This document shows positions 1 to 64,000 of a stretch of DNA of 64,000 nucleotides, one piece after another. The stretch covers positions 1 to 64,000 of IMG/VR virus record IMGVR_UViG_3300050021_000500. The stretch is one strand, 5' to 3'. Origin of the DNA: a virus. The notes under the pieces are model-generated. The model did not search any database. It was not told the origin of the DNA and saw only the letters and a program-made list of their open reading frames with translations. The translations under genes and the position numbers were made by a program. Each line of letters starts with the position of its first letter. Within the stretch, counting starts at the first letter, position 1.

Positions 1-133
1 TCGTAATCGCGTTGCGGTAGGTCTGATTGGTGGTGCAGGCGCCCGGCTCGCGCTCGCGGAGCGGGATCTGGAGATCCTTGAGGTTCTGGCCCCAAAGGCC
101 GAAGGCGAAGAGGATGAGGATGAGGGCTTTCAT
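1..133 (-). CDS. Exported virion-type protein, N-terminal 44 residues only
   Basis: The reading frame runs off the left window edge. It begins with a good AAGGAG ribosome-binding site and a short hydrophobic leader (MKALILILFAFGLWGQ) that looks like a signal peptide cleaved after Gly-Gln. The mature part starts with a charged stretch containing a Cys. It is last in the visible part of the leftward late operon. Similar leaders occur on the tail fibre gene near 63 kb and on an exported protein near 60.2 kb. The function is unknown; a tail or fibre component is an inference from position. Confidence 0.6.
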   Translation of the reverse strand, partial: MKALILILFAFGLWGQNLKDLQIPLREREPGACTTNQTYRNAIT

Positions 134-143
134 GTGAAACTCC

Positions 144-1124
144 TTACGAGCGCTGAAGCATGTGCTGCCAACTAAAGTTGTAATCGCTCCATTGACCGGG
201 CTGCAGCCGATGGCCGCTCAAGACCGGCTTATCGGCCAGCGTGTAACTCGTGGTGCCAAGCGGAATCGGTGTGGCGTTCTGGAGGTACAGTGCGTCGGCG
301 GACAGGCCGCAATAGATCAGCCAGCCCACCGAAAGCATTCTTGTGTAGAGCCCTTCCGCCGTACCCACCGCTGGCGGGTCCAAGGTGGGCGGAGTCAGCC
401 CCGTGGTGGTCACCGTAATGAGTTGCGCTGCGGCAGTCGTCACCGCAACCTGCGCGCTCCCGGCCGACTCGGCATTGGCTTTGTTGGTGGGCGAAACGTA
501 CGGCTGTCCGACCCAGGTAATGGCCACCAGGTACTTGCCACCCGGGTCACTCGAGCCACTACCTGCAGCCGAAACGTTGGAAGCCCCAAACGTCCCCGCG
601 TCGAATTCCCGCAGGGCTCCCGGACAGGGCAAGGGAATCAATACCACGGGGATGCCCTGGGAACGCAAGGTGCGCCAGGCGGCGTCCTTTTCTTCGGCGT
701 ACATGATCATCTTGGCTTCGTAGCGATCACCATTCTTGGTCCCGACGAAGCGATGGAAGGCCGAGCGGTAGAGCTTTTCGAGGGCGGAGTATTCGATCCA
801 CCGGCGAACCGCATGCTTGCTTGGATCCGGCTCAATGGCCACCACCTGGTTCAGGCGAAAGCGCGGCCGGCTGATGGCGGCCGAGTAGACGTTCATCACC
901 GCGGCCACGTGGTTGATGTTCATCGACGGCGAGAGCAGGTAGCCCGAGAAGTTCTGAAACGCGGCCTTCAGTTCGTCTCCGCAGGTGGTGACGGCGCGGC
1001 GGATGATACTGTCCGGCCCCTCGATCTGGATGGGCGGGGTTTCGGCCGCCGCCACGCGGGAGCACTCCGAGTCCAGGGACTGCAATGTCGCCGTCGAAAT
1101 CACATCGCTGTCTGTGAGGAGCAT
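144..1124 (-). CDS. Hypothetical virion protein (326 aa)
   Basis: A full-length soluble protein of 326 residues in the late operon, downstream of the major capsid gene. The N-terminal half is mixed and helical (charged 'RRWIEYSALEKLYRSAFHRF' region). The C-terminal half is rich in Ser, Thr, Gly and Ala, as in beta-rich head-tail or tail proteins. No signal peptide or membrane segment is visible. I do not recognise the family; head-tail connector or tail component is inferred from position only. The start ATG lies just downstream of the 58-aa gene, consistent with translational coupling. Confidence 0.75.
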   Translation of the reverse strand: MLLTDSDVISTATLQSLDSECSRVAAAETPPIQIEGPDSIIRRAVTTCGDELKAAFQNFSGYLLSPSMNINHVAAVMNVYSAAISRPRFRLNQVVAIEPDPSKHAVRRWIEYSALEKLYRSAFHRFVGTKNGDRYEAKMIMYAEEKDAAWRTLRSQGIPVVLIPLPCPGALREFDAGTFGASNVSAAGSGSSDPGGKYLVAITWVGQPYVSPTNKANAESAGSAQVAVTTAAAQLITVTTTGLTPPTLDPPAVGTAEGLYTRMLSVGWLIYCGLSADALYLQNATPIPLGTTSYTLADKPVLSGHRLQPGQWSDYNFSWQHMLQRS

Positions 1125-1130
1125 GGTGGA

Positions 1131-1307
1131 TTACTCGGTTTCGGGAAGGGAGGGAGCGGGCTCGGCAGTCGGAGCTTCCGGCGCGTGCGGAGCGAACACC
1201 TGCTCCACGGCATCGAGATGCTTTTGCGCCTGCTTGGCGGTAGGGCCATCGGCGTGACTCGCCACATGGCGCAGCAGAAAGAGAATGGCGGCTTCGATTG
1301 GATTCAT
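1131..1307 (-). CDS. Small hypothetical late protein (58 aa)
   Basis: A 58-residue ORF (starts MNPIEAAILFLLRHV) preceded by AAAGGAAT. An N-terminal amphipathic helix is followed by a Pro/Ala/Glu-rich tail. It fits tightly between two late genes on the same strand, which supports it as real. No family recognised. The roughly 200 bases upstream (to the next gene) are extremely GC-rich and I see no convincing gene there. Confidence 0.6.
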   Translation of the reverse strand: MNPIEAAILFLLRHVASHADGPTAKQAQKHLDAVEQVFAPHAPEAPTAEPAPSLPETE

Positions 1308-1512
1308 GAGAGATTCCTTTGTCTACGAGAAAGAGCACGGGCGCGGCCGGGGAGAAATGCCGGCGCGCGCCCGCGGCAATGGACGCTCCCGAGGACGAGT
1401 CGGAGGCGTCCTCCCGCCAGGAGGGGGGCCCGGCGGGGAACTGGAGAGGTGGTTGTGATTTGGGTGCGCGTGACAATACGCACCCGCAAGTGTTAAGGCG
1501 TTGGAATGTGCG

Positions 1513-1896
1513 TCAATATTCCAGCCAAGCACGGAGCTTCAAACTGGAATTCGCATCGATTTCGGTCACATTCGCGCGAAGTACGGCGCCCGTGGTGCCG
1601 ATGGCGCTACCCGGGATCTGGTACTTGCGCACGCTCCAGATTTTGTCGGCCGCGGAGCTGACCGCTCCTTCACCGCCGACCACCAGGTCCGCGACCGGCG
1701 TTCCGGTGAACGCGTTGGTGGACTCTTCGATTTGAATTTGGAAGTTTTTCCCGGCGGTATCCGACTGGACCTGGAGGAACAAAGTGAAATCCTTTGTCAC
1801 TCCGGACACGTCGAGTCCCGCGGTCGGGGTGACGGCACCGGTCCCGGTGACCGTCTGTACCCCCGTGGTAACTGCACCGATTGTCATGTTGGCCAA
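1513..1896 (-). CDS. Small beta-rich virion protein (127 aa)
   Basis: A 127-residue protein dominated by Thr, Val, Gly and Ala, with alternating hydrophobic patterns typical of beta sandwiches. It lies two genes downstream of the major capsid gene, where head-decoration or tail-tube proteins are often encoded. There are no cysteines, signal peptide or coiled coil. Decoration or structural protein is an inference from composition and order. Preceded by AAGGAGG. Confidence 0.75.
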   Translation of the reverse strand: MANMTIGAVTTGVQTVTGTGAVTPTAGLDVSGVTKDFTLFLQVQSDTAGKNFQIQIEESTNAFTGTPVADLVVGGEGAVSSAADKIWSVRKYQIPGSAIGTTGAVLRANVTEIDANSSLKLRAWLEY

Positions 1897-1907
1897 TTTA
1901 GGCCTCC

Positions 1908-2318
1908 TTATTTGTCCTGTTTCGCGCGCTCGGGCTTGTTGCCGAGGGCGGCTTGAACCGCGGCGGCCACCACGATCGCCAGGCGCCCGTCGTCTTCGGG
2001 CGAACTGCGGATAATCATGGTATTCTTGCGCGATTCTTCGATCTTGGCGAGGCGTGCCACTTCCGTGGCTCGCTCCCGCGTGTAACGCTCGATCTCCTCG
2101 GGCGTGGATTTCTTGTGCGTCCCGTCGGCCAGGCGGCTGGCGGCATTATGAGCGCTGGCCGGGAACACCTGGCCTCCCACCATGCCGGTCCGGCGGTTTT
2201 CGATGGACGTGACGTAGAACGTTTTCTGGCCGGTGGCCGCGAGTTCGGCCTGGATGGCCATTTGGTCCTGCCAATAGGCACTCGTGCCTTGAGCGGATTG
2301 CGATGTCGTTGCGAACAT
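1908..2318 (-). CDS. Late protein with 'TSIENRRTGMVGGQ' domain, paralogue of the 6.8-7.3 kb gene
   Basis: A 136-residue protein. Residues about 37-75 carry a segment (TSIEN-R-x-GMVGGQ, then AA-R-ADGTH-x-ST) that recurs almost unchanged in the exported protein at 6840-7262, so the two share a domain. After it comes a charged helix rich in Arg and Glu and a C-terminal Ala-rich helix. This copy has no leader peptide. It follows the major capsid gene directly, so a capsid-associated role is possible. The family is not recognised. Confidence 0.75.
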   Translation of the reverse strand: MFATTSQSAQGTSAYWQDQMAIQAELAATGQKTFYVTSIENRRTGMVGGQVFPASAHNAASRLADGTHKKSTPEEIERYTRERATEVARLAKIEESRKNTMIIRSSPEDDGRLAIVVAAAVQAALGNKPERAKQDK

Positions 2319-2384
2319 GAATGATCCTTTGTCCCGCCAGAAAATGTGGAATGGGAGGGGGTATGCCAGAGCCGCCGGGCGGGG

Positions 2385-3326
2385 TTACAGGCTCTGGACG
2401 TCGACGCCGTAGTTGTTGCGGAGGACGCCGACCCCGTAGAGGCAATCGACCGTGAACTGCTGCGCGAGAGTGCCGGGAGCGTAGGACATGACCACGCGTA
2501 CACCGAAGTTGCCCATCTCGGCGTACTCGGCAATGGCGCCGGTTCCGGGAAGAGGCTGCGGCAGACGACGAATCACGAGAGCCAGCGCGTTCCGGGCGAA
2601 TACCAGGTTGTGATACGTGGTGGTCGTCGTGGTCTGTACGTACTGCGAGCGGTAGATCGAAATACCCTTGAGGGTTCCGCCTACCGTGCCGGCCAGGCTT
2701 CCGCCGGGCAGCGCGCCGGTTTGGATCGGCGACGGCTGACCCGAGGGGCCGAGCATCTGGAACTCGCTGAAGCGCGGCAGTTGGCGGATGGCCGAATAGG
2801 CCGAAGTGCCGACCACAGCGAAACGGGGATCGCCCTGCGGGACGAGGCTGTTAGCCAGGGCCGTTTCGGCGGAATCCAGGCGGGCTTCGTCGAACGTGGA
2901 AGCGCCGCCCAGGGCCGTATTGGCCGTGAACAGCGTGTAGCAGGCCAGCAGATCGTTTTCGATGCGCGTGGCAATGGCGATGATGGCCGGACGCAGGTAG
3001 GTGTCGAGCAGATCGACCGAAGCCAGTACCTTGGTGGCGTCGGGAATATTGAAGGTGGACTCGACGTGCTGGTTGAGCACGATCTGGGCGTTGCCGAGAG
3101 ACGGATTCTGATTGGTGACCGTGCCGGCTTCCATGAGGTTGTTGGCACTCATGCTCGGGGGGATTGCCACGTTGACGGTGTCGCCGCCGGCGACCATGAC
3201 GGGGTCGAAGTCGCGGTTGACCAGATTGCCCATGACGAGATTTCCGACGAGCGGCTCAAGGGCGCGCGCCGCCACGAATTTGGCGATGGCCTGCGCGATA
3301 TTTACGGAGGTGATTTCGTTAGCCAT
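2385..3326 (-). CDS. Major capsid protein, P22 coat-like
   Basis: A 313-residue protein with the layout of the P22 coat family (HK97 fold). An N-terminal helix (NIAQAIAKFVAARALEPL) is followed by a 'GDTVNV..PPSM' strand region and the long 'spine' helix around residues 90-130 (DATKVLASVDLLDTYLRPA, then IENDLLA). It then has a 'FAVVGTSAYSAIRQ' strand and a Thr-rich beta region. It sits directly downstream of the scaffold gene, as in P22-like phages, and assembles the icosahedral shell around the scaffold. A 59-aa fragment related to the spine helix is encoded separately at 9827-10006. The family call is from remembered motifs, not a search. Confidence 0.85.
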   Translation of the reverse strand: MANEITSVNIAQAIAKFVAARALEPLVGNLVMGNLVNRDFDPVMVAGGDTVNVAIPPSMSANNLMEAGTVTNQNPSLGNAQIVLNQHVESTFNIPDATKVLASVDLLDTYLRPAIIAIATRIENDLLACYTLFTANTALGGASTFDEARLDSAETALANSLVPQGDPRFAVVGTSAYSAIRQLPRFSEFQMLGPSGQPSPIQTGALPGGSLAGTVGGTLKGISIYRSQYVQTTTTTTYHNLVFARNALALVIRRLPQPLPGTGAIAEYAEMGNFGVRVVMSYAPGTLAQQFTVDCLYGVGVLRNNYGVDVQSL

Positions 3327-3402
3327 AAAGATGGCCTCCTGTGGGTTTGGATTGGTGGTGCGTCTGAATCACCCAGGAGGGGAACTGCCTGGCCAGTGGA
3401 GC

Positions 3403-3432
3403 GGACCCCGTGATTATCCCCACGGCGGGGGT
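3403..3432 (-). repeat. Intergenic hairpin repeat, copy 1 of 3
   Basis: Between the major capsid gene and the 65-aa gene. The top strand reads CCCCGTG, a short spacer, then CCCCACGGCGGGG; it can fold as an imperfect GC hairpin. The same core (CCGCCGTGGGG on the coding strand) recurs in the next two upstream intergenic gaps. There is no following T run, so it is not a standard intrinsic terminator. Confidence 0.5.
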
Positions 3433-3460
3433 TAGGAACAACGATGGGAAAACTGAGACG

Positions 3461-3658
3461 CTACACCAGAAGCGTCGTCAACGTGGTGGTGGGAGTGTGG
3501 CCGCCGGAAACGCGGTCGAGCGCGTCGCCGAGCTGCTTGAATTGCGCGACGGTCATGTTCTCGGGCGCGACTGCCAGCAGGGCGGTCAAGGTCGTGGCCG
3601 TAAGATGCGGGGCGAGATCGACGGTGCAGGTCTTGGGACTGGAAACTGAAGCAGACAT
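3461..3658 (-). CDS. Small hypothetical late protein (65 aa)
   Basis: A 65-residue Thr/Leu/Ala-rich protein between scaffold and major capsid genes, flanked on both sides by the same small hairpin repeat. It starts MSASVSSPKT after an AGGAGG-type site. No motif beyond two short amphipathic helices. Capsid-associated small protein is only a positional guess. Confidence 0.65.
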   Translation of the reverse strand: MSASVSSPKTCTVDLAPHLTATTLTALLAVAPENMTVAQFKQLGDALDRVSGGHTPTTTLTTLLV

Positions 3659-3690
3659 AAGGGGAAGGCCTCCTTGATTTGGATTTGTAC

Positions 3691-3721
3691 GGCCCCGTGC
3701 TTGCCCCCACGGCGGGGAAAC
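3691..3721 (-). repeat. Intergenic hairpin repeat, copy 2 of 3
   Basis: Lies between the scaffold gene and the 65-aa gene. The top strand has CCCCGTG then CCCCCACGGCGGGG. It has the same arrangement as the copies next to the capsid gene and upstream of scaffold, always just after a stop codon on the minus strand. Confidence 0.5.
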
Positions 3722-3733
3722 TTGTGGAAAAGG

Positions 3734-4465
3734 CTAGGTTACGTTGCCGTCCTTGATGTCCTGCAGCATGGCCTGGAGCTCAGCCGGCGTCTTCCCTGCC
3801 ATCTTTTGGGGCGTGATGTCGGACAGCTTGAGTGGGCCGCTGCTTTTGCGGGACGCATTGCCCGCGGCAGCGCCGGCGCCGCCGCCGCCTTTAGGTACCA
3901 GCATCTGAGCATAGTCCCTTTCCGCCAGATCTTTCAGATAGGCCTTCATGGGCAGGACACCGTTCTCGCTGTCGGCTACAAAACTGCCGTCGTCTTCGCG
4001 CCTGATGTCACTCTGGGTGGCGCGAAAGAAGAGCGTGCGGAGACCTTCGGTGTGAAACGGGATATCATTCAGGGCACCCCGAATGGCGGTCGCGCGCTCC
4101 GTATCGAGGCGGGACTTCCGTTCCGCGTCCTTATCCTCGTTGGCTTTTTTCTCGCGGGCTTCGACTTGCGACAGTTGGCGTTTCAGCGCCGCGAGTTCCG
4201 CATTGATTTCCGGTGCAATTTTCGGATTGGGCGGCGGATCCACCACCGGGGCGGCGGGGTCTGGCGGGGCGGCGGGGTCGGCGGATGCCGGCGCGGCCGG
4301 CGTGACGGATTTACTCAACGCTGCGAATTTCTTGTCCAGGGCGTTGATGCCTTTGTTGAACTCGCCCAAAATTCGGGCGGTGAAAGCCTCCGGGTCGAAG
4401 GGCGGTGGAGGCGTGGGGTTGGGGTTGGTGGGGTCCACGACGGGATCCCCGAGTTTTACGGCCAT
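3734..4465 (-). CDS. Capsid scaffolding protein (candidate)
   Basis: 243 residues with the usual scaffold make-up. A Pro-rich disordered N-terminus (PNPTPPPPFDPEAFTARI) and an Ala/Pro linker are followed by a long charged coiled coil at about residues 80-120 (AELAALKRQLSQVEAREKK). A Gly/Ala-rich hinge and a short C-terminal helical segment end the protein. It is immediately upstream of the major capsid gene in transcription order, the normal place for scaffold. The start ATG was chosen over one 22 codons upstream because GGAAGGAAG precedes it. It should act transiently inside the procapsid. Sequence identity to known scaffolds cannot be judged here. Confidence 0.75.
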   Translation of the reverse strand: MAVKLGDPVVDPTNPNPTPPPPFDPEAFTARILGEFNKGINALDKKFAALSKSVTPAAPASADPAAPPDPAAPVVDPPPNPKIAPEINAELAALKRQLSQVEAREKKANEDKDAERKSRLDTERATAIRGALNDIPFHTEGLRTLFFRATQSDIRREDDGSFVADSENGVLPMKAYLKDLAERDYAQMLVPKGGGGAGAAAGNASRKSSGPLKLSDITPQKMAGKTPAELQAMLQDIKDGNVT

Positions 4466-4508
4466 AAATGTTTTGCTTCCTTCCCGCGATTGAAGTGCGC
4501 GGCCACGT

Positions 4509-4538
4509 AACCCGTGCTTCGATAGCCCCACGGCGGGC
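4509..4538 (-). repeat. Intergenic hairpin repeat, copy 3 of 3
   Basis: Between the 87-aa gene and the scaffold gene. The top strand has CCCGTG, eleven bases, then CCCCACGGCGGG. It matches the copies at about 3.4 and 3.7 kb, which makes a chance hairpin unlikely. Confidence 0.45.
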
Positions 4539-4544
4539 CTGTTG

Positions 4545-4808
4545 CTAATTCAATTTGAACTGCGGAACTTCGACCAGCTTCCGTCCCTGCGCGATGCGGC
4601 TGGCGTGTTGCGGACACAGATGCCGGTCGATGCCGATGGCCCACCCGGCTTCGATGGCGCCTTTCACAAAGGGCATCACGGCCGCGTTGCGCTCCTCTTC
4701 GGATAGCCCCGCCGGCAACACGGCTGTGGCGAAGCACCCGCAGTGGCGGTCATCGCAGAGCAGCAGTAGGTTCGGTTGCGGAACGAAGTCGGCGACGATA
4801 CGGAACAT
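4545..4808 (-). CDS. Hypothetical late protein (87 aa)
   Basis: 87 residues. Its ATG overlaps the stop of the ferritin-like gene (TAATG), implying translational coupling. It contains three Cys and several His (CDDRHCGC near the N-terminus, RHLCPQHASR near the C-terminus), a spacing that could bind a metal ion. Co-translation with a ferritin-like protein makes a joint role possible, but that is inference. No family recognised. Confidence 0.7.
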   Translation of the reverse strand: MFRIVADFVPQPNLLLLCDDRHCGCFATAVLPAGLSEEERNAAVMPFVKGAIEAGWAIGIDRHLCPQHASRIAQGRKLVEVPQFKLN

Positions 4809-5290
4809 TAGCAGTCCTCGATCCGGGCCCCGATGTACCCGGATTCTTCCAACTTGGCCAGCAGCCGCAGCTCGCGGGCCAGTTTCACGGACTGCTTTTC
4901 CAGGCACTCGATGGCGTGTTCGTAGAGGTCCGGAGTATAGTCGGCCTGCTCTTCCCATGCCGCGCTGCGGTAATCCGTGAAGGTGGTGAGCGCCTTGTCG
5001 ACCAGCCCCTGCTCGGCCTTCAATATCCCGGCGATGGTTCCGGATCCCATGGCGGGAGCGCTACTTTTGTCTGGCTGGAAGGAGATCGGCACTTCAATGT
5101 AGAGCAGCCGGTCCAGGAAGATCATGGACTGGCACTCGGCCTTCTCGTGCCAGCCGTGGATATGCCGCGCCAGCCATTTGACGCCGAGGGCCTTCACCCA
5201 GCGGGCGTCCATCTGGAATTGGTCGGCCAGGCTGGCCAGGATCTGGGCACTTGCCTGTAGATTGGTAATTGTCTGTTTGGATGCGTCCAT
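4808..5290 (-). CDS. Bacterioferritin-like protein lacking di-iron ligands (candidate)
   Basis: 160 residues, mostly helical. Read by eye against E. coli bacterioferritin, the helix A-B region aligns without gaps: 'DARWVKALGVKWL' matches HARMFKNWGLKRL and 'FLDRLLYIE' matches YIERILFLE. The C-terminal 'YIGARI' matches YLQAQI. At the positions of the bacterioferritin iron ligands (E18, E51, H54, E127, H130) this protein seems to have Leu, Ala, Gln, Gln and Lys, so ferroxidase activity is not expected. The haem Met is also replaced. It lies in the late operon beside scaffold, so a structural role for a four-helix bundle is possible. Fold call moderate, function unknown. Confidence 0.55.
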   Translation of the reverse strand: MDASKQTITNLQASAQILASLADQFQMDARWVKALGVKWLARHIHGWHEKAECQSMIFLDRLLYIEVPISFQPDKSSAPAMGSGTIAGILKAEQGLVDKALTTFTDYRSAAWEEQADYTPDLYEHAIECLEKQSVKLARELRLLAKLEESGYIGARIEDC

Positions 5291-5310
5291 GGTTTTCAGA
5301 ACCTCAATTA

Positions 5311-5416
5311 CTTAAAGCGGTGAAAGGCTTCGCGGATGGATGGCTGTGACGGTGCGGGCTCGTGATGCGCCGCCGGCCCAACCGTCGCCGTAGGACGGCG
5401 CTGGGCCGGCTCTGGG
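5311..5416 (+). repeat. Structured hairpin element A (forward, left boundary of cassette A-D)
   Basis: Member of the eleven-copy family described in the findings. It starts with the AAAGGCTTCG block and a variable stretch, then CGCCGCC and the 9-bp arm GCCGGCCCA. Next come ACCGTC, the inner stem GCCGT-AGG-ACGGC, GC, the matching arm TGGGCCGGC and the terminal CTCTGG. The CTCTGG end points toward the cargo genes at 5.5-7.3 kb, with element D closing the unit in inverted orientation. Confidence 0.75.
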
Positions 5417-5458
5417 GCCAACTGTCCACATGAAGTCCAAGGCAATTCTGACGCGCTA

Positions 5459-5487
5459 TTGACAAAACACGCGAAAGCATGCGTAAT
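5459..5487 (+). promoter_or_regulatory. Putative promoter for the 5.5 kb HTH gene
   Basis: A perfect -35 box TTGACA is followed by a 17-base spacer and a weak -10 (GTAATG). It lies between element A and the HTH gene start. Transcription from it would give almost no leader. Confidence 0.35.
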
Positions 5488-5493
5488 GGAGTT

Positions 5494-5718
5494 ATGAATT
5501 CTGTGCAGGCGACACAACTCAGCGAGCGGCAAGTCGAAGAAGAATACGGCATCAACTCGCGTACTCTACAGGGGTGGCGAACCCGCAAGAAGGGGCCGCC
5601 GTACTTGAAAGTCGGCGGGACTTTGGTACGCTACAACCGCATCGAATTGGAGGCGTGGATAGAGTCGAGCCCGCATTATCTTTCAGTGCCCGGCGAACTG
5701 GCGAGCCGGGATGCCTAA
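5494..5718 (+). CDS. Small helix-turn-helix DNA-binding protein (excisionase/AlpA-like)
   Basis: 74 residues with an HTH_17-type winged helix: 'LSERQVEEEYGINSRTLQGWRTRKKGPPYLKVGGTLVRY' pattern, i.e. helix, turn, recognition helix, then the Gly-Pro-Pro-Tyr/Lys-Val-Gly wing typical of excisionase-like proteins. Such proteins bind direct repeats and control excision or transcription. The ATG preceded by GGAG was chosen over one 15 bases upstream. It is the first gene inside cassette A-D, reads opposite to the late operon around it, and overlaps the next gene by 8 bases. Confidence 0.75.
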   Translation: MNSVQATQLSERQVEEEYGINSRTLQGWRTRKKGPPYLKVGGTLVRYNRIELEAWIESSPHYLSVPGELASRDA

Positions 5719-6238
5719 AATACGCCGGTGGCGTGAACGTAGAACAGTCAAACCACTTCCGGGTCCTATCCTCAAGGGGACCATGCATCTGTTGCTGGAA
5801 GTGTTTGACGTATGTCCGGAAAGCGGCTATGTGCCGCACGTCAATCCGAACATTGCGCGCAGGTATGAAGCCCTTAGCGAGGAAGCCTTGTCAACACTGT
5901 TGTCCCAATTCCCAGACGTCCTGCTGCACAGTGATTGGGAAAGTGACGATGGAGGCCAGGCCGTGGTGATGATGGTAATGGCCCTTCGCCAAATTACCCA
6001 TGGCGTTATCCAGGCAACCGATCATGAATTGGACATTTGGGCCAGGAACCTAACCGTCATGATGCCCCAGGAAGGTCTTCGCCGACTTCACTATGTGGAG
6101 ATTGATGACTTTCCGGGGCCTACGTCTGGGCTCTGGCGCGAAGATTTGAGCTTCCATCAACGCATGGGCTGGGCGGCCCCAACACTGGAATCCACTCTGG
6201 CTGAAGTAAAACGGCGTGGTCTGGACTTCCCTGTTTGA
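5711..6238 (+). CDS. Hypothetical protein in cassette A-D (175 aa)
   Basis: 175 residues, overlapping the HTH gene, so the two are probably co-translated. The N-terminus is very basic (PKIRRWRERRTVK); the rest is mixed alpha/beta without recognisable motif, cysteines or membrane segment. It is tail-to-tail, with 82 bases of overlap, with the 115-aa gene on the other strand. Its pairing with an excisionase-like protein suggests a regulatory or accessory role, but no function can be assigned. Confidence 0.65.
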   Translation: MPKIRRWRERRTVKPLPGPILKGTMHLLLEVFDVCPESGYVPHVNPNIARRYEALSEEALSTLLSQFPDVLLHSDWESDDGGQAVVMMVMALRQITHGVIQATDHELDIWARNLTVMMPQEGLRRLHYVEIDDFPGPTSGLWREDLSFHQRMGWAAPTLESTLAEVKRRGLDFPV

Positions 6239-6504
6239 CAATGGATGACGACTTTACGGACGCCCTGCAATGTTTCGATAGAGGCCGTGTCCCGGACACG
6301 GAGAATCACTTCGGGGTCTCCATCGGATGAATGCGAAAGCTGCTGTTGTAAGCCGTTTTGAATTGCGTCGAGTACTGCTTCGTGACACGGCAAGTCGCCA
6401 GTCAGAACGACATGTATGGTTCTCGTTTTGTCGTGACAGTATACGCCCTCAGCGAGTTTGTGCATGCCCTTGAACGACGGCGTCAGTCGTGTGAGTTCTT
6501 TCAT
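6157..6504 (-). CDS. Hypothetical protein downstream of XRE regulator (115 aa)
   Basis: 115 residues starting MKELTRLTPSFKG after GGAGAATC. It lies 21 bases after the XRE-type regulator on the same strand, so the two may form a two-gene unit like a toxin-antitoxin module. No RelE/HigB-like features are seen, and the C-terminal part overlaps the opposite gene. Treat as an unrecognised partner. Confidence 0.45.
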   Translation of the reverse strand: MKELTRLTPSFKGMHKLAEGVYCHDKTRTIHVVLTGDLPCHEAVLDAIQNGLQQQLSHSSDGDPEVILRVRDTASIETLQGVRKVVIHCQTGKSRPRRFTSARVDSSVGAAQPMR

Positions 6505-6525
6505 AATGATTCTCCGGACAGCGCC

Positions 6526-6810
6526 TCAACCCCCGTCGGGCGGACGCTGATATCGACTGCCTTGTCCGAGTGTGACCAGGAAGCGCATCAGGCGGTCAAT
6601 AGAAAACTGGGTCAGGCGGCCGCGTTTCAGCGCGCTCACTTTCGGCTGGTTGATGCCGAGCAGTTTCGCCGCCTCTACCTGGGTAAGTCCCCGCTGTTCA
6701 ATGATCTTGTTGATGTGGCGCACGAGGTCCGACTTTGCCAGCATTTCGCCAGCATTAGCGAAGCCAATGTCAGCAAAGACATTCCCGCTCCCAGCGATAC
6801 TTTTAGCCAT
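6526..6810 (-). CDS. XRE-family antitoxin-like regulator (COG5606/HigA-like)
   Basis: 94 residues. Residues about 8-22 (NVFADIGFANAGEML) and the HTH 'INKIIEQRGLTQVEAAKLLGINQPKVSALKRG' followed by FSIDRLMRFLVTLG fit the small XRE proteins that act as antitoxins next to RelE-like toxins. The ATG following AAAGGGAG was chosen over one four codons upstream. No RelE-like toxin is visible beside it; the neighbours are the exported paralogue upstream and the 115-aa protein downstream. It may instead regulate the cassette. DNA-binding role secure, partner unknown. Confidence 0.8.
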   Translation of the reverse strand: MAKSIAGSGNVFADIGFANAGEMLAKSDLVRHINKIIEQRGLTQVEAAKLLGINQPKVSALKRGRLTQFSIDRLMRFLVTLGQGSRYQRPPDGG

Positions 6811-6839
6811 TCTCCCTTTCATCCACTACGCCAAATGCT

Positions 6840-7262
6840 TCATGCTGCGGCGGAGCGCCCCACCCAGACGGCGGCCCTTCGCCGTGAAGTCGATGCCAGC
6901 CATTCGGCGTGCTCTAGCTCATCGGCCCGGAATTCAAGCACCTCAACCTCCGTCGATAATCGGTGCGTTCCGTCAGCGATTCGCATAGCGGCATTCCAGA
7001 AAACGCATTTGAAGGACTGACCCCCCACCATTCCCATGCGCTTGTTTTCGATGGAGGTGATGGTGCATTCCGTGAAACCCGGGAAGTCCGCACGGAGTTC
7101 CGATTCTAAGCGTTTCACTTCCGCCCAATACGGGGGGCATCCGGTGCCCTCCGGTATCACCCAATAAGGGTAGCATTCGGTTCCCTTCGGTTTCAGCTTC
7201 CCAATGAGAGGCAGCGCTCCCAGGAGAGGCAACAGGGCAAAAAGTTGGCGGCGATTCATCAT
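6840..7262 (-). CDS. Exported paralogue of the 1.9-2.3 kb late protein (140 aa)
   Basis: 140 residues. The N-terminus has a leader with twin arginines and a hydrophobic core (MMNRRQLFALLPLLGALPL), so it is probably exported or membrane-anchored. Residues about 70-105 repeat the TSIEN-(R/K)-R-x-GMVGGQ / AA-R-ADGTH-x-ST domain of the late-operon protein at 1908-2318. A Pro/Tyr/Cys-rich segment links leader and domain. It is the only cassette A-D gene with a clear relative elsewhere in the window. Function unknown. Confidence 0.7.
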   Translation of the reverse strand: MMNRRQLFALLPLLGALPLIGKLKPKGTECYPYWVIPEGTGCPPYWAEVKRLESELRADFPGFTECTITSIENKRMGMVGGQSFKCVFWNAAMRIADGTHRLSTEVEVLEFRADELEHAEWLASTSRRRAAVWVGRSAAA

Positions 7263-7279
7263 GGTTCAATCTTAGCTCC

Positions 7280-7378
7280 CCCAGAGCCGCTTCAGCGGGC
7301 CGTCTTCGGCCCGACGGTTAAAGCGGCGGCGCCGAGCAAGCGCCCCGCGCGCTGAGGCCAAGGCCCGATAGCTTTAAG
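7280..7378 (-). repeat. Structured hairpin element D (reverse, right boundary of cassette A-D)
   Basis: Read on the minus strand: TAAAGCTATCGGG, a variable stretch, CGCCGCCG, arm GCCGCTTTA, ACCGTC, inner stem GGGCCG-AAGA-CGGCCC, GC, arm TGAAGCGGC, CTCTGG. One arm pair is a G-T wobble; the rest is complementary. The block begins exactly at the stop codon of the upstream glycosyltransferase fusion, whose TAA is part of the element. Confidence 0.75.
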
Positions 7379-9494
7379 CGTTAACGTTCGTTCTCCAGCG
7401 GATCCGGTCCACCTTGCCGCCCAGCGTGTCCGTTCGCAGATCCTTCCGTTCCGTGGGGACGGCGAGGATCATGGCCGACACGATGCCGCCGAATACGTTG
7501 ACCGGGTTGTTACGAAAATTGTTCGGGTTATAGAGCGGGATGTGGTGCTGATACAGCCGGTAATTGTGCTCCGTGAGCCAGAGGCCCAAGGCTTGCGTCG
7601 ATCCCTCGCGGTCGTTCTCCACGTAGATGAGCGGCCGGCAGCGCGCGATGGTCTGCTCCGCGCCTTTGAGGACGTCCAGCTCGTGACCTTCGCAGTCAGC
7701 CTTGAGGAAGTCCAGACATTGCAGTTGGAAACAATCGAGCGTATTCTGCATGACGGTGGGGCTCAACGGGTCGGTTGGCTGTTCTATAACGGCGCACCCG
7801 CCGGGGTTCCGTGCGTCGAATCCCTGCATCCGGATCTCGCGGCAACTGGCACCGAGAGCGGAGCGGAAACTATAGACGCCGGGGCGCCCCGCATTCTCAC
7901 ACAATATCTGGAAGACACCGAGTTGTGGCTCAAACGCGAAGACGCAACCGGTGGGGGCCACGATCTGCGCCAGCACCACGGTATGCGCGCCGATGTTGGC
8001 TCCGGCTTCCACGACCACATCGCCCGGCTTCAGCAGGCGGCGGAAGAGGCCGGCTTCACCTTCAGACCATTCCCCATAAAGGTCCAACGATCGGCCGAGC
8101 CATTGGTCTGTGGGGTAGAACGTCATCGGACCGTAGCGGCACTGGCGGGTGATGGTAGTTGCTCTTATAGGCTCGACACCAGTGTTCGTTTGCAGCGTCT
8201 GTACAGCGTCGGACAAGTCCCTCTTCACCCGCTCGATCACGGCCTGCCAATCGTTTGTCTCCTCCTGCCGGTAGAGCCGCATGGAGGGATACCATGGGGT
8301 CCGCGTCCCTTCCGCGCCCCACCGCCAGTCGCTCAACGTCGAAAGCAGCACCCACACCGGCTTGCCCAGCGCGCCCGCCAAGTGCGCCATACCGGTATCG
8401 ACCGAAATCACGAGGTCCAGATGGGCCATCTCGTCGGCTACGTCTGCCCAATCGTGGCAAAGGTCCCGCAGGTTATGCAGGCCCGATTCCGTGTCCTTCA
8501 TCTGAAGCGACACGAATTCGACGCCCGGAACCTCGAGCAGGGGCTTCAGGTGTTCGAAGGCCATGGAGCGGAACTCATCGCGCGCGTGCTTCGGGTTGCC
8601 CTTCCAGGAAAGACCCACGCGAAAGCTCGATGTCCGGGTGACCGCACGACCGAGATATGGCCCTGCGGTTTCGAGAATCCGAGCCGTACCCAGTTTCAGC
8701 GGCAAGCTGCTCATGCCCACCCAGCAATCCAGTTGCACGGTATGCGCCTCGGCATCCGAGGTCACAATTCGAGCCCAGGGAAACGCGCGGGCGAACAATC
8801 GCGCCAACTCCGGATAGCCGTAGACGATTACGTTGGCGCCCAGGTCATGCAGCAGCGGCAAATAGCGCGAGAACATGATCTCGTCGCCGAGCCCCTGCTC
8901 CCGGACCACCATGATGGTCTTGCCAGCGAGCGGCTCGCCATCCCACTCCGGGTATTCATCCATCGGGGCAACCAGGCTGATGCGGCTGGGCCGGTGCTCG
9001 TAGTCCTTCCACCCCTGCGCATAATCGCCTAGTTTCAACTTCAGGCAGGCGCGGGCGAAGAGCAGATCGTGGTTGCCGGGTTCGATCTGGAGCCCATCGC
9101 AGAGAGCCCAGCCGGCGCTTTCCACCAGGCCCTGTTGCTCGTAGATCGAATAGAGCTCGAGGTAGGCCGAGACGCACATCGGGTCGGCCATCAGGGCCTG
9201 CCCACACCAGTTGTTCGCCTGAGCAAAGTCTCTCAGGTGGTCGCACGCCAACGCCAGATTGATACACGGCAAGGGGTCCTTGCTATCCAGACTGGCCGCC
9301 TGGATGAAGCACTCACGCGCGCGTGTCCACTCTTTGGCTGCCATATGGCAGCGGCCGAGGCCGTTCCAGGCTTTGGCGTTGGCTTGGTCCAACTCCAGCG
9401 CCCATTCGTAGACCCGCCGGGTGATTTCCGACTCCTTGGGCTTGGCACCGGCCAGCTCGGCGAGGAAAGCGGCGAGTTCGGTGGCGCACGTCAT
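7374..9494 (-). CDS. TPR - glycosyltransferase - FkbM methyltransferase fusion (706 aa)
   Basis: Three domains in one 706-residue protein. Residues about 5-165 are tetratricopeptide repeats (NAKAWNGLGRCHMAAKEW, KDPLPCINLALACDHL, CVSAYLELYSIYEQQG). Residues about 175-440 match TPR-linked GT-B glycosyltransferases, with WDGEPLAGKTIMVVREQGLGDE, FRVGLSWKGNPKHARDEFRSM and LVISVDTGMAHLAGALGKPVW. Residues about 465-665 are an FkbM-type SAM methyltransferase (VVEAGANIGAHTVVLAQ for SAM, FAFEPQ, LKADCEGHELDVLKGAE). It could add and then O-methylate a sugar on a virion or surface glycan. It lies among capsid genes, two genes downstream of the portal side. The TAA is supplied by element D. Confidence 0.88.
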   Translation of the reverse strand: MTCATELAAFLAELAGAKPKESEITRRVYEWALELDQANAKAWNGLGRCHMAAKEWTRARECFIQAASLDSKDPLPCINLALACDHLRDFAQANNWCGQALMADPMCVSAYLELYSIYEQQGLVESAGWALCDGLQIEPGNHDLLFARACLKLKLGDYAQGWKDYEHRPSRISLVAPMDEYPEWDGEPLAGKTIMVVREQGLGDEIMFSRYLPLLHDLGANVIVYGYPELARLFARAFPWARIVTSDAEAHTVQLDCWVGMSSLPLKLGTARILETAGPYLGRAVTRTSSFRVGLSWKGNPKHARDEFRSMAFEHLKPLLEVPGVEFVSLQMKDTESGLHNLRDLCHDWADVADEMAHLDLVISVDTGMAHLAGALGKPVWVLLSTLSDWRWGAEGTRTPWYPSMRLYRQEETNDWQAVIERVKRDLSDAVQTLQTNTGVEPIRATTITRQCRYGPMTFYPTDQWLGRSLDLYGEWSEGEAGLFRRLLKPGDVVVEAGANIGAHTVVLAQIVAPTGCVFAFEPQLGVFQILCENAGRPGVYSFRSALGASCREIRMQGFDARNPGGCAVIEQPTDPLSPTVMQNTLDCFQLQCLDFLKADCEGHELDVLKGAEQTIARCRPLIYVENDREGSTQALGLWLTEHNYRLYQHHIPLYNPNNFRNNPVNVFGGIVSAMILAVPTERKDLRTDTLGGKVDRIRWRTNVNA

Positions 9495-9830
9495 TTATGC
9501 CGCCGCCTTTGTCGTCACGTTCCGCGCGGCGCCGCACCGGGCGCACACGTCCTCCAGCCAATCGTGCCGCATCCAAGGTGCCCGACACCGCGGAGCCTTA
9601 CGCGCGCGGCTCGCCTTTGAAGGCGAGGAGGTAACGGCGGCAAGCGTGCCGCGGAAGCTGCCGTCCGGAGCAACCCGGTACACGCGCTCCCGGTCCATTT
9701 CGATCACGTCGCCCGGCTTGCCGCGGTACAGCGTGCCACGCCCGCGCTCCGCGCTCCGGCGAACCGCCGCTTTGCTGGTCCCCCGAGCAAAGGTCCTCTC
9801 TGCCGCCAACTTCTGTAATCCCGTCATCAT
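9495..9830 (-). CDS. Basic protein with C-terminal zinc-binding motif (111 aa)
   Basis: 111 residues, strongly basic, with a central SH3-like stretch (TLYRGKPGDVIEMDRERVYRVAPDGSF pattern) and a C-terminal H-x5-C-x2-C cluster (HDWLEDVCARCGAARN). ATGA overlap with the capsid-fragment gene upstream supports this start. Found between the capsid-like fragment and the glycosyltransferase fusion. Family not recognised; a nucleic-acid-binding or virion accessory role is possible. Confidence 0.7.
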   Translation of the reverse strand: MMTGLQKLAAERTFARGTSKAAVRRSAERGRGTLYRGKPGDVIEMDRERVYRVAPDGSFRGTLAAVTSSPSKASRARKAPRCRAPWMRHDWLEDVCARCGAARNVTTKAAA

Positions 9831-10006
9831 ATGAGTTTCTCCGTGAATCCCCCGTGCAGCGCCAGCAAGTCGTTTTCGACTTTCTGCGCGATCGCCGCCA
9901 CCGCTGGTGCCATGTACATCTTCAGTAGATCCGGTACCGCCAGCACCTTGGTCACATCCGAAATCTGGAACGTCGCTTCCGCATGAACTCCCGTTTCTTC
10001 CGCCAT
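9827..10006 (-). CDS. Capsid-helix fragment paralogue (59 aa)
   Basis: 59 residues whose centre repeats the major capsid protein: HAEATFQISDVTKVLAVPDL against HVESTFNIPDATKVLASVDL, then APAVAAIAQKVENDLLAL against RPAIIAIATRIENDLLAC. This is the spine-helix region only. It has its own AAGGGGG ribosome-binding site and an ATGA overlap with the next gene, so it appears to be expressed rather than debris. A role as a capsid-assembly modulator is inferred; it could also be a decaying partial duplication. Confidence 0.65.
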   Translation of the reverse strand: MAEETGVHAEATFQISDVTKVLAVPDLLKMYMAPAVAAIAQKVENDLLALHGGFTEKLI

Positions 10007-10017
10007 CGAAGTCCCCC

Positions 10018-10176
10018 TTACCAATTTCTCCAACACCAGCCGAGCCAATACGCCGTGAAGCGGCGCCGGCCATGCCAGTTGAATTGCGGCACTAACTGGA
10101 AGCCCGTGATCGCGCGCACCGAATGATGCGGGCGCGGCAACCGGAACGCGAACTTACGCCACTGCCCCCACTTCAT
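10018..10176 (-). CDS. Small Trp/Arg-rich protein (52 aa)
   Basis: 52 residues (starts MKWGQWRKFAFRLPRPHH) rich in Trp, Arg and His. It begins inside the 3' end of the portal gene and ends 11 bases before the capsid-fragment gene, whose ribosome-binding site overlaps its stop. The dense composition and exact fit between neighbours support a gene. No family recognised. Confidence 0.5.
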   Translation of the reverse strand: MKWGQWRKFAFRLPRPHHSVRAITGFQLVPQFNWHGRRRFTAYWLGWCWRNW

Positions 10177-11764
10177 TTTTCGCCTGCTGTCGCGTGGCCA
10201 GCCGGTTGAAGCTCTGCGCAAAGGCCTGCTGCTGTTGAGCTACCTGCTGATCCTTCCCTTGCTGCTCGCGTTCCGCCGTGGTAGGCGATGCGTCGATTTC
10301 GTCGAAGATCGTTTGCTTGATGTCTTCGTTGCGGTCTTCGAGATAGTCCGCCGCCACTCGCTTCATACAGGCTTTTTCCAGCGTCTTGCTGGCTTCGAAG
10401 ATGCCAAGATCCAGCATCTCCTGGGCAGTCCCAATGGATTCGGTCACCGGCTCCGTGGTGAAGGTGAAACCAGAAACGTCCAGAGTGGTTGTCTCGTCGT
10501 CTCCCCCGCGGGCGACTACCACGTCGGCGAATACGTCCTGCATGACGTTGATGATGCGGTCGCCGAAGCCGTTGAGAATTTCGTTGGCCGGCATCATGTC
10601 TATCTCTTTCGAATAGCCGGAGGCTCCCGACGCCGAAGCGCTCGAAGATCGTCCCTGCGCCTGAAGGTAGAAACTTCGGTAGATTTCCTCGCGCAAGGTA
10701 TCGAGGCGGGCCTGCGAAAGCGCGTAACTGGCCGCCGGCGGCGCCGCCCATTCGAACTTGTCGTTCGGGCCGAACATCAGGTAGCCCACTTGCGAGATGG
10801 TCATCGGCCCGGGATCGCGGTCGCTGAACACAATCGGCATGGGGATGTTGCCCATGAACAAGCCCCAGGCCAGCGAATTGTCCTGGTTCAGGTGATCGAC
10901 CAATTGCAGGAAGCTGCGATTGCCCAGCCACAATTCCTCAGGCAACACGATACGGCGGATGGGCACCCGATTGACCGCGGCCAGGGCGTGCGTTCCCTCA
11001 TCTTCCAACTCGGCAAAGGCGCTTTCCTGCTGGATGTTTTTCCCGTTGGAATCGATCAGTTGAATGGTCTGACCGTCCGTGAATCCGTCCTGGTTCTTGC
11101 CCTGGATCGCCTTCTCGGTGCCGTCCCACTTGTAGACCTGGTATTTCTGCCGGTCGAAGTAATACCAGCGGATCACGGTCCCCGATGCTTCGAGAAACGT
11201 GCGCTGGTCCTCGATGGCTTTGATGACCACCCATTCCAGGTTGCCGGCTTCGTCCGTCGCCCAATTCAGCACGTCCTGCGGGGCGTACTGCACCACGTAG
11301 GGCTTGTCGAGGCCCATCTGCTGTTCATCGGCGCGGCTCTGCGGCTCCGCCAGGGCTTTCGGGCGGTCCGTCAGTATCCAGGCTCGGCCATAGAGCGCCA
11401 AGTTGCGGAACGTCGCCCGGTGAAAATCGCTGTAGGAGCTCGCGGCGCGGTCGCAATTGCCAAGGAACTCCTTGTACCAGGGATCGGCGCCATCCGGCTT
11501 GATGTTGATCTGTGGATTCCTGCGCCAGAGCTGCGAGGTATACCAGCCCAAGACGGTGCCCAGGATGTTCTGGTAGGTCAACCGGCGGATTCTTTCTGCG
11601 TATACATCAACGAGCTCCTTCGGCGCCCTCACCAGGAACTGCTCGGCCGCCTGCTTGAGCCGGATTCCCCCGGAGGCGAGAAGCTCGAACATCTCCCAGG
11701 CCTCAGAGTAAAGCACATGCTCAGGGGAGCGGCGGTTGAGTTTGGCAACGGGGACTTGGGGCAT
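10154..11764 (-). CDS. Phage portal protein (536 aa)
   Basis: 536 residues, the size and position (after terminase, before scaffold and capsid) of a portal. N-terminal helical region (EAWEMFELLASGGIRLKQA), central wing with WVVIKAIEDQRTFLEASGTV and a DSNGKNIQQESAFAEL strand segment. It then has the conserved 'NRVPIRRIVLPEELWLGNRSFLQLVDHLNQDNSLAW' stretch of DUF4055-type portals, and a Gln-rich C-terminal helix (QQQQAFAQSFNRLA) like portal barrel tails. It would form the dodecameric DNA gate at the capsid vertex. The subfamily call is from remembered motifs. Confidence 0.85.
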   Translation of the reverse strand: MPQVPVAKLNRRSPEHVLYSEAWEMFELLASGGIRLKQAAEQFLVRAPKELVDVYAERIRRLTYQNILGTVLGWYTSQLWRRNPQINIKPDGADPWYKEFLGNCDRAASSYSDFHRATFRNLALYGRAWILTDRPKALAEPQSRADEQQMGLDKPYVVQYAPQDVLNWATDEAGNLEWVVIKAIEDQRTFLEASGTVIRWYYFDRQKYQVYKWDGTEKAIQGKNQDGFTDGQTIQLIDSNGKNIQQESAFAELEDEGTHALAAVNRVPIRRIVLPEELWLGNRSFLQLVDHLNQDNSLAWGLFMGNIPMPIVFSDRDPGPMTISQVGYLMFGPNDKFEWAAPPAASYALSQARLDTLREEIYRSFYLQAQGRSSSASASGASGYSKEIDMMPANEILNGFGDRIINVMQDVFADVVVARGGDDETTTLDVSGFTFTTEPVTESIGTAQEMLDLGIFEASKTLEKACMKRVAADYLEDRNEDIKQTIFDEIDASPTTAEREQQGKDQQVAQQQQAFAQSFNRLATRQQAKNEVGAVA

Positions 11765-11774
11765 TCAGGGAGCC

Positions 11775-12107
11775 TTAATTTGAAACGAGCGTAACTTTCA
11801 CTTTTTGGCCCGAGGTGCCATGGACCCAGAAGACCGCGGGATCCACCAGGTATGCGCCGGACACCGGATCGTTGAAGCGGTCCAACGGCACGCCGGTCAC
11901 TGGGGCCGCGAGCTCCTGGATACTGACGCCCGTTCCATTGTTGGAAACATTGGCGAGTCCGACGTAGGCCGCGGCGCCGTTGCCGCGCAAGGGCTCGATC
12001 AGGACGCGCCGCGCCAGGGCATGTGCCGGCCAGTCGGTGACGCCGTTGGTGGGATCCGTCAATTGGATAGCGGTGGAACCGAAGGTAATCAAGGCTGAAA
12101 AGATCAT
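11775..12107 (-). CDS. Small beta-rich late protein (110 aa)
   Basis: 110 residues after AAAGGAG. Composition (Thr, Val, Gly, Asn) and motifs such as GAAAYVGLANVSNNGTGVSI resemble small virion proteins that report fibre or decoration folds. It sits between the GT-A glycosyltransferase and the portal. No cysteines or membrane segment. Unrecognised; virion protein likely from context. Confidence 0.7.
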   Translation of the reverse strand: MIFSALITFGSTAIQLTDPTNGVTDWPAHALARRVLIEPLRGNGAAAYVGLANVSNNGTGVSIQELAAPVTGVPLDRFNDPVSGAYLVDPAVFWVHGTSGQKVKVTLVSN

Positions 12108-12153
12108 AAAACTCCTTTGCGCGAGAAACCGCTGGCTTCAGCCGCGCGGTTGC

Positions 12154-13137
12154 TTATGCCCCATACCCCACAAACGGGACCGCAGGGGCTGCCGGCGGGA
12201 CCACATCATCTCCGCGGCCTTCCAGATACGCGATAATCTCGTTTTCCATGTCCGGCTTGTTGCCCACGAACTGCCAGAGGCCCTGCGGATCCTTCACCAG
12301 GTCGGTTGACGCATCGAAGGCGTACTTGGTCAAAATCTGCCACCGCGTGCTGTAGCCGCGCTGGTTGATCGGCCCGTGATAGTAGTGGATCGCGTGATTG
12401 TCCACCACCCCGATGCGCCCGTGCAGCAGCGCGGCGCGTGCCGCCCATTGCTCGAGCGCCCGGCAGTATCCGGGGCTAACCATTTGCTTGCGCAGGTACG
12501 GATCCGTCAGCCCCAACAGGGCGAAAATCATGTGCCAGTCGGCGCTGCCCACGGGCTCGGTGTCCAGTAGGCCGCCCAGCGTCTGGTAGGCTGAACGCGT
12601 CATTGCCCATGCTCCGCCGGTGGCGCCCAGCCATCCGGTCCCCTCTGCATCGGGGCGCTTGCCCTGCCGCCAGGCTCCCATGAAACTGGGCATCGTGCTT
12701 TCGTGCCGGAACCCGGACTGCAAGGCGCTGTAGCTCGTGAACAACTGCACTACCGGATAACGCTGCATCAGGTGGATGGCCTCGTAGGGCCAGTCCGGCC
12801 GCGTCATCTGCATATCGGCGTCGATGAAGGCCAAGTACTGGCACTCCGGGCCCATGCGCTGCACGGCGATATTTTGCAGGTTCTCCTTGTACCACATGTC
12901 CTGATTGGTGCGCAGTTGGATATGCAGCGGGTTGCCGGCTTCGGTCAGTTCGAACGCCCGTCTGCCATAGGCCAGTTCCACGGTGTGGAGGACAACGCCC
13001 GACGCCGCCATGTGCTCCGCGAAACAGCGGTAGTGCATGTAGCGGCTACGGAAACGGTCCGGGTTGAATACGGCTGCGACCACGTGCAGACGGTCTTCGA
13101 TTGGTTTTACGTGAGGGGAAACGTGCGAGCAGTTCAT
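12154..13137 (-). CDS. GT-A type glycosyltransferase (family 2-like, 327 aa)
   Basis: 327 residues with a GT-A fold signature. An N-terminal strand (HVVAAVFNPDRFRSRY) is followed by a nucleotide-sugar DxD motif in 'YLAFIDADMQMTRPDWPYEAI' and a 'GWLGATGGAWAMTRSAYQTLGGLLD' acceptor-region signature. 'GSADWHMIFALLG' and the C-terminal YHGPINQRGYSTRW complete the domain. It would transfer a sugar to a virion protein or surface glycan. With the GT/FkbM fusion it gives the late operon two glycosylation genes. ATGA overlap with the metallopeptidase gene downstream supports the operon. Confidence 0.82.
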   Translation of the reverse strand: MNCSHVSPHVKPIEDRLHVVAAVFNPDRFRSRYMHYRCFAEHMAASGVVLHTVELAYGRRAFELTEAGNPLHIQLRTNQDMWYKENLQNIAVQRMGPECQYLAFIDADMQMTRPDWPYEAIHLMQRYPVVQLFTSYSALQSGFRHESTMPSFMGAWRQGKRPDAEGTGWLGATGGAWAMTRSAYQTLGGLLDTEPVGSADWHMIFALLGLTDPYLRKQMVSPGYCRALEQWAARAALLHGRIGVVDNHAIHYYHGPINQRGYSTRWQILTKYAFDASTDLVKDPQGLWQFVGNKPDMENEIIAYLEGRGDDVVPPAAPAVPFVGYGA

Positions 13138-13505
13138 TTCTTTTTGATTCTGTTTTGGGGCTTTTGAAGCTGCTGTCCCGTCGCCGGATGTTCTTTGTCG
13201 AACCCAGTCAGCATCCCGTTGTCTGCCAGCACCTGATACATGCCAAAGGAAAGCGCGGTAACGATTTCTTCTTCGAGCTTGTCATCCTTCAATCGTTTCG
13301 ATAGCCCGGTCTGCCATGCGACCGCGTGCATGATCTCGTGCAGAAGACACTGTTTTTTCTTCTGGTCCGTGGTGTTGGGGTCGATGTAAATCGTCTGGGT
13401 CGCGTAGTGACAAGACCCGAAGACGCTGCCCTCTCTGGACACAGCGTCCGACTCCACCACCTTCCACTCGAACCCGTTGATCTTGAGCGTCGCCGGCAGT
13501 TTCAT
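13134..13505 (-). CDS. HExxH zinc metallopeptidase-like protein (123 aa)
   Basis: 123 residues with a zincin motif HEIMHAVAWQTG near residue 68, preceded by 'TIYIDPNTTDQKKKQCLL'. This fits small phage metallopeptidases of the ImmA/IrrE or minigluzincin type. It starts at MKLPATLKINGF, with its ATG overlapping the preceding stop (ATGA). A polybasic tail (QNRIKKK) ends it. The role could be virion protein processing or cleavage of a host regulator; substrate unknown. Confidence 0.72.
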   Translation of the reverse strand: MKLPATLKINGFEWKVVESDAVSREGSVFGSCHYATQTIYIDPNTTDQKKKQCLLHEIMHAVAWQTGLSKRLKDDKLEEEIVTALSFGMYQVLADNGMLTGFDKEHPATGQQLQKPQNRIKKK

Positions 13506-13801
13506 AGTGAGTTCCGTCGTTCTTTGATCTGTCGCACAATTTCGCCGGCCATCGCTTCGTCGTCTGCCCACTGCTCTGCGCCAGGGGAACGCCGCAGTGC
13601 CGCTAACGCGCTCCGCAGCCATTCGAATGCCTGCCTCACGTTCGATTGAAGGCCGGCCGGGCCATCGGACGCCAACAACGCCGCAATCTCGCCCACGCCG
13701 GCCTTGCCGTATTTCTCCTTGGCAGCTTCGACCTGGATTTGGGCGGCTCGCTCTGCAAGCAGGCGGCGCACGTTAGGTCCGAGGGGAGTTTTCGTGGTCA
13801 T
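13502..13801 (-). CDS. Hypothetical helical protein (99 aa)
   Basis: 99 residues, mainly Ala-rich helices (GEIAALLASDGPAGLQSNVRQ region), basic C-terminus. Its stop overlaps the metallopeptidase start, so the two are probably co-translated. Family not recognised. Confidence 0.65.
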   Translation of the reverse strand: MTTKTPLGPNVRRLLAERAAQIQVEAAKEKYGKAGVGEIAALLASDGPAGLQSNVRQAFEWLRSALAALRRSPGAEQWADDEAMAGEIVRQIKERRNSL

Positions 13802-13841
13802 AACGGGTGTGGTTGGCTGCCCTATCGTGTGGTTATGTGTT

Positions 13842-13860
13842 GGGCGGCATCACACCGCCC
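13842..13860. other. Intergenic hairpin
   Basis: A GGGCGG ... CCGCCC stem of six base pairs with a seven-base loop in the gap between the 82-aa and 99-aa genes. No T run follows on either strand; it could affect mRNA processing rather than terminate. Confidence 0.3.
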
Positions 13861-13886
13861 TGTCAGATTCAGCTCCGCTAGCGTTC

Positions 13887-14135
13887 TTACAGCTCAGATG
13901 CGGCGCCCATCAAGGCGCTCGCCACTGCCCGCGCCTGCGCCTTCGTCATGAGCACTATCGTCTCGATGAAATGCCGGTCTTCCATCGTGTCGCTCTCTGC
14001 CGGCTGCGCAATCCGAATGGCCGTCTTCTTCGACTCTTCGTGCTTCCCGCCCACTCCATGCGCTGGGTTATAAATCTCCAGCATCATTTCTTGCGCGTCT
14101 CCGGTACCCTGCAAAAACCTAAATGTGACGTTCAT
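13887..14135 (-). CDS. Hypothetical protein (82 aa)
   Basis: 82 residues starting MNVTFRFLQG after AAGGAGCAAAACG, which decides the start over one twelve codons upstream. Predicted alpha/beta with a central Lys/Glu-rich strand and a C-terminal helix (KAQARAVASALMGAASEL). Between terminase large subunit and the 99-aa gene. No family recognised. Confidence 0.7.
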   Translation of the reverse strand: MNVTFRFLQGTGDAQEMMLEIYNPAHGVGGKHEESKKTAIRIAQPAESDTMEDRHFIETIVLMTKAQARAVASALMGAASEL

Positions 14136-14207
14136 CGTTTTGCTCCTTGTACGTGGCCTTTCGGTCGCCACGAAACCGTGTTTTGAAAGTGCTATCCCGT
14201 GATCCCG

Positions 14208-15569
14208 TTAGATCAGCCGTTCCGGCCTCGCCCCGCCCGGCTGCCGTAGGCCCATCTCGCTTTCGATCAGATACCCGAGCGCGTCGGACACGTGCGTCAA
14301 CTGCGGATCCGAGGTCTGATCGAGCGATCCGGTACCCGGCTTGAACGTCACCCGCTCCAAGTCGCGCACCAGGTTCTTGCATCGCGGATCCACGAACACG
14401 CGGCGCTGCTGCTGGGAATTACAGAGCCCGGCATTCACCGCGGCGACGCGATCGCGCACCGATGGATTCGAGGACTTGTACTTGAAACTGACCTGGTATT
14501 CTCGCCGGTTGGCGAAGAACTGCCGGATCACCGCCCAATCGCTGTTGGCGCCGGCGCCCACCGCCCGCTGTCTCGCACTACCCGAGGCGTCACCGTAGAC
14601 GTAGACCTGGAGAGGAGTTCCGTGGTGAAAGAGCTTCGTGTGCTCCACAAACTCTTCGCAGGCTTCCGGGGTATTCGAATCCGGCAGAAACAATTCGTCG
14701 ATCACGTGCACCGCCAGGCGTCTGCGGCCCATCAGGACATCGCTGCGATCCGACTGGTCTTCGATCTGAGCGATTATCGAGCACATGGGGTTGATGTTGA
14801 AATCCAGAGACCAGTAAAGCGGGCTGCGCGGTTCGTATTCCAATTCGCGGACGTTCTGCCGGCGGTCGAAGGCGTAGTAGGCGGCTCCGCTGTTGAGCGA
14901 GAGGTACTCGCCCATCACCTCTTGCCGGTAGAGCCGTTCGTCGTAACCCGCTTGCAGGGCTTCGTACATCCCGGTCTCGGCCACGTACTTGTTCTCGCGC
15001 GGAGAAGCCAGGGTGGCTTTGTAGCCCGGCTTCGGATCCGCGATGAAGGTCTCGTAGACCCAATCGAAGCCCTTGGGCGTCCATGCGGCGAATCCGCATC
15101 TCCGGTTGGCCGCAGGATGCCGCAACCTGCCTTGTAACCGGCTCCAGGCGGCCGGCGGGCAGTAGGTCAGTTCATCCAGTCCGAACCATGCCAGGTTCGT
15201 GCCGCGCAACCGTTCGAAGTTGTCCAGGCTGCGAAACAGAATCTCGGAGCCATAGAAGGGCGGGTCCGGCAGCGTCAGGATGCTTTCGGTAACCCCAAAG
15301 TCGAAACGGATATCCTCGGAGTCCAGAATCTCGTAGACCGTCCGCAGGGTGGCATCGCGCAGCATCGGGTACGTCGGGGCTCCTATGAGCCCGGGCAACC
15401 CAGGATTCATCGCCGCCAGAAAGAGCGCCTCGTAAATCAGCGCATACGATTTTCCGCTGCCAATCGGCCCAGAGTAGCCCTTGTAGAGCGTGCTCAGGTC
15501 GGCGTGGAATCTTCGTTGACTGGGGAGAGGCTCATATCGCCAGCCGGTTTCAACTGCTTCAGCAACCAT
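14208..15569 (-). CDS. Terminase large subunit (DNA-packaging ATPase/nuclease)
   Basis: 453 residues. N-terminal ATPase has Walker A 'GPIGSGKS' near residue 37 and a Walker B-like 'LAWFGLDE' near residue 128, followed by coupling motif region AAWTPKG. The C-terminal RNase H-fold nuclease has acidic residues in 'SLDFNINPM', 'VYVYGDASG' and a late 'QLTHVSDALGYLIE'. It drives genome translocation into the procapsid and cuts concatemers. It overlaps terS by 76 bases, and a roughly 70-base gap separates it from the next late gene. Pac versus cos type cannot be told from sequence alone. Confidence 0.92.
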   Translation of the reverse strand: MVAEAVETGWRYEPLPSQRRFHADLSTLYKGYSGPIGSGKSYALIYEALFLAAMNPGLPGLIGAPTYPMLRDATLRTVYEILDSEDIRFDFGVTESILTLPDPPFYGSEILFRSLDNFERLRGTNLAWFGLDELTYCPPAAWSRLQGRLRHPAANRRCGFAAWTPKGFDWVYETFIADPKPGYKATLASPRENKYVAETGMYEALQAGYDERLYRQEVMGEYLSLNSGAAYYAFDRRQNVRELEYEPRSPLYWSLDFNINPMCSIIAQIEDQSDRSDVLMGRRRLAVHVIDELFLPDSNTPEACEEFVEHTKLFHHGTPLQVYVYGDASGSARQRAVGAGANSDWAVIRQFFANRREYQVSFKYKSSNPSVRDRVAAVNAGLCNSQQQRRVFVDPRCKNLVRDLERVTFKPGTGSLDQTSDPQLTHVSDALGYLIESEMGLRQPGGARPERLI

Positions 15570-15910
15570 TCGGGTAGGACTGCCTTATGCGCGATTGCTC
15601 CGGAGTGATCGACGGCCCACTGGTCGCGCTGTCCCAGGAGCTGCTTGCCCAGCCAGATCTGGGCCGTGACGTTGCCGGCGTTGGCCGATTTCCACTGAAG
15701 GCGCCGCAACGTCGCGCGGCCGCGGGCCTTACCCCGCTCGATCGATTCCAGAAACTTCGGGTCTTTCTGCCGGCGCATCAGGGTGCGCTTAGAGATGCGC
15801 AGCTCGGCGGCGATCTCTTCCACCGTGCAGCCCATGGCCGCCATCAGCTCCACCTTCTCGATGTCTACGGCGACAGGGGGGCGGCCGGTAGGGTTCTTGG
15901 AAGGAGGCAT
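15494..15910 (-). CDS. Terminase small subunit (DNA-recognition)
   Basis: 138 residues. N-terminal helix-turn-helix at about residues 15-50 (KVELMAAMGCTVEEIAAELR, then SKRTLMRRQ), a basic central helix (ERGKARGRATLRRLQ), then AQIWLGKQLLGQRDQW, which is common in small terminase subunits of this kind. It recognises the packaging site and recruits TerL. It is the promoter-proximal gene of the leftward late operon; upstream lies element C and a divergent promoter region. Confidence 0.85.
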   Translation of the reverse strand: MPPSKNPTGRPPVAVDIEKVELMAAMGCTVEEIAAELRISKRTLMRRQKDPKFLESIERGKARGRATLRRLQWKSANAGNVTAQIWLGKQLLGQRDQWAVDHSGAIAHKAVLPEWLLKQLKPAGDMSLSPVNEDSTPT

Positions 15911-15920
15911 GGTTTAGGTT

Positions 15921-16023
15921 GAGAAGGCTTCGTGGTTGCGTGGCTTCTGCCAGGCGGCTCGTGCTCCGCCGCCGACGCTACCGTCATCGGGCAAAAGCGG
16001 CCCGATGCAGCATCGGCTCTGGG
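15921..16023 (+). repeat. Structured hairpin element C (forward, unpaired)
   Basis: GAAGGCTTCGTGG, a variable stretch, CTCCGCCGCC, arm GCCGACGCT, ACCGTC, inner stem ATCGGGC/GCCCGAT around an A-rich loop, GC, arm AGCATCGGC, CTCTGGG. It occupies the divergent gap between terS and the DUF932 gene. It is the only copy without an inverted partner before the next forward copy. Confidence 0.7.
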
Positions 16024-16062
16024 ATAACGGCTAACCTATTGACTGCCTAGGCGGTAAAGTCC

Positions 16063-16091
16063 TTGTTTTCCTTACCTTGGCGTCCTATAGT
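16063..16091 (+). promoter_or_regulatory. Putative promoter of the rightward 16-18.9 kb operon
   Basis: TTGTTT, exactly 17 bases, TATAGT, ending about 75 bases upstream of the DUF932 start codon. This is a good match to a sigma-70-type promoter. Confidence 0.5.
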
Positions 16092-16164
16092 TGTTTTGTA
16101 AGCAGGGTTCAGAAGCGGCCACTAACCGCCGCTGAACCCTTAAATCGAACACTGGAGACACCCA

Positions 16165-16996
16165 ATGTCCAACCTAACGAATAGTATCACCCGCGGTAAC
16201 CAGCACCTGACGAACGACCAACTGATGCGCACGGCGCCTTCCGTGTTCGCAACCCAGCCATGGGACCGGATGAGCGCGAAATACGCCTTCATCCCCACCA
16301 TCCAAGTGGTGGAGAAAATGCGCAGCGAGGGCTTCGTCCCGGTCGCCGCATCTCAATCCCGCACCCGTATCGAGGGCAAGCAGGATTTCACCAAGCACAT
16401 GATCCGCTTCCGCGACGTGCGCAACGGCGACGCCCCGGCCATCCGGACGCTGGGCTCGATCTACCCCGAGCTGGTTCTGACGAATTCCCACGACGGCGCG
16501 TCCGCTTACAAACTCGACGCGGGTCTGTTTCGCCTGGTCTGCCTCAACGGCATGGTTGTCAGCGACGGGACCGTGTCGCAGATCAACGTCCGCCACTCGG
16601 GATCGGTAGACGGCATCATCGACGCGCCGTACTCGATAGTCGAGGAGTTCCCGAAGATGCTCGAATCGGTCGAGAAGTTTTCCCAGCTCCGCCTGAACGA
16701 AGGCCAGCGCGCCGCGTTTGCCACGGCTGCCCTTGAACTTCGCTACGATGCCGGCGAATCGCCCATCACACCCGCGCAGGTGATGCGCCCGCGCCGGCTC
16801 GAAGACAACGACCCGACACTTCTGGAACACGTTCAACGTCGCCCAAGAGAACCTGGTCGGCGGAGGCCTGCGCGGCCGTAACAGCGAGACTCAGCGCCGC
16901 ATGCACACCCGCCCGGTCGCCGGGATCAGCGAGAACACCCGCCTGAACAAGGCGCTTTGGACCCTCACCGAGGAGATGCGCAAGCTCGTTGCGTAG
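16165..16996 (+). CDS. DUF932-family phage protein, interrupted by a +1 frameshift
   Basis: The first frame gives a DUF932-type protein (SVFATQPWDRMSAKYAFIPT, TKHMIRFRD, PELVLTNSHDGASAYKLDAG, FRLVCLNGMVV). After codon 219 the expected C-terminus lies in the +1 frame: skipping the C at 16822 restores W-NTFNVAQENLVGGGLRG and SENTRLNKALWTLTEEMRKLVA. Without the shift the protein ends in an unrelated Arg/Pro-rich tail at 16881. The cause could be a sequencing error, a disabling mutation, or programmed frameshifting at ACA-CTT-CTG-G. DUF932 proteins are common on phages and plasmids, usually near replication genes. Confidence 0.8.
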
Positions 16997-17052
16997 GGAT
17001 GGCGGGGGGGCTTTGACCCCCCTCCCCATTTTCACTGGAGAGATCAATCCCA

Positions 17053-17238
17053 ATGCAAACCAAAACAGAAGCGCCGCCGATCCCCGCTGCGGCTGACACC
17101 GAGCGCGCCGCCCGTCTGGACGCGGAGCGCGTCACATGGGAATTCCGCGCACCTTCCGCGCGCCGGCTGGATGCCGGGCGCCAACCCATTAACGAAAGCC
17201 CGCTCTTTGGTGGAGCGGCACAAGAGGAGATGTTCTGA
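17053..17238 (+). CDS. Small hypothetical protein (61 aa)
   Basis: 61 residues, charged and probably unstructured at the N-terminus. It follows a GGAGAG site and its stop overlaps the next start (TGATG). It belongs to the DUF932-clamp loader operon. No family recognised. Confidence 0.6.
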   Translation: MQTKTEAPPIPAAADTERAARLDAERVTWEFRAPSARRLDAGRQPINESPLFGGAAQEEMF

Positions 17239-17531
17239 TGAACGAATTCTACGAAACCCGGAACCACCGAACGGCGGAAAGCCGCATCTATTCCAGCCTC
17301 GGCCATGCGATTATCGCCTGCCTGGCGTTCCGCTCCAAGCGCGTGGCGTACTCGGACTGCTGGTCCGTGTCCCGCGTTTCGGACGGCGCCACTTGGCATC
17401 AGCTCGTGTGGGATGGCCAGCAGTGGGTTCCCTGCGAAGGCTTCGGCCGTCGCGTCTACACCCCGTCGGGTGACGCAATCCGCCTGGAGCGCGCAGCCAA
17501 GCGCGCTCTGGAACTGGCGGAGGTGGCGTAG
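17238..17531 (+). CDS. Hypothetical protein (97 aa)
   Basis: 97 residues with many aromatic residues (WSVSRVSDGATWHQLVWDGQ) suggesting a small beta fold and a helical C-terminus (LERAAKRALELAEVA). Overlaps the upstream stop. No recognised motif. Confidence 0.65.
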   Translation: MNEFYETRNHRTAESRIYSSLGHAIIACLAFRSKRVAYSDCWSVSRVSDGATWHQLVWDGQQWVPCEGFGRRVYTPSGDAIRLERAAKRALELAEVA

Positions 17532-17533
17532 CC

Positions 17534-17752
17534 ATGACATCCCCTATCCCTATCACCATCGGCAGTATGAACAATTGGAAGCCGGGCGACCGCGTGTACT
17601 ACGTGGCGCTGCCGGAACTCACTGGCACCGTGCGCACGGTAGACGGCGCGCACGGACAAGATGTATCGGTTCAATGGGATCAACCGGGGTGGGGCATCAC
17701 GCGCGAGGCGTCGGCTTTGCTCGAATGGTACACCCTGCCGGAGGCCGCATGA
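17534..17752 (+). CDS. Small SH3/KOW-like beta protein (72 aa)
   Basis: 72 residues. The core 'WKPGDRVYYVALPELTGTV' followed by 'DVSVQWDQPG' has the Gly-Asp-x-Val and Gly-x-Val spacing of SH3-like/KOW barrels. It ends in a TGATG overlap with the clamp-loader gene. Function unknown. Confidence 0.6.
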   Translation: MTSPIPITIGSMNNWKPGDRVYYVALPELTGTVRTVDGAHGQDVSVQWDQPGWGITREASALLEWYTLPEAA

Positions 17753-18555
17753 CGCCCCTCGTTGAGAAGTACAAGCCCGCGACGATTGACGCCTTCGCCG
17801 GCCTGGATCGCCCGCGCGCCATCCTGGGCCACCTGGCCACGAACCCTTACGCCTCGGCCTGGCTGCTGCTCGGCCCGTCCGGCCTGGGTAAAACCACCAT
17901 GGCCCTGGCGCTCGCCCAACAAATCGGCGGGGAGGTCCATCATATCCCTTCCCGGCAATGCGACCTGGAAACCGTGGAGCGTATCACGGCGAGTTGCCAC
18001 TATGCGCCGATGTTCGGCCAGTCGCCGTGGCACGTCATTCTGTGCGACGAGGCCGATCAGATGAGCCGGCCCGCGGAGCTCGCGTTCCTGTCCAAGCTCG
18101 ATACCACCGCGGCACCGCCCAACACCATCTTCCTGTTCACCGCGAACGCCACGAATCTGCTGGAGGATCGCTTCCTGAGCCGCTGCCGTGTGGTGAAGTT
18201 CAGTCATGAGGGGCTACTCGGGCCGGCCTGCGCGCTACTGGCAACCATCTGGCAAACCGAAGCGCCGGACGTTCGCGCGCCGGACTTCGCCGGGATCGTG
18301 AAGGCGGCCGAATACAACATCCGCCAGGCGATTATGAACCTGGAACTCGAATTGATAGCGCCCACTCGCGCTACGGTGACGCCAGTTGCATCCGAACGCG
18401 TCAAGCGATGCGAACCTATCGACATCGACACCCGGACGCGGGCTATCGCATTGCGACGGCAGCACGTGCCCCTGGCCGCCATCGCTCGCCAATTGAACGC
18501 CCCGCAGTCTTCCGTGTGGCGTTGGACGCGGGAGGCCTCTCGTGTTGCTGTTTGA
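17749..18555 (+). CDS. Clamp-loader small-subunit-like AAA+ ATPase with extra C-terminal HTH
   Basis: 268 residues. It opens 'MTPLVEKYKPATIDAFAGLDRPRAIL', the typical RFC/DnaX start. It has Walker A 'GPSGLGKTT', Walker B 'ILCDEADQ', a sensor-1 'TIFLFTAN', and the 'RFLSRCRVVKF' SRC arginine-finger region. Such ATPases load sliding clamps at primer-template junctions. The C-terminal 50 residues add a helix-turn-helix (AIALRRQHVPLAAIARQLNA, then QSSVWRWTREA) that standard clamp loaders lack. No polymerase or clamp is visible in the window, so it may work with host proteins or have another ATPase role. Confidence 0.8.
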   Translation: MTPLVEKYKPATIDAFAGLDRPRAILGHLATNPYASAWLLLGPSGLGKTTMALALAQQIGGEVHHIPSRQCDLETVERITASCHYAPMFGQSPWHVILCDEADQMSRPAELAFLSKLDTTAAPPNTIFLFTANATNLLEDRFLSRCRVVKFSHEGLLGPACALLATIWQTEAPDVRAPDFAGIVKAAEYNIRQAIMNLELELIAPTRATVTPVASERVKRCEPIDIDTRTRAIALRRQHVPLAAIARQLNAPQSSVWRWTREASRVAV

Positions 18556-18862
18556 AGGGGCTCCATTGCTTCCCATTTTCGGCATGCTGCTATTCGTCAA
18601 GCAGCGCTTCGTCGATCAGATCCAGGCCGGCACGAAGACCTGGGAAATTCGCTACGGTGCTCGGTATCGCAACGTCCGCCCCGGCGATTCGCTCTCTATC
18701 AACGGGCGATTGCGACTCAACGTGGAGCGCGTGGACGTTCACGCGCGCGCATCCTTGCTTGCGGCCGGCCTGGTGTCCGCAATCGATCTAGCCGACTGCT
18801 ACGGCGCCGCCGAGGGGCCGTTCTACGTGTTCCACTTCACGCCACCGACAGCCCGAACATAA
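18542..18862 (+). CDS. ASCH-domain protein (106 aa)
   Basis: 106 residues with an ASCH/PUA-like fold: 'FVKQRFVDQIQAGTKTWEIR' then 'RNVRPGDSLSINGR' and a C-terminal YVFHFTPP. ASCH domains are small RNA-binding or enzymatic beta-barrels; the substrate here is unknown. A GTG start following GGGAGG was preferred to an internal ATG 14 codons later. Overlaps the clamp-loader gene by 14 bases; convergent with the ABC/GNAT gene. A second ASCH gene is at 28.7-29.1 kb. Confidence 0.7.
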   Translation: MLLFEGAPLLPIFGMLLFVKQRFVDQIQAGTKTWEIRYGARYRNVRPGDSLSINGRLRLNVERVDVHARASLLAAGLVSAIDLADCYGAAEGPFYVFHFTPPTART

Positions 18863-19958
18863 GCGCTTCCCGTCTCTCCGCCGGCGGCCCGATGTACTCG
18901 AAGCCTGCCGTGAATCTACCGGATGCCGTGGTTTTCATTTTCACCGTGCTGGTTTTCCCTTGCGGCCCCACTCTGCTCATTTCACGATTGACTCGCCAGA
19001 TTTGTGACTTCCGGCAATGCGCAACAACTGCGGGATGCGCAGCCGTCCGGAACACAGGCCGCCCCGTGGCCTTGAGAAGGCTGGATACGTAATCAGCGAG
19101 CGCAACCCCAATCCCTACGCCCTGGTAGTCCGGTAAACACACCAGCCGATGCAGACGCCATCCCGGCCGCACAGCGTGGGGGAACGGTAGGTAGGCGACA
19201 AACCCCACGGGCGAATCGTCGATGAATGCGGCGAAGCATTGAGCTACTGGCGAGAGATCCGTGTCTAGATAGTGATGGTGACGGAAAATGGCCCAAGCTT
19301 TTTTATGCACTCTGCGTATGGTGAGATTGATGCTTGGCCTTCGCTGAAGCTCCCTCCACTGGAACGTATCTGTCCCCGGTTCGAACACCCAATCCGGCTG
19401 AAGCCATTCGGCAATATCGTAATGGCACGAAACCGCGATAAACTGCGCGTCACGCTTGCGAACCGTTCGCGCGATGGCGCATGAGCCCAACTGCGCCACG
19501 CGCCGGTCCACCACGCTGCTGAATTCGTCTATCACAAAAAGGCCGCTGGCTTGCGCAATGGCCCGCGCGACGGTAACGCGAAATTGCTCTCCATTGGACA
19601 GCACGGAAAAGGGCCGAAGCCACGACGGCGGGTCACTGAATCCTACCGAGTTCAGAATCTCGACCACTTCTTTCACTGGCATCTGCGCGGGGAAATCGTC
19701 AACAATAGCCCGCTGCGGAGCCCACTGAAACCCGGGAATCATTTGCGCGCCAAACAGTTCCCGCGCGACGGTTGTCTTCCCGCTGCCCGATGCCCCGACA
19801 ATAAGCCCGACGTTCCACTTTCGCTGCTCAATCGGCAGATGAACGGCCCATTTGACTTCGCTGTGTTGCGAGGGCGGGACGGCGAACAGCCCCTCCAGTT
19901 GCATCACGCGGCCGGAACGGTTTATCTCCGTTCGTCTTACGATATCAACGCACGGCAT
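18837..19958 (-). CDS. ABC ATPase - Mom-like GNAT fusion, candidate DNA-modification enzyme
   Basis: 373 residues. The N-terminal half is an ABC-type NTPase: Walker A 'GASGSGKTT', signature-like 'LSNGEQFRVTVARAIA', Walker B 'LFVIDEFSS' and a switch His in 'FIAVSCHYD'. The C-terminal half is a GNAT-type domain with 'FRHHHYLDTDLSPVAQCFAAF', 'GFVAYLPFPHA' and the acyl-CoA-loop-like 'YQGVGIGVALADY'. HHYL plus this layout recalls phage Mu Mom, which modifies adenine, and ABC-GNAT fusions seen in phages beside ParB-like genes. Here a ParB-like gene overlaps it by 22 bases. Enzyme class inferred; target base and cofactor unknown. Confidence 0.8.
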   Translation of the reverse strand: MPCVDIVRRTEINRSGRVMQLEGLFAVPPSQHSEVKWAVHLPIEQRKWNVGLIVGASGSGKTTVARELFGAQMIPGFQWAPQRAIVDDFPAQMPVKEVVEILNSVGFSDPPSWLRPFSVLSNGEQFRVTVARAIAQASGLFVIDEFSSVVDRRVAQLGSCAIARTVRKRDAQFIAVSCHYDIAEWLQPDWVFEPGTDTFQWRELQRRPSINLTIRRVHKKAWAIFRHHHYLDTDLSPVAQCFAAFIDDSPVGFVAYLPFPHAVRPGWRLHRLVCLPDYQGVGIGVALADYVSSLLKATGRPVFRTAAHPAVVAHCRKSQIWRVNREMSRVGPQGKTSTVKMKTTASGRFTAGFEYIGPPAERREALMFGLSVA

Positions 19959-20470
19959 GAAACCCCTTCGTCAACAAGAATTTCGTATTTATCGGGAATC
20001 TTGCCGCCCTTCGGCGCATCCTCCGGGGCTTCCCAACCCTCGGCCGCGAACATCGTGCCCAATTCGTCCGAATCGAAACCCGTCAGTTTCAGATCCATGC
20101 CCAGAGCCTTGCTTTCGAACAATTCCAGCCCGAGCAGCTCGAAATCGAAACTGGTTTCCTCGTGCACCCGGTTGTCCATCAGCCGGTATGCCTTCACCTG
20201 CCCCGGCGTCAGGTCTGCCGCCACGTGCACCGGCACTTCGGCCATGCCCAGTTTCTTCGCGGCCATCAGGCGCGTGTGGCCCACGACGATCACGTCCTGG
20301 GCGTCGACCACGATGGGCTGCTGCCAGCCGAATTCCTTTAGGGATGCGGCGACCTTGTCGACCGCGGAGGCGGAGAGCTTGCGGGCGTTCCGCGCGTACG
20401 GGACGGGCCGGTCAATCGGCCACATCTCGATCTGCATGGCGCCGGGGAGCGCGGGAGGGGATGACTTCAT
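19937..20470 (-). CDS. ParB/sulfiredoxin-fold protein partner of the ABC-GNAT fusion
   Basis: 177 residues. The ParB N-terminal motifs are clear: 'PVPYARNARKLSASAVDKVAASLKEFGWQQPIVVD' region followed by the box 'VIVVGHTRLMAAKKLGM'. It then has the 'QVKAYRLMDNRVHEET' segment found in phage ParB-like proteins. The centromere-binding HTH of true ParB is absent. It is fused translationally (22-base overlap) to the Mom-like gene, a pairing that suggests a joint DNA-modification or nuclease role rather than partition. Confidence 0.82.
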   Translation of the reverse strand: MKSSPPALPGAMQIEMWPIDRPVPYARNARKLSASAVDKVAASLKEFGWQQPIVVDAQDVIVVGHTRLMAAKKLGMAEVPVHVAADLTPGQVKAYRLMDNRVHEETSFDFELLGLELFESKALGMDLKLTGFDSDELGTMFAAEGWEAPEDAPKGGKIPDKYEILVDEGVSCRALIS

Positions 20471-20682
20471 AAGGTGGGGCTCTTTTTTAATGCAGTGCCA
20501 AAAGCCGGGGAAGGGCCGGCGGCCGGGAAACAGCGCCCGGTGGAATCAATGGGGCCGGTGAACTCAGCGGCGCCTTTCAGCCCGTTCATTCTGTTGGTTT
20601 TAGCTGCCATAGCCGTGTCTAAACCAATTGGTTGCGACACACCCGAAACCGGCTCCGCTGTCCTATTGTTTGCAACGCGCAT
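20467..20682 (-). CDS. Small hypothetical protein upstream of ParB-like gene (71 aa)
   Basis: 71 residues; its stop overlaps the ParB-like start (ATGA) and AGAAGG precedes its ATG. Low complexity (Gly, Ala, Pro, Thr) without recognisable motif. The coupling is the main evidence that it is translated. Confidence 0.4.
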   Translation of the reverse strand: MRVANNRTAEPVSGVSQPIGLDTAMAAKTNRMNGLKGAAEFTGPIDSTGRCFPAAGPSPAFGTALKKSPTL

Positions 20683-20721
20683 ATTGCCTTCTGAAAAGAC
20701 GGTTTTGACACAGGCTCGCGC

Positions 20722-21288
20722 CTATGCCGCCACGGCCCGCCGGACGGTTGCGAAATTGACGCCCAACTCCGCGGCAATCTTCCGCCAGCTCATTCCCTGC
20801 TTGCGGAGCTCCTTGGCGCGGTCGCGCCGGAACACCTTCGCTGGCCGGCCGCAGTGCTTGCCCTGCCGCTTAGCCTCTGCCAGGCCGGCGTTCACCCGCT
20901 CCACGATGATGTTGCGCTCCAGTTCGGCCAGGAGCGCCAGGAGCCCGAGCATGAATTTGGCGAACGGGTTCTCATTGCCCGAGTCGACGCCTTCCGTGAT
21001 CGAGATCAGCCGCACTCTCCAGGAGGAGAGTTGCAGGGTAGTCGAAACGAAGTCCTTCATCGACCGCGCAAAGCGATCAATGCGCCACACCAGCACCACA
21101 TCCATCTTGCCGGCCTGTGCGTCCTTGAGCATCGACTCGAAGACGGGCCGCTTCTTGACGCTCGACGCCTTCTCAACGTACTCGACCGTTTCCCATTCCT
21201 GCCGGCCAGCATATTTGCGGAGATCGGTCAACTGCATTTCGCAGTGCTGATCTTTGGTCGACACCCGAGCGTAGATGGCCGCCTTCAT
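20722..21288 (-). CDS. Serine recombinase (resolvase/invertase type) 1
   Basis: 188 residues, a complete small serine recombinase. Catalytic Ser in 'AAIYARVSTKDQ', Arg motifs in 'VVLVWRIDRFARSMKDF', 'LISITEGVDSGNENPFAKFMLGLLALLAELERNII' and C-terminal HTH 'RAKELRKQGMSWRKIAAELG'. It catalyses site-specific inversion or resolution; with no large recombinase or tyrosine integrase visible it may serve cassette or DNA inversion. Start overlaps the DHp gene stop (ATGA). Its sites were not identified. Confidence 0.92.
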   Translation of the reverse strand: MKAAIYARVSTKDQHCEMQLTDLRKYAGRQEWETVEYVEKASSVKKRPVFESMLKDAQAGKMDVVLVWRIDRFARSMKDFVSTTLQLSSWRVRLISITEGVDSGNENPFAKFMLGLLALLAELERNIIVERVNAGLAEAKRQGKHCGRPAKVFRRDRAKELRKQGMSWRKIAAELGVNFATVRRAVAA

Positions 21289-21590
21289 TGTTCCCGCACT
21301 TCCGCAATGAGCTTTTCCAACGGCACGTTCACCGGCCGGGCGCCGCCGCGCGCGCTATGTGCCAGAAGGCCGGCGGTCTTGCGAGCGCACCGCGCGGCCG
21401 CGGCGTGGATATCCAACAGCATCGGATGGGCGTAATGCAAGAGACCCACGTCGGCCAGCAGTTCTGCGGTGCCGTTGAGGATGATGGTCAATTCGTCGTT
21501 GACGTCATGCGCCGCCGCGGCTGCTACCGAACAGGCTCTCTCAGCATGGGTTCTGCGCTCGACGTTGGACATCCGAGACATGGCAAACAT
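21285..21590 (-). CDS. Orphan histidine-kinase DHp-like domain (101 aa)
   Basis: 101 residues. Residues about 22-80 resemble a HisKA dimerisation/phospho-acceptor helix pair: 'AAAAAHDVNDELTIILNGTAELL' against the usual AHDFNNLLTVILGYAELL, and 'CARKTAGLLAHSARG' against LTRQLLAFSR. The candidate phospho-acceptor His is in HDVN. No HATPase domain follows. It could bind or mimic a host sensor kinase or accept phosphate; inferred. Co-translated with the serine recombinase. Confidence 0.55.
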   Translation of the reverse strand: MFAMSRMSNVERRTHAERACSVAAAAAHDVNDELTIILNGTAELLADVGLLHYAHPMLLDIHAAAARCARKTAGLLAHSARGGARPVNVPLEKLIAEVREQ

Positions 21591-21692
21591 AGAACTATTT
21601 CAACAAACGGAAAGGCGGAGTGCGCTCCCACCGCGTCGACGGGGTAGGAGCGCCCATAGAGGAAGACTCCGCTCTCTGCTGCAAAGATCGTT

Positions 21693-22217
21693 TTACTTCA
21701 GCAGGCGCCGCAATTGCTTCAACGCCTGCGCCCTGCTTTGACCAATCGATTCGACCGAACGCCCCATAGCGGCCGCCAGATCCTTGTAGGTCCGGTCTTC
21801 GAAATACAGACCTATCAGAACCCGGGTCCGCAATGGGCTTAATCTGCACATGGCCGATCTCAGCCGGTACCCCGCTTCGTTGCGAAGATATTGGGCCTCC
21901 GGCGACGGCTCGGGACTTGCGTGATTCCGTAGGACGCGCGTGGTTCGGAAGGCGATCCCCGTGGCATCCCCGGCTTTGATCGCGCGGCGATGCGACCGGG
22001 TGGCCGGGTCCTCGCGGCGCCACCAATCCGCGACCGCCCCCGCCGCACGATAGCCAAGGAAGGTATGCGATCTTGTACCTCGGCTCGGGTCGAATCGCGC
22101 CATCGCTACAAGCACGGCGAGCGCCGCTTCCTGCTCCGCATCTTCTCGTAGATAACCGGGCACCCGCCGTACAGCATAAGTGATCCTCTTCGTGATTTCC
22201 GCAGGGATCGATTCCAC
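21693..22217 (-). CDS. Sigma-70-family RNA polymerase sigma factor
   Basis: 174 residues. Region 2-like segment 'YLREDAEQEAALAVLVAMARFDPSRGTRSHTFLGYRAAGAVADWWRRED' is followed by a linker and a region 4 HTH: 'LSPLRTRVLIGLYFEDRTYKDLAAAMGRSVESIGQSRAQALKQL'. The layout (regions 2 and 4) matches ECF/sporulation-type sigmas. It probably redirects host RNA polymerase to a set of phage promoters. Promoter specificity unknown. Confidence 0.85.
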   Translation of the reverse strand: MESIPAEITKRITYAVRRVPGYLREDAEQEAALAVLVAMARFDPSRGTRSHTFLGYRAAGAVADWWRREDPATRSHRRAIKAGDATGIAFRTTRVLRNHASPEPSPEAQYLRNEAGYRLRSAMCRLSPLRTRVLIGLYFEDRTYKDLAAAMGRSVESIGQSRAQALKQLRRLLK

Positions 22218-22219
22218 TT

Positions 22220-22462
22220 CTATTTCCGGGAGGTGCGCACTTTTTTTTGTTCGAGGGCTGCCAGCCGCAATTCCAGATTCTCTTTACTCACGTATTTGCC
22301 GTTCACCAGGCTAAAAAACTGAATCTGCGCGGCGGCCAGTGCCACGTGAAATTCATTGCGCAATGCTTCCAATTGGGTCTTGAGCCCGAAGCCGATGAGG
22401 GCCAGGATAATGGTCGTCAGAATGGCAAAAATCGCGGAGATATACGGAACAATGTTTGGCAT
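22220..22462 (-). CDS. Single-span membrane protein with coiled coil (80 aa)
   Basis: 80 residues: one N-terminal membrane helix (VPYISAIFAILTTIILALIGFGL) then a charged coiled coil (EALRNEFHVALAAAQ ... LELRLAALEQKK). Topology fits a small holin-like or membrane-anchored regulator, but it sits beside the sigma gene rather than the lysis-type genes near 59 kb. Family not recognised. Confidence 0.65.
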   Translation of the reverse strand: MPNIVPYISAIFAILTTIILALIGFGLKTQLEALRNEFHVALAAAQIQFFSLVNGKYVSKENLELRLAALEQKKVRTSRK

Positions 22463-22518
22463 GGCTATACTCCTTGTTCTTGTTGGATTTCTTTGGTACT
22501 CCGCGCAAAACTCAGCGG

Positions 22519-22615
22519 TTAAAGGGTTCGAGGTTTGGTGGCTTCAGGGTGCGCGCTCGTGATGCGCCGCCTGGCCCAACCGTCGCCGTGGGACGGCGCT
22601 GGCCCGGCTCTGAAG
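22519..22615 (+). repeat. Structured hairpin element B (forward, left boundary of cassette B-E)
   Basis: TTAAAGGGTTCGAGG, a variable stretch, then CTCGTGATGCGCCGCC as in element A, arm TGGCCCA, ACCGTC, inner stem GCCGT-GGG-ACGGC, GC, arm TGGCCCGGC, CTCTG. Arms pair less perfectly than in A. Faces element E about 340 bases away, with one gene between. Confidence 0.72.
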
Positions 22616-22632
22616 TCAGCTACCGGAGAGCC

Positions 22633-22938
22633 TTATTTGTTCTCGATGCGCTGTGCGATAGTGGCGGCAAAACCGCAGAGGCATGCCAGCCGCAAACCCA
22701 GGGCGGCGATTTTTTCTTCGATGGTGCTGAGTTCAGTTAGTTCGGGATCACCGGCTCTTGGCCCGAAGAGATTCGCGTGAATGGCGCACAGATGGCGTTC
22801 GAGTTCGCCGCTCCACTTCAATGCCTCATCGGTCCTGGTGGTGAGACTGGCTTCTTTGAGCGGAGCCCGTGGGCCTTCCGCTGCGATCCGCGTCACCTGG
22901 GCAGGGGCGCGATTCGTGTTTTGCTGGTTGGGTCGCAT
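22633..22938 (-). CDS. Hypothetical cargo protein of cassette B-E (101 aa)
   Basis: 101 residues, helical and charged, with Cys residues in 'RHLCAIHANLFG' and 'RLACLCGFAATIAQRIENK'. It is the only gene between the inward-facing elements B and E. No family recognised. Confidence 0.6.
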   Translation of the reverse strand: MRPNQQNTNRAPAQVTRIAAEGPRAPLKEASLTTRTDEALKWSGELERHLCAIHANLFGPRAGDPELTELSTIEEKIAALGLRLACLCGFAATIAQRIENK

Positions 22939-22951
22939 AAATCTGTTTTGA

Positions 22952-23046
22952 CTTCAGAGCCGCTTCAGCGGCCGTAGGCCGACGGTTGAAGCGGCGGCGT
23001 GGAGCGAGCGCCTCGCACAAAAGGGCAGGACCCCGATAGCTTTAAC
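22952..23046 (-). repeat. Structured hairpin element E (reverse, right boundary of cassette B-E)
   Basis: Minus strand: TTAAAGCTATCGGGG, a variable stretch, GCTCCACGCCGCC, arm GCCGCTTCA, ACCGTC, inner stem GGCC-TAC-GGCC, GC, arm TGAAGCGGC, CTCTG. Both arms are perfectly complementary. It is translated in frame as the C-terminal third of the 83-aa gene. Confidence 0.78.
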
Positions 23047-23205
23047 CGGAGCGGAATTCAGGCCGTCTATTGGATCGCTCCATGCTTCATACACGCGATC
23101 TGAACCGACAGCGGAGGTTTCGAACTTCTCGCGCTTTACGGGACCATAGGCGCGAATGAAGCCGAGCGGGCGCCGCAACTCTCTGCCGTCGGGGCCAAGG
23201 ATCAT
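22954..23205 (-). CDS. Small protein with element-encoded C-terminus (83 aa)
   Basis: 83 residues. The first 50 (MILGPDGRELRRPLGFIRAY ...) look like an ordinary small protein; the last 30 or so residues are encoded by element E and end in 'TVGLRPLKRL'. ATGA overlap with the NusG-like gene upstream. An insertion of the element probably replaced the original end. Confidence 0.55.
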   Translation of the reverse strand: MILGPDGRELRRPLGFIRAYGPVKREKFETSAVGSDRVYEAWSDPIDGLNSAPVKAIGVLPFCARRSLHAAASTVGLRPLKRL

Positions 23206-23702
23206 GCGACCTTCCGCTCAATCACTTGGATATCTTCAATTGCAACCCGAGTGCGAATTGACCGCTGGAACATCGTGACCGAAACCACCACAAGGGCCTC
23301 GCCTTTCATTTCGATTACGTACCCTTCGAGGCCGACAAGCGGCCCACACCTGATTCTGATTTGTTCGCCGGCAGCCACATACGGGCAGGCGGTGACATCC
23401 GCTGTTGCGAATAGGGTCATGGTGCGAATCGCGTCGACCTCGGAGGTTGGGATGATCACCGGAGAATGGGCGCATCCCAAAATTGAGATAACCTGGGGAA
23501 TTCGAATGACCGGGGTGCGCTCGGCCAGGTCGAAATTGGCGAACACGTACCCAGGAAAGAATTTGCGGGTGATGTCACGGCGCTTATCGCGCGACTTCGC
23601 CATCACGTGAGGGAAGAAGCTGTCGATGCGGGCCTCGGAGAGCCGGTCGACGACCTGGCCTTCGGTGTTGGAAGCGACGTGCAAGGCATACCACGGCAGC
23701 AT
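23202..23702 (-). CDS. NusG-like transcription antiterminator (166 aa)
   Basis: 166 residues with the NGN domain 'PWYALHVASNTEGQVVDRLSEARIDSFFP', 'RKFFPGYVFANFDL' and a KOW domain near residues 110-150 (GEQIRIRCGPLVGLEGYVIE). This matches specialised NusG/RfaH-type factors (LoaP, UpxY class). It should bind RNA polymerase and suppress termination in long phage operons. Sits in the same operon as the sigma factor, giving the phage two transcription regulators. Confidence 0.88.
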   Translation of the reverse strand: MLPWYALHVASNTEGQVVDRLSEARIDSFFPHVMAKSRDKRRDITRKFFPGYVFANFDLAERTPVIRIPQVISILGCAHSPVIIPTSEVDAIRTMTLFATADVTACPYVAAGEQIRIRCGPLVGLEGYVIEMKGEALVVVSVTMFQRSIRTRVAIEDIQVIERKVA

Positions 23703-23767
23703 CGAGACACACTCCGCGCCCTTACTTACTTTTTGGGGCTGCTAAAACCGGTCTAACGCCGGGCTGT

Positions 23768-24193
23768 TTACGCCGCTACGGGCGTCTGTAGAAGGCCGCC
23801 GGAGACGTCGCGCGAGCCGGTACGCTCGCTGGTGACGAAGCCGGTCTGTTTGTCCGCGGGGATCTCCGCGTCGAGCAGCTTGAATGGAATCGTGAGTTTC
23901 GAGAGCAGGCCATCGAGACCCATGGCTTTGCGTAGCAGCGCAAGCGCTTTGGGCCTGTTGGTTATTTCGCGCCGGAATTCGCGCGCCGTGAGATCGAGAT
24001 AGTAGAGGCGCCCGGTGAGCCGTATCGGCAGGTTGGCCGGGCGGGTCTCACACTGCTGCTGGAGTTTGGCTTTGAGCTTCGCCAGTTCGTCCCGCTCGGG
24101 CTTCTGCTCGCGCTCTCTGGCCAAGAGGTAGGCACACCGATCGATGTCGCAAGCGGAGGGGGAATCGATAGCCGGAGCAGTTTTGGTAGCCAT
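23768..24193 (-). CDS. Hypothetical protein (141 aa)
   Basis: 141 residues, first gene of the leftward 18.8-24.2 kb operon. A charged N-terminal helix (REREQKPERDELAKLKAKL) precedes 'LYYLDLTAREFRREITNRPKALALLRKAMG'. The ATG was chosen over an adjacent upstream TTG. No family recognised. Confidence 0.65.
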   Translation of the reverse strand: MATKTAPAIDSPSACDIDRCAYLLAREREQKPERDELAKLKAKLQQQCETRPANLPIRLTGRLYYLDLTAREFRREITNRPKALALLRKAMGLDGLLSKLTIPFKLLDAEIPADKQTGFVTSERTGSRDVSGGLLQTPVAA

Positions 24194-24304
24194 CAAAATC
24201 CATGGTGCCCTGGATCCTTGGGCTTGCCAAGACTGAATTCCGTGCCAAATTAAACAAAAGCGGATATATTATAATCAGGTACTTAGGTATGTTTTGACCG
24301 TGAC
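24194..24304. promoter_or_regulatory. Divergent AT-rich promoter region
   Basis: The gap between the 141-aa gene and the LuxR-type gene is far more AT-rich than its surroundings and contains TATATTATAATC. TATAAT (24270-24275) reads on the plus strand and an overlapping copy on the minus strand. No clear -35 hexamer at 17 bases on either side, so an activator or phage sigma may be needed. Confidence 0.4.
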
Positions 24305-24691
24305 ATGGTTTTTAATCGCACAGAACGCCTAGTCTGCCGCGCACTGACAAACGGTCACAGCGCTACGGAAATTGCCGAGGATTTGGAAATGGCGGTTTCG
24401 AGCGTCGGCCGGCACATGCGTAGTGCAATCCGCAAGGCGGCGTTGCACAGCCGATACGAACTCCTCGTGTTTTTGTTCCAATCGCCGGCCTCGCTGTCCA
24501 AGGGCGGCCGTTTCATGCCGGGGCTCCACAATTCAGCGACTTGCGCGTGCCCCTGCTGCTGCTATATGAGGGCCACAAGCCTGTCCCCGGATGTGCCAAC
24601 CGCGCGAGAACTCGTAACTCAGTTGAGGGATCCGATGGACTGGAAAGATCTACCACCAGCGGCTCCCCCACCGTCCGCCTCTCCAGACTAA
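24305..24691 (+). CDS. LuxR/GerE-type HTH protein with Cys-rich tail (128 aa)
   Basis: 128 residues. N-terminal LuxR-type HTH: 'RTERLVCRALTNGHSATEIAEDLEM' and recognition helix 'AVSSVGRHMRSAIRKA'. After residue 75 a Cys-rich stretch (CACPCCCYMRA) could bind metal, followed by a Pro-rich end. Probably a transcription regulator of this divergent region. Confidence 0.7.
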   Translation: MVFNRTERLVCRALTNGHSATEIAEDLEMAVSSVGRHMRSAIRKAALHSRYELLVFLFQSPASLSKGGRFMPGLHNSATCACPCCCYMRATSLSPDVPTARELVTQLRDPMDWKDLPPAAPPPSASPD

Positions 24692-24724
24692 CTCGTATTA
24701 GACTGAGGTAAGGAGAATCAACTT

Positions 24725-25126
24725 ATGGGCAGACTTGCCTTAGAACTACCAACACAGACACCAACCTTCCTGGTTGAGCGCTTCGAAAACGGATATTACC
24801 GCATTGGCGGGGTATCCCTCCAGCAGATCCAGATCAACCTCAACGAGATGATGCAGACCGCGAGTGCCGCGCCCTCCGTGACGGGTGCGCCGCTGCCGGC
24901 TCTGAGACGCCAGCGACGCAAAACAATCACCGCAACTTTCACGCCCGCGCGCAAGCCACGCACGTTGAGCGCCGCCGGCAGGAAGAGGATCGCCGCTGCG
25001 CAAAAGGCGCGCTGGGCGAAGAAACGGGAAGCAGAAGCAATCGCAGGCGAGACTGCGCCGGTACCGACAGCGCAGAAACGGCACCGCGCCAAGCGGCAGC
25101 CGAAGACGATGACGGCCGCCGGATAA
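24725..25126 (+). CDS. Basic nucleoid-type protein with RKRIAAAQKARWAKKR motif (133 aa)
   Basis: 133 residues. The N-terminal 45 residues are a small folded domain (FLVERFENGYYRIGGVSLQQIQINL). The C-terminal 80 are Ala/Lys/Arg-rich and include 'LSAAGRKRIAAAQKARWAKKR', a motif I associate with acidobacterial histone-like proteins. Likely binds DNA non-specifically. RBS AAGGAGAATC. One of the better hints to the host phylum, though from memory only. Confidence 0.7.
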   Translation: MGRLALELPTQTPTFLVERFENGYYRIGGVSLQQIQINLNEMMQTASAAPSVTGAPLPALRRQRRKTITATFTPARKPRTLSAAGRKRIAAAQKARWAKKREAEAIAGETAPVPTAQKRHRAKRQPKTMTAAG

Positions 25127-25130
25127 CAAA

Positions 25131-25165
25131 ACAAAAAACGGCGCCGTCCCGGACGAGGCGGCGCC
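25131..25165 (-). terminator. Intrinsic terminator of the leftward 25-33.7 kb operon
   Basis: Read on the minus strand: GGCGCCG, a loop, CGGCGCC, then TTTTTTGTTTTG. Strong stem plus T-tract directly after the last gene of the leftward operon. On the plus strand the same stem lacks a T-tract, so termination there is less certain. Confidence 0.8.
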
Positions 25166-25192
25166 ATAAGCCTGTTCAGCCAAAGGAGTGTT

Positions 25193-25528
25193 CTACGATT
25201 CCAAGGTTACCACCCCGGCCCCGTCACGCGCCCGCGTCGGTGCTACCTGCTGCATCTCGTAGTCACAGTAGTAATCGTACGGCGGCCGGTAGTCCGGGTC
25301 ATCCTCCATCGCCTCCTGGACGTCATCCGGCGGGTCTTTGGGCACCTCGATGGCGCGGTGCGTCACCTGGCCGGCGTAGGTGATGTGCATATCGGTAACA
25401 CTGGCTGACCACCCGTCGCAGTCTAAATAGGCTTCAATGACCTCGGCAGCAGCTTCCAACGCGGACTCCAGGGTCGGACAATCGACGTTGTCTCCCGCCG
25501 GATCTACAACAGTCCACGTATCGCTCAT
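25193..25528 (-). CDS. Acidic hypothetical protein (111 aa)
   Basis: 111 residues, acidic (DPPDDVQEAMEDDPDYRPPYD). It starts at MSDTWTVVDPAGD, whose ATG overlaps the DksA-like stop. Last gene of the early leftward operon. Negative charge and small size would fit a DNA mimic, but nothing specific is seen. Confidence 0.65.
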   Translation of the reverse strand: MSDTWTVVDPAGDNVDCPTLESALEAAAEVIEAYLDCDGWSASVTDMHITYAGQVTHRAIEVPKDPPDDVQEAMEDDPDYRPPYDYYCDYEMQQVAPTRARDGAGVVTLES

Positions 25529-25857
25529 CGCAGGACCTCCGCCACCGCACACCGAATGCAGTGTCGCGTCTCCGGTACCGCCTTTAACCGATTCTCCCTG
25601 ATCGCCTTGCCACATTCGATGCACTCGCCGTACGTCCCGTTATTTAGCCGCGCCAGAGCTTCCTCGACCATCGCCAGGCCCACTCCGGCGCACTCAATCT
25701 CTTTAGCGGTGTTATCTCGCGCGTAGAGGTTAACCGCGCTCTCCTGCGATTCTGCCGTTCGTTCTACTTCGATGTGACCGCGCAAGTGGGCTAAGTGATT
25801 GAGCGCCTCGCCGCGCTTGGCTTCGAGACGGGATCGGGGGCTCGTATTATCTGGCAT
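25525..25857 (-). CDS. DksA/TraR-family C4 zinc-finger protein (110 aa)
   Basis: 110 residues: a long N-terminal helix pair (RLEAKRGEALNHLAHLRGHIE), then 'VEEALARLNNGTYGECIECGKAIRENRLKAVPETRHCIRCA', the diagnostic CxxC...CxxC finger of DksA/TraR. Such proteins enter the RNA polymerase secondary channel and alter promoter use. The start shares a GAGGAGAATCCGATGCC junction with the next gene upstream. Third transcription regulator of the phage. Confidence 0.85.
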   Translation of the reverse strand: MPDNTSPRSRLEAKRGEALNHLAHLRGHIEVERTAESQESAVNLYARDNTAKEIECAGVGLAMVEEALARLNNGTYGECIECGKAIRENRLKAVPETRHCIRCAVAEVLR

Positions 25858-26197
25858 CGGATTCTCCTCGGGCTTTTGCCATCGCCGGTGCGAAAGCAAA
25901 TACGTGATGGGTCTTGCCCTCTTCGTCAATGACGGGTTGAGGGTTGAGCCGAAAGAGGCCGCCTCCGGCATAGTTGCAGGGGCCGGTGCCTTCTCCGAAC
26001 GCCTGACGGCCGCCGGTCCACCGCCCGACGCATGAGAAGGCAGCTTCTCCTTCGGTGGCACCAGCGGCTTTCCAGTCGGACACCGAAGCAACGTGGTGGC
26101 AGACCGGACAGGCGAAGCGCCAGTTCAGCGGATCTGGGCCGAAGCGCCTTATGGCTTCGGTCCGCCATTCGACTACGGTCATCGGATCAAGCGGCAT
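25847..26197 (-). CDS. VVA0879-type phage protein with zinc-binding motif (116 aa)
   Basis: 116 residues. 'VVEWRTEAIRRFGPDPLNWRFACPVCHHVASVSDWKAAG', then 'FSCVGR' and 'CNYAGGGLFRLNPQ', the pattern I recall for VVA0879-family phage proteins. CxxC and later Cys suggest one zinc site. Function of the family unknown. Its C-terminus (KARGESDAR) repeats the end of the next gene upstream. Confidence 0.75.
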   Translation of the reverse strand: MPLDPMTVVEWRTEAIRRFGPDPLNWRFACPVCHHVASVSDWKAAGATEGEAAFSCVGRWTGGRQAFGEGTGPCNYAGGGLFRLNPQPVIDEEGKTHHVFAFAPAMAKARGESDAR

Positions 26198-26552
26198 CGG
26201 ATTCTCCTCGTGCTTTCTTCGCGGCGGCCCGCAGCATGTCCCAGTCCGGAGGGGCACCATCGCCATCCACCATGTTGAGCGCAGCCATGACGGCGGCGTA
26301 CAGATCCTGAGCCGCAACAATGAGGTGGGCGTCAGCCGGGTTGACGATGCCGCCTTCCGGGTAGTTGTAGTCCCGGTCGCAGGAGACTTCCACTACGTCA
26401 ATTTCATCGGTCTCGCCATGAGTTCCGCTCGGGTAGGAGTATGGTATCTTGCCACCCGCCGCTATCCCGTAGTGAGTCGGCGCATCGAGCGCATCCCGAT
26501 GCTCGGTGATGCGCCACGGTCCAGGTGTCCACTTCGGTGTCCTATTTGGCAT
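26187..26552 (-). CDS. 'TPGPW' phage hypothetical protein (121 aa)
   Basis: 121 residues. 'KWTPGPWRITEH' near the N-terminus and 'PADAHLIVAAQDLYAAVMAAL' near the C-terminus are the hallmark segments of a widespread small phage protein of unknown function. The tail KKARGESDAA repeats the end of the VVA0879-type protein. Start follows AAGGAGAAC. Confidence 0.75.
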   Translation of the reverse strand: MPNRTPKWTPGPWRITEHRDALDAPTHYGIAAGGKIPYSYPSGTHGETDEIDVVEVSCDRDYNYPEGGIVNPADAHLIVAAQDLYAAVMAALNMVDGDGAPPDWDMLRAAAKKARGESDAA

Positions 26553-27192
26553 CAGTTTGTTCTCCTTGAATCGGTTCGTACCGGAACATGATGGTGTCGT
26601 AGGTGGCCTCAAGGTGAATTGGCTTTCCTGTCGTATTCAACCAGGAAGCGATTTTCAGATTGAGCATATTATCCGAATCGAGCAAGATGTTGATCTGCTT
26701 ATCGTAGGGCAACCTGGTTTTCGGCTCCTTCTCCACCACGGCATCCTGCAGGTAGAGCAGGCATCCGCTGGCGCAGTAGTCGCATTCTTGAGTACCCCCC
26801 ATGGAAGTCGTCTGGAATCCCATGAGCACGCCCGCGCCGCTTTCCAATGGCGTCGGCGGGTCACCCGGCAAGCTCTTGATCCAGGCCACCAGGTCACCCC
26901 GCAGCGCGAGGATGCGAACCCGATAGCCCGCCGGCGGGTAGAACGGGATTGGCAGCATGGCGGAGTCGGCATGGCCCCAGATGCAAGGGCCGACGCTGCA
27001 GGATACGTTCGCCATCCGGGTATCCACCGGGCCGTAGAGATCCCGCGGGAAGTTTCCCGATGCGGTGTGTGTGTCGGCTCCTTGCGCCGAAGCTACCCGG
27101 GCGAGTAGCGCAAAGCCGATCACCAGAACAAGCCCCGGCCATCCTCCAGCCAGTGCTTTCAATGTAAGACAGATTTCTCGCTTGAGCATCAC
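26542..27192 (-). CDS. Exported protein with leader duplicated at 27.8 kb (216 aa)
   Basis: 216 residues. The leader (MLKREICLTLKALAGGWPGL plus a hydrophobic stretch ending in VASAQG) is a probable signal peptide. The mature part has four Cys clustered as 'QECDYCASGCLLY' and another pair, suggesting disulfides in the periplasm. The leader is nearly identical to the whole 37-aa membrane protein at 27759-27872. No enzyme motif; role in the envelope unknown. Confidence 0.7.
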   Translation of the reverse strand: MMLKREICLTLKALAGGWPGLVLVIGFALLARVASAQGADTHTASGNFPRDLYGPVDTRMANVSCSVGPCIWGHADSAMLPIPFYPPAGYRVRILALRGDLVAWIKSLPGDPPTPLESGAGVLMGFQTTSMGGTQECDYCASGCLLYLQDAVVEKEPKTRLPYDKQINILLDSDNMLNLKIASWLNTTGKPIHLEATYDTIMFRYEPIQGEQTDAK

Positions 27193-27755
27193 CGGGGCTC
27201 CTCCAGGATCATGCGTTCTCCTTGGCGCATGCGCCGGCTCTCAGTTTTGAGCGCCTGCATTCGTTTGTACATCCGGTTCGGTTTTTTCCACTGCCGGCTG
27301 TCCTCCTCGGTAAACATCACGTCCAATTCGTCCCAGGCATCTACAAACGGCTTCCACCAGGGATACCTATCGCTGACGAGTGAGAGCTGGCTTCGCCACT
27401 CCGGGATCAGCACCAGGAGCGCGCGGCAGCGGCTGAAGTCGTCCGGGTCGTGCGGTATATCGGGATTCTGTATTCGGTGACCCACAAGAAGCGTGGCCCA
27501 TATCGTCTCGCTACTCACCCCCACATCTCCGCGCCTCTTCCACCACGCAGCTCGAATCTCGATGGATTTGGTGAGCGGCGGAGCGTCACCAAACGCGCCG
27601 CCAAAGCCGAGGCGACAAGCTCCGGCGCCGCACTTCGGACAATGAACCGCATTGACGGAAGCAATCCAGACCTCAATGGGCGATTCAGCCACCGTCTCCG
27701 CTTCGAAGACGCGCTTGCAAACCATGCAGGTCAAACGTTGAACTTGTATTTTCAA
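27189..27755 (-). CDS. Hypothetical phage protein with N-terminal zinc ribbon (188 aa)
   Basis: 188 residues. N-terminal CxxC pairs ('LTCMVCKRVFEAE', 'HCPKCGAGACRLG') form a zinc ribbon. The C-terminal part 'SSETIWATLLVG', 'DDFSRCRALLVLIPEWRSQL', 'WDELDVMFTEED' is a motif set I recall from many phage hypothetical proteins. The stop overlaps the next start (ATGA). Function unknown. Confidence 0.75.
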   Translation of the reverse strand: MKIQVQRLTCMVCKRVFEAETVAESPIEVWIASVNAVHCPKCGAGACRLGFGGAFGDAPPLTKSIEIRAAWWKRRGDVGVSSETIWATLLVGHRIQNPDIPHDPDDFSRCRALLVLIPEWRSQLSLVSDRYPWWKPFVDAWDELDVMFTEEDSRQWKKPNRMYKRMQALKTESRRMRQGERMILEEPR

Positions 27756-27758
27756 TGG

Positions 27759-27872
27759 TTACCTCCCATTTACAAACCAGGTGACCAGCGCGAAGCCGAT
27801 CACCAGAACAAGCCCCGGCCATGCTCCGGCCAGAGCCTCCAATGTAAGGCGGATCTCTCGCTTGAGCATCAT
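27759..27872 (-). CDS. 37-aa membrane peptide, duplicate of the 26.5 kb leader
   Basis: 37 residues: MMLKREIRLTLEALAGAWPG then a hydrophobic span ending in Val-Asn-Gly-Arg. Its DNA matches the start of the 216-aa exported gene over about 85 bases at roughly 85 percent by eye, including upstream overlap. The copies differ after the membrane span. It is either a stand-alone membrane peptide or a duplicated leader. Overlaps the 71-aa gene upstream by 4 bases. Confidence 0.55.
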   Translation of the reverse strand: MMLKREIRLTLEALAGAWPGLVLVIGFALVTWFVNGR

Positions 27873-28084
27873 CGCGCCTCCTCGGACAATTGCGCCCGCC
27901 GCGCCTTGCGGCCCCGGTCAAATTCGCGCAGGCCAGTCGCCAGGATCGTCGCCTCGCGCGCCAGGGTCTCCAGCGCCCAGACGGCGAAACCGACGCAGCC
28001 CCGGAACCCGGCAGCGCGGGACAGGGTGATGGCGCGGGCGAGCGGGATGCAGCCGGCGAACAGGATGATGGTCAGGGTCGTCAT
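27869..28084 (-). CDS. Small hydrophobic-leader protein (71 aa)
   Basis: 71 residues. N-terminal hydrophobic segment (TLTIILFAGCIPLARAI) resembles a signal or membrane anchor, with a basic C-terminus. Starts in the stop region of the 67-aa zinc protein. No family recognised. Confidence 0.6.
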   Translation of the reverse strand: MTTLTIILFAGCIPLARAITLSRAAGFRGCVGFAVWALETLAREATILATGLREFDRGRKARRAQLSEEAR

Positions 28085-28284
28085 GCAGCACCTCGCAGGA
28101 ATTGGAGCGCGATCATGTAGGCTCCTTCGTATCCATCGCGCAGGTGTTTATACAGCGCGTTTTGCATGACCACGGGCAACCGCTCGTAACACTCCACGCA
28201 GAAGGCTTGTTTCTGGAATTTATGGGCGCCGCACTGGCAGACCTCGCCGCTCAATTCGCGCATGAGAACGCCGGCACGGGTCAT
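28081..28284 (-). CDS. Zinc-ribbon protein, copy 1 (67 aa)
   Basis: 67 residues: 'LRELSGEVCQCGAHKFQKQAFCVECYERLP' gives C-x-C...C-x2-C, followed by a helical 'LYKHLRDGYEGAYMIALQFLR'. Nearly the same protein is at 29092-29301. The family is common in phages; probably binds one zinc. Role unknown. Confidence 0.75.
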   Translation of the reverse strand: MTRAGVLMRELSGEVCQCGAHKFQKQAFCVECYERLPVVMQNALYKHLRDGYEGAYMIALQFLRGAA

Positions 28285-28670
28285 AATGCCTCCAAGGAAG
28301 TCCGCACGGAGTTCCGGCCGCGCCGAGTCTGGGCGTCGGACCATTCCGTGAATAACGCTTCGATGACGATGGCGAAATCGATGATGTACTTCGCCTGGAA
28401 CTTCGCAGGGCCAATCCGATGCAACTCCATGTGCTCGTCGTGTGTGAGAGGGATGCAGGTGAACCCACTGGACTTTTGCGAGAGTCCGTGGGGCCCGGTG
28501 TGCGCAGCTTCGATGTAGCGGGTCGATCCGGACACGACCGAAGCCTGCTGGCGGATCCAGGCGCGGTAGCCTTCGGCCCGATCCGGCCCCCGGCGGGGCT
28601 TGCGGCGCCGGCGAGGGTTGAGCGTCTTGCTGCCGAAAATGGTATAGGAGAGCCAGCGTCCGAGGTTCAT
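28281..28670 (-). CDS. HNH-like nuclease candidate (129 aa)
   Basis: 129 residues. A basic N-terminus (NPRRRRKPRRGPDRAEGYRAW) leads to 'YIEAAHTGPHGLSQKSSGFTCIPLTHDEHMELHRIG', with the spaced His residues of DUF968/HNH-type phage nucleases (AAH ... PL ... H). Such enzymes process recombination or packaging intermediates. The usual zinc Cys pairs are missing, so activity is uncertain. Overlaps both neighbours by 4 bases. Confidence 0.62.
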   Translation of the reverse strand: MNLGRWLSYTIFGSKTLNPRRRRKPRRGPDRAEGYRAWIRQQASVVSGSTRYIEAAHTGPHGLSQKSSGFTCIPLTHDEHMELHRIGPAKFQAKYIIDFAIVIEALFTEWSDAQTRRGRNSVRTSLEAL

Positions 28671-29095
28671 AGGGCACGCTCCCATTCCCAAAGTCCCAGC
28701 GCGCCCGTGGCGGGAATCGGCTCGGGCAGTTGCTCCACGTCTTCGAGAATCCATGCAAAACGACCTGGCGAATAGTCCCCGAAGGCGCGCTCTCTGGCAT
28801 CGAGTCGTTCTTCGAATGCGAGCGATGTCAGGGTACACGCGACAAGGCGGCATGTTGCCAAAATGCAGCCAAGAGGATAGGCGGCGTAAATCTTGCCGAT
28901 CGGCGTGGCGAAGATTCGCGCGGCATCGTAGCAAACTGGCTCCAAAGTAAACTCGCGCGCCCACCTTGGAAACCCCTTCGCCGCATGGATAGCCAGCGGA
29001 CCACGGTAGGATGTGCGCCATGAGCGTGTCTCAATCTTCTTGGCCGAAATCGCGATCAAGGTCGCGTAGGGCTGGGTGAGGGTAAGGGCCTTCAT
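28667..29095 (-). CDS. ASCH-domain protein (142 aa)
   Basis: 142 residues. 'ALTLTQPYATLIAISAKKIETRSWRTSYRGPLAIHAAK' is the classic ASCH start (QPwA ... KxxExRsw). It continues with 'GCILATCRLVAC' and ends 'FAWILEDVEQLPEPIPATGALGLWEW'. ASCH proteins bind or act on RNA or nucleosides. Second ASCH gene of the genome; the two are not close copies. Confidence 0.85.
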   Translation of the reverse strand: MKALTLTQPYATLIAISAKKIETRSWRTSYRGPLAIHAAKGFPRWAREFTLEPVCYDAARIFATPIGKIYAAYPLGCILATCRLVACTLTSLAFEERLDARERAFGDYSPGRFAWILEDVEQLPEPIPATGALGLWEWERAL

Positions 29096-29301
29096 ACCGG
29101 CCTCCGTAGAAACTGGAGCGCCGCGGTGTAGGCTTGCTCGTAGCCATCCCCGAGGTGCTTCCATAGGGGTAGCTGCAGGGCGCGCGGCAGGCGTTCGTAG
29201 CACGTGCGGCAAAAAGTCTGACCCTTCGACTTTTCCCCGCCACATTGGCAAACTTCGCCGCGCAGTTCGCGCAGGATGGGGACGTTGATAGGGCTGCTCA
29301 T
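29092..29301 (-). CDS. Zinc-ribbon protein, copy 2 (69 aa)
   Basis: 69 residues with 'LRELRGEVCQCGGEKSKGQTFCRTCYERLP' and 'LWKHLGDGYEQAYTAALQFLR', a clear paralogue of the 67-aa protein at 28081-28284. The HNH-like and ASCH genes lie between the copies. Start overlaps the Cas4-like stop. Confidence 0.78.
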   Translation of the reverse strand: MSSPINVPILRELRGEVCQCGGEKSKGQTFCRTCYERLPRALQLPLWKHLGDGYEQAYTAALQFLRRPV

Positions 29302-30086
29302 TCTGCAACCTTCCCGCCGAATTCCTGAGTGCACGCGCGCCAGAACGCGCAGTACTTGCGAGAGCACAAATTAGAATTACGGTTTGGCAGAAACATGCCC
29401 GCGCGGATTGCCTGCTGCACGAGGGGGTACATCTTAGTCGTCTGGTCCACGTCGGCCTGGGACACCGTGAAGTCCTGGGATATCAGGGCCGGCACTTTGG
29501 TCTTGGTCAGCGTATCGACCTGCACTTTGCCGCTGGCACCCGGCGTGATCTGCACATATGTCGACGTCTGAAACCGATAGTCCGGGCTGATCTCGGACGG
29601 CTTGCGCGCGGCCGTTTTGAAGTCCCGGATGCGCCCGTTGACCTCCAACAGATCCACATAACCCTGCACCAGCACGCCGCCGATGCGACCGGACACGGGG
29701 AGTTCGACCGCCGCCGGCTCGATCTCCGGGCAGGTTTCATCCAGGTACTTCAGCACAAGTGCTTCGCCTTGCGCTTTGAGATCCGCGGGGATTTCATCGT
29801 CACGGAATTCGGCCTCGGCCGATTTTTCCGCCCACGCCTGGCGATAGATTGCAATTACGCCAGTGGCCGGCAGGTCCCGCTTGGTTTCGATCTTCTGTTC
29901 CAGGTTGGCACCGATTGCGGCGTGGACGGCCGATCCCAGCGTCAGCGCTCCCGTGGGCGGATCCGGTAACTTCGCAATTTTCCGGAAGTACCACTTGGCG
30001 CCGCAACCCAAAAATTGATTAGCGCTGCTGGGGGACAGGATGTCCCCCGGAGCGTCGTAGAGAATCGCCGTGCGGGCGGCGCTCAC
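29298..30086 (-). CDS. Cas4/RecB-like PD-(D/E)XK exonuclease (262 aa)
   Basis: 262 residues with a GTG start that overlaps the preceding stop (GTGA). 'LSPSSANQFLGCGAKWYFRK' is the first conserved box with the first cluster Cys. 'LTLGSAVHAAI' follows, then the nuclease core 'GYVDLLEVNGRIRDFKTAAR' (D ... DxK), a 'YRFQTSTYVQ' QxxxY helix, and the C-terminal cluster 'NLCSRKYCAFWRAC'. Four Cys suggest an iron-sulfur cluster as in Cas4/AddB. Likely a recombination or end-processing exonuclease, paired with the next gene. Confidence 0.85.
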   Translation of the reverse strand: MSAARTAILYDAPGDILSPSSANQFLGCGAKWYFRKIAKLPDPPTGALTLGSAVHAAIGANLEQKIETKRDLPATGVIAIYRQAWAEKSAEAEFRDDEIPADLKAQGEALVLKYLDETCPEIEPAAVELPVSGRIGGVLVQGYVDLLEVNGRIRDFKTAARKPSEISPDYRFQTSTYVQITPGASGKVQVDTLTKTKVPALISQDFTVSQADVDQTTKMYPLVQQAIRAGMFLPNRNSNLCSRKYCAFWRACTQEFGGKVAE

Positions 30087-30811
30087 CTCGCACCGCCGCG
30101 CTGCCAGCAGGACAGAAAACCGTCGCGGGCCGCCTGAATCAACAGGGTAGAGACGGCGTCCTGCTTGGCCGCATCGCTCCATTGCTCGCCGGCCGCCTTC
30201 AGCGCGTCGACCACAACCTGGAGCAACTCGCGGAAGGCCACGTCGTAGGGAATCTTCACCGGCGGTGCCGGGATGCCTGCGGTGAGGTACGGCTTGGGAG
30301 CGCCGTTGCTGCCGTTGGGTGGCGGCGCGCCGTTGCCGTTACCGTTTGTGGATTTGATACCATCGCCGTATGCGTTGTTGTTAGGAGCGGCACGCACGAT
30401 AGCCGCTTCGACCGGGGCGGGCGCTGATACGCTCGCTCCGGCCCTTGCCTTACGCGCCAGTATCCCCGCGCGGACTTCGGCTTCGATGTCGCTTTCCGGG
30501 ATGCCGGCCAGTGCGGCGGGAGAAGGCGCGGTAGCGGTGTTGACCTCGCCAGTCTGCGGTCTCCAGATATCCCATTGCACGGGATCACCCTTTTTGCCAG
30601 TCCAGCGCTTGCAGATTGCGATGGTTTCATTTCTGTGCGGCTCCAATAGATTCAACTTGGCCGACACATCCAGGTTGAGGTACATGCAGCGACCATCTGC
30701 CAGCGAGTAAAACATCTGATCGCCAAAACGACCGGTCTGGTCGAGCTTGCCTTCGGGGAATTTGAGGGCAATAGTTTCGATCACGTTGGGCTGAAATAAC
30801 ACCTTATTCAT
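30083..30811 (-). CDS. Hypothetical partner of the Cas4-like nuclease (242 aa)
   Basis: 242 residues. N-terminal compact domain (ETIALKFPEGKLDQTGRFGDQMFYSLADGRCMYL), a long Ala/Pro/Gly/Asn-rich linker (NGNGNGAPPPNGS), then a helical C-terminal domain (VAFRELLQVVVDALKAAGEQWSD). An OB-like head plus flexible tail would suit a single-strand DNA-binding or annealing partner. That is inference from layout and neighbour only. Confidence 0.7.
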   Translation of the reverse strand: MNKVLFQPNVIETIALKFPEGKLDQTGRFGDQMFYSLADGRCMYLNLDVSAKLNLLEPHRNETIAICKRWTGKKGDPVQWDIWRPQTGEVNTATAPSPAALAGIPESDIEAEVRAGILARKARAGASVSAPAPVEAAIVRAAPNNNAYGDGIKSTNGNGNGAPPPNGSNGAPKPYLTAGIPAPPVKIPYDVAFRELLQVVVDALKAAGEQWSDAAKQDAVSTLLIQAARDGFLSCWQRGGAR

Positions 30812-30946
30812 ACGTTCCTTTCTGGCGGTTTAGAGCCCGCCACGGCTTTGTAAAATCTGTAGGCGAAAACGGGGCGCCGCGAACGGGGCCGCAGGGGCGC
30901 CGCAGTGCGATGGGGGAAGGAACCCGCGGCCTGACATTCACCCCTC

Positions 30947-31129
30947 CTATACCTTCGTTTTGTAAATCCAAACTTTTTCGTGCTTCCGTCCCGGTTTCCC
31001 CAGGAGTCCTCTACGCTGTGCCTCCAGGGCCACGGGGCAAATCCACTCCTTCCCCTCACCCGGCTTGGTGCCGACCGGCCGCAACAGGGTGTTGCAGACC
31101 GGGCAGCGGGGCTGAGGGGGTTCCGGCAT
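30947..31129 (-). CDS. Small zinc-ribbon protein (60 aa)
   Basis: 60 residues with 'RCPVCNTLLRPVG' and a later single Cys in 'EWICPVALEAQ', basic at the end. It follows the 26-aa peptide gene. The 135 bases downstream of it hold a repeated GGGGCGCCGC but no gene. Confidence 0.6.
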   Translation of the reverse strand: MPEPPQPRCPVCNTLLRPVGTKPGEGKEWICPVALEAQRRGLLGKPGRKHEKVWIYKTKV

Positions 31130-31210
31130 TTACGCTTCCATCCTTCGTTTGTCGTGCGTGCTGTAGCCGCGCTCGTTGCACGGGGTCACCGACAGGATGG
31201 CCGCCGGCAT
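31130..31210 (-). CDS. Possible 26-aa peptide
   Basis: 26 residues (starts MPAAILSVTP, ends KRRMEA) after GAAGAAG, filling the gap between two small genes. The end 'KRRMEA' and its DNA recur at the end of the 121-aa gene at 31390, suggesting a copied gene boundary. Weak evidence. Confidence 0.3.
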   Translation of the reverse strand: MPAAILSVTPCNERGYSTHDKRRMEA

Positions 31211-31386
31211 GATCCGTTCTTCTTCGTCGTTAAGGTATGCTGCGTGTTCTCACGGGAGAAGCCATTGGCCTGCAACCGCTTGACAGTCTCGTCAAGAGAA
31301 GCAACCACCTCCATGACGTACGAATCGAAGACGGGGGCCGCGTCGCCCCTCCGACGCAAGTATTGGATTCTCACAAACTGTGGCAT
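31186..31386 (-). CDS. Small hypothetical protein (66 aa)
   Basis: 66 residues: 'QFVRIQYLRRRGDAAPVFDSYVMEVVASLDETVKRLQANGFSRENT' looks like one beta-alpha unit. Starts close after the 121-aa gene. Unrecognised. Confidence 0.55.
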   Translation of the reverse strand: MPQFVRIQYLRRRGDAAPVFDSYVMEVVASLDETVKRLQANGFSRENTQHTLTTKKNGSCRRPSCR

Positions 31387-31389
31387 GGC

Positions 31390-31755
31390 CTACGCTTCCA
31401 TCCTGCGTTTGAGATTTTGCAAAGTCGCCTTTGCAGCTTTTACGTGGTGCAGGTTGATCTGGTCGTCGCTGGGCAGCGAGTAGCGGTCCACCACCTCCAG
31501 TTCCGCAATCGCGTCTGAGAGCCCTTCCATGTGCAACTTCGCTTCGCGGTCCTGGTCCGCCGCCCAGCTCAATTCGTCGGGCTCGTAATCGTCGGCGCTG
31601 TCGTTGATGGTCTTCACCGCGGAGCGCATCTCCTGGTACAGCGCTGGCACGAAGCGGTCCAGGTCGAGGTGCTCCTCTCTGAGCGATTCCACCACCTGGG
31701 CGGCCATGGTCGAATAGAACTTGTCGAGTCGCATAACGATATTCCCTCGCAGCAT
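31390..31755 (-). CDS. Helical hypothetical protein (121 aa)
   Basis: 121 residues, helical, acidic centre (DDYEPDELSWAADQDREAKL). The first ATG follows GAGGTGG right after the upstream stop; an ATG seven codons on also has a good site. Ends in LKRRMEA. No family recognised. Confidence 0.65.
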   Translation of the reverse strand: MLRGNIVMRLDKFYSTMAAQVVESLREEHLDLDRFVPALYQEMRSAVKTINDSADDYEPDELSWAADQDREAKLHMEGLSDAIAELEVVDRYSLPSDDQINLHHVKAAKATLQNLKRRMEA

Positions 31756-32229
31756 CTACGCCACCTCACTTTGCCGCCGTCTAAGATCTCTGTTGTCCGC
31801 TTCCAGTTTGTTGACTTGAAGTACGAGACTGCGGACCTGATCCTCCAAGTCCATAATTCGCTCGCTTTTCAGCAATTCGGCGTGCGCATCTACGATCTTC
31901 TTTCGCAATTCGATACAGCCTGTTTCGAACAGCGCACCATGAATGACTGGGTGCTCCTTTCCCCTGCCCGTATACCAGCGTTCATCGCACGACAGGTAGC
32001 CGCGCATCATCTCGTCGTTACCGGCCAGTAGAGCTTCAACCGCATTCGTGGCCATGCGCTCGACGTGAGAAGCGAGATTATACGCCAGCGAGCCTTTGAT
32101 GCCGTATTCGATGGATTCGGTAAGGGTATCCGCGATGCTTCGGGCCTGCTTATTGGCCGCCGCGAGCGCTTCATCCGAGAATCCGGCCTGTAGGACCTCT
32201 TCGAGTTTCGATCTGAGTAGTTTCATCAT
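31756..32229 (-). CDS. Coiled-coil hypothetical protein (157 aa)
   Basis: 157 residues, helical, with a C-terminal coiled coil (DLEDQVRSLVLQVNKLEADNRDLRRRQ). The middle holds 'YLSCDERWYTGRGKEHPVIH'. Start chosen at the first of two adjacent ATGs after GAAGGG. Possibly oligomeric; no function assigned. Confidence 0.65.
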   Translation of the reverse strand: MMKLLRSKLEEVLQAGFSDEALAAANKQARSIADTLTESIEYGIKGSLAYNLASHVERMATNAVEALLAGNDEMMRGYLSCDERWYTGRGKEHPVIHGALFETGCIELRKKIVDAHAELLKSERIMDLEDQVRSLVLQVNKLEADNRDLRRRQSEVA

Positions 32230-32240
32230 CGTCCCTTCTT

Positions 32241-32447
32241 TTAAAATGGGCATTCTTGAGCCACAACGGGCTCGTACTGTTCGTAGCGCTCTGCCGGCGT
32301 CACCGCGCGAAGGGCTACATTCCACCAACTCTCAGGGTCGTGCAACTCGCAGCCGCGGGCGTCGAACAGATCGACGTCCGTCTGCGTGCAGGTGCATCGC
32401 GGCTCCTGGTCTTCCATCTCGATGAGGCGGCGGCCCAAGCGGTTCAC
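32241..32447 (-). CDS. Small hypothetical protein with CxC motif (68 aa)
   Basis: 68 residues with 'PRCTCTQTDVDLFDARGCELHDPESWWN', a Cys/His set that could bind zinc. Start overlaps the next gene's stop. Unrecognised. Confidence 0.6.
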   Translation of the reverse strand: MNRLGRRLIEMEDQEPRCTCTQTDVDLFDARGCELHDPESWWNVALRAVTPAERYEQYEPVVAQECPF

Positions 32448-32728
32448 CTTGCCTCCTCGAGGCGGATCATCAAATCCGCCACTGCGGAAGCCTTCGTCGG
32501 GCCGTATCCGTACGGCCCATATTCTTCGTGGCCGTCAATCACCGCCGCCCAATCGAACTGGCATGTGGGGATAGGCGGACGTACGTAGTCCACGGAGATC
32601 AGCAGATTACCTTCGCCGTTACAGGCGCGGCACTTCGGATCGGCCTCCAGGCGCGTCTGCGTATTCGGGCTGGGCCGGATACCTTGCGGCTGTTCGCTCA
32701 GGCAGATGCAGCGTTCGCTGATTGTCAT
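32444..32728 (-). CDS. Hypothetical protein with CxxC (94 aa)
   Basis: 94 residues. Cys pairs 'CICLSEQ' and 'KCRACNGEGN' (DnaJ-like CxxCxGxG half) then an aromatic 'EEYGPYGYGPTKASAVADLMIRLEE'. Possible single zinc site. No family recognised. Confidence 0.65.
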   Translation of the reverse strand: MTISERCICLSEQPQGIRPSPNTQTRLEADPKCRACNGEGNLLISVDYVRPPIPTCQFDWAAVIDGHEEYGPYGYGPTKASAVADLMIRLEEAR

Positions 32729-32949
32729 AAACTCCTCCGTCCTTTCCGTGCTTGCCGCTTCTCCTTGCGCTGTTCCTCGATCACCCGCTTCACGGCCAGC
32801 CAGAGGCAGGCGTCGTAGCTGATGGTGTAGCGCTGCCGGGTGCCCTTCGGCCGCACCTCGAGGTGTCTCGGGTGCAGGGTGACAATCAGAGGCTTGCCGC
32901 GGTCCATGCAGGTTGATTCGCGGGTCACTGGTTTGGTGAGTAGGGTCAT
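32725..32949 (-). CDS. Small basic phage protein (74 aa)
   Basis: 74 residues, 'LIVTLHPRHLEVRPKGTRQRYTISYDACLWLAVKR' then a very basic tail (RKEKRQARKGRRSL). Type seen in many phages, function unknown; charge suggests nucleic-acid binding. Confidence 0.68.
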   Translation of the reverse strand: MTLLTKPVTRESTCMDRGKPLIVTLHPRHLEVRPKGTRQRYTISYDACLWLAVKRVIEEQRKEKRQARKGRRSL

Positions 32950-33218
32950 GGGCGCCCGTCCGTTTCGTCGATCGCCTTGCGGAGATCTGTCCAGCCATCC
33001 GGTAGCCCGAGCGACTCCGATACTTCCTCCGGAGCCTGCATAAGCCGATTGTGCAGGTCATCCAGCCGGCGCGTGTCCTCATTGCCTGCATCGCGGGCGC
33101 GCTCGTAGCGGATTACAAGCCCTTCCATGAAAGGAGCCAGGTCCCCCTGGCTCGGCTTCCAACCACGATCTAAAGCGAAACCCAACATACGTTGAGCAAA
33201 TACATCATTCTTTGTCAT
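32946..33218 (-). CDS. Helical hypothetical protein (90 aa)
   Basis: 90 residues, helical ('RMLGFALDRGWKPSQGDLAPFMEGLVIRYERARD'). Start at MTKNDVFAQR, next to the 39-aa membrane peptide stop. Unrecognised. Confidence 0.62.
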   Translation of the reverse strand: MTKNDVFAQRMLGFALDRGWKPSQGDLAPFMEGLVIRYERARDAGNEDTRRLDDLHNRLMQAPEEVSESLGLPDGWTDLRKAIDETDGRP

Positions 33219-33334
33219 GGCCGCACCGCCGATCCGCTCCACGGCAAGGGCGTGCCGCACAACCAAGCGAAAACGAACGCCAACAGAATGCCCAGCAGAA
33301 TCCCTACAATTGCGGAGCTCGCTCTATTCAGCAT
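33215..33334 (-). CDS. 39-aa single-span membrane peptide
   Basis: 39 residues with one hydrophobic span (AIVGILLGILLAFVFAWL). Its ATG overlaps the stop of the Cys-rich gene (TGATG) and its stop overlaps the next start. Small phage membrane peptides can disturb host membranes or inhibit host factors; nothing specific here. Confidence 0.6.
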   Translation of the reverse strand: MLNRASSAIVGILLGILLAFVFAWLCGTPLPWSGSAVRP

Positions 33335-33702
33335 CACGCCACCTCTTGCATAAATGCCGCTGCTTCTTCCAGCGTGCAGCCGGCCTCGGCCAGCATGACA
33401 TACCGCCGGATGACCGGTTCCGGCGCCATCTCGATCCCGGCGGCGCAGATTGCGCAGCACTTCAACGGACGGTCGGCGCCATCGGGGATCAGGATCAGGT
33501 GCGCCAGGCAGAAGCGGTGGCCGCATCCATCGCAGTGGAAGCCGAAGTGTTCCAAGCAGACGGACAAGCAGAGCCAGGTGTCGCAACTCGGATCGGCGCA
33601 CTTTACGGAGGGGATGGACGCGCGGCCGTCTTCGTCGCGGTCCAGGTGGTGGAAGGTGGTTTGGCAGGTATTGCAGGTTTCGGTAGTGGCGGCGTACTGC
33701 AT
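33334..33702 (-). CDS. Cys/His-rich multi-zinc protein, first early gene (122 aa)
   Basis: 122 residues with about 16 Cys and several His in ordered pairs: CNTC, CADPSC, CLSVC plus H, 'FHCDGCGHRFCLAHL', 'LKCCAIC'. The spacing suggests two or three zinc sites of a RING/B-box or ZZ-like treble clef. A short helical tail follows (VIRRYVMLAEAGCTLEEAAAFM). It is promoter-proximal in the leftward early operon, a place for host-takeover proteins. Fold inferred, partner unknown. Confidence 0.7.
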   Translation of the reverse strand: MQYAATTETCNTCQTTFHHLDRDEDGRASIPSVKCADPSCDTWLCLSVCLEHFGFHCDGCGHRFCLAHLILIPDGADRPLKCCAICAAGIEMAPEPVIRRYVMLAEAGCTLEEAAAFMQEVA

Positions 33703-33767
33703 ATAGGAACCTCCGTTCCCGGGTCACAACTCTCTTCTTTCCCTGCGAGGAAGCCCCCGCGGGGGGT

Positions 33768-33805
33768 AGGGTTGGCAGGTGCGTCTCGTACACCCGTCCA
33801 ACCCT
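33768..33805. promoter_or_regulatory. Inverted repeat in early-operon leader
   Basis: AGGGTTGG and CCAACCCT form perfect 8-bp arms around 22 bases, just downstream of the leftward promoter start region. It could be an operator or an attenuator hairpin in the 5' leader. Confidence 0.45.
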
Positions 33806-33811
33806 AAAAAC

Positions 33812-33840
33812 ATATTATCATTGTCAATATGTTGTGTCAA
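33812..33840 (-). promoter_or_regulatory. Strong leftward early promoter
   Basis: On the minus strand TTGACA, exactly 17 bases, TAATAT: nearly consensus. It drives the 25-33.7 kb operon. CAATATGTT and GAATATGTTA repeats in and beside it suggest a repressor site shared with the divergent gene. Confidence 0.75.
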
Positions 33841-33902
33841 GGGAAATCTACTGGCTTTCTCAATATATTTTATGGTAGAGTGAATATGTTACGATTGCGA
33901 AC

Positions 33903-34079
33903 ATGCCGATAGACCCAAAAATGGTTTGCGACTGCCTACGATGCGGACACGGCTGGATCAAGCGGATAAAGCGTAGGCCGTTCAGTTGTCCGAAGTGCAA
34001 GCAGCCGAAGTGGGACACCCCATCGCCTGGCGTTGGGCGCCCTAAGGCGGCGAAAGCGAAGGCAAAGGCGGGCAGGTAA
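33903..34079 (+). CDS. Zinc-ribbon protein with basic tail (58 aa)
   Basis: 58 residues. Three Cys pairs 'CDCLRCGHGW' and 'FSCPKCKQPKW' form a rubredoxin-like zinc ribbon; the tail 'GRPKAAKAKAKAGR' is AT-hook-like. Small DNA-binding regulator likely. Divergent from the early operon across an AT-rich region with repeated ATATGTT motifs, so it may autoregulate. Confidence 0.75.
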   Translation: MPIDPKMVCDCLRCGHGWIKRIKRRPFSCPKCKQPKWDTPSPGVGRPKAAKAKAKAGR

Positions 34080-34089
34080 AAGCCGGGTC

Positions 34090-34113
34090 GGGGAAAGGGT
34101 AGACTCCTTCCCC
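34090..34113 (+). other. Hairpin after zinc-ribbon gene
   Basis: GGGGAAAGG and CCTTCCCC pair with one bulge around a short loop, directly between two plus-strand genes. No T-tract follows, so possible attenuator or processing site. Confidence 0.35.
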
Positions 34114-34144
34114 ACGGCCCTAAATCAAACACGAGGAGACTCTC

Positions 34145-34765
34145 ATGGATGATCTGAAAACGACGGTAGCACGAAACGAAACGCCAGGCCGGCAGGAATT
34201 GGCCAAGGCAACCGTGACCGACGCCATCAAAAAAGACCTGCGGGATAATCCCCCTGGCCGCCTCTACGATCCCGGCGCCCGCGCTTTCAACCTGATGCAG
34301 GAATTGGACCCCTCAACTCAGGCACACGTACTTTTGGGAGTGATCGCCGGCATGTACCAACAGCAGGGGGATCAGGTCGTCAGGAAGAAGATGGAGTCCG
34401 AACCCCGGCAGGGATGGCTGGCCATGTCGGAGTACGCGCACGTTCCGCAGGTGCTCAAGGTTAAGGCTGGGTTCGTGTCCACGGATGATGCCTCGCCGGA
34501 ACAATACACCGAATCTCTGGAAGGGGCGGAAGCGCGGCTTCGGGCGTGGCTGCTACCGCGAGTTTCGGCGGACAACCTGCGGCTCCAAAGGCAGAAGATC
34601 CGCGAGATGAAGAAGGCCCGGCGCGGCGCGGCACTTCAGTACGCTGGCGCGCCGGAAATGAGCATCGGGCAGGCCATGGCGCTGCACTTGGCGAACTTGG
34701 AAAGCCCGAGAGCCAAGCACTACCGTGCAATCGCCTCGAAGGGCGGAAAGGCGAAAAACCGGTGA
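34145..34765 (+). CDS. Hypothetical protein (206 aa)
   Basis: 206 residues after GAGGAG. N-terminal 'ELAKATVTDAIKKDLRDNPPGRLYDPGARAFNLMQEL', then a long helical part (NLRLQRQKIREMKKARRG) and a basic end (AIASKGGKAKNR). No membrane segment or catalytic motif. Followed by a GTGA overlap with a 43-aa gene. Confidence 0.7.
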   Translation: MDDLKTTVARNETPGRQELAKATVTDAIKKDLRDNPPGRLYDPGARAFNLMQELDPSTQAHVLLGVIAGMYQQQGDQVVRKKMESEPRQGWLAMSEYAHVPQVLKVKAGFVSTDDASPEQYTESLEGAEARLRAWLLPRVSADNLRLQRQKIREMKKARRGAALQYAGAPEMSIGQAMALHLANLESPRAKHYRAIASKGGKAKNR

Positions 34766-34893
34766 ACGAAGAATCAACAACTTACTGGCACTACACGATG
34801 TGGCTGCGCAACCACGAAACGGGACCGTGGGGCCAAACGAATAATCAAGAAGATCCCGGAACAGAAAAAGCCCGCATTGTGTTGCGGGGCTGA
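34762..34893 (+). CDS. 43-aa protein, GTG start
   Basis: 43 residues rich in Trp, Asn and Thr (TYWHYTMWLRNHETGPWGQT). The GTG overlaps the previous stop (GTGA), the main evidence for translation. Unrecognised. Confidence 0.5.
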   Translation: MNEESTTYWHYTMWLRNHETGPWGQTNNQEDPGTEKARIVLRG

Positions 34894-34923
34894 CACACCT
34901 CAGGAAAAAGTAGAAGGAGAACA

Positions 34924-35319
34924 ATGCGAACACGAAACGTCCTCGCCGCCTTAATGGGGCTGATACTCACGGCTGTCATTGCCACCGCTCAGATCCAAGC
35001 CAGTCCGGCGCCGGTGGCACCGAAGCACCATCACAAGGCGCTCGGCACATTGCTATTTGTCGGCGGCGTCGGCTTGGTGGCTCTGGGCGCTATCGCTTTA
35101 TCGCGGCCCTGCCCCGCTGTGGACCGCTCTCAGCAAATATCCCTGCAAACCGGGAGCCTGGCAGGCGCGGGCTCCTGTGGATCCTCGTGGTTTCAGAAGG
35201 ACAAAACGGCCATCGGCGCTTCGGGAATCGGGGCTGGAGCGGTCTTGGTGGTGGCCGGCATCGCCGTCATGCGTAAATCGGAGAAACCCGAAGTCTCTAC
35301 GGCAGGTGTAATCAAATAG
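34924..35319 (+). CDS. Membrane protein with signal peptide (131 aa)
   Basis: 131 residues after AAGGAG. Signal-like leader (NVLAALMGLILTAVIATAQ), a His-rich stretch (APKHHHK), then two hydrophobic spans (LGTLLFVGGVGLVALGAIAL and ASGIGAGAVLVVAGIAVM) separated by a loop with two Cys. Inner-membrane protein of unknown role; superinfection exclusion or envelope modification would be typical for such phage genes but is not shown. Confidence 0.65.
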   Translation: MRTRNVLAALMGLILTAVIATAQIQASPAPVAPKHHHKALGTLLFVGGVGLVALGAIALSRPCPAVDRSQQISLQTGSLAGAGSCGSSWFQKDKTAIGASGIGAGAVLVVAGIAVMRKSEKPEVSTAGVIK

Positions 35320-35328
35320 GCGGTGATC

Positions 35329-35505
35329 ATGAGTTGGGAAGCATGGGGCAGCGATGAATCGGTCGATATCGACCAACTCTACAACCGGGGTTGGGAGTCG
35401 GATTCGGACTGCGACAAATGGTGGAAGGCTGGAGAGCCAGAGACTGTATACACGATGGCTGAAGCTATCCAAGCCTACGAGGATTGGCTCTATGCCGAAG
35501 ACTGA
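35329..35505 (+). CDS. Acidic Trp-rich small protein (58 aa)
   Basis: 58 residues, very acidic and aromatic (DIDQLYNRGWESDSDCDKWWK, then AEAIQAYEDWLYAED). Acidic Trp-rich proteins of this size can mimic DNA, but no specific similarity is seen. ATG chosen over an in-frame GTG two codons upstream. Confidence 0.55.
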   Translation: MSWEAWGSDESVDIDQLYNRGWESDSDCDKWWKAGEPETVYTMAEAIQAYEDWLYAED

Positions 35506-35558
35506 GCGGCGGCGAATTCCGTGGACTCAACCACAGCGTGTGGCGGCGGTTTAAAGCT

Positions 35559-36173
35559 ATGCGCGCCGCCGTCTATGCCCGCGTCTCCACCACCGATCAA
35601 ACGTGCGCGCTCCAACTCGCCGAGCTGCGAACTTACGTGCAGGCCCGCGGTTGGGATCTCGCCGGTGAGTACGTCGACACCGGCTGGTCTGGTGCCAAAG
35701 CATCCCGGCCGGAATTGGACCGGCTCATGCGGGACGCGCGCAAGCGCAGCGTGGACTGCGTCCTGGTCTGGAAACTTGACCGGTGGGCGCGCTCCGTCTC
35801 CCACCTGGTGAGCAGCCTCGAGGAGTTGAAAGGCCTCGGCGTGCGTTGGATTGCCGCGACGCAGAATCTGGATACCGACGAGTCCAACCCTGTGGGCCGG
35901 CTCATGACGCACCTCTTGGGAGCGGTGGCGGAGTTCGAGCGGGAGATGATTCGCGAGCGCACCTTAGCGGGGCTGGCCTACGCGCGGTCCAAGGGTCGTG
36001 TGGGGGGCCGGCCGGCAAAAGTCTTCGACCGCCAGCGTGCCCGGGATATGCGCAGCCAGAATCCACCGGTGAGCTGGCGCACTATCGCCCGCGAGTTGGG
36101 GATACCTCAGTCCTCGATCCGGCAGGCGCTCGGGGGTGTGCGTAAAACCCCTCCGCAAAAACCGCGAAAGTGA
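35559..36173 (+). CDS. Serine recombinase (resolvase/invertase type) 2
   Basis: 204 residues. Catalytic Ser in 'MRAAVYARVSTTDQ', 'VDCVLVWKLDRWARSVSHLV', 'AATQNLDTDESNPVGRLMTHLLGAVAEFEREMI' and C-terminal HTH 'RDMRSQNPPVSWRTIARELG', then a basic tail. Related to recombinase 1 but clearly diverged. Its 3' end overlaps the convergent Dam-like gene by 67 bases. Either recombinase may act in cassette shuffling or prophage integration. Confidence 0.92.
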   Translation: MRAAVYARVSTTDQTCALQLAELRTYVQARGWDLAGEYVDTGWSGAKASRPELDRLMRDARKRSVDCVLVWKLDRWARSVSHLVSSLEELKGLGVRWIAATQNLDTDESNPVGRLMTHLLGAVAEFEREMIRERTLAGLAYARSKGRVGGRPAKVFDRQRARDMRSQNPPVSWRTIARELGIPQSSIRQALGGVRKTPPQKPRK

Positions 36174-37276
36174 GCGCCAGTTAAAGCCTGACGTTTGGCC
36201 GGTTGCGGGGTGCGGTCCTTACCGTTTGTCGCACACCTGGAAACTCCGGCATCCGCGATCGCTGCGAGAAGCGCTCGTTTCTTCAGTGGCGGCATGCGTT
36301 CGAGCTTTCCGGCCCAGCTTGCGATCTGCCGCTTGAGGTCCTGGCGCTGGCGCGTGTTCTCGCCCAAAAATTGGTAATCGTGCAACTCCACGGGTTCGGC
36401 AAAGTTGAACCAGAGCCATTCGGTTGCCATCCCGCCCCGCGTCATCGCCTCGAAGTGGATGCAGTTCCACCGTTTCAGCCTGAAGGTGTACATCTCAGAC
36501 CAATACCCCGAAATCATCACCCGGCACGGCAATTCCAGAATGGTGGCCAACAACTCCGCGTGCTGCTCGTCGCTCATTTCGTGGCGGTAGAGTCGCCCAC
36601 CGGAACGCGTTTCCATCAAGTAGGGTGGATCGCAATAGATTAGGTCGGTAGGCTGGAACGGGTACGACGCCAGGAAGGTGAGGCCGTCGCCGCGGAGGAA
36701 CCGAAAGCTCGATCGACCAGCGGCGGATCCACAATCGGCGAGACTGCCGCCGGAGTACTCCGGTACCGGAGCGGCGATTGCGCCGCCGACGGCAGCCGTC
36801 CTTGATCGGCCAGCGGTGAACCTACCGCCGGAGGCCTTCAGCGGCGGATATGCCGCCTGGTGATGGGCACCGCTTCCTGGAACTGACGGCGGACCAACCG
36901 CTCCCGGATACAGCGGCAAACCTGCCGCGCCCACCAGGTCGCGCCAAGCTGCTCCCCCCGGCTTTTCCGCCGTTCCTCGAGCCCCGGCGCTTTCGCCGCT
37001 CAGGTCCTTGACGGCGTTTTCGCCCGTATGCGATCGCCACGACGCGATTACCTCCGCATCCAGGTCCACGCCGATGTTGTACGCCGCCGGCCGCTTTAGC
37101 CGCATTACCGCACCCCCGCCGAGGAACGGTTCGCAGTAAACCGGATGCGGCGGCATAAGATTGATCAGCCGGTGATAGACCCCCGGTCCGGATTTTCCAC
37201 CTGGATAGCCCATGGGATCCAGAATCGGCGAAAACGCCGCTGATGTCAAGTAGGCAGGTTCCCGCACACCGCTCAC
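36107..37276 (-). CDS. D12-class DNA adenine methylase (Dam-like) with long low-complexity insertion
   Basis: 389 residues, GTG start after AGGGCGG. Motif I region 'GYPGGKSGPGVYHRLI', SAM site 'VYCEPFLGGGAVMRL', 'IGVDLDAEVIASW', and the catalytic 'DLIYCDPPYLMETR' define an N6-adenine methylase. Between IASW and the following RFLRGDGLTFL there are about 100 extra Gly/Ala/Pro/Ser-rich residues. Their DNA is a run of short GC hairpins, absent from methylases of this type that I recall. The C-terminal tail is also extra. Expected to protect phage DNA; the insertion may alter activity. Confidence 0.85.
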   Translation of the reverse strand: MSGVREPAYLTSAAFSPILDPMGYPGGKSGPGVYHRLINLMPPHPVYCEPFLGGGAVMRLKRPAAYNIGVDLDAEVIASWRSHTGENAVKDLSGESAGARGTAEKPGGAAWRDLVGAAGLPLYPGAVGPPSVPGSGAHHQAAYPPLKASGGRFTAGRSRTAAVGGAIAAPVPEYSGGSLADCGSAAGRSSFRFLRGDGLTFLASYPFQPTDLIYCDPPYLMETRSGGRLYRHEMSDEQHAELLATILELPCRVMISGYWSEMYTFRLKRWNCIHFEAMTRGGMATEWLWFNFAEPVELHDYQFLGENTRQRQDLKRQIASWAGKLERMPPLKKRALLAAIADAGVSRCATNGKDRTPQPAKRQALTGAHFRGFCGGVLRTPPSACRIED

Positions 37277-37285
37277 GCCGCCCTG

Positions 37286-38500
37286 CTATTGCACCGGGTG
37301 GATCGTCGGCACGGTTTCCAATTCATCCTCCACATTGACCGCCATCGGCGGCAACCACTTCAGCACCAGTTTGCGATCCGGCGCCAGCATCCCCACCTTG
37401 GCCTTCGGGCCAGTCCAGAACGAATGCCAGTGCGCGCGCCGGATATGGGCCCGCGGACTGGCATGAGTGCCGTCGCCTGGTTTCCTCTGCTCCTGTTCGC
37501 GGGCATGGCGGATAGCGGCGCCCAGGCGGAAGCCGACATCCCACGCCGCGGGCTTCTCGGCCGGGAACATCCGCATGCCGTCCTTGGTCTTCGTCAGCGT
37601 CGGCTTCGAGGGCCGCAAGCGTCCGGTGTCCCGCTGGCACATCTCGGCGTTGGTCGAGCAGAGGTAGAGGACCAGGCTGATGAGCGGGGCGAGATCGGCC
37701 GCGCCATATTGCATCTCGTGGGCGATGCGGTCCGTCTCCTCGTTGATGGGCGAGTACTTTTCCCGATAGGCGCGATAATCCGCCTCCATGTCGGCAAGCG
37801 CCTCTGGGAGCGACCCGCGCAAGGTCAGGGGGATGATTTTCAGCGCGGATCCTGCGATATCCAGGCCCAGGCGCAAATGATGCTCGCCCTTGTTGACGTA
37901 ATCCAGATGCGCGAAAAATCCGTCGATAGGCTCGCCCGTCGATGAAAGCCTGCGGGCCGGCGTCTCAATGTATACGCACCACTCCGGAATCTGGTGCAAC
38001 GCTTCCACCGGGAGTTGGCCGTCGATTGGCGTCTCCCACAGCGCCTCAAAAATGGTCGGGTCATAACGGTAGATGCCCTGCGTCGTCCGCCATGCGCCGA
38101 AAAGTGCAAGCCCGTGGACGTGGCCGGCGAGGGAAGGGCTGAGTGGGGTGAGCCTCGGGACGGCTCCCGTGGCGCTTTGCTGAACCTGCATGTAGGCGCC
38201 CAGCACCGACACGGGAAGAAAGCACCAGGACGGCCAATCGCTGATACGATTCCGCCGCATCGCATCCAGTGCGCGCCAGGTGTTCGGAGACACCCTAGAA
38301 TAATCGGCGACCATCCGGCAAAGTCGCTCGGCGGTTTCGTCCCGTTTGGGCGGCTTGGGCACCTCGGGTGCGACCGGCCCCGCCTGGAGCGCTTTCCGCT
38401 CCGCGCGCATCTTCGTGCAGGCCGGGCAGAGGCCTCCGATCCACTGCCCGGCTATCGGCTCCATCAGTTTGCAATCAATGCAGCCGTGGCGCTTCACCAT
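37286..38500 (-). CDS. AcrVA2-family protein, candidate anti-CRISPR (404 aa)
   Basis: 404 residues. An N-terminal zinc knuckle (CIDCK ... GLCPACTK) leads to 'QIPEWCVYIETPARRLSSTGEPIDGFFAHLDY' and 'IIPLTLRGSLPEAL'. The C-terminal 'HIRRAHWHSFWTGP' and 'KWLPPMAVNVEDE' with a final 'TIHPVQ' match what I recall of AcrVA2-family proteins. AcrVA2 lowers Cas12a levels by acting on its mRNA during translation; many homologues sit in phages lacking a Cas12a host, so function here is open. ATG after GGAAGG was chosen over one 16 codons upstream. Confidence 0.72.
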   Translation of the reverse strand: MVKRHGCIDCKLMEPIAGQWIGGLCPACTKMRAERKALQAGPVAPEVPKPPKRDETAERLCRMVADYSRVSPNTWRALDAMRRNRISDWPSWCFLPVSVLGAYMQVQQSATGAVPRLTPLSPSLAGHVHGLALFGAWRTTQGIYRYDPTIFEALWETPIDGQLPVEALHQIPEWCVYIETPARRLSSTGEPIDGFFAHLDYVNKGEHHLRLGLDIAGSALKIIPLTLRGSLPEALADMEADYRAYREKYSPINEETDRIAHEMQYGAADLAPLISLVLYLCSTNAEMCQRDTGRLRPSKPTLTKTKDGMRMFPAEKPAAWDVGFRLGAAIRHAREQEQRKPGDGTHASPRAHIRRAHWHSFWTGPKAKVGMLAPDRKLVLKWLPPMAVNVEDELETVPTIHPVQ

Positions 38501-38652
38501 CCACCGCCTTCCCAATCGCTCCAGAAGCCGGGCACCTGGGGGACGCACGCCATCTTGCGCCGTTGCGCCAGATCGCGCAGCCGGACGGCTTGCGCCTCCA
38601 CGATGAGCGCAAGCCGAAATGCGAAGTACCAGAAGAAGTAGGACCGCCGCAT
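38494..38652 (-). CDS. Small membrane-type protein (52 aa)
   Basis: 52 residues beginning with an aromatic hydrophobic segment (SYFFWYFAFRLALIVEAQAV). The stop overlaps the AcrVA2-like start region and the start lies just after the 366-aa gene's stop. Fits the operon spacing. Unrecognised. Confidence 0.5.
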   Translation of the reverse strand: MRRSYFFWYFAFRLALIVEAQAVRLRDLAQRRKMACVPQVPGFWSDWEGGGW

Positions 38653-38654
38653 AA

Positions 38655-39755
38655 TCAGACCTTGATCCGCCGGGTAAACTGGAACGGCCCTGAGGGGATC
38701 GTCACCAGCGCGTGGTACTCGGTCGGGCCGGGTTGGTCTTCGGGATCCATGACCCCATCCTCATCCCGCGTGCAATTGAGAACCTTGCGGAATTCGACGG
38801 TGGACCCATCCGGCAACATCAGACGTGGGTTAGGGAGATTTACTTCCGGGTCCGGAGGGGCCTGCATGTGCTTCCATCGCGCGTATACGGCGGGCGGGAT
38901 GCAATCGACGCCAGAGTCACCGCACGGGCAATCGTTATCCTGGCAGACCACGGAATCCGGGCACTCCGCCGGCAGCCCGGCGGCATCCAGCGCGGCGTTG
39001 GCCATGCGGCTGATGACGGTCTTGCGGCAGAGGAGATCCTCGGCGTACTGCTGCTGGAGTAGCGCGTCACCGGAGGCGGCGACGAATGCGGCGATGGCGT
39101 CGGTCTTGGCTTGCTCCAGAGCAGCGTCAGCCGCGTCCTTGCGCGCTTTCTCTTCGGCGCACTTCCGGGCATAGATCGCGCTCTTCTCTTTTTCGGCCGC
39201 CAGAAACTCCGCGAAGCGGCGCGACGCTTCGGCGACATAAGCTGTCGCCATATCATCCGTCCGGTCGCTGATGTCGGTATAGGCGACGTGGCGGCGATCA
39301 TACTCGGAGGTGACCGGCTTGTCCGACGCCAGGAATTCCCGGATCGCGGCATCGGTCTTATCCACCTTGGCCTGTTCCGCCGCGGCCAATTTCGAGATGC
39401 CGCTCTTGACCAGCGCCAGGATGTCGGCTTGTGCATCCGGGATCAGGGGGATATCCAAGCCGTAATGGCTCCCCGAGGCTCCCTTGTACCACTGCCGGCC
39501 TTCCTCGCAGCCAGCCGCCAGAAGCGCTTTGTACTGCGGGACGGTCACGTTGATGACTTGCGCGTCTTCCTTCCGCGTGGCAGCGGGGCAGAGGTTGAGG
39601 TACGGCATGCCGTCGTCGGTGACCTGCATGAGCGCGAGGTCCTCAGTGGGCACCTCTACACTAATGGATTGTTTGCGCGCTACCGGCTGGCCAGTGGCCG
39701 CCATCTGCGCTCTCTGTGCCTGCTCGGTGAGCAGATAAGTGATCGTTGCTTGCAT
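38655..39755 (-). CDS. Hypothetical coiled-coil protein (366 aa)
   Basis: 366 residues after AAAGGAGCAACACC. The N-terminal domain (residues 1-100) is mixed; residues about 115-255 form a long charged coiled coil (AIREFLASDKPV, RRFAEFLAAEKEK, AEEKARKDAADAAL). A Cys-rich 'CQDNDCPCGDSGVDC' patch then precedes a beta-rich end. Layout suggests an oligomeric scaffold or DNA-associated protein. No family recognised. Confidence 0.72.
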   Translation of the reverse strand: MQATITYLLTEQAQRAQMAATGQPVARKQSISVEVPTEDLALMQVTDDGMPYLNLCPAATRKEDAQVINVTVPQYKALLAAGCEEGRQWYKGASGSHYGLDIPLIPDAQADILALVKSGISKLAAAEQAKVDKTDAAIREFLASDKPVTSEYDRRHVAYTDISDRTDDMATAYVAEASRRFAEFLAAEKEKSAIYARKCAEEKARKDAADAALEQAKTDAIAAFVAASGDALLQQQYAEDLLCRKTVISRMANAALDAAGLPAECPDSVVCQDNDCPCGDSGVDCIPPAVYARWKHMQAPPDPEVNLPNPRLMLPDGSTVEFRKVLNCTRDEDGVMDPEDQPGPTEYHALVTIPSGPFQFTRRIKV

Positions 39756-39827
39756 GGTGTTGCTCCTTTGGGCTGTGCCCGACGCCTCACGGCGTTTCGT
39801 CCCCGGCCCAGGGGGACTCGTCAGGGG

Positions 39828-40094
39828 CTATGCGGCACAGGCGAGCGCGATCCAATCCGCTCCGACCTGCACGCGCCTGGTGCTCGCGTGGTACCACGTC
39901 GGCCAGCGATAGGCCGAGGGGTGCCGTACGATGGTCTTGCCGCTCGGGGTCGTCCAGTAGTAGGACTCGCCGGCCGTGCGCGGTGCGAGCGCGATGCCGG
40001 GGATAACCTCGATGTGGATGTTGGCTTGGGGCTGGTTTGCCGAGCGCAGGATCGCGCGGCGAATGGTGGGGGTAATCGTCGAATTATTGGTCAC
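39828..40094 (-). CDS. Hypothetical protein (88 aa), first gene of leftward operon
   Basis: 88 residues rich in aromatic and Thr residues (ESYYWTTPSGKTIVRHPSAYRWPTWYHAS). Promoter-proximal gene of the 36-40 kb leftward operon, opposite the repressor-like gene. Unrecognised. Confidence 0.65.
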   Translation of the reverse strand: MTNNSTITPTIRRAILRSANQPQANIHIEVIPGIALAPRTAGESYYWTTPSGKTIVRHPSAYRWPTWYHASTRRVQVGADWIALACAA

Positions 40095-40168
40095 TGTGTG
40101 ACTCCTTTTTGCGGCCGATGGCCGCGGGGTGCTTCTGGCCGGGTGTCCCGGTCCCTTATTGCATTTTC

Positions 40169-40198
40169 AGAATATCAGCTTCCGGCACACTTTGTCAA
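40169..40198 (-). promoter_or_regulatory. Leftward promoter opposite the repressor-like gene
   Basis: On the minus strand TTGACA, 18 bases, TATTCT. It overlaps TTGTCA on the plus strand, which may serve as a -35 for the divergent gene with TATTTT 17 bases on. The two divergent promoters share DNA, a classic switch arrangement. Confidence 0.55.
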
Positions 40199-40246
40199 GC
40201 ACAAAATTAATAATTATTTTTGCCTCTCCTGGCCTATACTGGGGGC

Positions 40247-40564
40247 ATGGCCAGGCCATCCACCCTCACCCCCGCGCAGCTCGCCAAAATCCACGCCATG
40301 GGCCGGCGCGGCGTCCTCCAGCGGGATATCGCGCAGGCGGTCGGGCTGACGGCCCCGCGCATCTCCCAGATCCTGGCCGGCACCGGGAAACGGGCCAAGC
40401 GCGGCGGTGCGGCGGCGGTCGAGCGTGATCGGGCCATCCGGCTCGCGGCGGCGATAGTTCCAGTCCGCGACCTGGCGGACCAGCACCACCTCACCCGAGC
40501 CCGGATCTACCAGATCCTCGCCCCTCACGCCGCCGCAGCCAGGCGCCCCGCCATCCGGTCGTAG
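40247..40564 (+). CDS. Double-HTH repressor-like protein (105 aa)
   Basis: 105 residues with two helix-turn-helix units: 'LAKIHAMGRRGVLQRDIAQAVGLTAPRISQILAG' and 'VPVRDLADQHHLTRARIYQILAP'. The linker is basic (GKRAKRGG). It faces the leftward operon across overlapping promoters, so it is the best lysogeny or immunity repressor candidate in the window. Its 3' end overlaps the convergent frameshifted gene by 40 bases. Confidence 0.7.
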   Translation: MARPSTLTPAQLAKIHAMGRRGVLQRDIAQAVGLTAPRISQILAGTGKRAKRGGAAAVERDRAIRLAAAIVPVRDLADQHHLTRARIYQILAPHAAAARRPAIRS

Positions 40565-41038
40565 ACGGCGCAGAGTACGGCCTTCCTCACTGCCGGCGGC
40601 TCCGGCGCCAGCGCCGACTCGATGGCCGCCAGGACCTGTTCGCTGACTTCCCGGCCGCGGTTGTAAGGCCCGAATAGCCGGCTCACGCAAAATCAAGGCC
40701 CACTCGGAACCCACAGCCAGCGCCCGCGCGATCTCCCGCCAGTCTCTGGCCACCCGGTCGTAGCGCCACAGAATCCAGAGATTCTCCCGCTCCCGGTTGC
40801 GTTGGCGCCAAGTGCCTTGCGGGCCGGCAAACTCCAGCGCGGCGGGATGCTCTCGGAGTTCGGCGGCTAGAATCTGGCCGCCCGGCTGAAATAGGGCGCC
40901 GTGGAAGCCCGCCGCGCTCCAGGCGTCTGGTTCGACCTGGGTGAGCATTCGGACGTGGGTGAATTGCCGCCGGTTCTCAGGGCACGTATTCGGTAATCGG
41001 ATCATTTTGTCGATTTCGGTGATATTGTTGTTTTGCAT
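40525..41038 (-). pseudogene. Frameshifted hypothetical gene
   Basis: The 5' part (MQNNNITEIDKMIRLPN ... 'LWILWRYDRVARDWREIARALAVGSEWALILREPAIRAL') reads well to about 40690. The natural continuation 'VSRLFGPYNRGREVSEQVLA' and 'ESALAPEPPAVRKAVLCAVYDRMAGRLAAAA' is in another frame ending at 40525; the first frame runs on as Gly/Arg nonsense. Either one broken gene or two overlapping genes with a GTG start at 40686. Function unknown. Confidence 0.5.
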
Positions 41039-41465
41039 GATCGCCACCTCATTGGCGTCCTGCTGGGGTCCGTGCTGTTGATAGCAGCGCGGGCCCCGCT
41101 TCGTTTTCGATATTCCACCCAAACAGGCATTCGGTCAAGCGGGTAGTGTACCGGGTGGGGTGTACCAGGTACGTACTCCCGGTGCTGGGTTGGTTTTAAA
41201 AGAAACGAACAAAAAGAGGGAAGGGATCTTCTCTCATCATCTTCGGGGTTGGATTGGAAATGATAATGATGAGAGAAGAGCGCCCCCTCTTTCTTCTTAT
41301 TACTTCTTCTTCTGTCCGACGCGCGCGTTCCTTATATATAGGGCCGGAGAAAGCGTTCTGTACAATTTGAAATCGGACTTCGTACGAAGTGGAAAAGGGT
41401 CTGTACGAAGTCCCTTATTTTTTCTCTTGACGATTAGCATCAATCGGACGTACTATACCGATTGG
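41039..41465. promoter_or_regulatory. Operator-rich gap upstream of the replication-region operon
   Basis: No gene is convincing here. The gap holds a 13-bp perfect inverted repeat, CTTCTCTCATCAT at 41228-41240 with its complement at 41266-41278. It also holds a 14-bp palindrome ACTTCGTACGAAGT at 41377-41390 with a further half-site GTACGAAGT just downstream, plus GGTACGTAC near 41170. The spacing before a promoter and replication-initiator-like gene suggests operators or an origin. Confidence 0.5.
41427..41456 (+). promoter_or_regulatory. Promoter of the rightward 41.5-58 kb operon
   Basis: TTGACG, 18 bases, TACTAT, ending 10 bases before the first start codon, so transcripts would have a very short leader. 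The ACGAAGT half-site lies directly upstream, convenient for repression. Confidence 0.5.
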
Positions 41466-41651
41466 ATGTCTACCCCCACCAAACACCCAAAACGCCGCTG
41501 GAGGAAAGTTCCCCTGGCGGAGCGCCGGCGCCTGATGGCGGAGCTGAATCAGATCCGTACCGATCGCGCCACAGCGCGCAAATTGGCCGAAGCCCTAGAG
41601 CGCGTGCGAGCGGCGGGGTATGAAGTGAAACAGGAAGGGGCGGCGAGTTGA
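41466..41651 (+). CDS. Small basic helical protein (61 aa)
   Basis: 61 residues, basic ('TKHPKRRWRKVPLAERRRLMAELNQIRTDRATARKL'), helical. First gene after the rightward promoter; may be a DNA-binding regulator. No HTH can be named with confidence. Confidence 0.6.
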   Translation: MSTPTKHPKRRWRKVPLAERRRLMAELNQIRTDRATARKLAEALERVRAAGYEVKQEGAAS

Positions 41652-41691
41652 GAACTTCGAAATCTGCTTCCGATAACAAACGGACTTTCGG

Positions 41692-41982
41692 ATGTCGGAT
41701 GCGGATGACGAATATTATGTCAACTTTTGGCGCAATATCCGTTACCAGAAGCATTGGCCGCGCGAGACCGCCTCCCAATGCTTTCTCGTCGCTGCTTCTA
41801 TCTTGGCGGAACGGAGCAGCAATAAGCCAACGCGCTGGAGAGACGACGCGACCTACCTTGATTGTGCCGTAGAACCCCTCCAAGCGCAAACCTTTTCTAA
41901 TGGTCCTGAAAGGAGTTTGCATTCCCATGAGTTCCAAGAGATCCATTGCGCCTGTACGCCCCCGCTACAGCGTCCGCACTGA
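41692..41982 (+). CDS. Possible hypothetical protein (96 aa)
   Basis: 96 residues beginning MSDADDEYYVNFWRNIRYQK. The first 65 look protein-like (ASQCFLVAASILAERSS); the last 20 overlap the next gene in another frame and look random. No good ribosome-binding site. Could be a decayed gene. Confidence 0.35.
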   Translation: MSDADDEYYVNFWRNIRYQKHWPRETASQCFLVAASILAERSSNKPTRWRDDATYLDCAVEPLQAQTFSNGPERSLHSHEFQEIHCACTPPLQRPH

Positions 41983-42175
41983 CGGCCCCGCGGGTATCGA
42001 AGAAATCGGCATCGGCACCGACCTGAACGCGGAGATCGCGTTCGCCCGAAGGCATCACGGCGCCACCCGGCAGAAAACCTGGATCTGGGACATCCGCACG
42101 GGTATGACGGTGCATCGGATCGAGCGCGGTGAGGCCACACAGCAGTTTTTCCCAGCGCGAGGAGCCACCATATGA
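41927..42175 (+). CDS. Hypothetical protein (82 aa)
   Basis: 82 residues starting MSSKRSIAPVRPRYS after AAAGGAG. 'EEIGIGTDLNAEIAFARRHHGATRQKTWIWDIRTG' suggests a small alpha/beta fold. Stop overlaps the 31-aa peptide start. Unrecognised. Confidence 0.62.
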   Translation: MSSKRSIAPVRPRYSVRTDGPAGIEEIGIGTDLNAEIAFARRHHGATRQKTWIWDIRTGMTVHRIERGEATQQFFPARGATI

Positions 42176-42267
42176 CGACGTTGGCGGTGGAAAACTTAAA
42201 TATTGGAAACAAAGCACTTATTTTTAAAAGCGTATCTGTACAGACGCTTTTGGGGCCAAGTAAATGA
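42172..42267 (+). CDS. 31-aa peptide before the replication gene
   Basis: 31 residues (MTTLAVENLNIGNKALIFKS ...). Overlaps the stop before it and the start after it (ATGA), so it probably couples translation. The DNA holds a 10-bp palindrome TCTGTACAGA, resembling CTGTAC motifs in the upstream operator region. Confidence 0.4.
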   Translation: MTTLAVENLNIGNKALIFKSVSVQTLLGPSK

Positions 42268-43568
42268 GCGAATTCACGACCCACAAAGAGCTGATGTTGG
42301 CTATGGGGTCCACCAGCGGGACCTACGATCCCACGGCTCCGGAGTGGTATATGCGGCTCATGACCAGCCGCGATCCGGTGGAGCAGGTGATGGGATGGCT
42401 CCAATACCGAACGATTAGGTACCCGATCCACACCCCGTATGCTTCGGACGAATTGGGACGGGTGCTGACGCTGAAAGATGTCGCAGCATTCTTTAAGTGG
42501 ACGACGCGGCATACCCAGAGGGTCTGGGCGCGCATCGAGGCGAAACACTACGCCCGAAAGACCGAAGGCAAACTCTGGCTACGGGCCGATTTCAAGGTCA
42601 AGTACCCGATCCTCACTGAAGACGCGCCCACCGCGAATGTCGTCTCAATCAACCCTACCGAATCCTACCTGGACTCCCTGGCGCCGTACCTGCGCGAGCA
42701 GGTGGCCCAACTCCCGGCCGGCCGCATCGCGGAGCTGGCAGCCCGTTGGACGGCATGGGACCATGCCCGCAAGGATGTGGAGGCGGACGCTATGCAGGCC
42801 GCCCGCGAGAAGATGAAGCCCTACGAGACAGCGCTCTACGGCGAGTACAAGGTCACCGTAAAGAGCCTTCCGGAACGTCAAGAGAGGCGCGCCAAAACGG
42901 CCCACGTCAAGGTGCAGATCGACCTTTTCGACTTCTCGCCACTCCCTCAGAATTCAGCAGTCCAAGATTCGGCGGCCCTAAATCCACTCGGCGCAGAGCA
43001 GGTCTATACCTCCTCGGCTCCCGCTCCCCGCCGTAGGACCGTCGATACCCCTCCAGTGGCCCCAAATCCAAATACTCAGGAGCGAGTTACCAAGGCACCC
43101 AAAGCACCCAAAACCTCCAATAAACGAACTCCTGAGCATGGGGCCACTGAGAAATCTTCCACCATGGGGCGGAGCACCGGCGGAAGCTCGCCTCAGGCGG
43201 GAATCTCGAAGGTCCGGGAGGAAGCGGCGGCCGACTTCCACGACGTGCTGGCTATTCGATTCCACGATGTGGGCGCTGGCATACCGAGCAGAAAGCATAC
43301 CGATCCCCTTTTTGACGCCCTGGGATCGGCCACCGGAGATTTTCTGGACTGGCTTTCGCCGCTTGAATTACAGAGCCGCAAGCCGCGGCACGGCGGAGTG
43401 CTCCCGTCGCTGCTCGAAGAGTTCCAGAAACTGGCGACCATGGGGCCCCGCAGGCCGCTAGCCATGGCCGCTCAGGCAGAGACGCAGCCGAGGGCACGCA
43501 AGCTCGGTTTCGCGGAGGGAGTCATGGCCGAGGCGGAGAGACGCCTCAAAAAATACGGGAGGATCTGA
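42264..43568 (+). CDS. Replication-initiator-like protein with N-terminal winged helix (434 aa)
   Basis: 434 residues. Residues about 60-115 are a winged helix ('LGRVLTLKDVAAFFKWTTRHTQRVWARIEAKHYARKTEGKLWLRADF'). The middle is helical ('EQVAQLPAGRIAELAARWTAWDHARKD'), then a Pro/Thr/Lys-rich linker and a C-terminal helical domain. This layout is like phage and plasmid initiators or DnaD-like primosome proteins. It follows an operator/origin-like region and precedes a possible loader. No polymerase or helicase is visible, so initiator is an inference. Confidence 0.5.
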   Translation: MSEFTTHKELMLAMGSTSGTYDPTAPEWYMRLMTSRDPVEQVMGWLQYRTIRYPIHTPYASDELGRVLTLKDVAAFFKWTTRHTQRVWARIEAKHYARKTEGKLWLRADFKVKYPILTEDAPTANVVSINPTESYLDSLAPYLREQVAQLPAGRIAELAARWTAWDHARKDVEADAMQAAREKMKPYETALYGEYKVTVKSLPERQERRAKTAHVKVQIDLFDFSPLPQNSAVQDSAALNPLGAEQVYTSSAPAPRRRTVDTPPVAPNPNTQERVTKAPKAPKTSNKRTPEHGATEKSSTMGRSTGGSSPQAGISKVREEAAADFHDVLAIRFHDVGAGIPSRKHTDPLFDALGSATGDFLDWLSPLELQSRKPRHGGVLPSLLEEFQKLATMGPRRPLAMAAQAETQPRARKLGFAEGVMAEAERRLKKYGRI

Positions 43569-44116
43569 TGCTCGATACGCCGCGGGTCTTGGAACTGCTC
43601 GGAGGTCTCACGTTGCTAAACTTCTTCCCCTCCGACGTAGGTTCCCGGTTGGAACTCGCAAAGTTGGTCGGGCGCATGGCGGCCTCGGAAGATCAGGTCG
43701 AATGGTTGGTCCATCGGACCTTGGGCCTGTGCAATGAGTGGCCGGGTCCGTTGGTACTCCGGCAGATTTTCTGCGCCAGGTTTCGGCCACAGGACGGGAT
43801 CGAAGCCGGAAGTACGGCGGCATTCCCGGATGGTCCGCCACCGGAGAGAAGGATTGAGGCTCCATCCTATGCCCAGTTGCCGCCCGGGCGTAAAGTGAGT
43901 GCCGATCCTGAATTGGATCGCTTGGTCTGCGAACTGGCGAGGGGAAAAGATCTCAACGCGGTCGTGCGGATAGAGCGAAAGCCGTTCACTGATGCGGATA
44001 TGGAGGAATTGCGGCGGCGCCGGCGGGAATGGCTGCAAGAGGAGCGCCGCCGCGACCCGATCGTGAACCCGTTGACCGAGGCGGATATCCTAACTGCCGG
44101 GGGGAGACCTCGATGA
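43568..44116 (+). CDS. Hypothetical protein, possible replication partner (182 aa)
   Basis: 182 residues, start directly after the initiator-like stop. Helical N-terminus ('VLELLGGLTLLNFFPSDVGSRLELAKLVGRMAASEDQVEWLVHRTL'), short 'WPGPLVLRQIFCARFRPQDGIEA' motif and charged C-terminal helix. The 'WPG...LR..FC.RF.P.DG' stretch recurs in phage proteins beside initiators, from memory. Loader role is speculative. Confidence 0.55.
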   Translation: MLDTPRVLELLGGLTLLNFFPSDVGSRLELAKLVGRMAASEDQVEWLVHRTLGLCNEWPGPLVLRQIFCARFRPQDGIEAGSTAAFPDGPPPERRIEAPSYAQLPPGRKVSADPELDRLVCELARGKDLNAVVRIERKPFTDADMEELRRRRREWLQEERRRDPIVNPLTEADILTAGGRPR

Positions 44117-44319
44117 TTGAGCCCCTTCGCCCCACCGAAAGGTACATTGAGCGCCGGGTTGAGTTCCACGAATCGGGCGCCGAGTTTTACCGCCAACATC
44201 AGCAGAGCGTGCTTGAGGCCTGGTCGCGGCAGATGGCCGCAGACTGGCGCCGGAAGTTGCCCCAAGAACCGCGGCCAGCACATGACGGTAAGATGCTTGC
44301 CGCCGGGGAGGCTGCCTGA
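44113..44319 (+). CDS. Small hypothetical protein (68 aa)
   Basis: 68 residues starting MIEPLRPTERYIERRVEFHE, helical. Ends in 'HDGKMLAAGEAA'; this ending recurs as HDGKMLATGETT at 47515, and its DNA continues into the same TGATGCCCCGCC junction as at 45.3 kb. ATGA overlap with the gene before it. Confidence 0.6.
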   Translation: MIEPLRPTERYIERRVEFHESGAEFYRQHQQSVLEAWSRQMAADWRRKLPQEPRPAHDGKMLAAGEAA

Positions 44320-44378
44320 TGCCCCGCCCAGCCAAATGCATCACGATTCTTCGGGCGGGGAAACCGGGGAAACGATGA
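44319..44378 (+). CDS. Possible 19-aa peptide
   Basis: 19 residues starting MPRPAKCITILRAGK, overlapping the stop before and the start after. The MPR(P/R) start matches the MPRRSTS starts at 45.3 and 45.5 kb, so it is likely a truncated copy of that gene-start segment. Confidence 0.3.
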   Translation: MPRPAKCITILRAGKPGKR

Positions 44379-45049
44379 GCGTCCAAGTGTTCTTTGCATT
44401 TTCCAGTGGCCTGTCACGGCCATTGCGCTGCCCGAAGGGCACGTTCGTAAGCATCCTGGCTGCGGTGGCCGAGACGGAACGACGGCTCGGGATCGAGCCC
44501 GGAAAGGAGGGCTGGCACTGGAGTCCGCGCGATAAGGCTCTGGCGGCAATAGAGGATGACAAGTACCTCTGCCAGACCATCGAGCAACATAACGCGTGGG
44601 TACGCCGGCTCTACGAACAGTTCGGCGAATGGGGACGCAAGCCGATAAAGGGCGGTGACTGTATCACGCCCGAGCAAGCACAGTCGTTCTGGCACGCCCT
44701 GGTGGAACTGTTTGTCCCAACTGATCGATGGACGGGCGACTACTATCGCACCCGCATGGACAGCCTCTACAACGTCATGCGGGGGCGAGAGTCGGAAGGT
44801 ATGTCGTTCGACGAGAAGCCGTTGGCCCCAAAGCAAGCGGGCAACGTGATCCGATTGTTTGAGCAATACCTCGATCCCGATGATTTGCGGCTAGACGTGC
44901 CCGTGGGCCACGACGCTCTGTACAGTTCGAGTGACGGAGGCTATGACTGGTGCTCCACCCACGGTCCGATCCACAGCGACGACCTGCCAGCGCACAGCCG
45001 GAAACGCTGCGAACTCGGCAAGGAGCTGAGAGAGGAGTACCGTTCATGA
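44375..45049 (+). CDS. Hypothetical protein (224 aa)
   Basis: 224 residues. 'VQVFFAFSSGLSRPLRCPKGTFVSILAAVAETERRLG', a central 'FGEWGRKPIKGGDCITPEQAQSFWHALVELF', and a C-terminal 'YDWCSTHGPIHSDDLPAHSRKRCELG' with possible zinc ligands. No family recognised. Confidence 0.65.
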   Translation: MSVQVFFAFSSGLSRPLRCPKGTFVSILAAVAETERRLGIEPGKEGWHWSPRDKALAAIEDDKYLCQTIEQHNAWVRRLYEQFGEWGRKPIKGGDCITPEQAQSFWHALVELFVPTDRWTGDYYRTRMDSLYNVMRGRESEGMSFDEKPLAPKQAGNVIRLFEQYLDPDDLRLDVPVGHDALYSSSDGGYDWCSTHGPIHSDDLPAHSRKRCELGKELREEYRS

Positions 45050-45327
45050 AATATCGGAGTAAAACGAAACGCCCGTCACCGAAAGAGCAGGAGCAAGCCT
45101 GCGAGATCTGGAACCTAAAGTATCCAATCGGCACGCCAGTGACCGTGGAAATGGATTCTGGCGAGATCCGCGCCACTACGACGCGCTCTGTCGCCTGGAT
45201 GTTGGGGGCCGAGCCATCACGCAAGGACCCCGGCCACTCGGCGGTGGTTCTGATGGATGGAATCTCGGGATGCTATCTGGTGTCACGCGTGAGAGCCAAG
45301 GTCAACGCCGCCGGGGAGGTTGCCTGA
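45046..45327 (+). CDS. Small phage beta protein (93 aa)
   Basis: 93 residues. 'CEIWNLKYPIGTPVTVEMDSGEIRATTTRSVAWMLG' then 'HSAVVLMDGISGCYLVSRV' matches a widespread phage hypothetical protein (HPVGT.V....GE...T.TRSEAW.LG...AVV...GISGCY). Function unknown. Ends NAAGEVA in the recurrent junction. Confidence 0.75.
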   Translation: MKYRSKTKRPSPKEQEQACEIWNLKYPIGTPVTVEMDSGEIRATTTRSVAWMLGAEPSRKDPGHSAVVLMDGISGCYLVSRVRAKVNAAGEVA

Positions 45328-45539
45328 TGCCCCGCCGATCTACCTCCGGGGAAGAAGAGCCGCGCTGGATGCGGCCGAGCATGGATTTCCACTTTCGCGG
45401 ACGATGCTTGCGTGTGTTCTGGCGCGGGGTGAAAGGGGTTCGGCACCCACTGCCGTATGCGTGGCACAAATGGGGCTTCTACGCTTTTGGGGTGGCGCTG
45501 ATCGGGTTCATGTACTGGCCAACGACGGAGGCAAACTGA
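45327..45539 (+). CDS. Small membrane-associated protein (70 aa)
   Basis: 70 residues: MPRRSTSGEEEP start, basic middle, one C-terminal hydrophobic span (WGFYAFGVALIGFMYW). Its start segment is copied at the next gene. Possible inner-membrane protein. Confidence 0.58.
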   Translation: MPRRSTSGEEEPRWMRPSMDFHFRGRCLRVFWRGVKGVRHPLPYAWHKWGFYAFGVALIGFMYWPTTEAN

Positions 45540-45838
45540 TGCCACGCCGATCTACCTCCGATGCTCCGGTCATCCGTCAACATGGCCAGAGCAACGCCGA
45601 GAAGTACGTCATCGCCTTACGCAATGCGCAGGCGCTGTGGAGCAACCTGTCCGCCGAGGAGCGGAAGGAAGCCGAAGAGGGATTGCGGTGGGCTGAAGTC
45701 TTCGGCCAGATTTACACTGGCCCGAAGTTGCGCGGCCGGCCGCCGGGCAGTAAGAATCGGCTGGCCGAGGTTCCGATTCCCGAAGAGTTGGCCACGAATA
45801 ACGCGGCGGCGCCGATGTTTGAGGAGCGCGAACCGTGA
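45539..45838 (+). CDS. Hypothetical protein (99 aa)
   Basis: 99 residues: again starts MPRRSTS, then 'NAEKYVIALRNAQALWSNLSAEERKEAEEGLRWAEVFGQ', basic loop 'KLRGRPPGSKNR' (AT-hook-like GRP) and an acidic tail. Could bind DNA. Unrecognised. Confidence 0.62.
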   Translation: MPRRSTSDAPVIRQHGQSNAEKYVIALRNAQALWSNLSAEERKEAEEGLRWAEVFGQIYTGPKLRGRPPGSKNRLAEVPIPEELATNNAAAPMFEEREP

Positions 45839-46527
45839 ACGGCAACGCGTGGACCGCGGACGAATTGAGAATTGTGCGGGAGCTATATCCGACTCGCACT
45901 ACGCGCGCGCTCGGGGAAAGACTGCGGCGGTCCGTGCGCAGCGTCTACAACGCCGCATACAACCTCGGTCTGCGCAAGTCAAAGGAATTCCTGCAGAGCG
46001 AGGAATCAGGCTTGCTGCGCAAAGGACAGACGCGGCCCGAGAGCGTTGCCACCCAATTCAAGAAGGGGCAAGCCCCTGCGAACAAAGGCGTGCGACGCCC
46101 GGGATGGTCCACCGGGCGGATGAAAGAGACGCAGTTCAAAAAAGGCTGCAGAACTGGGATAGCTCAGAAAAACTGGAAGCCAATCGGCACGGTCCTTCTC
46201 GACGGCGATGGGTATCCCCGGATCAAAGTGCGCGAGGCGGTACACGGAGTTGAGCCCACCGGATTCGGCAATCAGAAATGCTGGCCCTTTCTCAGCCGGC
46301 GCACCTGGGAAGAAAGCAACGGACCGATACCGCCCGGGCACGTAATCGTCTTCCGTGATGGCCAGCGCGACAACTGCGCAATAGGGAATCTGGAGTGCAT
46401 CTCACGGGCCGACCTGGCACGCCGGAACTCGATGTGGGGCCGCTTGCCACAGGAGCTAGCGGAAGTTATCCAGTTGAATGGGGCATTGAAGCGAAAGCTG
46501 AGGAGACTGACCGATGGCAAGGAATAG
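45835..46527 (+). CDS. HNH homing-type endonuclease (230 aa)
   Basis: 230 residues. N-terminal SANT/HTH-like 'WTADELRIVRELYPTRTTRALGERLRRSVRSVYNAA', repeated 'TQFKKGQ..' motifs, then an HNH_3-type core 'RRTWEESNGPIPPGHVIVFRDGQRDNCAIGNLECISRADLARRNS'. A familiar phage HNH protein; cleaves DNA, perhaps as a homing or packaging-related nuclease. The next gene is its usual neighbour. Confidence 0.85.
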   Translation: MNGNAWTADELRIVRELYPTRTTRALGERLRRSVRSVYNAAYNLGLRKSKEFLQSEESGLLRKGQTRPESVATQFKKGQAPANKGVRRPGWSTGRMKETQFKKGCRTGIAQKNWKPIGTVLLDGDGYPRIKVREAVHGVEPTGFGNQKCWPFLSRRTWEESNGPIPPGHVIVFRDGQRDNCAIGNLECISRADLARRNSMWGRLPQELAEVIQLNGALKRKLRRLTDGKE

Positions 46528-46774
46528 GATGTCGGACCTACGTAATCATCTGTTCGAAACGCTGGAAGCGCTCAAGGACGCCGATGCGCCAATGGACCTG
46601 GCGCGAGCAAAGGCGATCAGCGACGTCGCACAGACCATCATCAACTCGGCCAAGGTCGAAGTGGATCTGGTCAAACAAATTGGTGCGCCGCAGGGTATTG
46701 AATTCTTCGGCCACCCGATGGAAGTTTCGGCGCCTCACGGCCCACGGATGATCGCAAGGGGCGGTGCCTCATGA
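46514..46774 (+). CDS. Phage helical protein next to HNH gene (86 aa)
   Basis: 86 residues. 'MSDLRNHLFETLEALKDADAPMDLARAKAISDVAQTIINSAKVEVDLVKQ' is a common phage protein encoded right after this HNH type. Function unknown. Overlaps HNH by 14 bases. Confidence 0.78.
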   Translation: MARNRMSDLRNHLFETLEALKDADAPMDLARAKAISDVAQTIINSAKVEVDLVKQIGAPQGIEFFGHPMEVSAPHGPRMIARGGAS

Positions 46775-47001
46775 GCACTCCCCGACTGAACTACCGGACA
46801 CCGGGACCTGCCGCCACCTGCCAGTGCGGCGCCTGCAAATGCTGCAATGCCCGCCAATCCAATCGCCGGTGCTATCTCACGCACAAAGCGATAATCGTGC
46901 CAAAAAACAGCGAGACCAAACGGAGACGGAACTGCCTTAGCCCCAAAGTCTCTGATGCGGAACTCGACCGCAGAGCCCTTGCTATGGGAGGCTGCGGATG
47001 A
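46771..47001 (+). CDS. Cys-rich small protein (76 aa)
   Basis: 76 residues. 'TCQCGACKCCNARQSNRRCYLTH' has five Cys and may bind one zinc, followed by a basic segment (KRRRNCL). Overlaps by ATGA at both ends. Unrecognised. Confidence 0.6.
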   Translation: MSTPRLNYRTPGPAATCQCGACKCCNARQSNRRCYLTHKAIIVPKNSETKRRRNCLSPKVSDAELDRRALAMGGCG

Positions 47002-47255
47002 ATTCAACCGGCAGAAAGCGATCAACGGAGACGCAACTTCGAGAGGTGAAGCACGACTTGAAACTAGTGAGAGCCTCGATTGCCCAACTTCGACAGGAGG
47101 TTGAACAGCGCCGCCGGATCGGCGCTCAGATGGCAAACTTCTGTTTCAACCTGGGCCAGGAGAACACAAGCCTCCCAAGCGATTGGTCGCGCGCCAAGGC
47201 CACCATGCGCGACATGCAGGCCAACTGGGACGCGATCAAGATGCAACCCTCATGA
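46998..47255 (+). CDS. Coiled-coil small protein (85 aa)
   Basis: 85 residues, coiled coil 'EVKHDLKLVRASIAQLRQEVEQRRR' then 'KATMRDMQANWDAIKMQ'. No membrane segment. Unrecognised. Confidence 0.6.
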   Translation: MNSTGRKRSTETQLREVKHDLKLVRASIAQLRQEVEQRRRIGAQMANFCFNLGQENTSLPSDWSRAKATMRDMQANWDAIKMQPS

Positions 47256-47515
47256 CCATCCGCGAACTGGCCATCCGCCGCGTCCAGCAGTGCGGTATGA
47301 GCGCACGAGAGGCTGCGCTGATGCTTGAAGGCTTCGCCCGTGGGCCAGGCCGCGACATCAAGTTTAACGATTGTGTGCAATCGCTATCGGAGACGCTGGC
47401 CCAGCGCATCGATCAGGCTGCCATCGGCTACCGGATGCGCAATGGGATACCCCAACCACCTGTCGAAACAGCACCTCACGATGGCAAGATGCTGGCTACC
47501 GGAGAGACGACATGA
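47252..47515 (+). CDS. Small protein with 'TIRELAIRRV' start (87 aa)
   Basis: 87 residues, helical; 'QQCGMSAREAALMLEGFARGPG' may be an HTH-like unit. Ends 'APHDGKMLATGETT', one of the recurrent gene ends in this region. Confidence 0.6.
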   Translation: MTIRELAIRRVQQCGMSAREAALMLEGFARGPGRDIKFNDCVQSLSETLAQRIDQAAIGYRMRNGIPQPPVETAPHDGKMLATGETT

Positions 47516-47844
47516 CGGAGAGAATGCCGGACGTATTTATTGGCGTTATAGACGATGTGAAACATGCAATCGCGTTCGCCCGGATGATCCAGCCGGCCTA
47601 CCAGCGACAGCAATGGAAATGGATTGCCGGCGGATTTAAGCGGGTTCCGACCGTCGCCGATATTGCCGAGACGATTGAGTTACTCGCTCGCGGAGTAGCC
47701 GATGGAGAAGCATTCGCTTCCACCGGAGGATTGACGGTGCGACGCGGAAATCGCCTCTATGTCAGTCCAGTGCTGAAGCCGGACAAACTGGTCTTCAGGC
47801 AGCGTGCGCAGAGGCTGTTGGCCAATGGGGAGACAACATCATGA
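47512..47844 (+). CDS. Hypothetical protein (110 aa)
   Basis: 110 residues starting MTERMPDVFIG. Middle has 'VPTVADIAETIELLARGVADGEAFASTGGLTVRRGNRLYV'. Ends LLANGETTS and overlaps the next start MTEKMSKG, so both ends match the junctions of the gene before it. Confidence 0.62.
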   Translation: MTERMPDVFIGVIDDVKHAIAFARMIQPAYQRQQWKWIAGGFKRVPTVADIAETIELLARGVADGEAFASTGGLTVRRGNRLYVSPVLKPDKLVFRQRAQRLLANGETTS

Positions 47845-48674
47845 CGGAGAAAATGTCGAAGGGTTCCGCGCGGAAGGGCGAGTTGCCCGCCCTCCCGCCA
47901 GCCCAACCGTCGCCCGCAAAGCCGGGCGCTGGGCCGGCTCTAGAGAATACCGTCCTGATCCTGCGTACATGCAGTGCCGACATGCTGAGCCACGGCGGCT
48001 TTCGGTGGCCGGAGAGCGGCCCAGTGGAGGTACCTGACTGGAATCCAAAGCATGTATGCGGCGGTGGCTTGCACGGTCTGCTGTGGGGTGAGGGCTCCGT
48101 CTCGTACCTCAATTTGGATGAGTTGGCCAAGTGGATCGTGTTCCGCGCCCAGATGGCCGATTTGGCGCATGGCACCGGCGAACTGATCGACAAGTGTAAG
48201 GCCCGCGCGGGAACGGTGGAATACTGCGGATGTCGCGACGGGGCAATCAGCTACCTCATGGCCAATGGTGCCGCAGGAAAAGCGGTTGTCTTCGGCACGG
48301 CGACGGCGGGCGACAGCGGCACGGCGACGGCGGGCTACAGCGGCGTGATTACCATCCTGTACTGGAATGACAAGCGCTATAAGGCTCGCATCGCGCAGGT
48401 CAAGGACGAAGACGGATACGGCGAGCTGGAGCCCAACACGCCGTATAGGCTGAACGTTCAAGGGAACTTTACCAGAGCCGATGCTGCGCCGCGCTCTGGC
48501 GGCGACGGTAGCATCGGCGGCGTGGAGCGAGCGGGGACGGGCACGGTAGAACAGCCACGGAGCCTTTCTCCGTTGAATCCTACCGGGGATATTTTTATGA
48601 TTGCTGACATCATCTTTGCATCTGGTTGGCTGGTAGTTGGACTGGCTCTAATTTTCAGGAGACGCCTGCGATGA
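47841..48674 (+). CDS. DUF7666-type protein with both termini made by hairpin elements (277 aa)
   Basis: 277 residues. The core (about 37-210) is DUF7666-like: 'NTVLILRTCSADMLSHGGFRWPESGPVEVPDW', 'CGGGLHGLLWGEG', a pentapeptide-like 'GTATAGDSGTATAGYSG' and 'RIAQV'. Residues about 5-35 come from element I (PPAQPSPAKPGAGPA) and about 212-245 from element F (ADAAPRSGGDGSIGGVERA). A C-terminal membrane span follows (ADIIFASGWLVVGLALIF), perhaps a second, fused small protein. DUF7666 function is unknown. Confidence 0.75.
   Translation: MTEKMSKGSARKGELPALPPAQPSPAKPGAGPALENTVLILRTCSADMLSHGGFRWPESGPVEVPDWNPKHVCGGGLHGLLWGEGSVSYLNLDELAKWIVFRAQMADLAHGTGELIDKCKARAGTVEYCGCRDGAISYLMANGAAGKAVVFGTATAGDSGTATAGYSGVITILYWNDKRYKARIAQVKDEDGYGELEPNTPYRLNVQGNFTRADAAPRSGGDGSIGGVERAGTGTVEQPRSLSPLNPTGDIFMIADIIFASGWLVVGLALIFRRRLR
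47858..47944 (+). repeat. Structured hairpin element I (forward, left boundary of cassette I-F)
   Basis: GAAGGGTTCCGCG, a variable stretch, CTCCC, arm GCCAGCCCA, ACCGTC, inner stem GCCCG-CAAAG-CCGGGC, GC, arm TGGGCCGGC, CTCTAG. Open in frame; encodes part of the N-terminus of the DUF7666 gene. Confidence 0.72.
48472..48568 (-). repeat. Structured hairpin element F (reverse, right boundary of cassette I-F)
   Basis: Minus strand: AAAGGCTCCGTGG, a variable stretch, GCTCGCTCCACGCCGCC, arm GCCGATGCT, ACCGTC, inner stem GCCGC-CAGAGC-GCGGC, GC, arm AGCATCGGC, CTCTGG. Arms perfectly complementary. Read in frame on the plus strand within the DUF7666 gene. Confidence 0.78.
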
Positions 48675-48874
48675 TTCTGAACGAAAACACCGCCTCGCAT
48701 CCCTTCTACCAGCCGAACGTCCGCGTTCGCACGCCGAAGCAAGTACGGCCCCACTCTACGGTGGCCACCGGGGACTGTCCGGGTAATCCCGAAGGAAGAT
48801 TCGAATGGATGCGCCGTCGGCAGAAGTGGAAGCGAGAACAGAAGAGGCTGAGGAGAATATCCAATGCAGTTTGA
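48671..48874 (+). CDS. Small basic protein (67 aa)
   Basis: 67 residues starting MILNENTASHPFYQPNVRVR, with a basic C-terminal helix (RRRQKWKREQKRLRRI). ATGA overlap with the gene before. Unrecognised. Confidence 0.6.
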   Translation: MILNENTASHPFYQPNVRVRTPKQVRPHSTVATGDCPGNPEGRFEWMRRRQKWKREQKRLRRISNAV

Positions 48875-49325
48875 ATTTGAAGGCGAACTTTACCGGATCG
48901 CGTTCCACCACCCGGTCCCCACGGATTTGTACTACCACGCAGGCCACGAGGCGCAGCTCGTGCGCGACTCCACGAACCAAAAGCCAGGGCACGGGCCGAT
49001 GCGAATATTCTGCGCGGAGTGCGAAGCGCGTACTCATCACGAGGTGCAACTCTTCCCCGCCCCGAAAAACAGGGGCGTCGAGTGCGGGATCTACATGGCC
49101 CATTTCGGCGAAAACTCGAAGCCGGAATGGAAACTCATAACTCGCGGCGTTGCCAGGCTGAACCGGAAAGCCAAGGACCAGTACACGCGCGAGGGGGGGC
49201 GTGTGGCCGCGCTCAATAATGCGCTCTCTCGCAGCCACTGGGAAGCTGGGGAGTTCTGCGCCGCGGTGGTGACGGCATACAACAGGCGCAAGGATTACCG
49301 GGCGCAGGCTGGGGTGACCCTGTGA
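48864..49325 (+). CDS. Hypothetical phage protein (153 aa)
   Basis: 153 residues. 'QFEFEGELYRIAFHHP' start, 'RIFCAECEARTHHEVQLFP' with a CxxC, a 'KLITRGVARLNRKAKDQYTREGGRVAALNNAL' helical middle, and 'AAVVTAYNRR' at the end. The type is familiar from phages but has no known function. Confidence 0.68.
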   Translation: MQFEFEGELYRIAFHHPVPTDLYYHAGHEAQLVRDSTNQKPGHGPMRIFCAECEARTHHEVQLFPAPKNRGVECGIYMAHFGENSKPEWKLITRGVARLNRKAKDQYTREGGRVAALNNALSRSHWEAGEFCAAVVTAYNRRKDYRAQAGVTL

Positions 49326-49885
49326 CACCTATCCAGTACGCGATCGCTAAAGTGAACAAGCAACGCGCCAGAAAGGGGCTGGGACCGGTTCCCAACACCA
49401 TAGAAAAACCCGCGCTCCCGCTAAATGCAGACGCCCCGGCGCCGTCGACGGAGGCCACGCGACCGAGCAAGTCGCGGGCATCCGTAAATTCCTACGATAT
49501 GCACCTTTCTGACAAGCGGGCGAAGAGGACAGTGCCTCCCCTCTACGATGCAGTTGAGCCGAAACCCAAAAGCGAGAGGAAGCCTTGGGGCGGCGCCGCA
49601 ATGTCGAAAGACGAGGAGAACAGGCTGCGCGCGGTTCTCGCGGCAGACCGCTTGATCGAAACCCGCAATTTTATAAATTCCGCCCAATACGAAGCGCAGC
49701 TCGTGCAGGAAGCCGAAGACGAAGCCCGGCGGCGCCGGATTGCGCGGTGCGAAGAAGAGATCCAGCGCCTGGAGGCGTTGCCCGCCAATATCAAAGACCG
49801 GGCGTACCTGGTCGCTATGGGCACCGAAGACTGGCGAGCGGAGAAAGTGCTGGAAGAGTACGGGCCACGAGAGGTCACCCAATGA
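49322..49885 (+). CDS. Coiled-coil hypothetical protein (187 aa)
   Basis: 187 residues: disordered Pro/Ala-rich N-terminal half, then a coiled coil (EAQLVQEAEDEARRRRIARC, EEEIQRLEALPANI). The DNA repeats 'GCGCAGCTCGTGC' also present in the previous gene. Unrecognised. Confidence 0.65.
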   Translation: MTPIQYAIAKVNKQRARKGLGPVPNTIEKPALPLNADAPAPSTEATRPSKSRASVNSYDMHLSDKRAKRTVPPLYDAVEPKPKSERKPWGGAAMSKDEENRLRAVLAADRLIETRNFINSAQYEAQLVQEAEDEARRRRIARCEEEIQRLEALPANIKDRAYLVAMGTEDWRAEKVLEEYGPREVTQ

Positions 49886-50286
49886 CGCACGCCGATGCAG
49901 CGCGCGCGTATGCCGCAGCCTACGCCAAAGCCAGCGACGCCCAGTTGATGAATCCGCCCGATGCGATTCGCGCGCATGCCCTGGGCATCTCGATTCCAGA
50001 AACATCGCCATTATCGACCGTGGAGTATACGTGTCCGGTGGTACCGGACAGCCGGACATCCGGCGACAGCCGGTCCTACAACCATGACGGATGCGTCACG
50101 AGATGGTTGCAGGAACGGGATGCCCGGGAGCGGGCCGAACGGGCAGCGTCCGACTGGCGCGAGGCCGCCAACGACTGGTGCAACCGGGCTGAGAGGGCGC
50201 GAAAAAGAGTTCGCGCTCTGACCTGGGTGACTTGCCTGGCTATCTTTGCGGCGGGTCTGGCATGGTGGATCAATGCCCATCCGTAA
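49882..50286 (+). CDS. Tail-anchored coiled-coil membrane protein (134 aa)
   Basis: 134 residues. N-terminal Ala-rich helix, central coiled coil (RDARERAERAASDWREAANDW), C-terminal hydrophobic span (VTCLAIFAAGLAWWI). Reversed Rz-like topology; a spanin role is possible but unsupported. Confidence 0.62.
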   Translation: MTHADAARAYAAAYAKASDAQLMNPPDAIRAHALGISIPETSPLSTVEYTCPVVPDSRTSGDSRSYNHDGCVTRWLQERDARERAERAASDWREAANDWCNRAERARKRVRALTWVTCLAIFAAGLAWWINAHP

Positions 50287-50854
50287 GGAGTTTCGGAAGT
50301 TCTACCGCGGTGCCGCCTGGAGGGATGCGCGGCACCGCATCCTCGCCCGGGCCGGTGGGAAGTTCAATCTCTCGGGCAACTACCTGGGATCAGCCAGGTG
50401 CGAGGCCTGCGGGAAGCCAGATAGGACGAGGGTTGAAACGTTCAGCGATCACGCCATGGGCTTCCTGGGGCACCGCGGCCTACCGGTGATGTTCTGGCGC
50501 ACCGCAGGATCACCCTGGCGCGATTGGGATGGCGTGGACGACGGCCAGGACCACCGTAATCACCCGCATCTTGTGCCCGAAGGAGATGGTTGCCTCGTCG
50601 CGAATACCGATTTGCGCGCTTTCTGGGTGGCTGAAAGGAAAGCCATGAAGTCCCGCGTCTGGTTTCTCTCTACTCCTCACGCCACGGGCGCCTGTGCGAC
50701 TTGTACGGCGCCCGCCAGGGGCTTCGACTCCCAGGCAGTGACCCGATGCTGTGGGGAGTGCGAGAAGGGCTGTCAGTGCGGCTTCCAGGCCCGACAGCGG
50801 GAGATTGTACGTGAGATGCCAATTCAGCACAAGGCGAGGAGGGCTACGGCATGA
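50273..50854 (+). CDS. HNH-type endonuclease candidate (193 aa)
   Basis: 193 residues. 'EFRKFYRGAAWRDARHRILARAGGKFNLSGNYLGSARCEACGKPD' resembles the start of HNH proteins (CxxC finger). The expected His pairs may be in 'DDGQDHRNHPHLVPE' and a 'LVANTDLRAFW' end. A second Cys-rich part follows (CATCTAPARG, CCGECEKGCQC). Its last 14 codons are copied 300 bases downstream. Confidence 0.6.
   Translation: MPIRKEFRKFYRGAAWRDARHRILARAGGKFNLSGNYLGSARCEACGKPDRTRVETFSDHAMGFLGHRGLPVMFWRTAGSPWRDWDGVDDGQDHRNHPHLVPEGDGCLVANTDLRAFWVAERKAMKSRVWFLSTPHATGACATCTAPARGFDSQAVTRCCGECEKGCQCGFQARQREIVREMPIQHKARRATA
50798..50838 (+). repeat. 41-bp direct repeat, copy 1
   Basis: Begins GCGGGAGATTGTACG and ends in CACAAGGCGA. 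Matches copy 2 at 51095-51135 with two mismatches. Lies at the 3' end of the HNH-like gene and encodes REIVREMPIQHKA. Confidence 0.75.
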
Positions 50855-51081
50855 AGTCCGAAATCGAGAAACTATCCGCGCTGGTGGAGCGCCAGCGGCA
50901 GACCATTGCGCGCCTGTCGGCTCCCGGCATCGAGCGGGCGCCCTGGTTTTACGCGCCCTGCTCCAACTGCGGAGCCATCGAAGGCATGGGGCTGACGACG
51001 CCAGAAATCGATGGGGCGCGAAAGCCCGGATACAGCTCGCTCTGGTGCATCCGGGTGTTTTGGTGTTGGTCAAGTTGCTAA
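50851..51081 (+). CDS. Small protein with CxxC (76 aa)
   Basis: 76 residues: coiled N-terminus (KSEIEKLSALVERQRQTIARL) then 'FYAPCSNCGAIEGMG', a possible zinc half-site. Ends in unusual WCIRVFWCWSSC. Unrecognised. Confidence 0.6.
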   Translation: MKSEIEKLSALVERQRQTIARLSAPGIERAPWFYAPCSNCGAIEGMGLTTPEIDGARKPGYSSLWCIRVFWCWSSC

Positions 51082-51155
51082 ACCGCTGTAAGCCGCGGGA
51101 GATTGTTCGCGAGATGCCAATTCAGCACAAGGCGATGCCGGAGGTAAAGCGATGA
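51063..51155 (+). CDS. Possible 30-aa remnant peptide, GTG start
   Basis: 30 residues, mostly the copied REIVREMPIQHKA tail. It overlaps the 76-aa gene and abuts the next start (ATGA). Probably debris of a duplicated gene end. Confidence 0.25.
   Translation: MLVKLLNRCKPREIVREMPIQHKAMPEVKR
51095..51135 (+). repeat. 41-bp direct repeat, copy 2
   Basis: Matches copy 1 at 50798-50838 with two base differences. Sits just before the next gene's start, as copy 1 does, so the repeat marks a duplicated gene boundary. Confidence 0.75.
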
Positions 51156-52030
51156 CGACAGAAGAAGCTGTACAAGCGATCACGGTGGCGCTGGATCGCC
51201 GGTGCTGCCATCAGTGCCACGGCGCGGGGACGGTTAGCGTGATGGGTGGGCAGGTGTTCGAGACGGATTCGGATGAAGAGGCCCAACTGGCGTACCAAAC
51301 TGTGGCTTGCCCGACATGCATCAAGGTCCGAGCCGACGCTCTCGCCGCGCTGGAGGAGATGCGGAAGGACTCGGAGCAAACGGCAGAAGAGCCGACGCAT
51401 ATCTACCACGCTTGTGGCTATATCGATGAGGGCGGTCCTGGATTCCCTTGCACAAATTCTGTTGAGCTTGGGAAACATTGTGAAGGCCATACAGATCCGG
51501 CAGAGCAGAAGACCGCTAATGCCGACGCTGCCATCGAACAGGCCGAGGATGAGCATATACGACGATTTGGCGGCGAATGGGGAGATGAGCATACGGAAGA
51601 TCGTAAGGCTTGGGCGGCACAGAGGGCTGGGGCCGCTTGCCAGTGCCCGGCGCGGATAGCGATCCGGTTATTTCTATCCGGGCTCGCGCCAGCCTCCCTT
51701 GGTAGACAGATGTATTTTTTGAAAGATCGGACGGAACTTGAATCCGCCCTCTCCGCCCGCTGCCCATGCTGCGCGGAGCGGGATGAAGCGATCCACACGC
51801 GCAGCCTGGCTCAAGCGGCGAGCACGCGGGATCTGGAGGCGAAGCGGGCAGTGGAAGAAAAATTACGGCTTGCGCTGGACATAAATGACCTCCTGCGGGC
51901 GCGGGTGCCGTTGGAGCCTGGCGCGAACACAAATACGGCGCCGGTAAATCCGCTATTGGTGGGGACTAATGCGCCGAAAGCGTTAAAGCCGCAGGGCCTG
52001 GCGGGCATTGAGAGCGGAGGGAAAAGCTGA
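51152..52030 (+). CDS. Cys-rich hypothetical protein (292 aa)
   Basis: 292 residues. DnaJ-like finger 'CCHQCHGAGTVSV' paired with 'CPTCIKVR' near the N-terminus; a second Cys/His group 'HACGYIDEGGPGFPCTNSVELGKHCEGH'; further Cys (ARCPCCAERD); and a coiled C-terminal part. Several zinc sites likely. No family recognised. Stop overlaps the next start. Confidence 0.65.
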   Translation: MTTEEAVQAITVALDRRCCHQCHGAGTVSVMGGQVFETDSDEEAQLAYQTVACPTCIKVRADALAALEEMRKDSEQTAEEPTHIYHACGYIDEGGPGFPCTNSVELGKHCEGHTDPAEQKTANADAAIEQAEDEHIRRFGGEWGDEHTEDRKAWAAQRAGAACQCPARIAIRLFLSGLAPASLGRQMYFLKDRTELESALSARCPCCAERDEAIHTRSLAQAASTRDLEAKRAVEEKLRLALDINDLLRARVPLEPGANTNTAPVNPLLVGTNAPKALKPQGLAGIESGGKS

Positions 52031-52719
52031 TGCCTGAGAAGTTGCTGAAGCCCCCCGCGCTGAGGAGCGACCCGCTCGCGATCCCGCCGGCCCAGCCGTC
52101 GTCCGCAAAGCCGGGCGCTGGACCGACTCTGAGCCATGAGGAGTTGCGGAAACGTGCAGTCCAGTGGTTGACCAATACCAAGCGCTGTGGCGTCGTCTTG
52201 TCGGAGATCGTTACAGGTTGCTCCGAGATCCCCGACGCCATCGGGTGGCGCGGCCACACCTCCTACATTGTGGAATGCAAAACAAGCCGTTCCGACTTCC
52301 GTGCGAATAAAACCAAAATTCACGCGCGCTGTAACCGTGGCGTCGGACAGTTCCGCTACATCATGGTGCCGAGATGCCTGACGGATCAGGTATTGAAATC
52401 AGAAGCGCCGGTACGGCCTGAAGACCTGGAAGGTTCGGACTACGGATTACTCTGGTGCTCGGCAGAATCCGGCACGGTTCGAGTGATGAAGGAAGCGACC
52501 GTGCGCGAACAATGCCAGGATGACGAGATCACGATGCTAGTGTCGGCATTGCGGCGCGTGCGCGCAAGAGAGTTCTTAATTCTTGTCCAAGAAACGCAGC
52601 AGGACTCCAGAGCCGATGCTGCGCCGCGTTCCGGCGGCGACGGTAGCATCGGCGGCGTGGAGAGAGCGCCCCGAACCACAGAGCAACCCGCCCCAGCACC
52701 TTCTCAGGAGAACGCTTAA
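52030..52719 (+). CDS. PD-(D/E)XK-type nuclease flanked by hairpin elements (229 aa)
   Basis: 229 residues. The middle (about 35-190) has a nuclease pattern: helix 'ELRKRAVQWLTNTKRCGVVLSEI', 'SEIPDAIGW' supplying D, then 'TSYIVECKTSRSDF' supplying E-x-K, and a 'GVGQFRYIMVPR' strand. This resembles MmcB-like DNA endonucleases. Residues about 5-32 are from element J (PPAQPSSAKPGAGP) and about 196-215 from element G (ADAAPRSGGDGSIGGVERA). Likely cleaves DNA; specificity unknown. Confidence 0.68.
   Translation: MPEKLLKPPALRSDPLAIPPAQPSSAKPGAGPTLSHEELRKRAVQWLTNTKRCGVVLSEIVTGCSEIPDAIGWRGHTSYIVECKTSRSDFRANKTKIHARCNRGVGQFRYIMVPRCLTDQVLKSEAPVRPEDLEGSDYGLLWCSAESGTVRVMKEATVREQCQDDEITMLVSALRRVRAREFLILVQETQQDSRADAAPRSGGDGSIGGVERAPRTTEQPAPAPSQENA
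52046..52132 (+). repeat. Structured hairpin element J (forward, left boundary of cassette J-G)
   Basis: CTGAAGCCCCCC, a variable stretch, CGCGATCCC, arm GCCGGCCCA, GCCGTC (one change from ACCGTC), inner stem GTCCG-CAAAG-CCGGGC, GC, arm TGGACCGAC, TCTGAG. The most diverged forward copy (two A-C mismatches in the arms). In frame within the nuclease gene. Confidence 0.65.
52607..52690 (-). repeat. Structured hairpin element G (reverse, right boundary of cassette J-G)
   Basis: Minus strand: CTCTCCACGCCGCC, arm GCCGATGCT, ACCGTC, inner stem GCCGC-CGGAAC-GCGGC, GC, arm AGCATCGGC, CTCTGG. The core is nearly identical to element F; the outer block is degenerate. Confidence 0.75.
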
Positions 52720-52971
52720 ATGCACTGTGAACACATGAACTTGCCCGGCGGTGGTTCCGTCATCGTCTGTGGGCCGAAGAAGGCAACGAAGAAATGCTCG
52801 GTATGTGGAAGGGGAAGCCGGGAGTATCGGCTCTGCGACTTCCCAATGCAGGCTGGGAAAACTTGCGACCGGATCTTGTGCCCAGCATGCGCAACGCACC
52901 AGAAACCGAATCTTGATTACTGTCCTCAGCACGCGGCGCTGTTGACGCCGGAAGGGAGACTGAAGCTGTGA
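52720..52971 (+). CDS. Phage zinc-finger protein (83 aa)
   Basis: 83 residues. 'KKCSVCGRGSREYRLCDFPMQAGKTCDRILCPACATH' plus 'DYCPQH' makes two zinc sites; the pattern is common among phage small proteins. ATG follows AGGAGAACG. Role unknown. Confidence 0.75.
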   Translation: MHCEHMNLPGGGSVIVCGPKKATKKCSVCGRGSREYRLCDFPMQAGKTCDRILCPACATHQKPNLDYCPQHAALLTPEGRLKL

Positions 52972-53171
52972 CGGATGTTGAATTCTTCGAGCAGATTGCC
53001 AACCAGGCGGAGACCGTGCGCCAAGAGGTGCGGGCGCGGAACGTCCCCGGTGATGCGAGTATCGGCGTGGAGATGCTGTGCTACTACCTCCGCGAGGTGC
53101 ACAATAAGGCGCTGATGGCAGCCCGGCGGATCGAGGAAGTAGCGGCGGTGGCCAAGGCTGCGGGGGATTGA
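52968..53171 (+). CDS. Helical small protein (67 aa)
   Basis: 67 residues, helical: 'FFEQIANQAETVRQEVRAR', 'LCYYLREVHNKALMAARRIEEVAAVAK'. Overlaps the zinc-finger gene stop. Unrecognised. Confidence 0.62.
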   Translation: MTDVEFFEQIANQAETVRQEVRARNVPGDASIGVEMLCYYLREVHNKALMAARRIEEVAAVAKAAGD

Positions 53172-53176
53172 AACAG

Positions 53177-53557
53177 ATGAGCAAGATTCCTGAGAAACCG
53201 GTGAGCGAGTATGTCCCTTCTCCAGGCCGTGCCGACGCTCCTGGAAGCGGGCGAACCCGCCTGATCGGAGCCCTGGTCCCAACTTTCCAGGTCGAGTGCG
53301 GTATGTGCGAACGCCACTCAATCGGCACGATCGCGGACGGTGTGGACTACGCGGCAAATAGTAAACGAGTGGCCGGACGGATACTGCGCCGCGCGGGCTG
53401 GGGCCGGTCCTCCGTCTGGGGGTGGATTTGCCCCAGGTGCGTGAAGGTCGGTTGCGCCAGCCGACAGCCTGGATTCGAGCCGCACTCGATCAAGAAAAGC
53501 GAACCACGCTCCCCCAACTGTTCACTAATGCCGGAGACTATACCGTGCCTAGGCTGA
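53177..53557 (+). CDS. Hypothetical zinc-site protein (126 aa)
   Basis: 126 residues. 'VECGMCERHSIGTIADGVDYA' and 'WGWICPRCVKVGC' form one treble-clef-like zinc site around a helix. The last 15 residues are read over the next gene. ATG chosen over an earlier in-frame TTG. Confidence 0.6.
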   Translation: MSKIPEKPVSEYVPSPGRADAPGSGRTRLIGALVPTFQVECGMCERHSIGTIADGVDYAANSKRVAGRILRRAGWGRSSVWGWICPRCVKVGCASRQPGFEPHSIKKSEPRSPNCSLMPETIPCLG

Positions 53558-54261
53558 AATCCTGGATTTCGCGGGTTCCTTATATTCTGGAACAACTTAA
53601 CTCGGTTACCCCGACCGTCTATACCAGGCGGGAAGTGGAGCAACTGTTCACTATCCGAAAGGTGAAAGCCATCGATTTGATGCGCGTTGCCGGCGCGAGG
53701 ATTGAGCACGGAATGGAGGCGGAAGTCACCCGCGAGAACCTCAAATTCTACGTCGAGCACTGCCCGGAGGCGATCTCCTATTACGCCGAGCAGGCCCGCC
53801 GAAAGCGGATGGCGAGGGATCTGCTGGAGAAGGAATCGGCGCGGGACGCTATTGTCCGGTTCAGCCAGATGATTGCCAGCCGGCTGAAGCCCGCAGACCA
53901 ACGCATCGAGTTCGACAGCAAGAAACTGGCCGAGTGCCTTTCGATTGGCCCGGGGATTCTGACGCTCCGGTTTAGCGATTCCCACGACTTGGCCTACAAG
54001 ATGGCTCTGCTGGCCATGGCAGGGCATAACGACGGCGAGACGCTCTGGGGAAAATGCGACCCACCGCGGGGAGTGCCCTTCGCCGGCGAACCGAAGTACA
54101 CCCTGCTCAACCATCCGTTCACCACGCACCCGACGTACACCGGCAAGGGATGCGCCATGTGCGGGAGGCCTGAAGCGGTTCATGTGGACATGACAGGCGC
54201 GCTCCGCTTGGCCACCCCGGAAGAAAGAGCACGGATTATGTCAGAGGAGTTGGTGGCATGA
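53545..54261 (+). CDS. Hypothetical HTH protein (238 aa)
   Basis: 238 residues from a GTG. 'WISRVPYILEQLNSVTPTVYTRREVEQLFTIRKVKAIDLMRVAGA' contains an HTH (REVEQLF-IRKVKAIDLM). A helical middle follows, and a C-terminal 'GKGCAMCGRPEAVHVDM' half finger. An earlier in-frame ATG would overlap the previous gene by 136 bases and is less likely. Possibly a DNA-binding regulator; unrecognised. Confidence 0.6.
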   Translation: MPRLKSWISRVPYILEQLNSVTPTVYTRREVEQLFTIRKVKAIDLMRVAGARIEHGMEAEVTRENLKFYVEHCPEAISYYAEQARRKRMARDLLEKESARDAIVRFSQMIASRLKPADQRIEFDSKKLAECLSIGPGILTLRFSDSHDLAYKMALLAMAGHNDGETLWGKCDPPRGVPFAGEPKYTLLNHPFTTHPTYTGKGCAMCGRPEAVHVDMTGALRLATPEERARIMSEELVA

Positions 54262-55289
54262 GGGCACCGCTCTGCGTCGAACTGTTTGCTGGCCGATTTG
54301 GTTGGGGCCGCGGCTTTGTGTCTGAAGGCTTCCGAGTGGTCGGATTCGACATCGTTCACGAACCCTATCACGGTGAGGTTCCAAACGGCTGCCAACTCGT
54401 GCTTCAGGATGTGCTCACCCTCCATGGCTCACAGTTTAGGGACGCAACGTGCATCGTGGCTTCGCCGCCCTGCCAACGCTTCAGCTATATGGCGATGCCC
54501 TGGACGCGAGCGAAAGCACAAGCCGCTGAGATCCGCGCGGATAAAAGCGGCGCCGCGATGGCAGAATTGACTGCCTTGTTCGACTCTTGCTTCCGTATCC
54601 AGCACGAAGCCAGCGAAGCGGCTGGCCGCCATATCCCGCTGGTGGTAGAAAACGTGAAAGGTGCCCAACCTTGGGTTGGGAGGGCGAGGGCTCACTTTGG
54701 AAGCTACTATTTATTCGGCGATGTGGAATCGGTTAGCGGCGCCATCGTGGCATCGGTTCCCCGGTTCGGGCAAGTGCTGCGCGTCAAGCGGTCGCAGAAA
54801 TTCAACCCGGACGGATCGCAGCATGGTCAAGGCTCATGGTTTGCCATTGCCGACTCCAAGAATAGGGGCGCGCAGAAACGTGATGGCCGCGACTCCCACG
54901 CCTTTGAAAACGGGCTCGAGTCATCACCGAGTTTCAACGGCGCGGAACATGAAACGCGGCACGTGAAAGTGCCGGGCATGAATTGGAGCGGGTCGGATCA
55001 GCCAGGATATAAGGCTGTATGTTTCCGAGATGAAGGCGCGCGGCAACGAAAGAACGACGGTGGCTCCTGGTTCGCAGTGGCGCACAATACCAAAAGCGGC
55101 ACAGGGCAGAATCCGGTGAACGGACTGAAAACGGTCGGCCACGTGAACAAGCGAGATGGATTCGACCACACGCGACGCCTGACGAACCAGAGGGAATCGG
55201 ACGCCGTGAAGCAGCATCTATCCGGGCCGGAGTGGGCGCGGCATCCGTATCCTCCAAATCAGACAGCCGCAAAGCGGCCTCGGCCATGA
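54258..55289 (+). CDS. C5-cytosine DNA methyltransferase (Dcm-like)
   Basis: 343 residues. SAM motif I 'CVELFAGRFGWGRGF', catalytic motif IV 'IVASPPCQRFSYMAMPW' with the nucleophilic Cys, motif VI 'LVVENVKGAQPWVG' (ENV), then 'HFGSYYLFGDV'. The region after residue 180 is a long variable target-recognition part; the usual C-terminal motif IX-X is hard to see, so the enzyme may be divergent. Phage copies generally shield DNA from host restriction. Start overlaps the previous stop. Confidence 0.85.
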   Translation: MRAPLCVELFAGRFGWGRGFVSEGFRVVGFDIVHEPYHGEVPNGCQLVLQDVLTLHGSQFRDATCIVASPPCQRFSYMAMPWTRAKAQAAEIRADKSGAAMAELTALFDSCFRIQHEASEAAGRHIPLVVENVKGAQPWVGRARAHFGSYYLFGDVESVSGAIVASVPRFGQVLRVKRSQKFNPDGSQHGQGSWFAIADSKNRGAQKRDGRDSHAFENGLESSPSFNGAEHETRHVKVPGMNWSGSDQPGYKAVCFRDEGARQRKNDGGSWFAVAHNTKSGTGQNPVNGLKTVGHVNKRDGFDHTRRLTNQRESDAVKQHLSGPEWARHPYPPNQTAAKRPRP

Positions 55290-55375
55290 TCGCGGAGATT
55301 CCCTTCGACCTGGCGCGATACATCGCGCGATGTTTCAAGCCCGCAACAGCGGGTAGATCGGAGACCACTGCATGA
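55286..55375 (+). CDS. 29-aa peptide between methyltransferase genes
   Basis: 29 residues (MIAEIPFDLARYIARCFKPA ...) with ATGA overlaps on both sides, so probably translated in the chain. Its DNA has GCGCGATACATCGCGC, a near-palindrome. Unrecognised. Confidence 0.45.
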   Translation: MIAEIPFDLARYIARCFKPATAGRSETTA

Positions 55376-55689
55376 CGCCCCAACAATTTGCCGACCGCAT
55401 GAACCGGATGACGGGTGAGGAGATCGCCCAAGCGATGGAATCGCTGCCTACAGACGCGCTGGAGTGGGGTGTGAAGTTCGAGGCACTGGGCAACATGCCT
55501 GAAAAGCTGCCGAAGGGTTCCACGCTGAAACGTGACCCGTGCGTGATCCCGCCAGCCCAACCGTCGCCAGCAGAGCCCGGCGCTGGGCCGGCTCGGAAAT
55601 ACTGTAACTGCATCCACGGCACCGATGCCGGCCGGTACTGCGTGATCCGGCACGCTCCGTACTGCGCGCTCCATGGGGAGCACGCTTGA
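55372..55689 (+). CDS. Small protein with element-encoded middle and Cys-rich end (105 aa)
   Basis: 105 residues. Residues 1-40 (TPQQFADRMNRMTGEEIAQAM) look like a common small phage domain. Residues about 43-75 come from element K (PPAQPSPAEPGAGPA), and the end 'YCNCIHGTDAGRYCVIRHAPYCALHGEHA' is Cys/His-rich, a likely zinc site. An insertion of the element probably joined two short genes. Confidence 0.6.
   Translation: MTPQQFADRMNRMTGEEIAQAMESLPTDALEWGVKFEALGNMPEKLPKGSTLKRDPCVIPPAQPSPAEPGAGPARKYCNCIHGTDAGRYCVIRHAPYCALHGEHA
55511..55595 (+). repeat. Structured hairpin element K (forward, left boundary of cassette K-H)
   Basis: CGAAGGGTTCCACGC, a variable stretch, GTGATCCC, arm GCCAGCCCA, ACCGTC, inner stem GCC...GGC, GC, arm TGGGCCGGC, then CTCGG in place of CTCTGG. 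In frame inside the 105-aa gene, near-identical in protein to the element I and J segments. Confidence 0.7.
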
Positions 55690-57080
55690 GCTATCGGATC
55701 ATCTGCGGTGACGCGCTGACAGTGCTGAAGACGATGCCCGAGGAAAGCGTGCAGTGCTGTGTGACGAGTCCGCCGTACTGGGGCCTCCGCGATTACGGCG
55801 TGGTCGGGCAACTTGGCTTGGAGCCCACCATCGAACTGTACATCGCCCATATCGTCGAGGTGTTCCGTGAAGTGCGGCGGGTGCTCAAGAACGATGCGAC
55901 GCTCTGGCTGAACATGGGGGATTCCTACTGCTCCGATGCCGGCGCCGATAGAAAACCCACCACGCTTGCCGGAGCCCGTGTCCCTTCTGGATGGACAAAT
56001 AGAGCGCAGCCACATCGGGTTCATGCACTCCGTAAGGGCAAAGATAAAGACCCGAAGCGCGGGGCGTCCGCCGACAGCGCCGTGATTTCTGCGGTAACCG
56101 GCCTAAAACCGAAAGACCTCTGCATGATCCCGGCGCGCGTCGCGTTGGCGCTGCAAGCGGATGGCTGGTGGCTCCGCTCAGAGATTGTGTGGCACAAGCC
56201 CAACCCGATGCCTGAGAGCATCCGGGATCGTCCGACCAAAAGCCACGAGATGCTCTACCTACTGTCGAAGAGCGAGAGGTACTTCTACGACGCGGACGCC
56301 ATCAAGGAGCCGACTACGGGCAGCGCCCACGATAGAGCGCGTAAGAACCGCGCCGCCGATGGGCAGAAGACGCTGCCGACAGCGGAACGAAACGGGGTGC
56401 GACCGGCATTTGAGCGCCTCGGACGCGAAGGCCTGAACAGTCGCATGCACCAAGACCGCGACGCCAATCATTCGAGCGAGCGGAAGGTCCGCGCGCCCGG
56501 CGTGAACCCGAAGGCGCAGAAGTGGCCCAACGCATGGAGTGCTGAAGACGGCCGCCACGATGGAATCGGCAACGGTCGTTTCCGCCCGAGCGGCAACAAA
56601 GAGCGCAAACTCGCGGGCCCGGCGAATGGACGCCTGGAGACGCACATGGGCAGCGGCGTGCCCTGGCCGCCGCAGATTCGTCCCAAGCAGAACGAATCAT
56701 TTTCGGCAGCGGTAGTGCGAACAGTGGAGCGGCGCAACCGGCGCACCGTCTGGACCATCGCAACGAAGCCATTCAGCGGCGCCCACTTCGCCACCTTCCC
56801 ACCGAAGCTGATCGAGCCCTGCATCCTGGCAGGCTCCCGGCCCGGTGACGTGGTGCTGGATCCGTTTGGGGGCGCGATGACCACGGCCCTGGTGGCGCAA
56901 GAGCATGGCAGGGATTCAGTGATGATCGAATTGAAGCCCGAGTACGTGAAGATGGGCGACGCGCGACTCGCTGACGCCAGAGCCGGTTCAGCGCCGGTCC
57001 TCCGGCGACGGTTTGAACCCGGCGGTGTGGAGCAAGCGGACACGGGCGCGGCGAAGAAACCACGGAGCCTTTTTCAGTAA
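55686..57080 (+). CDS. N4-cytosine/N6-adenine DNA methyltransferase (beta class) with element-derived tail
   Basis: 464 residues, TTG start overlapping the previous stop (TTGA). Catalytic 'CVTSPPYWGLRDYGVVGQLGLE' (SPPY suggests N4-cytosine or N6-adenine), a target domain in the middle, and the C-terminal SAM site 'PGDVVLDPFGGAMTTALVA'. Order (catalytic motif before SAM site) is beta class. The last 30 or so residues (AGSAPVLRRRFEPGGVEQAD onward) are read from element H and are unrelated to methylases. Third methyltransferase of the genome. Confidence 0.88.
   Translation: MSYRIICGDALTVLKTMPEESVQCCVTSPPYWGLRDYGVVGQLGLEPTIELYIAHIVEVFREVRRVLKNDATLWLNMGDSYCSDAGADRKPTTLAGARVPSGWTNRAQPHRVHALRKGKDKDPKRGASADSAVISAVTGLKPKDLCMIPARVALALQADGWWLRSEIVWHKPNPMPESIRDRPTKSHEMLYLLSKSERYFYDADAIKEPTTGSAHDRARKNRAADGQKTLPTAERNGVRPAFERLGREGLNSRMHQDRDANHSSERKVRAPGVNPKAQKWPNAWSAEDGRHDGIGNGRFRPSGNKERKLAGPANGRLETHMGSGVPWPPQIRPKQNESFSAAVVRTVERRNRRTVWTIATKPFSGAHFATFPPKLIEPCILAGSRPGDVVLDPFGGAMTTALVAQEHGRDSVMIELKPEYVKMGDARLADARAGSAPVLRRRFEPGGVEQADTGAAKKPRSLFQ
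56977..57078 (-). repeat. Structured hairpin element H (reverse, right boundary of cassette K-H)
   Basis: Minus strand: AAAGGCTCCGTGG, a variable stretch, GCTTGCTCCACACCGCC, arm GCCGGGTTCA (one extra G), ACCGTC, inner stem GCCGG-AGGA-CCGGC, GC, arm TGAACCGGC, CTCTGG. Encodes the C-terminus of the methyltransferase on the opposite strand. Confidence 0.76.
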
Positions 57081-57128
57081 ATGGCCGCGCGCCCAGCGGG
57101 GAATGGGCGGAAGGAAGGATGACAAATC

Positions 57129-57353
57129 ATGAAAACGCGATGCAAGTTTCAGGTTGAAAAGGTCACGAAGTACAGTGGAGACTTTGAGCAAATCACGCTC
57201 AACGCCGTATATGGGGGATCGGCCGAAAATGTGAGCTTTGCTCAAGCCACGCCAACGGGGAAACTGGAAATCACGGTCAATAACCCGGCGGTAGTTGGGC
57301 AGATCACACCAGGGCAGTACTATTATCTGGATCTGATTCCAGCGGAAGCATAG
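57129..57353 (+). CDS. Small phage beta protein (74 aa)
   Basis: 74 residues. 'RCKFQVEKVTKYSGDFEQITLNAVYGGSAENVSFAQATPTGKLEITV' and 'ITPGQYYYLDLIPAE' match a widespread small phage protein (MK.RCK...V.K...G.E...L.AVY....EN..F..ATP.G.L...). Likely a small OB-like or beta-barrel protein; role unknown. Confidence 0.78.
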   Translation: MKTRCKFQVEKVTKYSGDFEQITLNAVYGGSAENVSFAQATPTGKLEITVNNPAVVGQITPGQYYYLDLIPAEA

Positions 57354-57474
57354 CGGGCCCCGAATCTTTCAACGTTGAGTCCAAAGAACAGAGATTCTTT
57401 GGGCAAATAAATCGAATTCAGCCGCATCGCCTTGGCGGACAATAAAGGCAGCAATCGGTGAAGGAGAACAGACA

Positions 57475-57897
57475 ATGATTCAAATGCAGAACCAGACGAT
57501 GAAGGTAATCAATGGGCAGGGGGTAACGACCATAACGGTTCCCGTGTGGGACAACCCAAGCTGCCAGATCCTGCTCGGCACACTGAACAAACAATCGGAC
57601 GCCGAAGCGGCGAACAACGCGGCGCTGGCGGAGTACACGCGCGAGGCCGTGAAGTACCAGACCGCGGCGGATGACGGGCGGCTGGAAACGACGGTACCGG
57701 CGCTGGTGTGGCCGGTGAAACCGAAGATGCAGATGGTGGGCGATCCGTACCTCTTGAACGGCGTGCTGATGCCCGGGGTGGCGACGGAGATCGACTTCTA
57801 TCCGCCGCTGGTGGATTTTGTGGCGCCGAAGACGGTCGGTACGTCGGGGCCCAAGACCGCAACGGATTTCGCCGCATCGGGTCAGGTGACCAGGTAG
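57475..57897 (+). CDS. Hypothetical protein (140 aa)
   Basis: 140 residues after GAAGGAG. 'TITVPVWDNPSCQILLGTLNKQSDAEAANNAALAEYTREAVKYQ', then a beta-rich second half. No signal peptide. Unrecognised. Confidence 0.68.
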   Translation: MIQMQNQTMKVINGQGVTTITVPVWDNPSCQILLGTLNKQSDAEAANNAALAEYTREAVKYQTAADDGRLETTVPALVWPVKPKMQMVGDPYLLNGVLMPGVATEIDFYPPLVDFVAPKTVGTSGPKTATDFAASGQVTR

Positions 57898-57965
57898 GAA
57901 AAAGAAAAGACGTGACGAACGGGCAGAGCGGCATGTAGAGTAAAAGTAAAGGAGAATCAAGCTCT

Positions 57966-58052
57966 ATGAAATCGACGACCACAAAGACGAAGGCGCCCGC
58001 CAAGGGCAACAAGGTAGCCGGGAAAATTCCAGCGAAACGGAAGGCGAAGTAG
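57966..58052 (+). CDS. 28-aa Lys-rich histone-like peptide
   Basis: 28 residues, starting MKSTTTKTKAPAKGNK and ending KRKAK, about one-third Lys. AAGGAG lies about 11 bases upstream. Basic tails like this bind DNA non-specifically. Last plus-strand gene before a terminator. Confidence 0.5.
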   Translation: MKSTTTKTKAPAKGNKVAGKIPAKRKAK

Positions 58053-58070
58053 CATCCCGGCAAACACAAA

Positions 58071-58099
58071 TGGCCCGCACTCGGGAAGAGCGCGGGCCA
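58071..58099. terminator. Bidirectional hairpin between convergent operons
   Basis: TGGCCCGC and GCGGGCCA form an 8-bp perfect stem with a 13-base loop between the end of the rightward operon and the end of the leftward 58-60 kb genes. T runs are short, so termination may be partial. Confidence 0.6.
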
Positions 58100-58134
58100 T
58101 AGCTGCGTTTGTCAGGCTGAAAATACGGAGAGGT

Positions 58135-58599
58135 TCAACGCTGGGGTTGGGGTGCGCGGCGGTCGAGATCGAGGAGCGCCCCGGCCATGTGGTTGACGAC
58201 GCGTTCTTCTTCCGCACGGTAGGACTCCGTGCGCTGCAACCCCGGAAGCATCCGCATCATTTCCAGGTGGATCAATTCATGGACCACGGTGACCTCGATG
58301 TCGCGCAGTATTGCGTCCAACGGTAGACGGTAGTCCGCGGGGTCGAGGACCTGAATCGCCGCGCTTTTCCTGGCTCGGTCCCAGCCGATGTGGCCCAGGG
58401 TTTTCGGCTTCATCTCTCCGGCGCGCGCCACCGCCACGGAGATGTCCCAGTCTTCGAGGTGCAGCCGCTTCTGCCATACCCAAACCTTTTCGGCGGCGAA
58501 GCTTTGGGCCATCACGGAGCGCTCAACCGGCTGGACAGATTGCGCGCGCACACTGCCCAGTAGAATCAGGGCCAGTACGGCATGCGCTGGGATGGTCAC
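58135..58599 (-). CDS. Secreted HExxH metallopeptidase-like protein (154 aa)
   Basis: 154 residues from a GTG that overlaps the previous stop (GTGA). A signal peptide (AHAVLALILLGSVRAQS) precedes 'WVWQKRLHLEDWDISVAVA' and the zincin motif 'VVHELIHLEMMRML', with a further Glu in 'RAEEERVVNHMAGALL'. Periplasmic protease or peptidoglycan-related enzyme likely; substrate unknown. Confidence 0.72.
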   Translation of the reverse strand: MTIPAHAVLALILLGSVRAQSVQPVERSVMAQSFAAEKVWVWQKRLHLEDWDISVAVARAGEMKPKTLGHIGWDRARKSAAIQVLDPADYRLPLDAILRDIEVTVVHELIHLEMMRMLPGLQRTESYRAEEERVVNHMAGALLDLDRRAPQPQR

Positions 58600-58823
58600 A
58601 GCAATTTGCCGGCGAACAGATCCTTGAACCACTGGGCTCCCTTGCCAAGGGCTGCGTTCCAGGCTGTGGAACTGGCCCGCCAGGCTGCGCAGGCTGCTTG
58701 ACCTTCCGGGGTGCACAGGAAAGTGCAGAGGGATTCTGCCGCTTTGCAGATAGCTTGGATATCCGCGCTCACTGGATCGGATACGGAAACATTTACGGTT
58801 GGGTTTACAGATGGAGTTGCCAT
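58596..58823 (-). CDS. Small late protein with Cys (75 aa)
   Basis: 75 residues starting MATPSVNPTVNVSV. Helical region 'IQAIC(K)AAESLCTFLCTPEGQAACAAWRASSTAWNAALGKGAQWF' holds four Cys. I recall similar small phage proteins beside lysis or tail genes. Function unknown. Confidence 0.62.
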   Translation of the reverse strand: MATPSVNPTVNVSVSDPVSADIQAICKAAESLCTFLCTPEGQAACAAWRASSTAWNAALGKGAQWFKDLFAGKLL

Positions 58824-58857
58824 AAAAAGCAGATTCCTAGTGGAAAAGGGTTCGCGG

Positions 58858-59478
58858 TTATACCGTGTTGAAGCGGGACAGTTTGGGATTGCCAAGCAGC
58901 GGAGCCGAGTTTTCGTAGATGCCCATCTCGACCAAATCCTGGGGGGTGCACTTCGTCCAATTCACCCCACAGAGCAGGCCGCACCGGGTGAGCGTCGAGC
59001 ACACGAAGGCCGAGCACACCATGGCATCCAACTTCTCGCCCTGCGCCACACGTGCGCCGATGACCGGGATGTCCCGCAGCAGGAACTCGAACAGGCCGTC
59101 CACGTCATAGGCTACATGACCGTCGCAGGCCCCCAGCCACGCGTAGAACTTCTCCCAGTCGATACGCCCGCGGCTTGCCTGCGACAGGCGTAGACCGGCC
59201 GCCTGGCCCCCCGGCGCGTACTCAGTGGAGATGACCGTGCCGAGCGGATTGGTTTGGACTCCATTGCGGTCGCCCTTCTCCAGGATGAAGGGCCGGGTGG
59301 ATTCGGAGATCAGCACGTCGCTGCCCTGGTGAACGGATTGCCGCACGATGGCGCAATGGCTCGGCCCGGCACCGAATAATTCAATCAACAGGGGTAGCGG
59401 TTTCCGGCCCCAGAACATCACCAGATCACCGGGGCGCAACTGCGCGCGGACGGCATTGTATTGCGCAAGATTGTTCAT
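58858..59478 (-). CDS. NlpC/P60-like (YiiX type) cysteine peptidase, lysis candidate (206 aa)
   Basis: 206 residues. 'RAQLRPGDLVMFWGRKPLPLLIELFGAGPSHCAIV' gives the permuted papain-like His box. The Cys box is 'LDAMVCSAFVCSTLTRCGLL' (Cys in S-x-F-V-C-S). Circularly permuted NlpC/P60 enzymes cut peptide or amide bonds in cell wall or lipids. No signal peptide, so it may need a holin or act from the virion. Positioned among exported late-type genes. Confidence 0.72.
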   Translation of the reverse strand: MNNLAQYNAVRAQLRPGDLVMFWGRKPLPLLIELFGAGPSHCAIVRQSVHQGSDVLISESTRPFILEKGDRNGVQTNPLGTVISTEYAPGGQAAGLRLSQASRGRIDWEKFYAWLGACDGHVAYDVDGLFEFLLRDIPVIGARVAQGEKLDAMVCSAFVCSTLTRCGLLCGVNWTKCTPQDLVEMGIYENSAPLLGNPKLSRFNTV

Positions 59479-59657
59479 AACGCTGTTTGCTCCACTTGGG
59501 ATGTCCCGGTTTGTCGAGGCGGATCATCGGCGCCCCGGGCCGGTTTCGATGGTGCGCGGCGCTTCTTGGGACTTTTCAGCCCGGGTAGGTCCCAGCCCGG
59601 CAGTTCATAGATGGGCGGCTCCTCATCGTCCAATTCGAAGAACGGTTGTCGGCGCAT
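59475..59657 (-). CDS. Small disordered protein (60 aa)
   Basis: 60 residues: acidic 'FFELDDEEPPIYELPGWDLPGLK' then a basic 'SPKKRRAPSKPARG'. Starts at MRRQPF and its stop overlaps the hydrolase start. Likely intrinsically disordered linker or chaperone protein. Confidence 0.58.
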   Translation of the reverse strand: MRRQPFFELDDEEPPIYELPGWDLPGLKSPKKRRAPSKPARGADDPPRQTGTSQVEQTAL

Positions 59658-59683
59658 GGGGGAACCTCCAGGAAAAGCAGGAT

Positions 59684-59872
59684 TCACAAATCGGCGTAGC
59701 CCACCATCGGCTTGTCGTCGAGCAACTCGAGCCTGACGAAATGCGAGCAGGCTCCCAGAATGCGGATCTTGCCTGCTACCACGCGGATGAGGGGCTCGAT
59801 ACCGCAATCTTCGATAGGGCAGGCCGGATGGGAAAGCGGCACGTAAAGGATGTTCAGATTCAGATGGGACAC
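59684..59872 (-). CDS. Small protein (62 aa)
   Basis: 62 residues: 'LNLNILYVPLSHPACPIEDCGIEPLIRVVAGKIRILGACSHFVRLELLDDKPM' suggests a small beta fold with three Cys. No RBS better than AGATGGG. Unrecognised. Confidence 0.55.
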   Translation of the reverse strand: MSHLNLNILYVPLSHPACPIEDCGIEPLIRVVAGKIRILGACSHFVRLELLDDKPMVGYADL

Positions 59873-59923
59873 GAGGTTGAAAGAAAGCGAGGATGGAGCG
59901 AACGTCTTTGGGGATTGTTTAAC

Positions 59924-60253
59924 TTACTGCGCCGTGGGCTTCTCCGGCGTGGCCTTCGGGGAGCAGGTAGGCTCGCCATCGGGGCCGGCTACCAACTGCT
60001 GATCGCCGCACGCTTTCGCCAGTTCTGCCTGGATTGAATCCATTGCAGACTTCGCTTTTTGCGCCTGCATGCTGGCGCTGATCCACTCTGCCTGTGCCCT
60101 CCAGAATCGTGCGCGCTGCTCTGGCGTGATCGGTGTGATCCTGGCGAGCCTTGTGGCGAGAGCTTCGGCGGGGATGGGCGGCTTAGTGGCGGGAGGCGCA
60201 GTTTGGGCAAAAGCCAATCCGGCCAGCGCCATGATGATGAGAATCGTTTTCAT
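59924..60253 (-). CDS. Exported coiled-coil protein, possible spanin subunit (109 aa)
   Basis: 109 residues: signal peptide (MKTILIIMALAGLAFAQ), then helical 'RFWRAQAEWISASMQAQKAKSAMDSIQAEL', ending Pro-rich with two Cys. Signal plus coiled coil is the build of outer spanin-type proteins but no lipobox is present. Ends AFAQ, like the other leaders of this genome. Confidence 0.65.
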   Translation of the reverse strand: MKTILIIMALAGLAFAQTAPPATKPPIPAEALATRLARITPITPEQRARFWRAQAEWISASMQAQKAKSAMDSIQAELAKACGDQQLVAGPDGEPTCSPKATPEKPTAQ

Positions 60254-60312
60254 ATTTACTGAAGCTCCTGTGTTCCTTGACTTTTTGGTACGTACGCACG
60301 TAGTATCAGAAT

Positions 60313-60462
60313 GTGGACGCGAAAATCACCCTACTGGCCGATGCGGAAACCTGGAGACGCTTCCGCGTTGCCTGCCTGGAACGCGGGATAGTAGCCGGGC
60401 GCGCGTTTGAGAAATTCATGAAACAGCAACTCGCCCAACAGGCGAAGGAGAAAAACAGATGA
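60313..60462 (+). CDS. Ribbon-helix-helix-like small regulator (49 aa), GTG start
   Basis: 49 residues: 'AKITLLADAETWRRFRVACLERGI' then helix 'RAFEKFMKQQLAQQAKEK'. The beta-strand, helix, helix layout resembles Arc/CopG-type antitoxin regulators. GGTACGTACGCACGTAGTA lies just upstream and could be its operator. It forms an ATGA-coupled pair with the next gene, inserted between leftward genes. Confidence 0.55.
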   Translation: MDAKITLLADAETWRRFRVACLERGIVAGRAFEKFMKQQLAQQAKEKNR

Positions 60463-60635
60463 TACCGTTTCTCGGACTTCCGGGAGTTCCCGCAATTGAG
60501 GTGATGTACTGGACACTCGTGCAGCAGGTTGACAAGATTCTGCTGCTCGTCGCTGGCACGCCGGCCGCTGCGTACCTGGAACAGTTGCGCGAGACATTCC
60601 TTACCATCTTGCGCGCTTACGGATGGTCGGTGTAA
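60459..60635 (+). CDS. 58-aa partner of the RHH-like gene
   Basis: 58 residues: MIPFLGLPGVPAIEVMYWTL then a hydrophobic 'VDKILLLVAGTPAAAYL' and 'EQLRETFLTILRAYGW'. May be membrane-associated. Coupling to an RHH-type gene suggests a toxin-antitoxin-like unit, unproven. Confidence 0.5.
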   Translation: MIPFLGLPGVPAIEVMYWTLVQQVDKILLLVAGTPAAAYLEQLRETFLTILRAYGWSV

Positions 60636-60656
60636 GGGGGGAGCCGGGCGGGTTCT

Positions 60657-62987
60657 TTACTGAACGCAAAAGTAATGCACTGGCCCGGACCCAGAATCAG
60701 TGATTATTAAATTAGTGGTGCTGGTAGATACCAGCACACTTGTGGCTGCTGAGGTTTGGCTGAAAACACAAACTGGCGCGGTCGCGTAAGCGGTTGCGAA
60801 TGTGATCGTGACCGATACCGGAATAGACCCGCTACAAGTGAAAGACCCCCGCACGTCACTACTCGCCGAACTCAGGGTACACCCGCTCCCTGTGATTGAC
60901 ATACCGGTAGGGTTGTCACTGCCACTGAGATGCCCGGCGCCGAAGGCCATTCCACTTCCAGCTGCGATTCCCCCAGTAGTTGTGATGCTAGTTGGATCTA
61001 TGATGGTTAGGTTCGCTCCGTCAAATAGTTCTATCTCCCGGAACACGCTGAACGCGAAACGGTGGGTAAGATCCCCTAGGCCAACTGTGTTGTCGGTATA
61101 CGGTTGCCATTCAGTCGATCCAAACGTAACCATTCCAGAGTTAAGGGAATTGACAGTTTCCGTTCCTTTCACGTACAGCGTATCAATCGTATTTATTCCC
61201 GTAAATGTATTGTTGGCGGATAGCGAGGCCCCGCACCCGGTCGTTGACACCACGCCGCTGGTGGCCTGCAAGCATCCCGTGAGGGAGCCAATACTCAATG
61301 CAGTAACGGCGGCAACTCCGCTATTTAGCACCAGCGTATTAGCAACCGCCCCAGACCGCACGGACTGAAATACTCCCGACGCCCCGCCATAAAAGCCCTG
61401 AGAGAAATCCCCGCCTGACGATCCAACCAACTCTACAGGCGTTGAACCGGGTCCCAGCTCCAGGTAACTCCCATACCCGGAAGGAGATGACAGCCAACTC
61501 TGCAAATTGCTCCCCGCGACCCCCGTCACGGTTAGACTCGTCAATGCTCCCCCGACCGTCTTCCATGACCACGCGCCCGAACCGTTGGTCTGAAGCACCT
61601 GCCCGTTCGTGCCGTCCGCGTCGGGAAGGACGAAAGTGACGGAACTGGAGATGGCGTCCGGGGCTTTCAGCGAGATCGAATCCGTCCCATTGCTGGATCC
61701 CTCGCGGAATTGCAGACTGGCAGCGGTGGAAGTGCTGTATGGGCCGATGACGACGTGCCCCCCTTGGGTGTGCAGCCTCCCCGCCGGTGAATTGGTTCCA
61801 ATACCGACCAGCCCATCGTTGGTGATCCGCATTTTTTCGGTCGGCGTTCCTGATGGCCCACTAGAATTAGTGGTCGTGAGAAATGCCAGGCTGCCACCCT
61901 GAGCGGCGGAATCTATCCCCCGTATGGCCGCCATCCCGTAATCCCCTGCATTCCAGTAGCTGTTTTTGAAAAGGACTCCGCCGCCATAATAGGCGGTTCT
62001 GCCGCCCGAAACCACTAAAGCATCGGCTGCTCCAGCGTCGCCTGTATTTATTACCGTGCCGCTTGATCCGACAACCATGCTGTCCTGCACACCCAACGAC
62101 CCATTAGGAGTCGTCTGAAACAAGATCTGGGCACCGTGCGCGGATCCTGTCCAGTTTTCCGTGGTCTGAATCTTCACCGCGGCCTGCCCATCGGACCAGC
62201 CAAGGGTATATTCGCCATGGTCTACGCTGCTGCCGTCATAGCCTCGCCCGTCAAGGATAAACAGATTGTCGCCTGATTGCACGGCGGCGGGCGAACCGAC
62301 CGTGCCCCGCGCGACGATCCCAGTCAGCACCGCCTCTGGATAATTCGATCCGCTGAAATGCTGAAATCGGCTGAGATTAGAGACGGAACCATACCCGGTA
62401 TAACCCACGCCAGAGGCGCTCTCGCGACGTGTCCAGAGCACCCAGTCCGACTGCCCGAAATCGTCGTTTGAATTGACGGAAAGCGTTCCACCGCTAGCTG
62501 GTGGACCAATTGCTACCACCGGGCCAGCGCCGATAGTGATGGAGGCCACCCCTCCTTGCCCCGGCGAATACCCGCCGCCGATTTTGAGCTTACTGGAATC
62601 TGCATCATCGACACCGAAATAGTAGTTATGCGTGGACGTGTGGTCCATGACTTCGAACGATGCCTGATACCCCTGTACTTGTACTTGATTTGCACTACTC
62701 GCAGTGCTCCCTACCCCCACAGTAAGCGCCCGGGTGAGTCCAGACGTGCCGATGGAAACCTTTCCAGTCGCCCGATAGATGTCACTGCCGCTGGTCGTCC
62801 ACTGTGCCGCCCCTGCCGCGCACGTCCCGAAGTCTGTGGTGCCGAGTTCGCAGATCACATTACCGGGAAACGTCGCCGGAGCCTTGATGGTCATGCAGTG
62901 CTTACTGCTCTGCTGGTCACATAGTTGGAGCGCGTTTGACTGCGCGAACAGCGGAAGGCAAAGGAGAAAAGTTGTTATGAGTTTCAT
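60657..62987 (-). CDS. Tail fibre/spike-like protein with signal peptide (776 aa)
   Basis: 776 residues from MKLITTFLLCLPLFAQ, a typical signal peptide. The body is beta-rich (Gly/Ser/Thr) with a 'MRITNDGLVGIGTNSPAGRLH' repeat-type unit found before chaperone tail domains of fibres, and long serine-threonine blocks. It ends in a compact Ser/Thr/Val domain ('VTITFATAYATAPVCVFSQT' and 'VHYFCVQ'), probably receptor-binding. A signal peptide on a fibre is unusual. Start chosen 13 codons after a longer possible start. Confidence 0.75.
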   Translation of the reverse strand: MKLITTFLLCLPLFAQSNALQLCDQQSSKHCMTIKAPATFPGNVICELGTTDFGTCAAGAAQWTTSGSDIYRATGKVSIGTSGLTRALTVGVGSTASSANQVQVQGYQASFEVMDHTSTHNYYFGVDDADSSKLKIGGGYSPGQGGVASITIGAGPVVAIGPPASGGTLSVNSNDDFGQSDWVLWTRRESASGVGYTGYGSVSNLSRFQHFSGSNYPEAVLTGIVARGTVGSPAAVQSGDNLFILDGRGYDGSSVDHGEYTLGWSDGQAAVKIQTTENWTGSAHGAQILFQTTPNGSLGVQDSMVVGSSGTVINTGDAGAADALVVSGGRTAYYGGGVLFKNSYWNAGDYGMAAIRGIDSAAQGGSLAFLTTTNSSGPSGTPTEKMRITNDGLVGIGTNSPAGRLHTQGGHVVIGPYSTSTAASLQFREGSSNGTDSISLKAPDAISSSVTFVLPDADGTNGQVLQTNGSGAWSWKTVGGALTSLTVTGVAGSNLQSWLSSPSGYGSYLELGPGSTPVELVGSSGGDFSQGFYGGASGVFQSVRSGAVANTLVLNSGVAAVTALSIGSLTGCLQATSGVVSTTGCGASLSANNTFTGINTIDTLYVKGTETVNSLNSGMVTFGSTEWQPYTDNTVGLGDLTHRFAFSVFREIELFDGANLTIIDPTSITTTGGIAAGSGMAFGAGHLSGSDNPTGMSITGSGCTLSSASSDVRGSFTCSGSIPVSVTITFATAYATAPVCVFSQTSAATSVLVSTSTTNLIITDSGSGPVHYFCVQ

Positions 62988-62992
62988 AGTCT

Positions 62993-64000
62993 TCACATTG
63001 CTAACGTAGCGTGATCGAATTCCCAATTTCCGCCGAAGCCGACGAAACTGATGATGGAGGTAGAGTTCGCGGCGGAGTTGGTCGCCGCATCAACCAGCGG
63101 TCCAAACAACACGCCAGTGCCCCAGGTCACCGCCCACCCTCCGGTGCCATCCTGTTTGATGCGGGCCTTCCAGATCCACCCATCGGAAGGCGTGCCAGGG
63201 GAACTGATGGTCGTAGCAGCCGTGAGCGTCTGGTTGGTAGTGAGGACAACGGCTGGAGTTGCCGATGACGGCAACGGGCCAAATAAAACCCTATCGTAGG
63301 CGGCAGCAGACCAAGCGCCGGTTTGCAGAACCGACTTCCCGTTTGCCGGCACCCAGTCTGCCGTCGAGGTGGCGTTTCGGTTCATCACATAGAACCGGTA
63401 CTGCATGTAAACGTAGGTGGTCCCGGTATTGTAATCGAACTCCAACGGGTCAGTGGACCGTGCCATGCCCGCGCTCACGGTATCGCCTATAGGATCGTTG
63501 GGACCGTAGAACACTACCTCAGTACCACCCATGTTAGATGGCGCGGGCGTCCCACTTGCGTCGGTGCATTGCACCGTGATGCGGGTAAATGATGCGTTCA
63601 CATCCGTGGGGTCGGTCCATGTGACTCCAGGAATGCGAACAAAATGCGAACCATCTGCCCGCGTCACATCATAAGGATTTGGACCGCTTACGCCAGCAGC
63701 AATAGTCGCCGTGGTAACGCACGTCGCAGAGGGAAGCCCAAGTCCGCCCACGCTGAACGCCGAAGATGCCGTAGCACCCAACCCCACCAAATCAGACGCA
63801 GAGTACAGCCGGTTTGGATCTCCCAGGATGGCTCCGGTCATGCAGTACGCGTACCAATTGGTCGTTGTCGCCGGGACAAGCCGCATGAAAGGGAAAGACT
63901 GGCTGGCACCCACCATGACGTTCCACCCGACGCCCTGATACTTGGTTGGGTCGGTAGCCAGGGGGAGCCAGAAGGTGACGTTCTGCGGAACCTGGTTTCC
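62993..64000 (-). CDS. Tail protein, 3' part (start outside window)
   Basis: The frame runs off the right edge; the visible 335 residues begin 'GNQVPQNVTFWLPLA' and are beta-rich ('VSGPNPYDVTRADGSHFVRIPGVTWTD'), ending 'FGGNWEFDHATLAM'. A long extracellular-type tail or fibre domain is likely. It precedes the fibre gene in the same leftward operon and ends 6 bases before it starts. Confidence 0.7.
   Translation of the reverse strand, partial: GNQVPQNVTFWLPLATDPTKYQGVGWNVMVGASQSFPFMRLVPATTTNWYAYCMTGAILGDPNRLYSASDLVGLGATASSAFSVGGLGLPSATCVTTATIAAGVSGPNPYDVTRADGSHFVRIPGVTWTDPTDVNASFTRITVQCTDASGTPAPSNMGGTEVVFYGPNDPIGDTVSAGMARSTDPLEFDYNTGTTYVYMQYRFYVMNRNATSTADWVPANGKSVLQTGAWSAAAYDRVLFGPLPSSATPAVVLTTNQTLTAATTISSPGTPSDGWIWKARIKQDGTGGWAVTWGTGVLFGPLVDAATNSAANSTSIISFVGFGGNWEFDHATLAM

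What the first reader, a model, noticed from the sequence alone, without database searches (positions are those of the whole stretch)
5311..57078. Eleven-copy family of structured, covarying hairpin elements
Eleven copies, about 85-100 bp, on both strands (A 5.3, D 7.3, C 15.9, B 22.5, E 23.0, I 47.9, F 48.5, J 52.1, G 52.6, K 55.5, H 57.0 kb). All share an outer AAGG block, a GC-rich CGCC block, a 9-bp arm, then ACCGTC (GCCGTC in J), an inner stem, GC, the second arm and CTCTGG. The outer arm varies in complementary fashion: GGCCCA/TGGGCC, GATGCT/AGCATC, GCTTCA/TGAAGC, GGTTCA/TGAACC. The inner stem also changes while staying paired (GCCGT/ACGGC, GGGCCG/CGGCCC, GCCGG/CCGGC, GCCGC/GCGGC). Compensatory change in two stems, with ACCGTC and GC kept as a fixed asymmetric bulge, is strong evidence for selected structure. 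I know of no named element with this build; REP-like, attC-like or RNA-motif origins are possible.
Basis: partly seen in the sequence, partly recalled or inferred. Interest (0 to 1): 0.92.

Follow-up and report, generated by a model that had tools for sequence, protein, structure and literature searches.

The report
Hairpin-ended gene cassettes in phages
The repeated hairpins are mostly the two inverted ends of small gene cassettes that appear to come, go and move between unrelated bacterial viruses; their base pairing is kept while their letters change, but the enzyme that would move them is unknown.

Summary
All eleven copies are present; the full 83.9-kb phage record holds thirteen. Both stems covary well above controls. 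Rfam has no match at its cut-offs.

Twelve of thirteen form six inverted pairs, 3' ends facing inward, around 0.5-2 kb of unrelated genes: a methyltransferase, HTH genes, a DUF7666-like gene, a phrog_631 gene. In three cassettes the ends are translated as N- and C-terminal parts of cassette ORFs; a whole Burkholderia-phage homologue aligns exactly to the stretch between them. A ~90% identical relative lacks cassette A-D, with breakpoints about 12 bases from its tips. Another phage carries cassette J-G at 99.7% identity elsewhere, matching to just outside the hairpins. Unrelated phages share the ends; 114 pattern hits in ~85,000 species genomes held no true member, though that pattern catches only part of the family.

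Best reading: structured inverted ends of mobile phage gene cassettes, probably recognised as folded single-stranded DNA by an enzyme supplied in trans. Mobility is fairly well supported; the enzyme is inferred. Integron attC and CGTC-REP definitions are not met.

The parts
5317..5420 (+). A: left end of cassette A-D (tip CGGTGAAAGG, hairpin arm GCCGGCCCA/TGGGCCGGC)
   Evidence: covariance model match 91.3 bits; fold z -2.66
7276..7382 (-). D: right end of cassette A-D, ending 10-20 nt before the start codon of the minus-strand gene 6840-7262
   Evidence: 82.4 bits; sequence
5317..7382 (.). cassette A-D: HTH_17 gene 5494-5718 +, ORFs 5711-6238 +, 6157-6504 -, XRE-like ORF 6526-6822 - (by eye), 6840-7262 -; absent from relative G004
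15917..16027 (+). C: unpaired copy upstream of the DUF932 gene 16165-16881; also present in relative G004
   Evidence: 78.9 bits
22515..22618 (+). B: left end of cassette B-E
   Evidence: 83.4 bits; fold z only 0.03
22949..23050 (-). E: right end of cassette B-E, ending 10-20 nt before the ATG of the 101-aa gene 22633-22938 (-)
   Evidence: 89 bits
47844..47948 (+). I: left end of cassette I-F; read through in frame as the N-terminus (MTEKMSKG...PPAQPSPAKPGAGPAL) of ORF 47841-48674
   Evidence: 93 bits; translation
48467..48573 (-). F: right end of cassette I-F; its complement codes the stretch RADAAPRSGGDGSIGGVERA near the C-terminus of the same ORF
   Evidence: 101.7 bits
47841..48674 (+). 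ORF of cassette I-F: phrog_18079 match at residues 35-149, below-cutoff DUF7666; a 219-aa Burkholderia-phage homologue aligns whole to residues 34-213
52033..52137 (+). J: left end of cassette J-G; N-terminus MPEKLLKPP...PPAQPSSAKPGAGPTL of ORF 52030-52719
   Evidence: 83.1 bits; fold z 0.59
52602..52708 (-). G: right end of cassette J-G
   Evidence: 97.8 bits
52030..52719 (+). ORF of J-G (phrog_631; weak, below-cutoff Hjc match); the stretch 52076-52660 recurs at 99.66% in phage G005 at another place
55498..55602 (+). K: left end of cassette K-H, translated in frame within ORF 55372-55689, which has in-frame ATGs at 55372 and at the tip (55495)
   Evidence: 86.5 bits; fold z -0.39
56972..57078 (-). 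H: right end of cassette K-H; its complement codes the C-terminus of the methyltransferase ORF
   Evidence: 90.8 bits
55686..57080 (+). second ORF of K-H: N6/N4 DNA methyltransferase (Pfam E 4.4e-47)
20722..21288 (-). small serine recombinase, DNA-invertase type: candidate enzyme of a rival reading, not shown to act on the ends
35484..36173 (+). second small serine recombinase, DNA-invertase type

Best explanation
The elements are the two inverted, about 105-bp ends of non-autonomous mobile gene cassettes in a set of phages. Each end has an outer block (tip near CTGAGAAGG or CGGTTAAAGG, then GCTCG...CGCCGCC) and an inner hairpin whose stem letters are free but whose pairing and bulges (ACC, T) are fixed. 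Shown: covarying structure, inverted pairing around unrelated cargo, absence of one whole cassette at its ends in a relative, and one cassette recurring elsewhere up to just outside the hairpins. Inferred: recognition is of the folded single strand, as for REP/TnpA-REP or attC, by an enzyme supplied in trans (host or co-infecting element), which lets phages exchange accessory genes. In operon positions the ends have become translatable, so cargo proteins gain shared N- and C-terminal tails without breaking the operon.
For: Six (+,-) pairs in the record, all 3' ends inward; 7 of 1716 orientation orders give this, P=0.004. Pairs also in G002 (67307+/67852-, 68061+/69068-) and G005. Ends are homologous while cargo differs. 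The whole 219-aa Burkholderia phage Mica homologue of the I-F protein aligns to residues 34-213; the left end codes residues 2-36 and the right end starts at 209; all 3 matching records start at residue 35. For J-G the Leptospira LE1 homologue aligns to residues 35-194, against ends at 2-36 and from 191, and PHROG matches start at 24 or later and end by 181. phrog_4657 in G002 stops at residue 196 of 237, right end from about 190. G004 (~90% identical) lacks 5306-7393, replaced by 18 bases; cassette tips are 5317 and 7382. G005 carries 52076-52660 at 99.66% among unrelated flanks. G002 has other packaging genes and only 25-53% protein matches in 14 rows yet the same ends. Stem covariation. Tips agree within a cassette in 4 of 6 (permutation P=0.011; 5 of 8 with G002, P=0.007). 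The folded strand faces inward whatever the gene strand.
Against: No consistent target-site duplication was seen (flanks read by eye; short direct repeats near A-D, B-E and in G005 do not abut matching tips). No recombinase was found shared by the carriers: Y1 transposase 0 of 5 records, serine recombinases only here, tyrosine integrase only in G002; the records may be incomplete. Six of the 22 distinct copies are unpaired: C, four of G002's eight, and G003's single copy. G005's cassette lacks the outer block, so either the hairpin is the true end or the block was lost. Only one empty site and one relocated cassette are in hand. For J-G, 8 of the 12 listed homologues (of 151 records) align from residue 4-7, inside the left-end stretch; in the one re-aligned (Vibrio ValLY3) that part matches poorly, mainly K and P residues. 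B, J and K fold no better than shuffles.
Confidence: 0.6

Rival explanations
1. Recombination linkers: conserved hairpin segments at gene borders act only as short homologies at which phages swap modules by general (Red/Rad52-type) recombination, as proposed for T4 PeSLs; no dedicated enzyme is needed.
For: Ends are shared by unrelated phages and sit at cassette borders; the G005 match stops inside the ends; unpaired copies exist. PeSLs described as mediating gene shuffling (PMC4503421, passages).
Against: Homology linkers should keep letters, but the arm letters vary while pairing is kept; G005's flanks show no outer block of a recipient end (by eye; tip motif absent there); strict inverted orientation is not needed for linkers.
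Confidence: 0.2
2. Invertible or excisable segments of a phage serine recombinase: the two ends are crossover sites whose tips must match, giving on/off switching or exchange of cargo.
For: Two invertase-type serine recombinases in this record; tips match within a cassette in 4 of 6; inverted sites.
Against: None in G002, G003, G004 or G005 (records may be partial), which carry the same ends; no inversion seen in G001, a near-identical record spanning A-D, C and B-E; covarying arms do not suit a sequence-read crossover site.
Confidence: 0.1
3. RNA-level elements (processing sites, translational leaders or terminators) of phage operons.
For: Several copies sit in 5' leaders 10-20 nt before start codons (D, E), and the hairpin resembles an RNase III site in outline (recalled).
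Against: At the right ends of the coding cassettes, and at B, the transcribed strand is the complement of the conserved one, so the RNA would carry a mirror structure; coding copies I, J, K carry A-C mismatches on the mRNA strand; no Rfam match at cut-off.
Confidence: 0.07
4. Selfish palindromic repeats of the RPE/REP kind that insert singly in genes and spacers, the pairing around cargo being secondary.
For: About 100-bp hairpins found in frame inside genes as well as between genes; single copies exist.
Against: Six pairs here all with inward orientation; whole-cassette absence in G004.
Confidence: 0.15

Closest known systems
REPINs / BIMEs with TnpA-REP (RAYT) (PMC3116915 abstract; PMC8266576 abstract, introduction and section 27)
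   Same: Two structured palindromes in inverse orientation as a mobile, non-autonomous unit; folded single-stranded hairpin with a bulge and a fixed unpaired motif; enzyme usually encoded elsewhere.
   Different: REPs are 20-50 nt with a GTAG tag and a short linker, in bacterial genomes; here about 105-bp ends, no GTAG, 0.5-2 kb of gene cargo, in phages; no Y1 transposase in 5 carrier records.
TIRtrons (long terminal inverted repeats around RAYT-like genes; PMC3733652, section 16)
   Same: Long, sometimes self-complementary inverted ends, some of which also occur as repeated families.
   Different: TIRtrons enclose their transposase gene; here cargo is ordinary accessory genes and no such enzyme was found.
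CGTC-tagged REPs (PMC3733652, section 6)
   Same: The fixed ACCGTC contains CGTC just before the inner hairpin; CGTC repeats mostly occur as inverted dimers and lack a known transposase.
   Different: Stem length, AT start of stem and CCA tail of CGTC-REPs are not met.
Integron attC sites and phage CALINs (PMC9892861, passages)
   Same: Gene cassettes in phages bounded by folded hairpins; methyltransferase cargo.
   Different: Typical attC is one per cassette, in one direction, with R boxes; here paired inverted ends and no R-box pair (0 of 24).
PeSLs of T4-type phages (PMC4503421 passages; the original papers seen only in its reference list)
   Same: Hairpins at gene borders in phages linked to module shuffling.
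   Different: PeSLs are promoter-stem-loop spacers; these are inverted flanks with covarying stems, often translated.
Rickettsia palindromic elements (named in PMC3733652; details recalled)
   Same: About 100-bp palindromes found in frame inside genes (recalled).
   Different: RPEs are single insertions, not paired ends of cassettes (recalled).

Membership tests
Integron attC | RYYYAAC ... GTTRRRY box pair around the hairpin | tested here: not met
   0 of 24 copies, either strand, 30 bases of flank
Integron attC | sites in direct orientation, one per cassette | tested here: not met
   inverted pairs; phage attC sites of divergent direction have been reported (passage)
Integron attC | folded structure with extrahelical bases and variable stem letters | tested here: met
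CGTC-REP superfamily | unpaired CGTC (or TGTC/CCTC) at one end of the palindrome | tested here: inconclusive
   CGTC is fixed just 5' of the inner stem but lies inside a longer stem, and two of its bases pair in the predicted fold
CGTC-REP superfamily | 8-9 bp stem starting with AT, loop of 4-5, CCA tail | tested here: not met
   inner stems of about 4-7 pairs by eye, 19 of 22 beginning G-C (C begins A-T; M and 2f mismatch); the tail is GC (sequences; definition)
GTAG-REP / REPIN with RAYT | GTAG tag and associated Y1 (HUH) transposase | tested here: not met
   no conserved GTAG in the alignment; PF01797 in 0 of 5 carrier records, host unknown
GTAG-REP / REPIN with RAYT | inverted doublet behaves as mobile unit | tested here: inconclusive
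   one empty site (G004) and one relocated cassette (G005)
DDE-type insertion sequence / MITE with cargo | target-site duplication next to terminal inverted repeats | tested here: inconclusive
   flanks read by eye only: no consistent repeat beside the tips; an 8-base direct repeat lies near both sides of the G005 cassette but does not abut matching tips
Rfam RNA family | score at or above a curated gathering cut-off | tested here: not met
   0 matches in the 64-kb window; at E up to 5 in 47800-48700 only mir-343 at E 3.2
PeSL | early promoter adjoining each stem-loop | tested here: inconclusive
   sigma-70-type scan of the A-D region only: 1 promoter-like site found, 0.8 expected; phage promoters unknown

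The most novel reading that the evidence does not exclude
A phage gene-cassette system analogous to the integron but with its own design: pairs of inverted, structure-read hairpin ends capture and move ordinary accessory genes between unrelated phages that share a host, and in operons add translated N- and C-terminal tails to the cargo, driven by an unidentified folded-DNA recombinase supplied in trans.
Probability: 0.25. Interest if true: 0.9.

Novelty: new variant of a known kind. Interest (0 to 1): 0.72.

Why it matters
How phages gain single accessory genes (morons) without wrecking operons is largely unexplained. If these ends are what they appear to be, they give a concrete, searchable signature of dedicated gene cassettes in phages, and an in vitro substrate (a covarying, bulged hairpin) with which to hunt for the enzyme. 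The translated ends also explain shared N- and C-terminal tails on unrelated phage proteins, which would otherwise be annotated as part of the proteins.

Tried and rejected
Serine recombinase as the shared mover: two in this record, none in G002, G003, G004 or G005. Y1 transposase: 0 of 5 carrier records. Tyrosine integrase: only in G002. Pfam over 69 chosen G002 ORFs: no transposase or recombinase among 23 families, but that set missed G002's own integrase, which one search found, so it was not complete; over 67 chosen ORFs of this record 25 of 46 families were shown, Resolvase the only recombinase among them. attC boxes: none. Target-site duplications: short repeats at A-D, B-E and in G005 were not consistent between cassettes, so I dropped them. 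RNA motif: no Rfam hit at cut-off. Further carriers: five DNA-pattern scans of viral contigs. Of 15 stretches, nine (seven contigs) are real and six chance by the stem script. The 147 loci new were all read by a stem script, and 100 of them by the covariance model: only another stretch of G002's contig was real, the next best 20.2 bits. All 38 loci new were read by the model: again only G002's contig, the next best 25.2 bits. Protein-based viral scans gave four loci: G001 and G002 again, L320 (overlapping G005) and L361 (a relative of G002, 72% in the primase); L320 and L361 have no element above 11.5 bits, and L361's shorter interval was not resolved to single cassettes. Species genomes: 114 pattern stretches, none a true member on reading all with the stem script; a model search of 48 of the 114 reached at most 29.1 bits, against 67.9 or more for true copies. 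The genome pattern itself catches 9 of the 13 copies of this record, 2 of 8 in G002 and 0 of 1 in G003. INPHARED blastn with three copies and PLSDB blastn with one: no match.

Literature: eight searches listed no paper whose title or abstract start describes inverted hairpin ends around phage gene cassettes; subscription papers are mostly not held.

Full report
What was checked. The eleven copies are in the window at the stated places and strands. The window is part of an IMG/VR virus record of 83,914 bases. A covariance model from the eleven copies finds thirteen in the record. With a second model, filters off, they score 71-97 bits, the next match 13.1. So the family in this record is thirteen and sharply bounded.

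Structure. Each copy, read 5' to 3', has an outer block of about 55 bases (tip such as CTGAGAAGG or CGGTTAAAGG, then a weakly conserved stretch, then GCTCG...CGCCGCC), an arm of about 9 bases, ACCGTC, an inner stem and loop, GC, the second arm and CTCTGG. The letters of both stems vary while pairing is kept: 116 of 132 arm positions pair within a copy against 68.1 +/- 5.9 with arms swapped between copies, over 22 distinct copies. On 25 aligned rows 96.2% of cells pair, the covariation score is 0.444 against 0.115 shuffled, and sliding the partner by 1-3 columns drops it to 0.02-0.07. Two weaker measures (9 pairs with a double change against 6.8; 17 further pair types against 16.1) do not stand out. 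The shuffles ignore relatedness, and the alignment was fitted to the model. Folded as single-stranded DNA, 10 of 13 copies show ACC bulged, a G-C pair, a bulged T and a C-G pair; ten have z of -1.98 or lower; B, J and K do not beat shuffles.

Arrangement. Along the record the strands run + - + + - + - + - + - + - (A D C B E I F J G K H and the two at 67.0 and 67.5 kb). Every minus copy directly follows a plus copy, so six pairs have 3' ends facing inward, with C left over; 7 of 1716 orders do this. The pairs enclose A-D 2.1 kb, B-E 0.54 kb, I-F 0.73 kb, J-G 0.68 kb, K-H 1.6 kb and 0.55 kb at 67 kb. Cargo is unrelated: an HTH_17 gene and small genes, a 101-aa gene, a phrog_18079 gene with a below-cutoff DUF7666 match, a phrog_631 gene with a below-cutoff Hjc match, and a short ORF plus an N6/N4 methyltransferase.

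Coding and non-coding ends. In I-F, J-G and K-H the ends are translated: left ends give MxEK...PPAQPSxAxPGAGP-type N-terminal stretches and right ends give RADAAPRSGGDGSIGGVERA-type stretches near the C-terminus (H differs more); G002 shows the same kind of tails. In K-H the two ends lie in two successive ORFs. Homologues: the whole 219-aa protein of Burkholderia phage Mica aligns to residues 34-213 of the 277-aa I-F protein, whose ends code residues 2-36 and from 209; all three matching phage records start at residue 35. For the 229-aa J-G protein 151 records match and 12 were listed: four start at residue 26-34, eight at 4-7, and all end by residue 201. Re-aligned with their annotated proteins, LE1 matches 35-194, and ValLY3 4-183 with a poor N-terminal part, mainly K and P; so for J-G the left border is less clean than for I-F. 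In A-D, B-E and C the genes I call start outside the ends.

Movement. G004, about 90% identical in pieces over 3975-16259, lacks 5306-7393, replaced by 18 bases; the tips of A and D are at 5317 and 7382. G005 carries 52076-52660 (J-G cargo with both hairpins) at 99.66% among unrelated sequence; the match stops about 7-10 bases outside the hairpin arms and the outer blocks are missing. G001, G006 and G007 are 99-100% identical to this record. G002 (76.6 kb) and G003 (31.8 kb) share only a few distant proteins with it (14 and 3 rows); G002 has lambda-type terminase and portal, whereas this record has others. G002 has eight copies, of which four form two pairs and four are single; an outer block without hairpin lies at 71149-71246. 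G003 has one.

How far it reaches. An exact-pattern scan of 84,980 species genomes gave 114 stretches, none read as a true member. That pattern catches 9 of 13 copies here, 2 of 8 in G002 and 0 of 1 in G003, so a host with few or divergent copies could be missed. INPHARED (three copies as query) and PLSDB (one): no nucleotide match.

Interpretation. The conserved strand faces the cassette interior at both ends. It is the transcribed sense at some ends and antisense at others, so DNA rather than RNA structure is the economical reading. Pairing kept with free letters, plus fixed bulges, recalls proteins that read folded single-stranded DNA: integron integrases, relaxases, IS200/IS605 and REP transposases (PMC8266576, section 27). 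No enzyme shared by the carriers was found, so if there is one it acts in trans. That step is inference. Tips agree within a cassette in 4 of 6 (P=0.011), which may reflect joint origin or a requirement of the reaction.

Rivals. Linker homologies (PeSL-like) explain shuffling but not covariation. Serine-recombinase inversion explains matched tips but the enzyme was not found in the other carriers. RNA elements and single selfish palindromes fit fewer facts. Integron attC and CGTC-REP fail defining features.

Verdict. Real, structured, and more interesting than stated: paired ends of mobile gene cassettes in phages (confidence 0.6 for the whole statement; higher for pairing and covariation, lower for the enzyme). 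Closest in design to REPINs/TIRtrons, but filed as a member of neither.

Noticed in passing
record positions 74332-74577 (L159 10332-10577): Regularly spaced weak model matches 42 bases apart, suggesting a short tandem repeat inside a large minus-strand ORF.
   Followed up: no
window 27097-27203 and 27777-27883: Two direct copies of a 107-base segment, 85% identical, 680 bases apart, not matched by the hairpin model.
   Followed up: no
window 50797-50837 and 51095-51135: A 41-base direct repeat, 95% identical, upstream of cassette J-G.
   Followed up: no
window 20722-21288 and 35484-36173: Two invertase-type serine recombinases in one phage record; their own sites were not sought.
   Followed up: partly
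whole record: NusG-like, DksA/TraR-like, sigma-70-like and ParB-like families are matched by ORFs of the record (not mapped to single genes).
   Followed up: no
G002 71149-71246 (-): An outer block that has lost its hairpin; the ORF there still ends in a tail like the others, STEARTLLRPTP.
   Followed up: partly
L320 5373-5653 / window 51497-51783: A piece of about 281 bases of the gene upstream of J recurs at 95% identity in L320, which overlaps G005, also out of its context.
   Followed up: no
window 7374-9494: A 706-aa ORF that is probably the one matching TPR, glycosyltransferase-9 and FkbM methyltransferase families (one search does not map them; judged by length and sequence).
   Followed up: no
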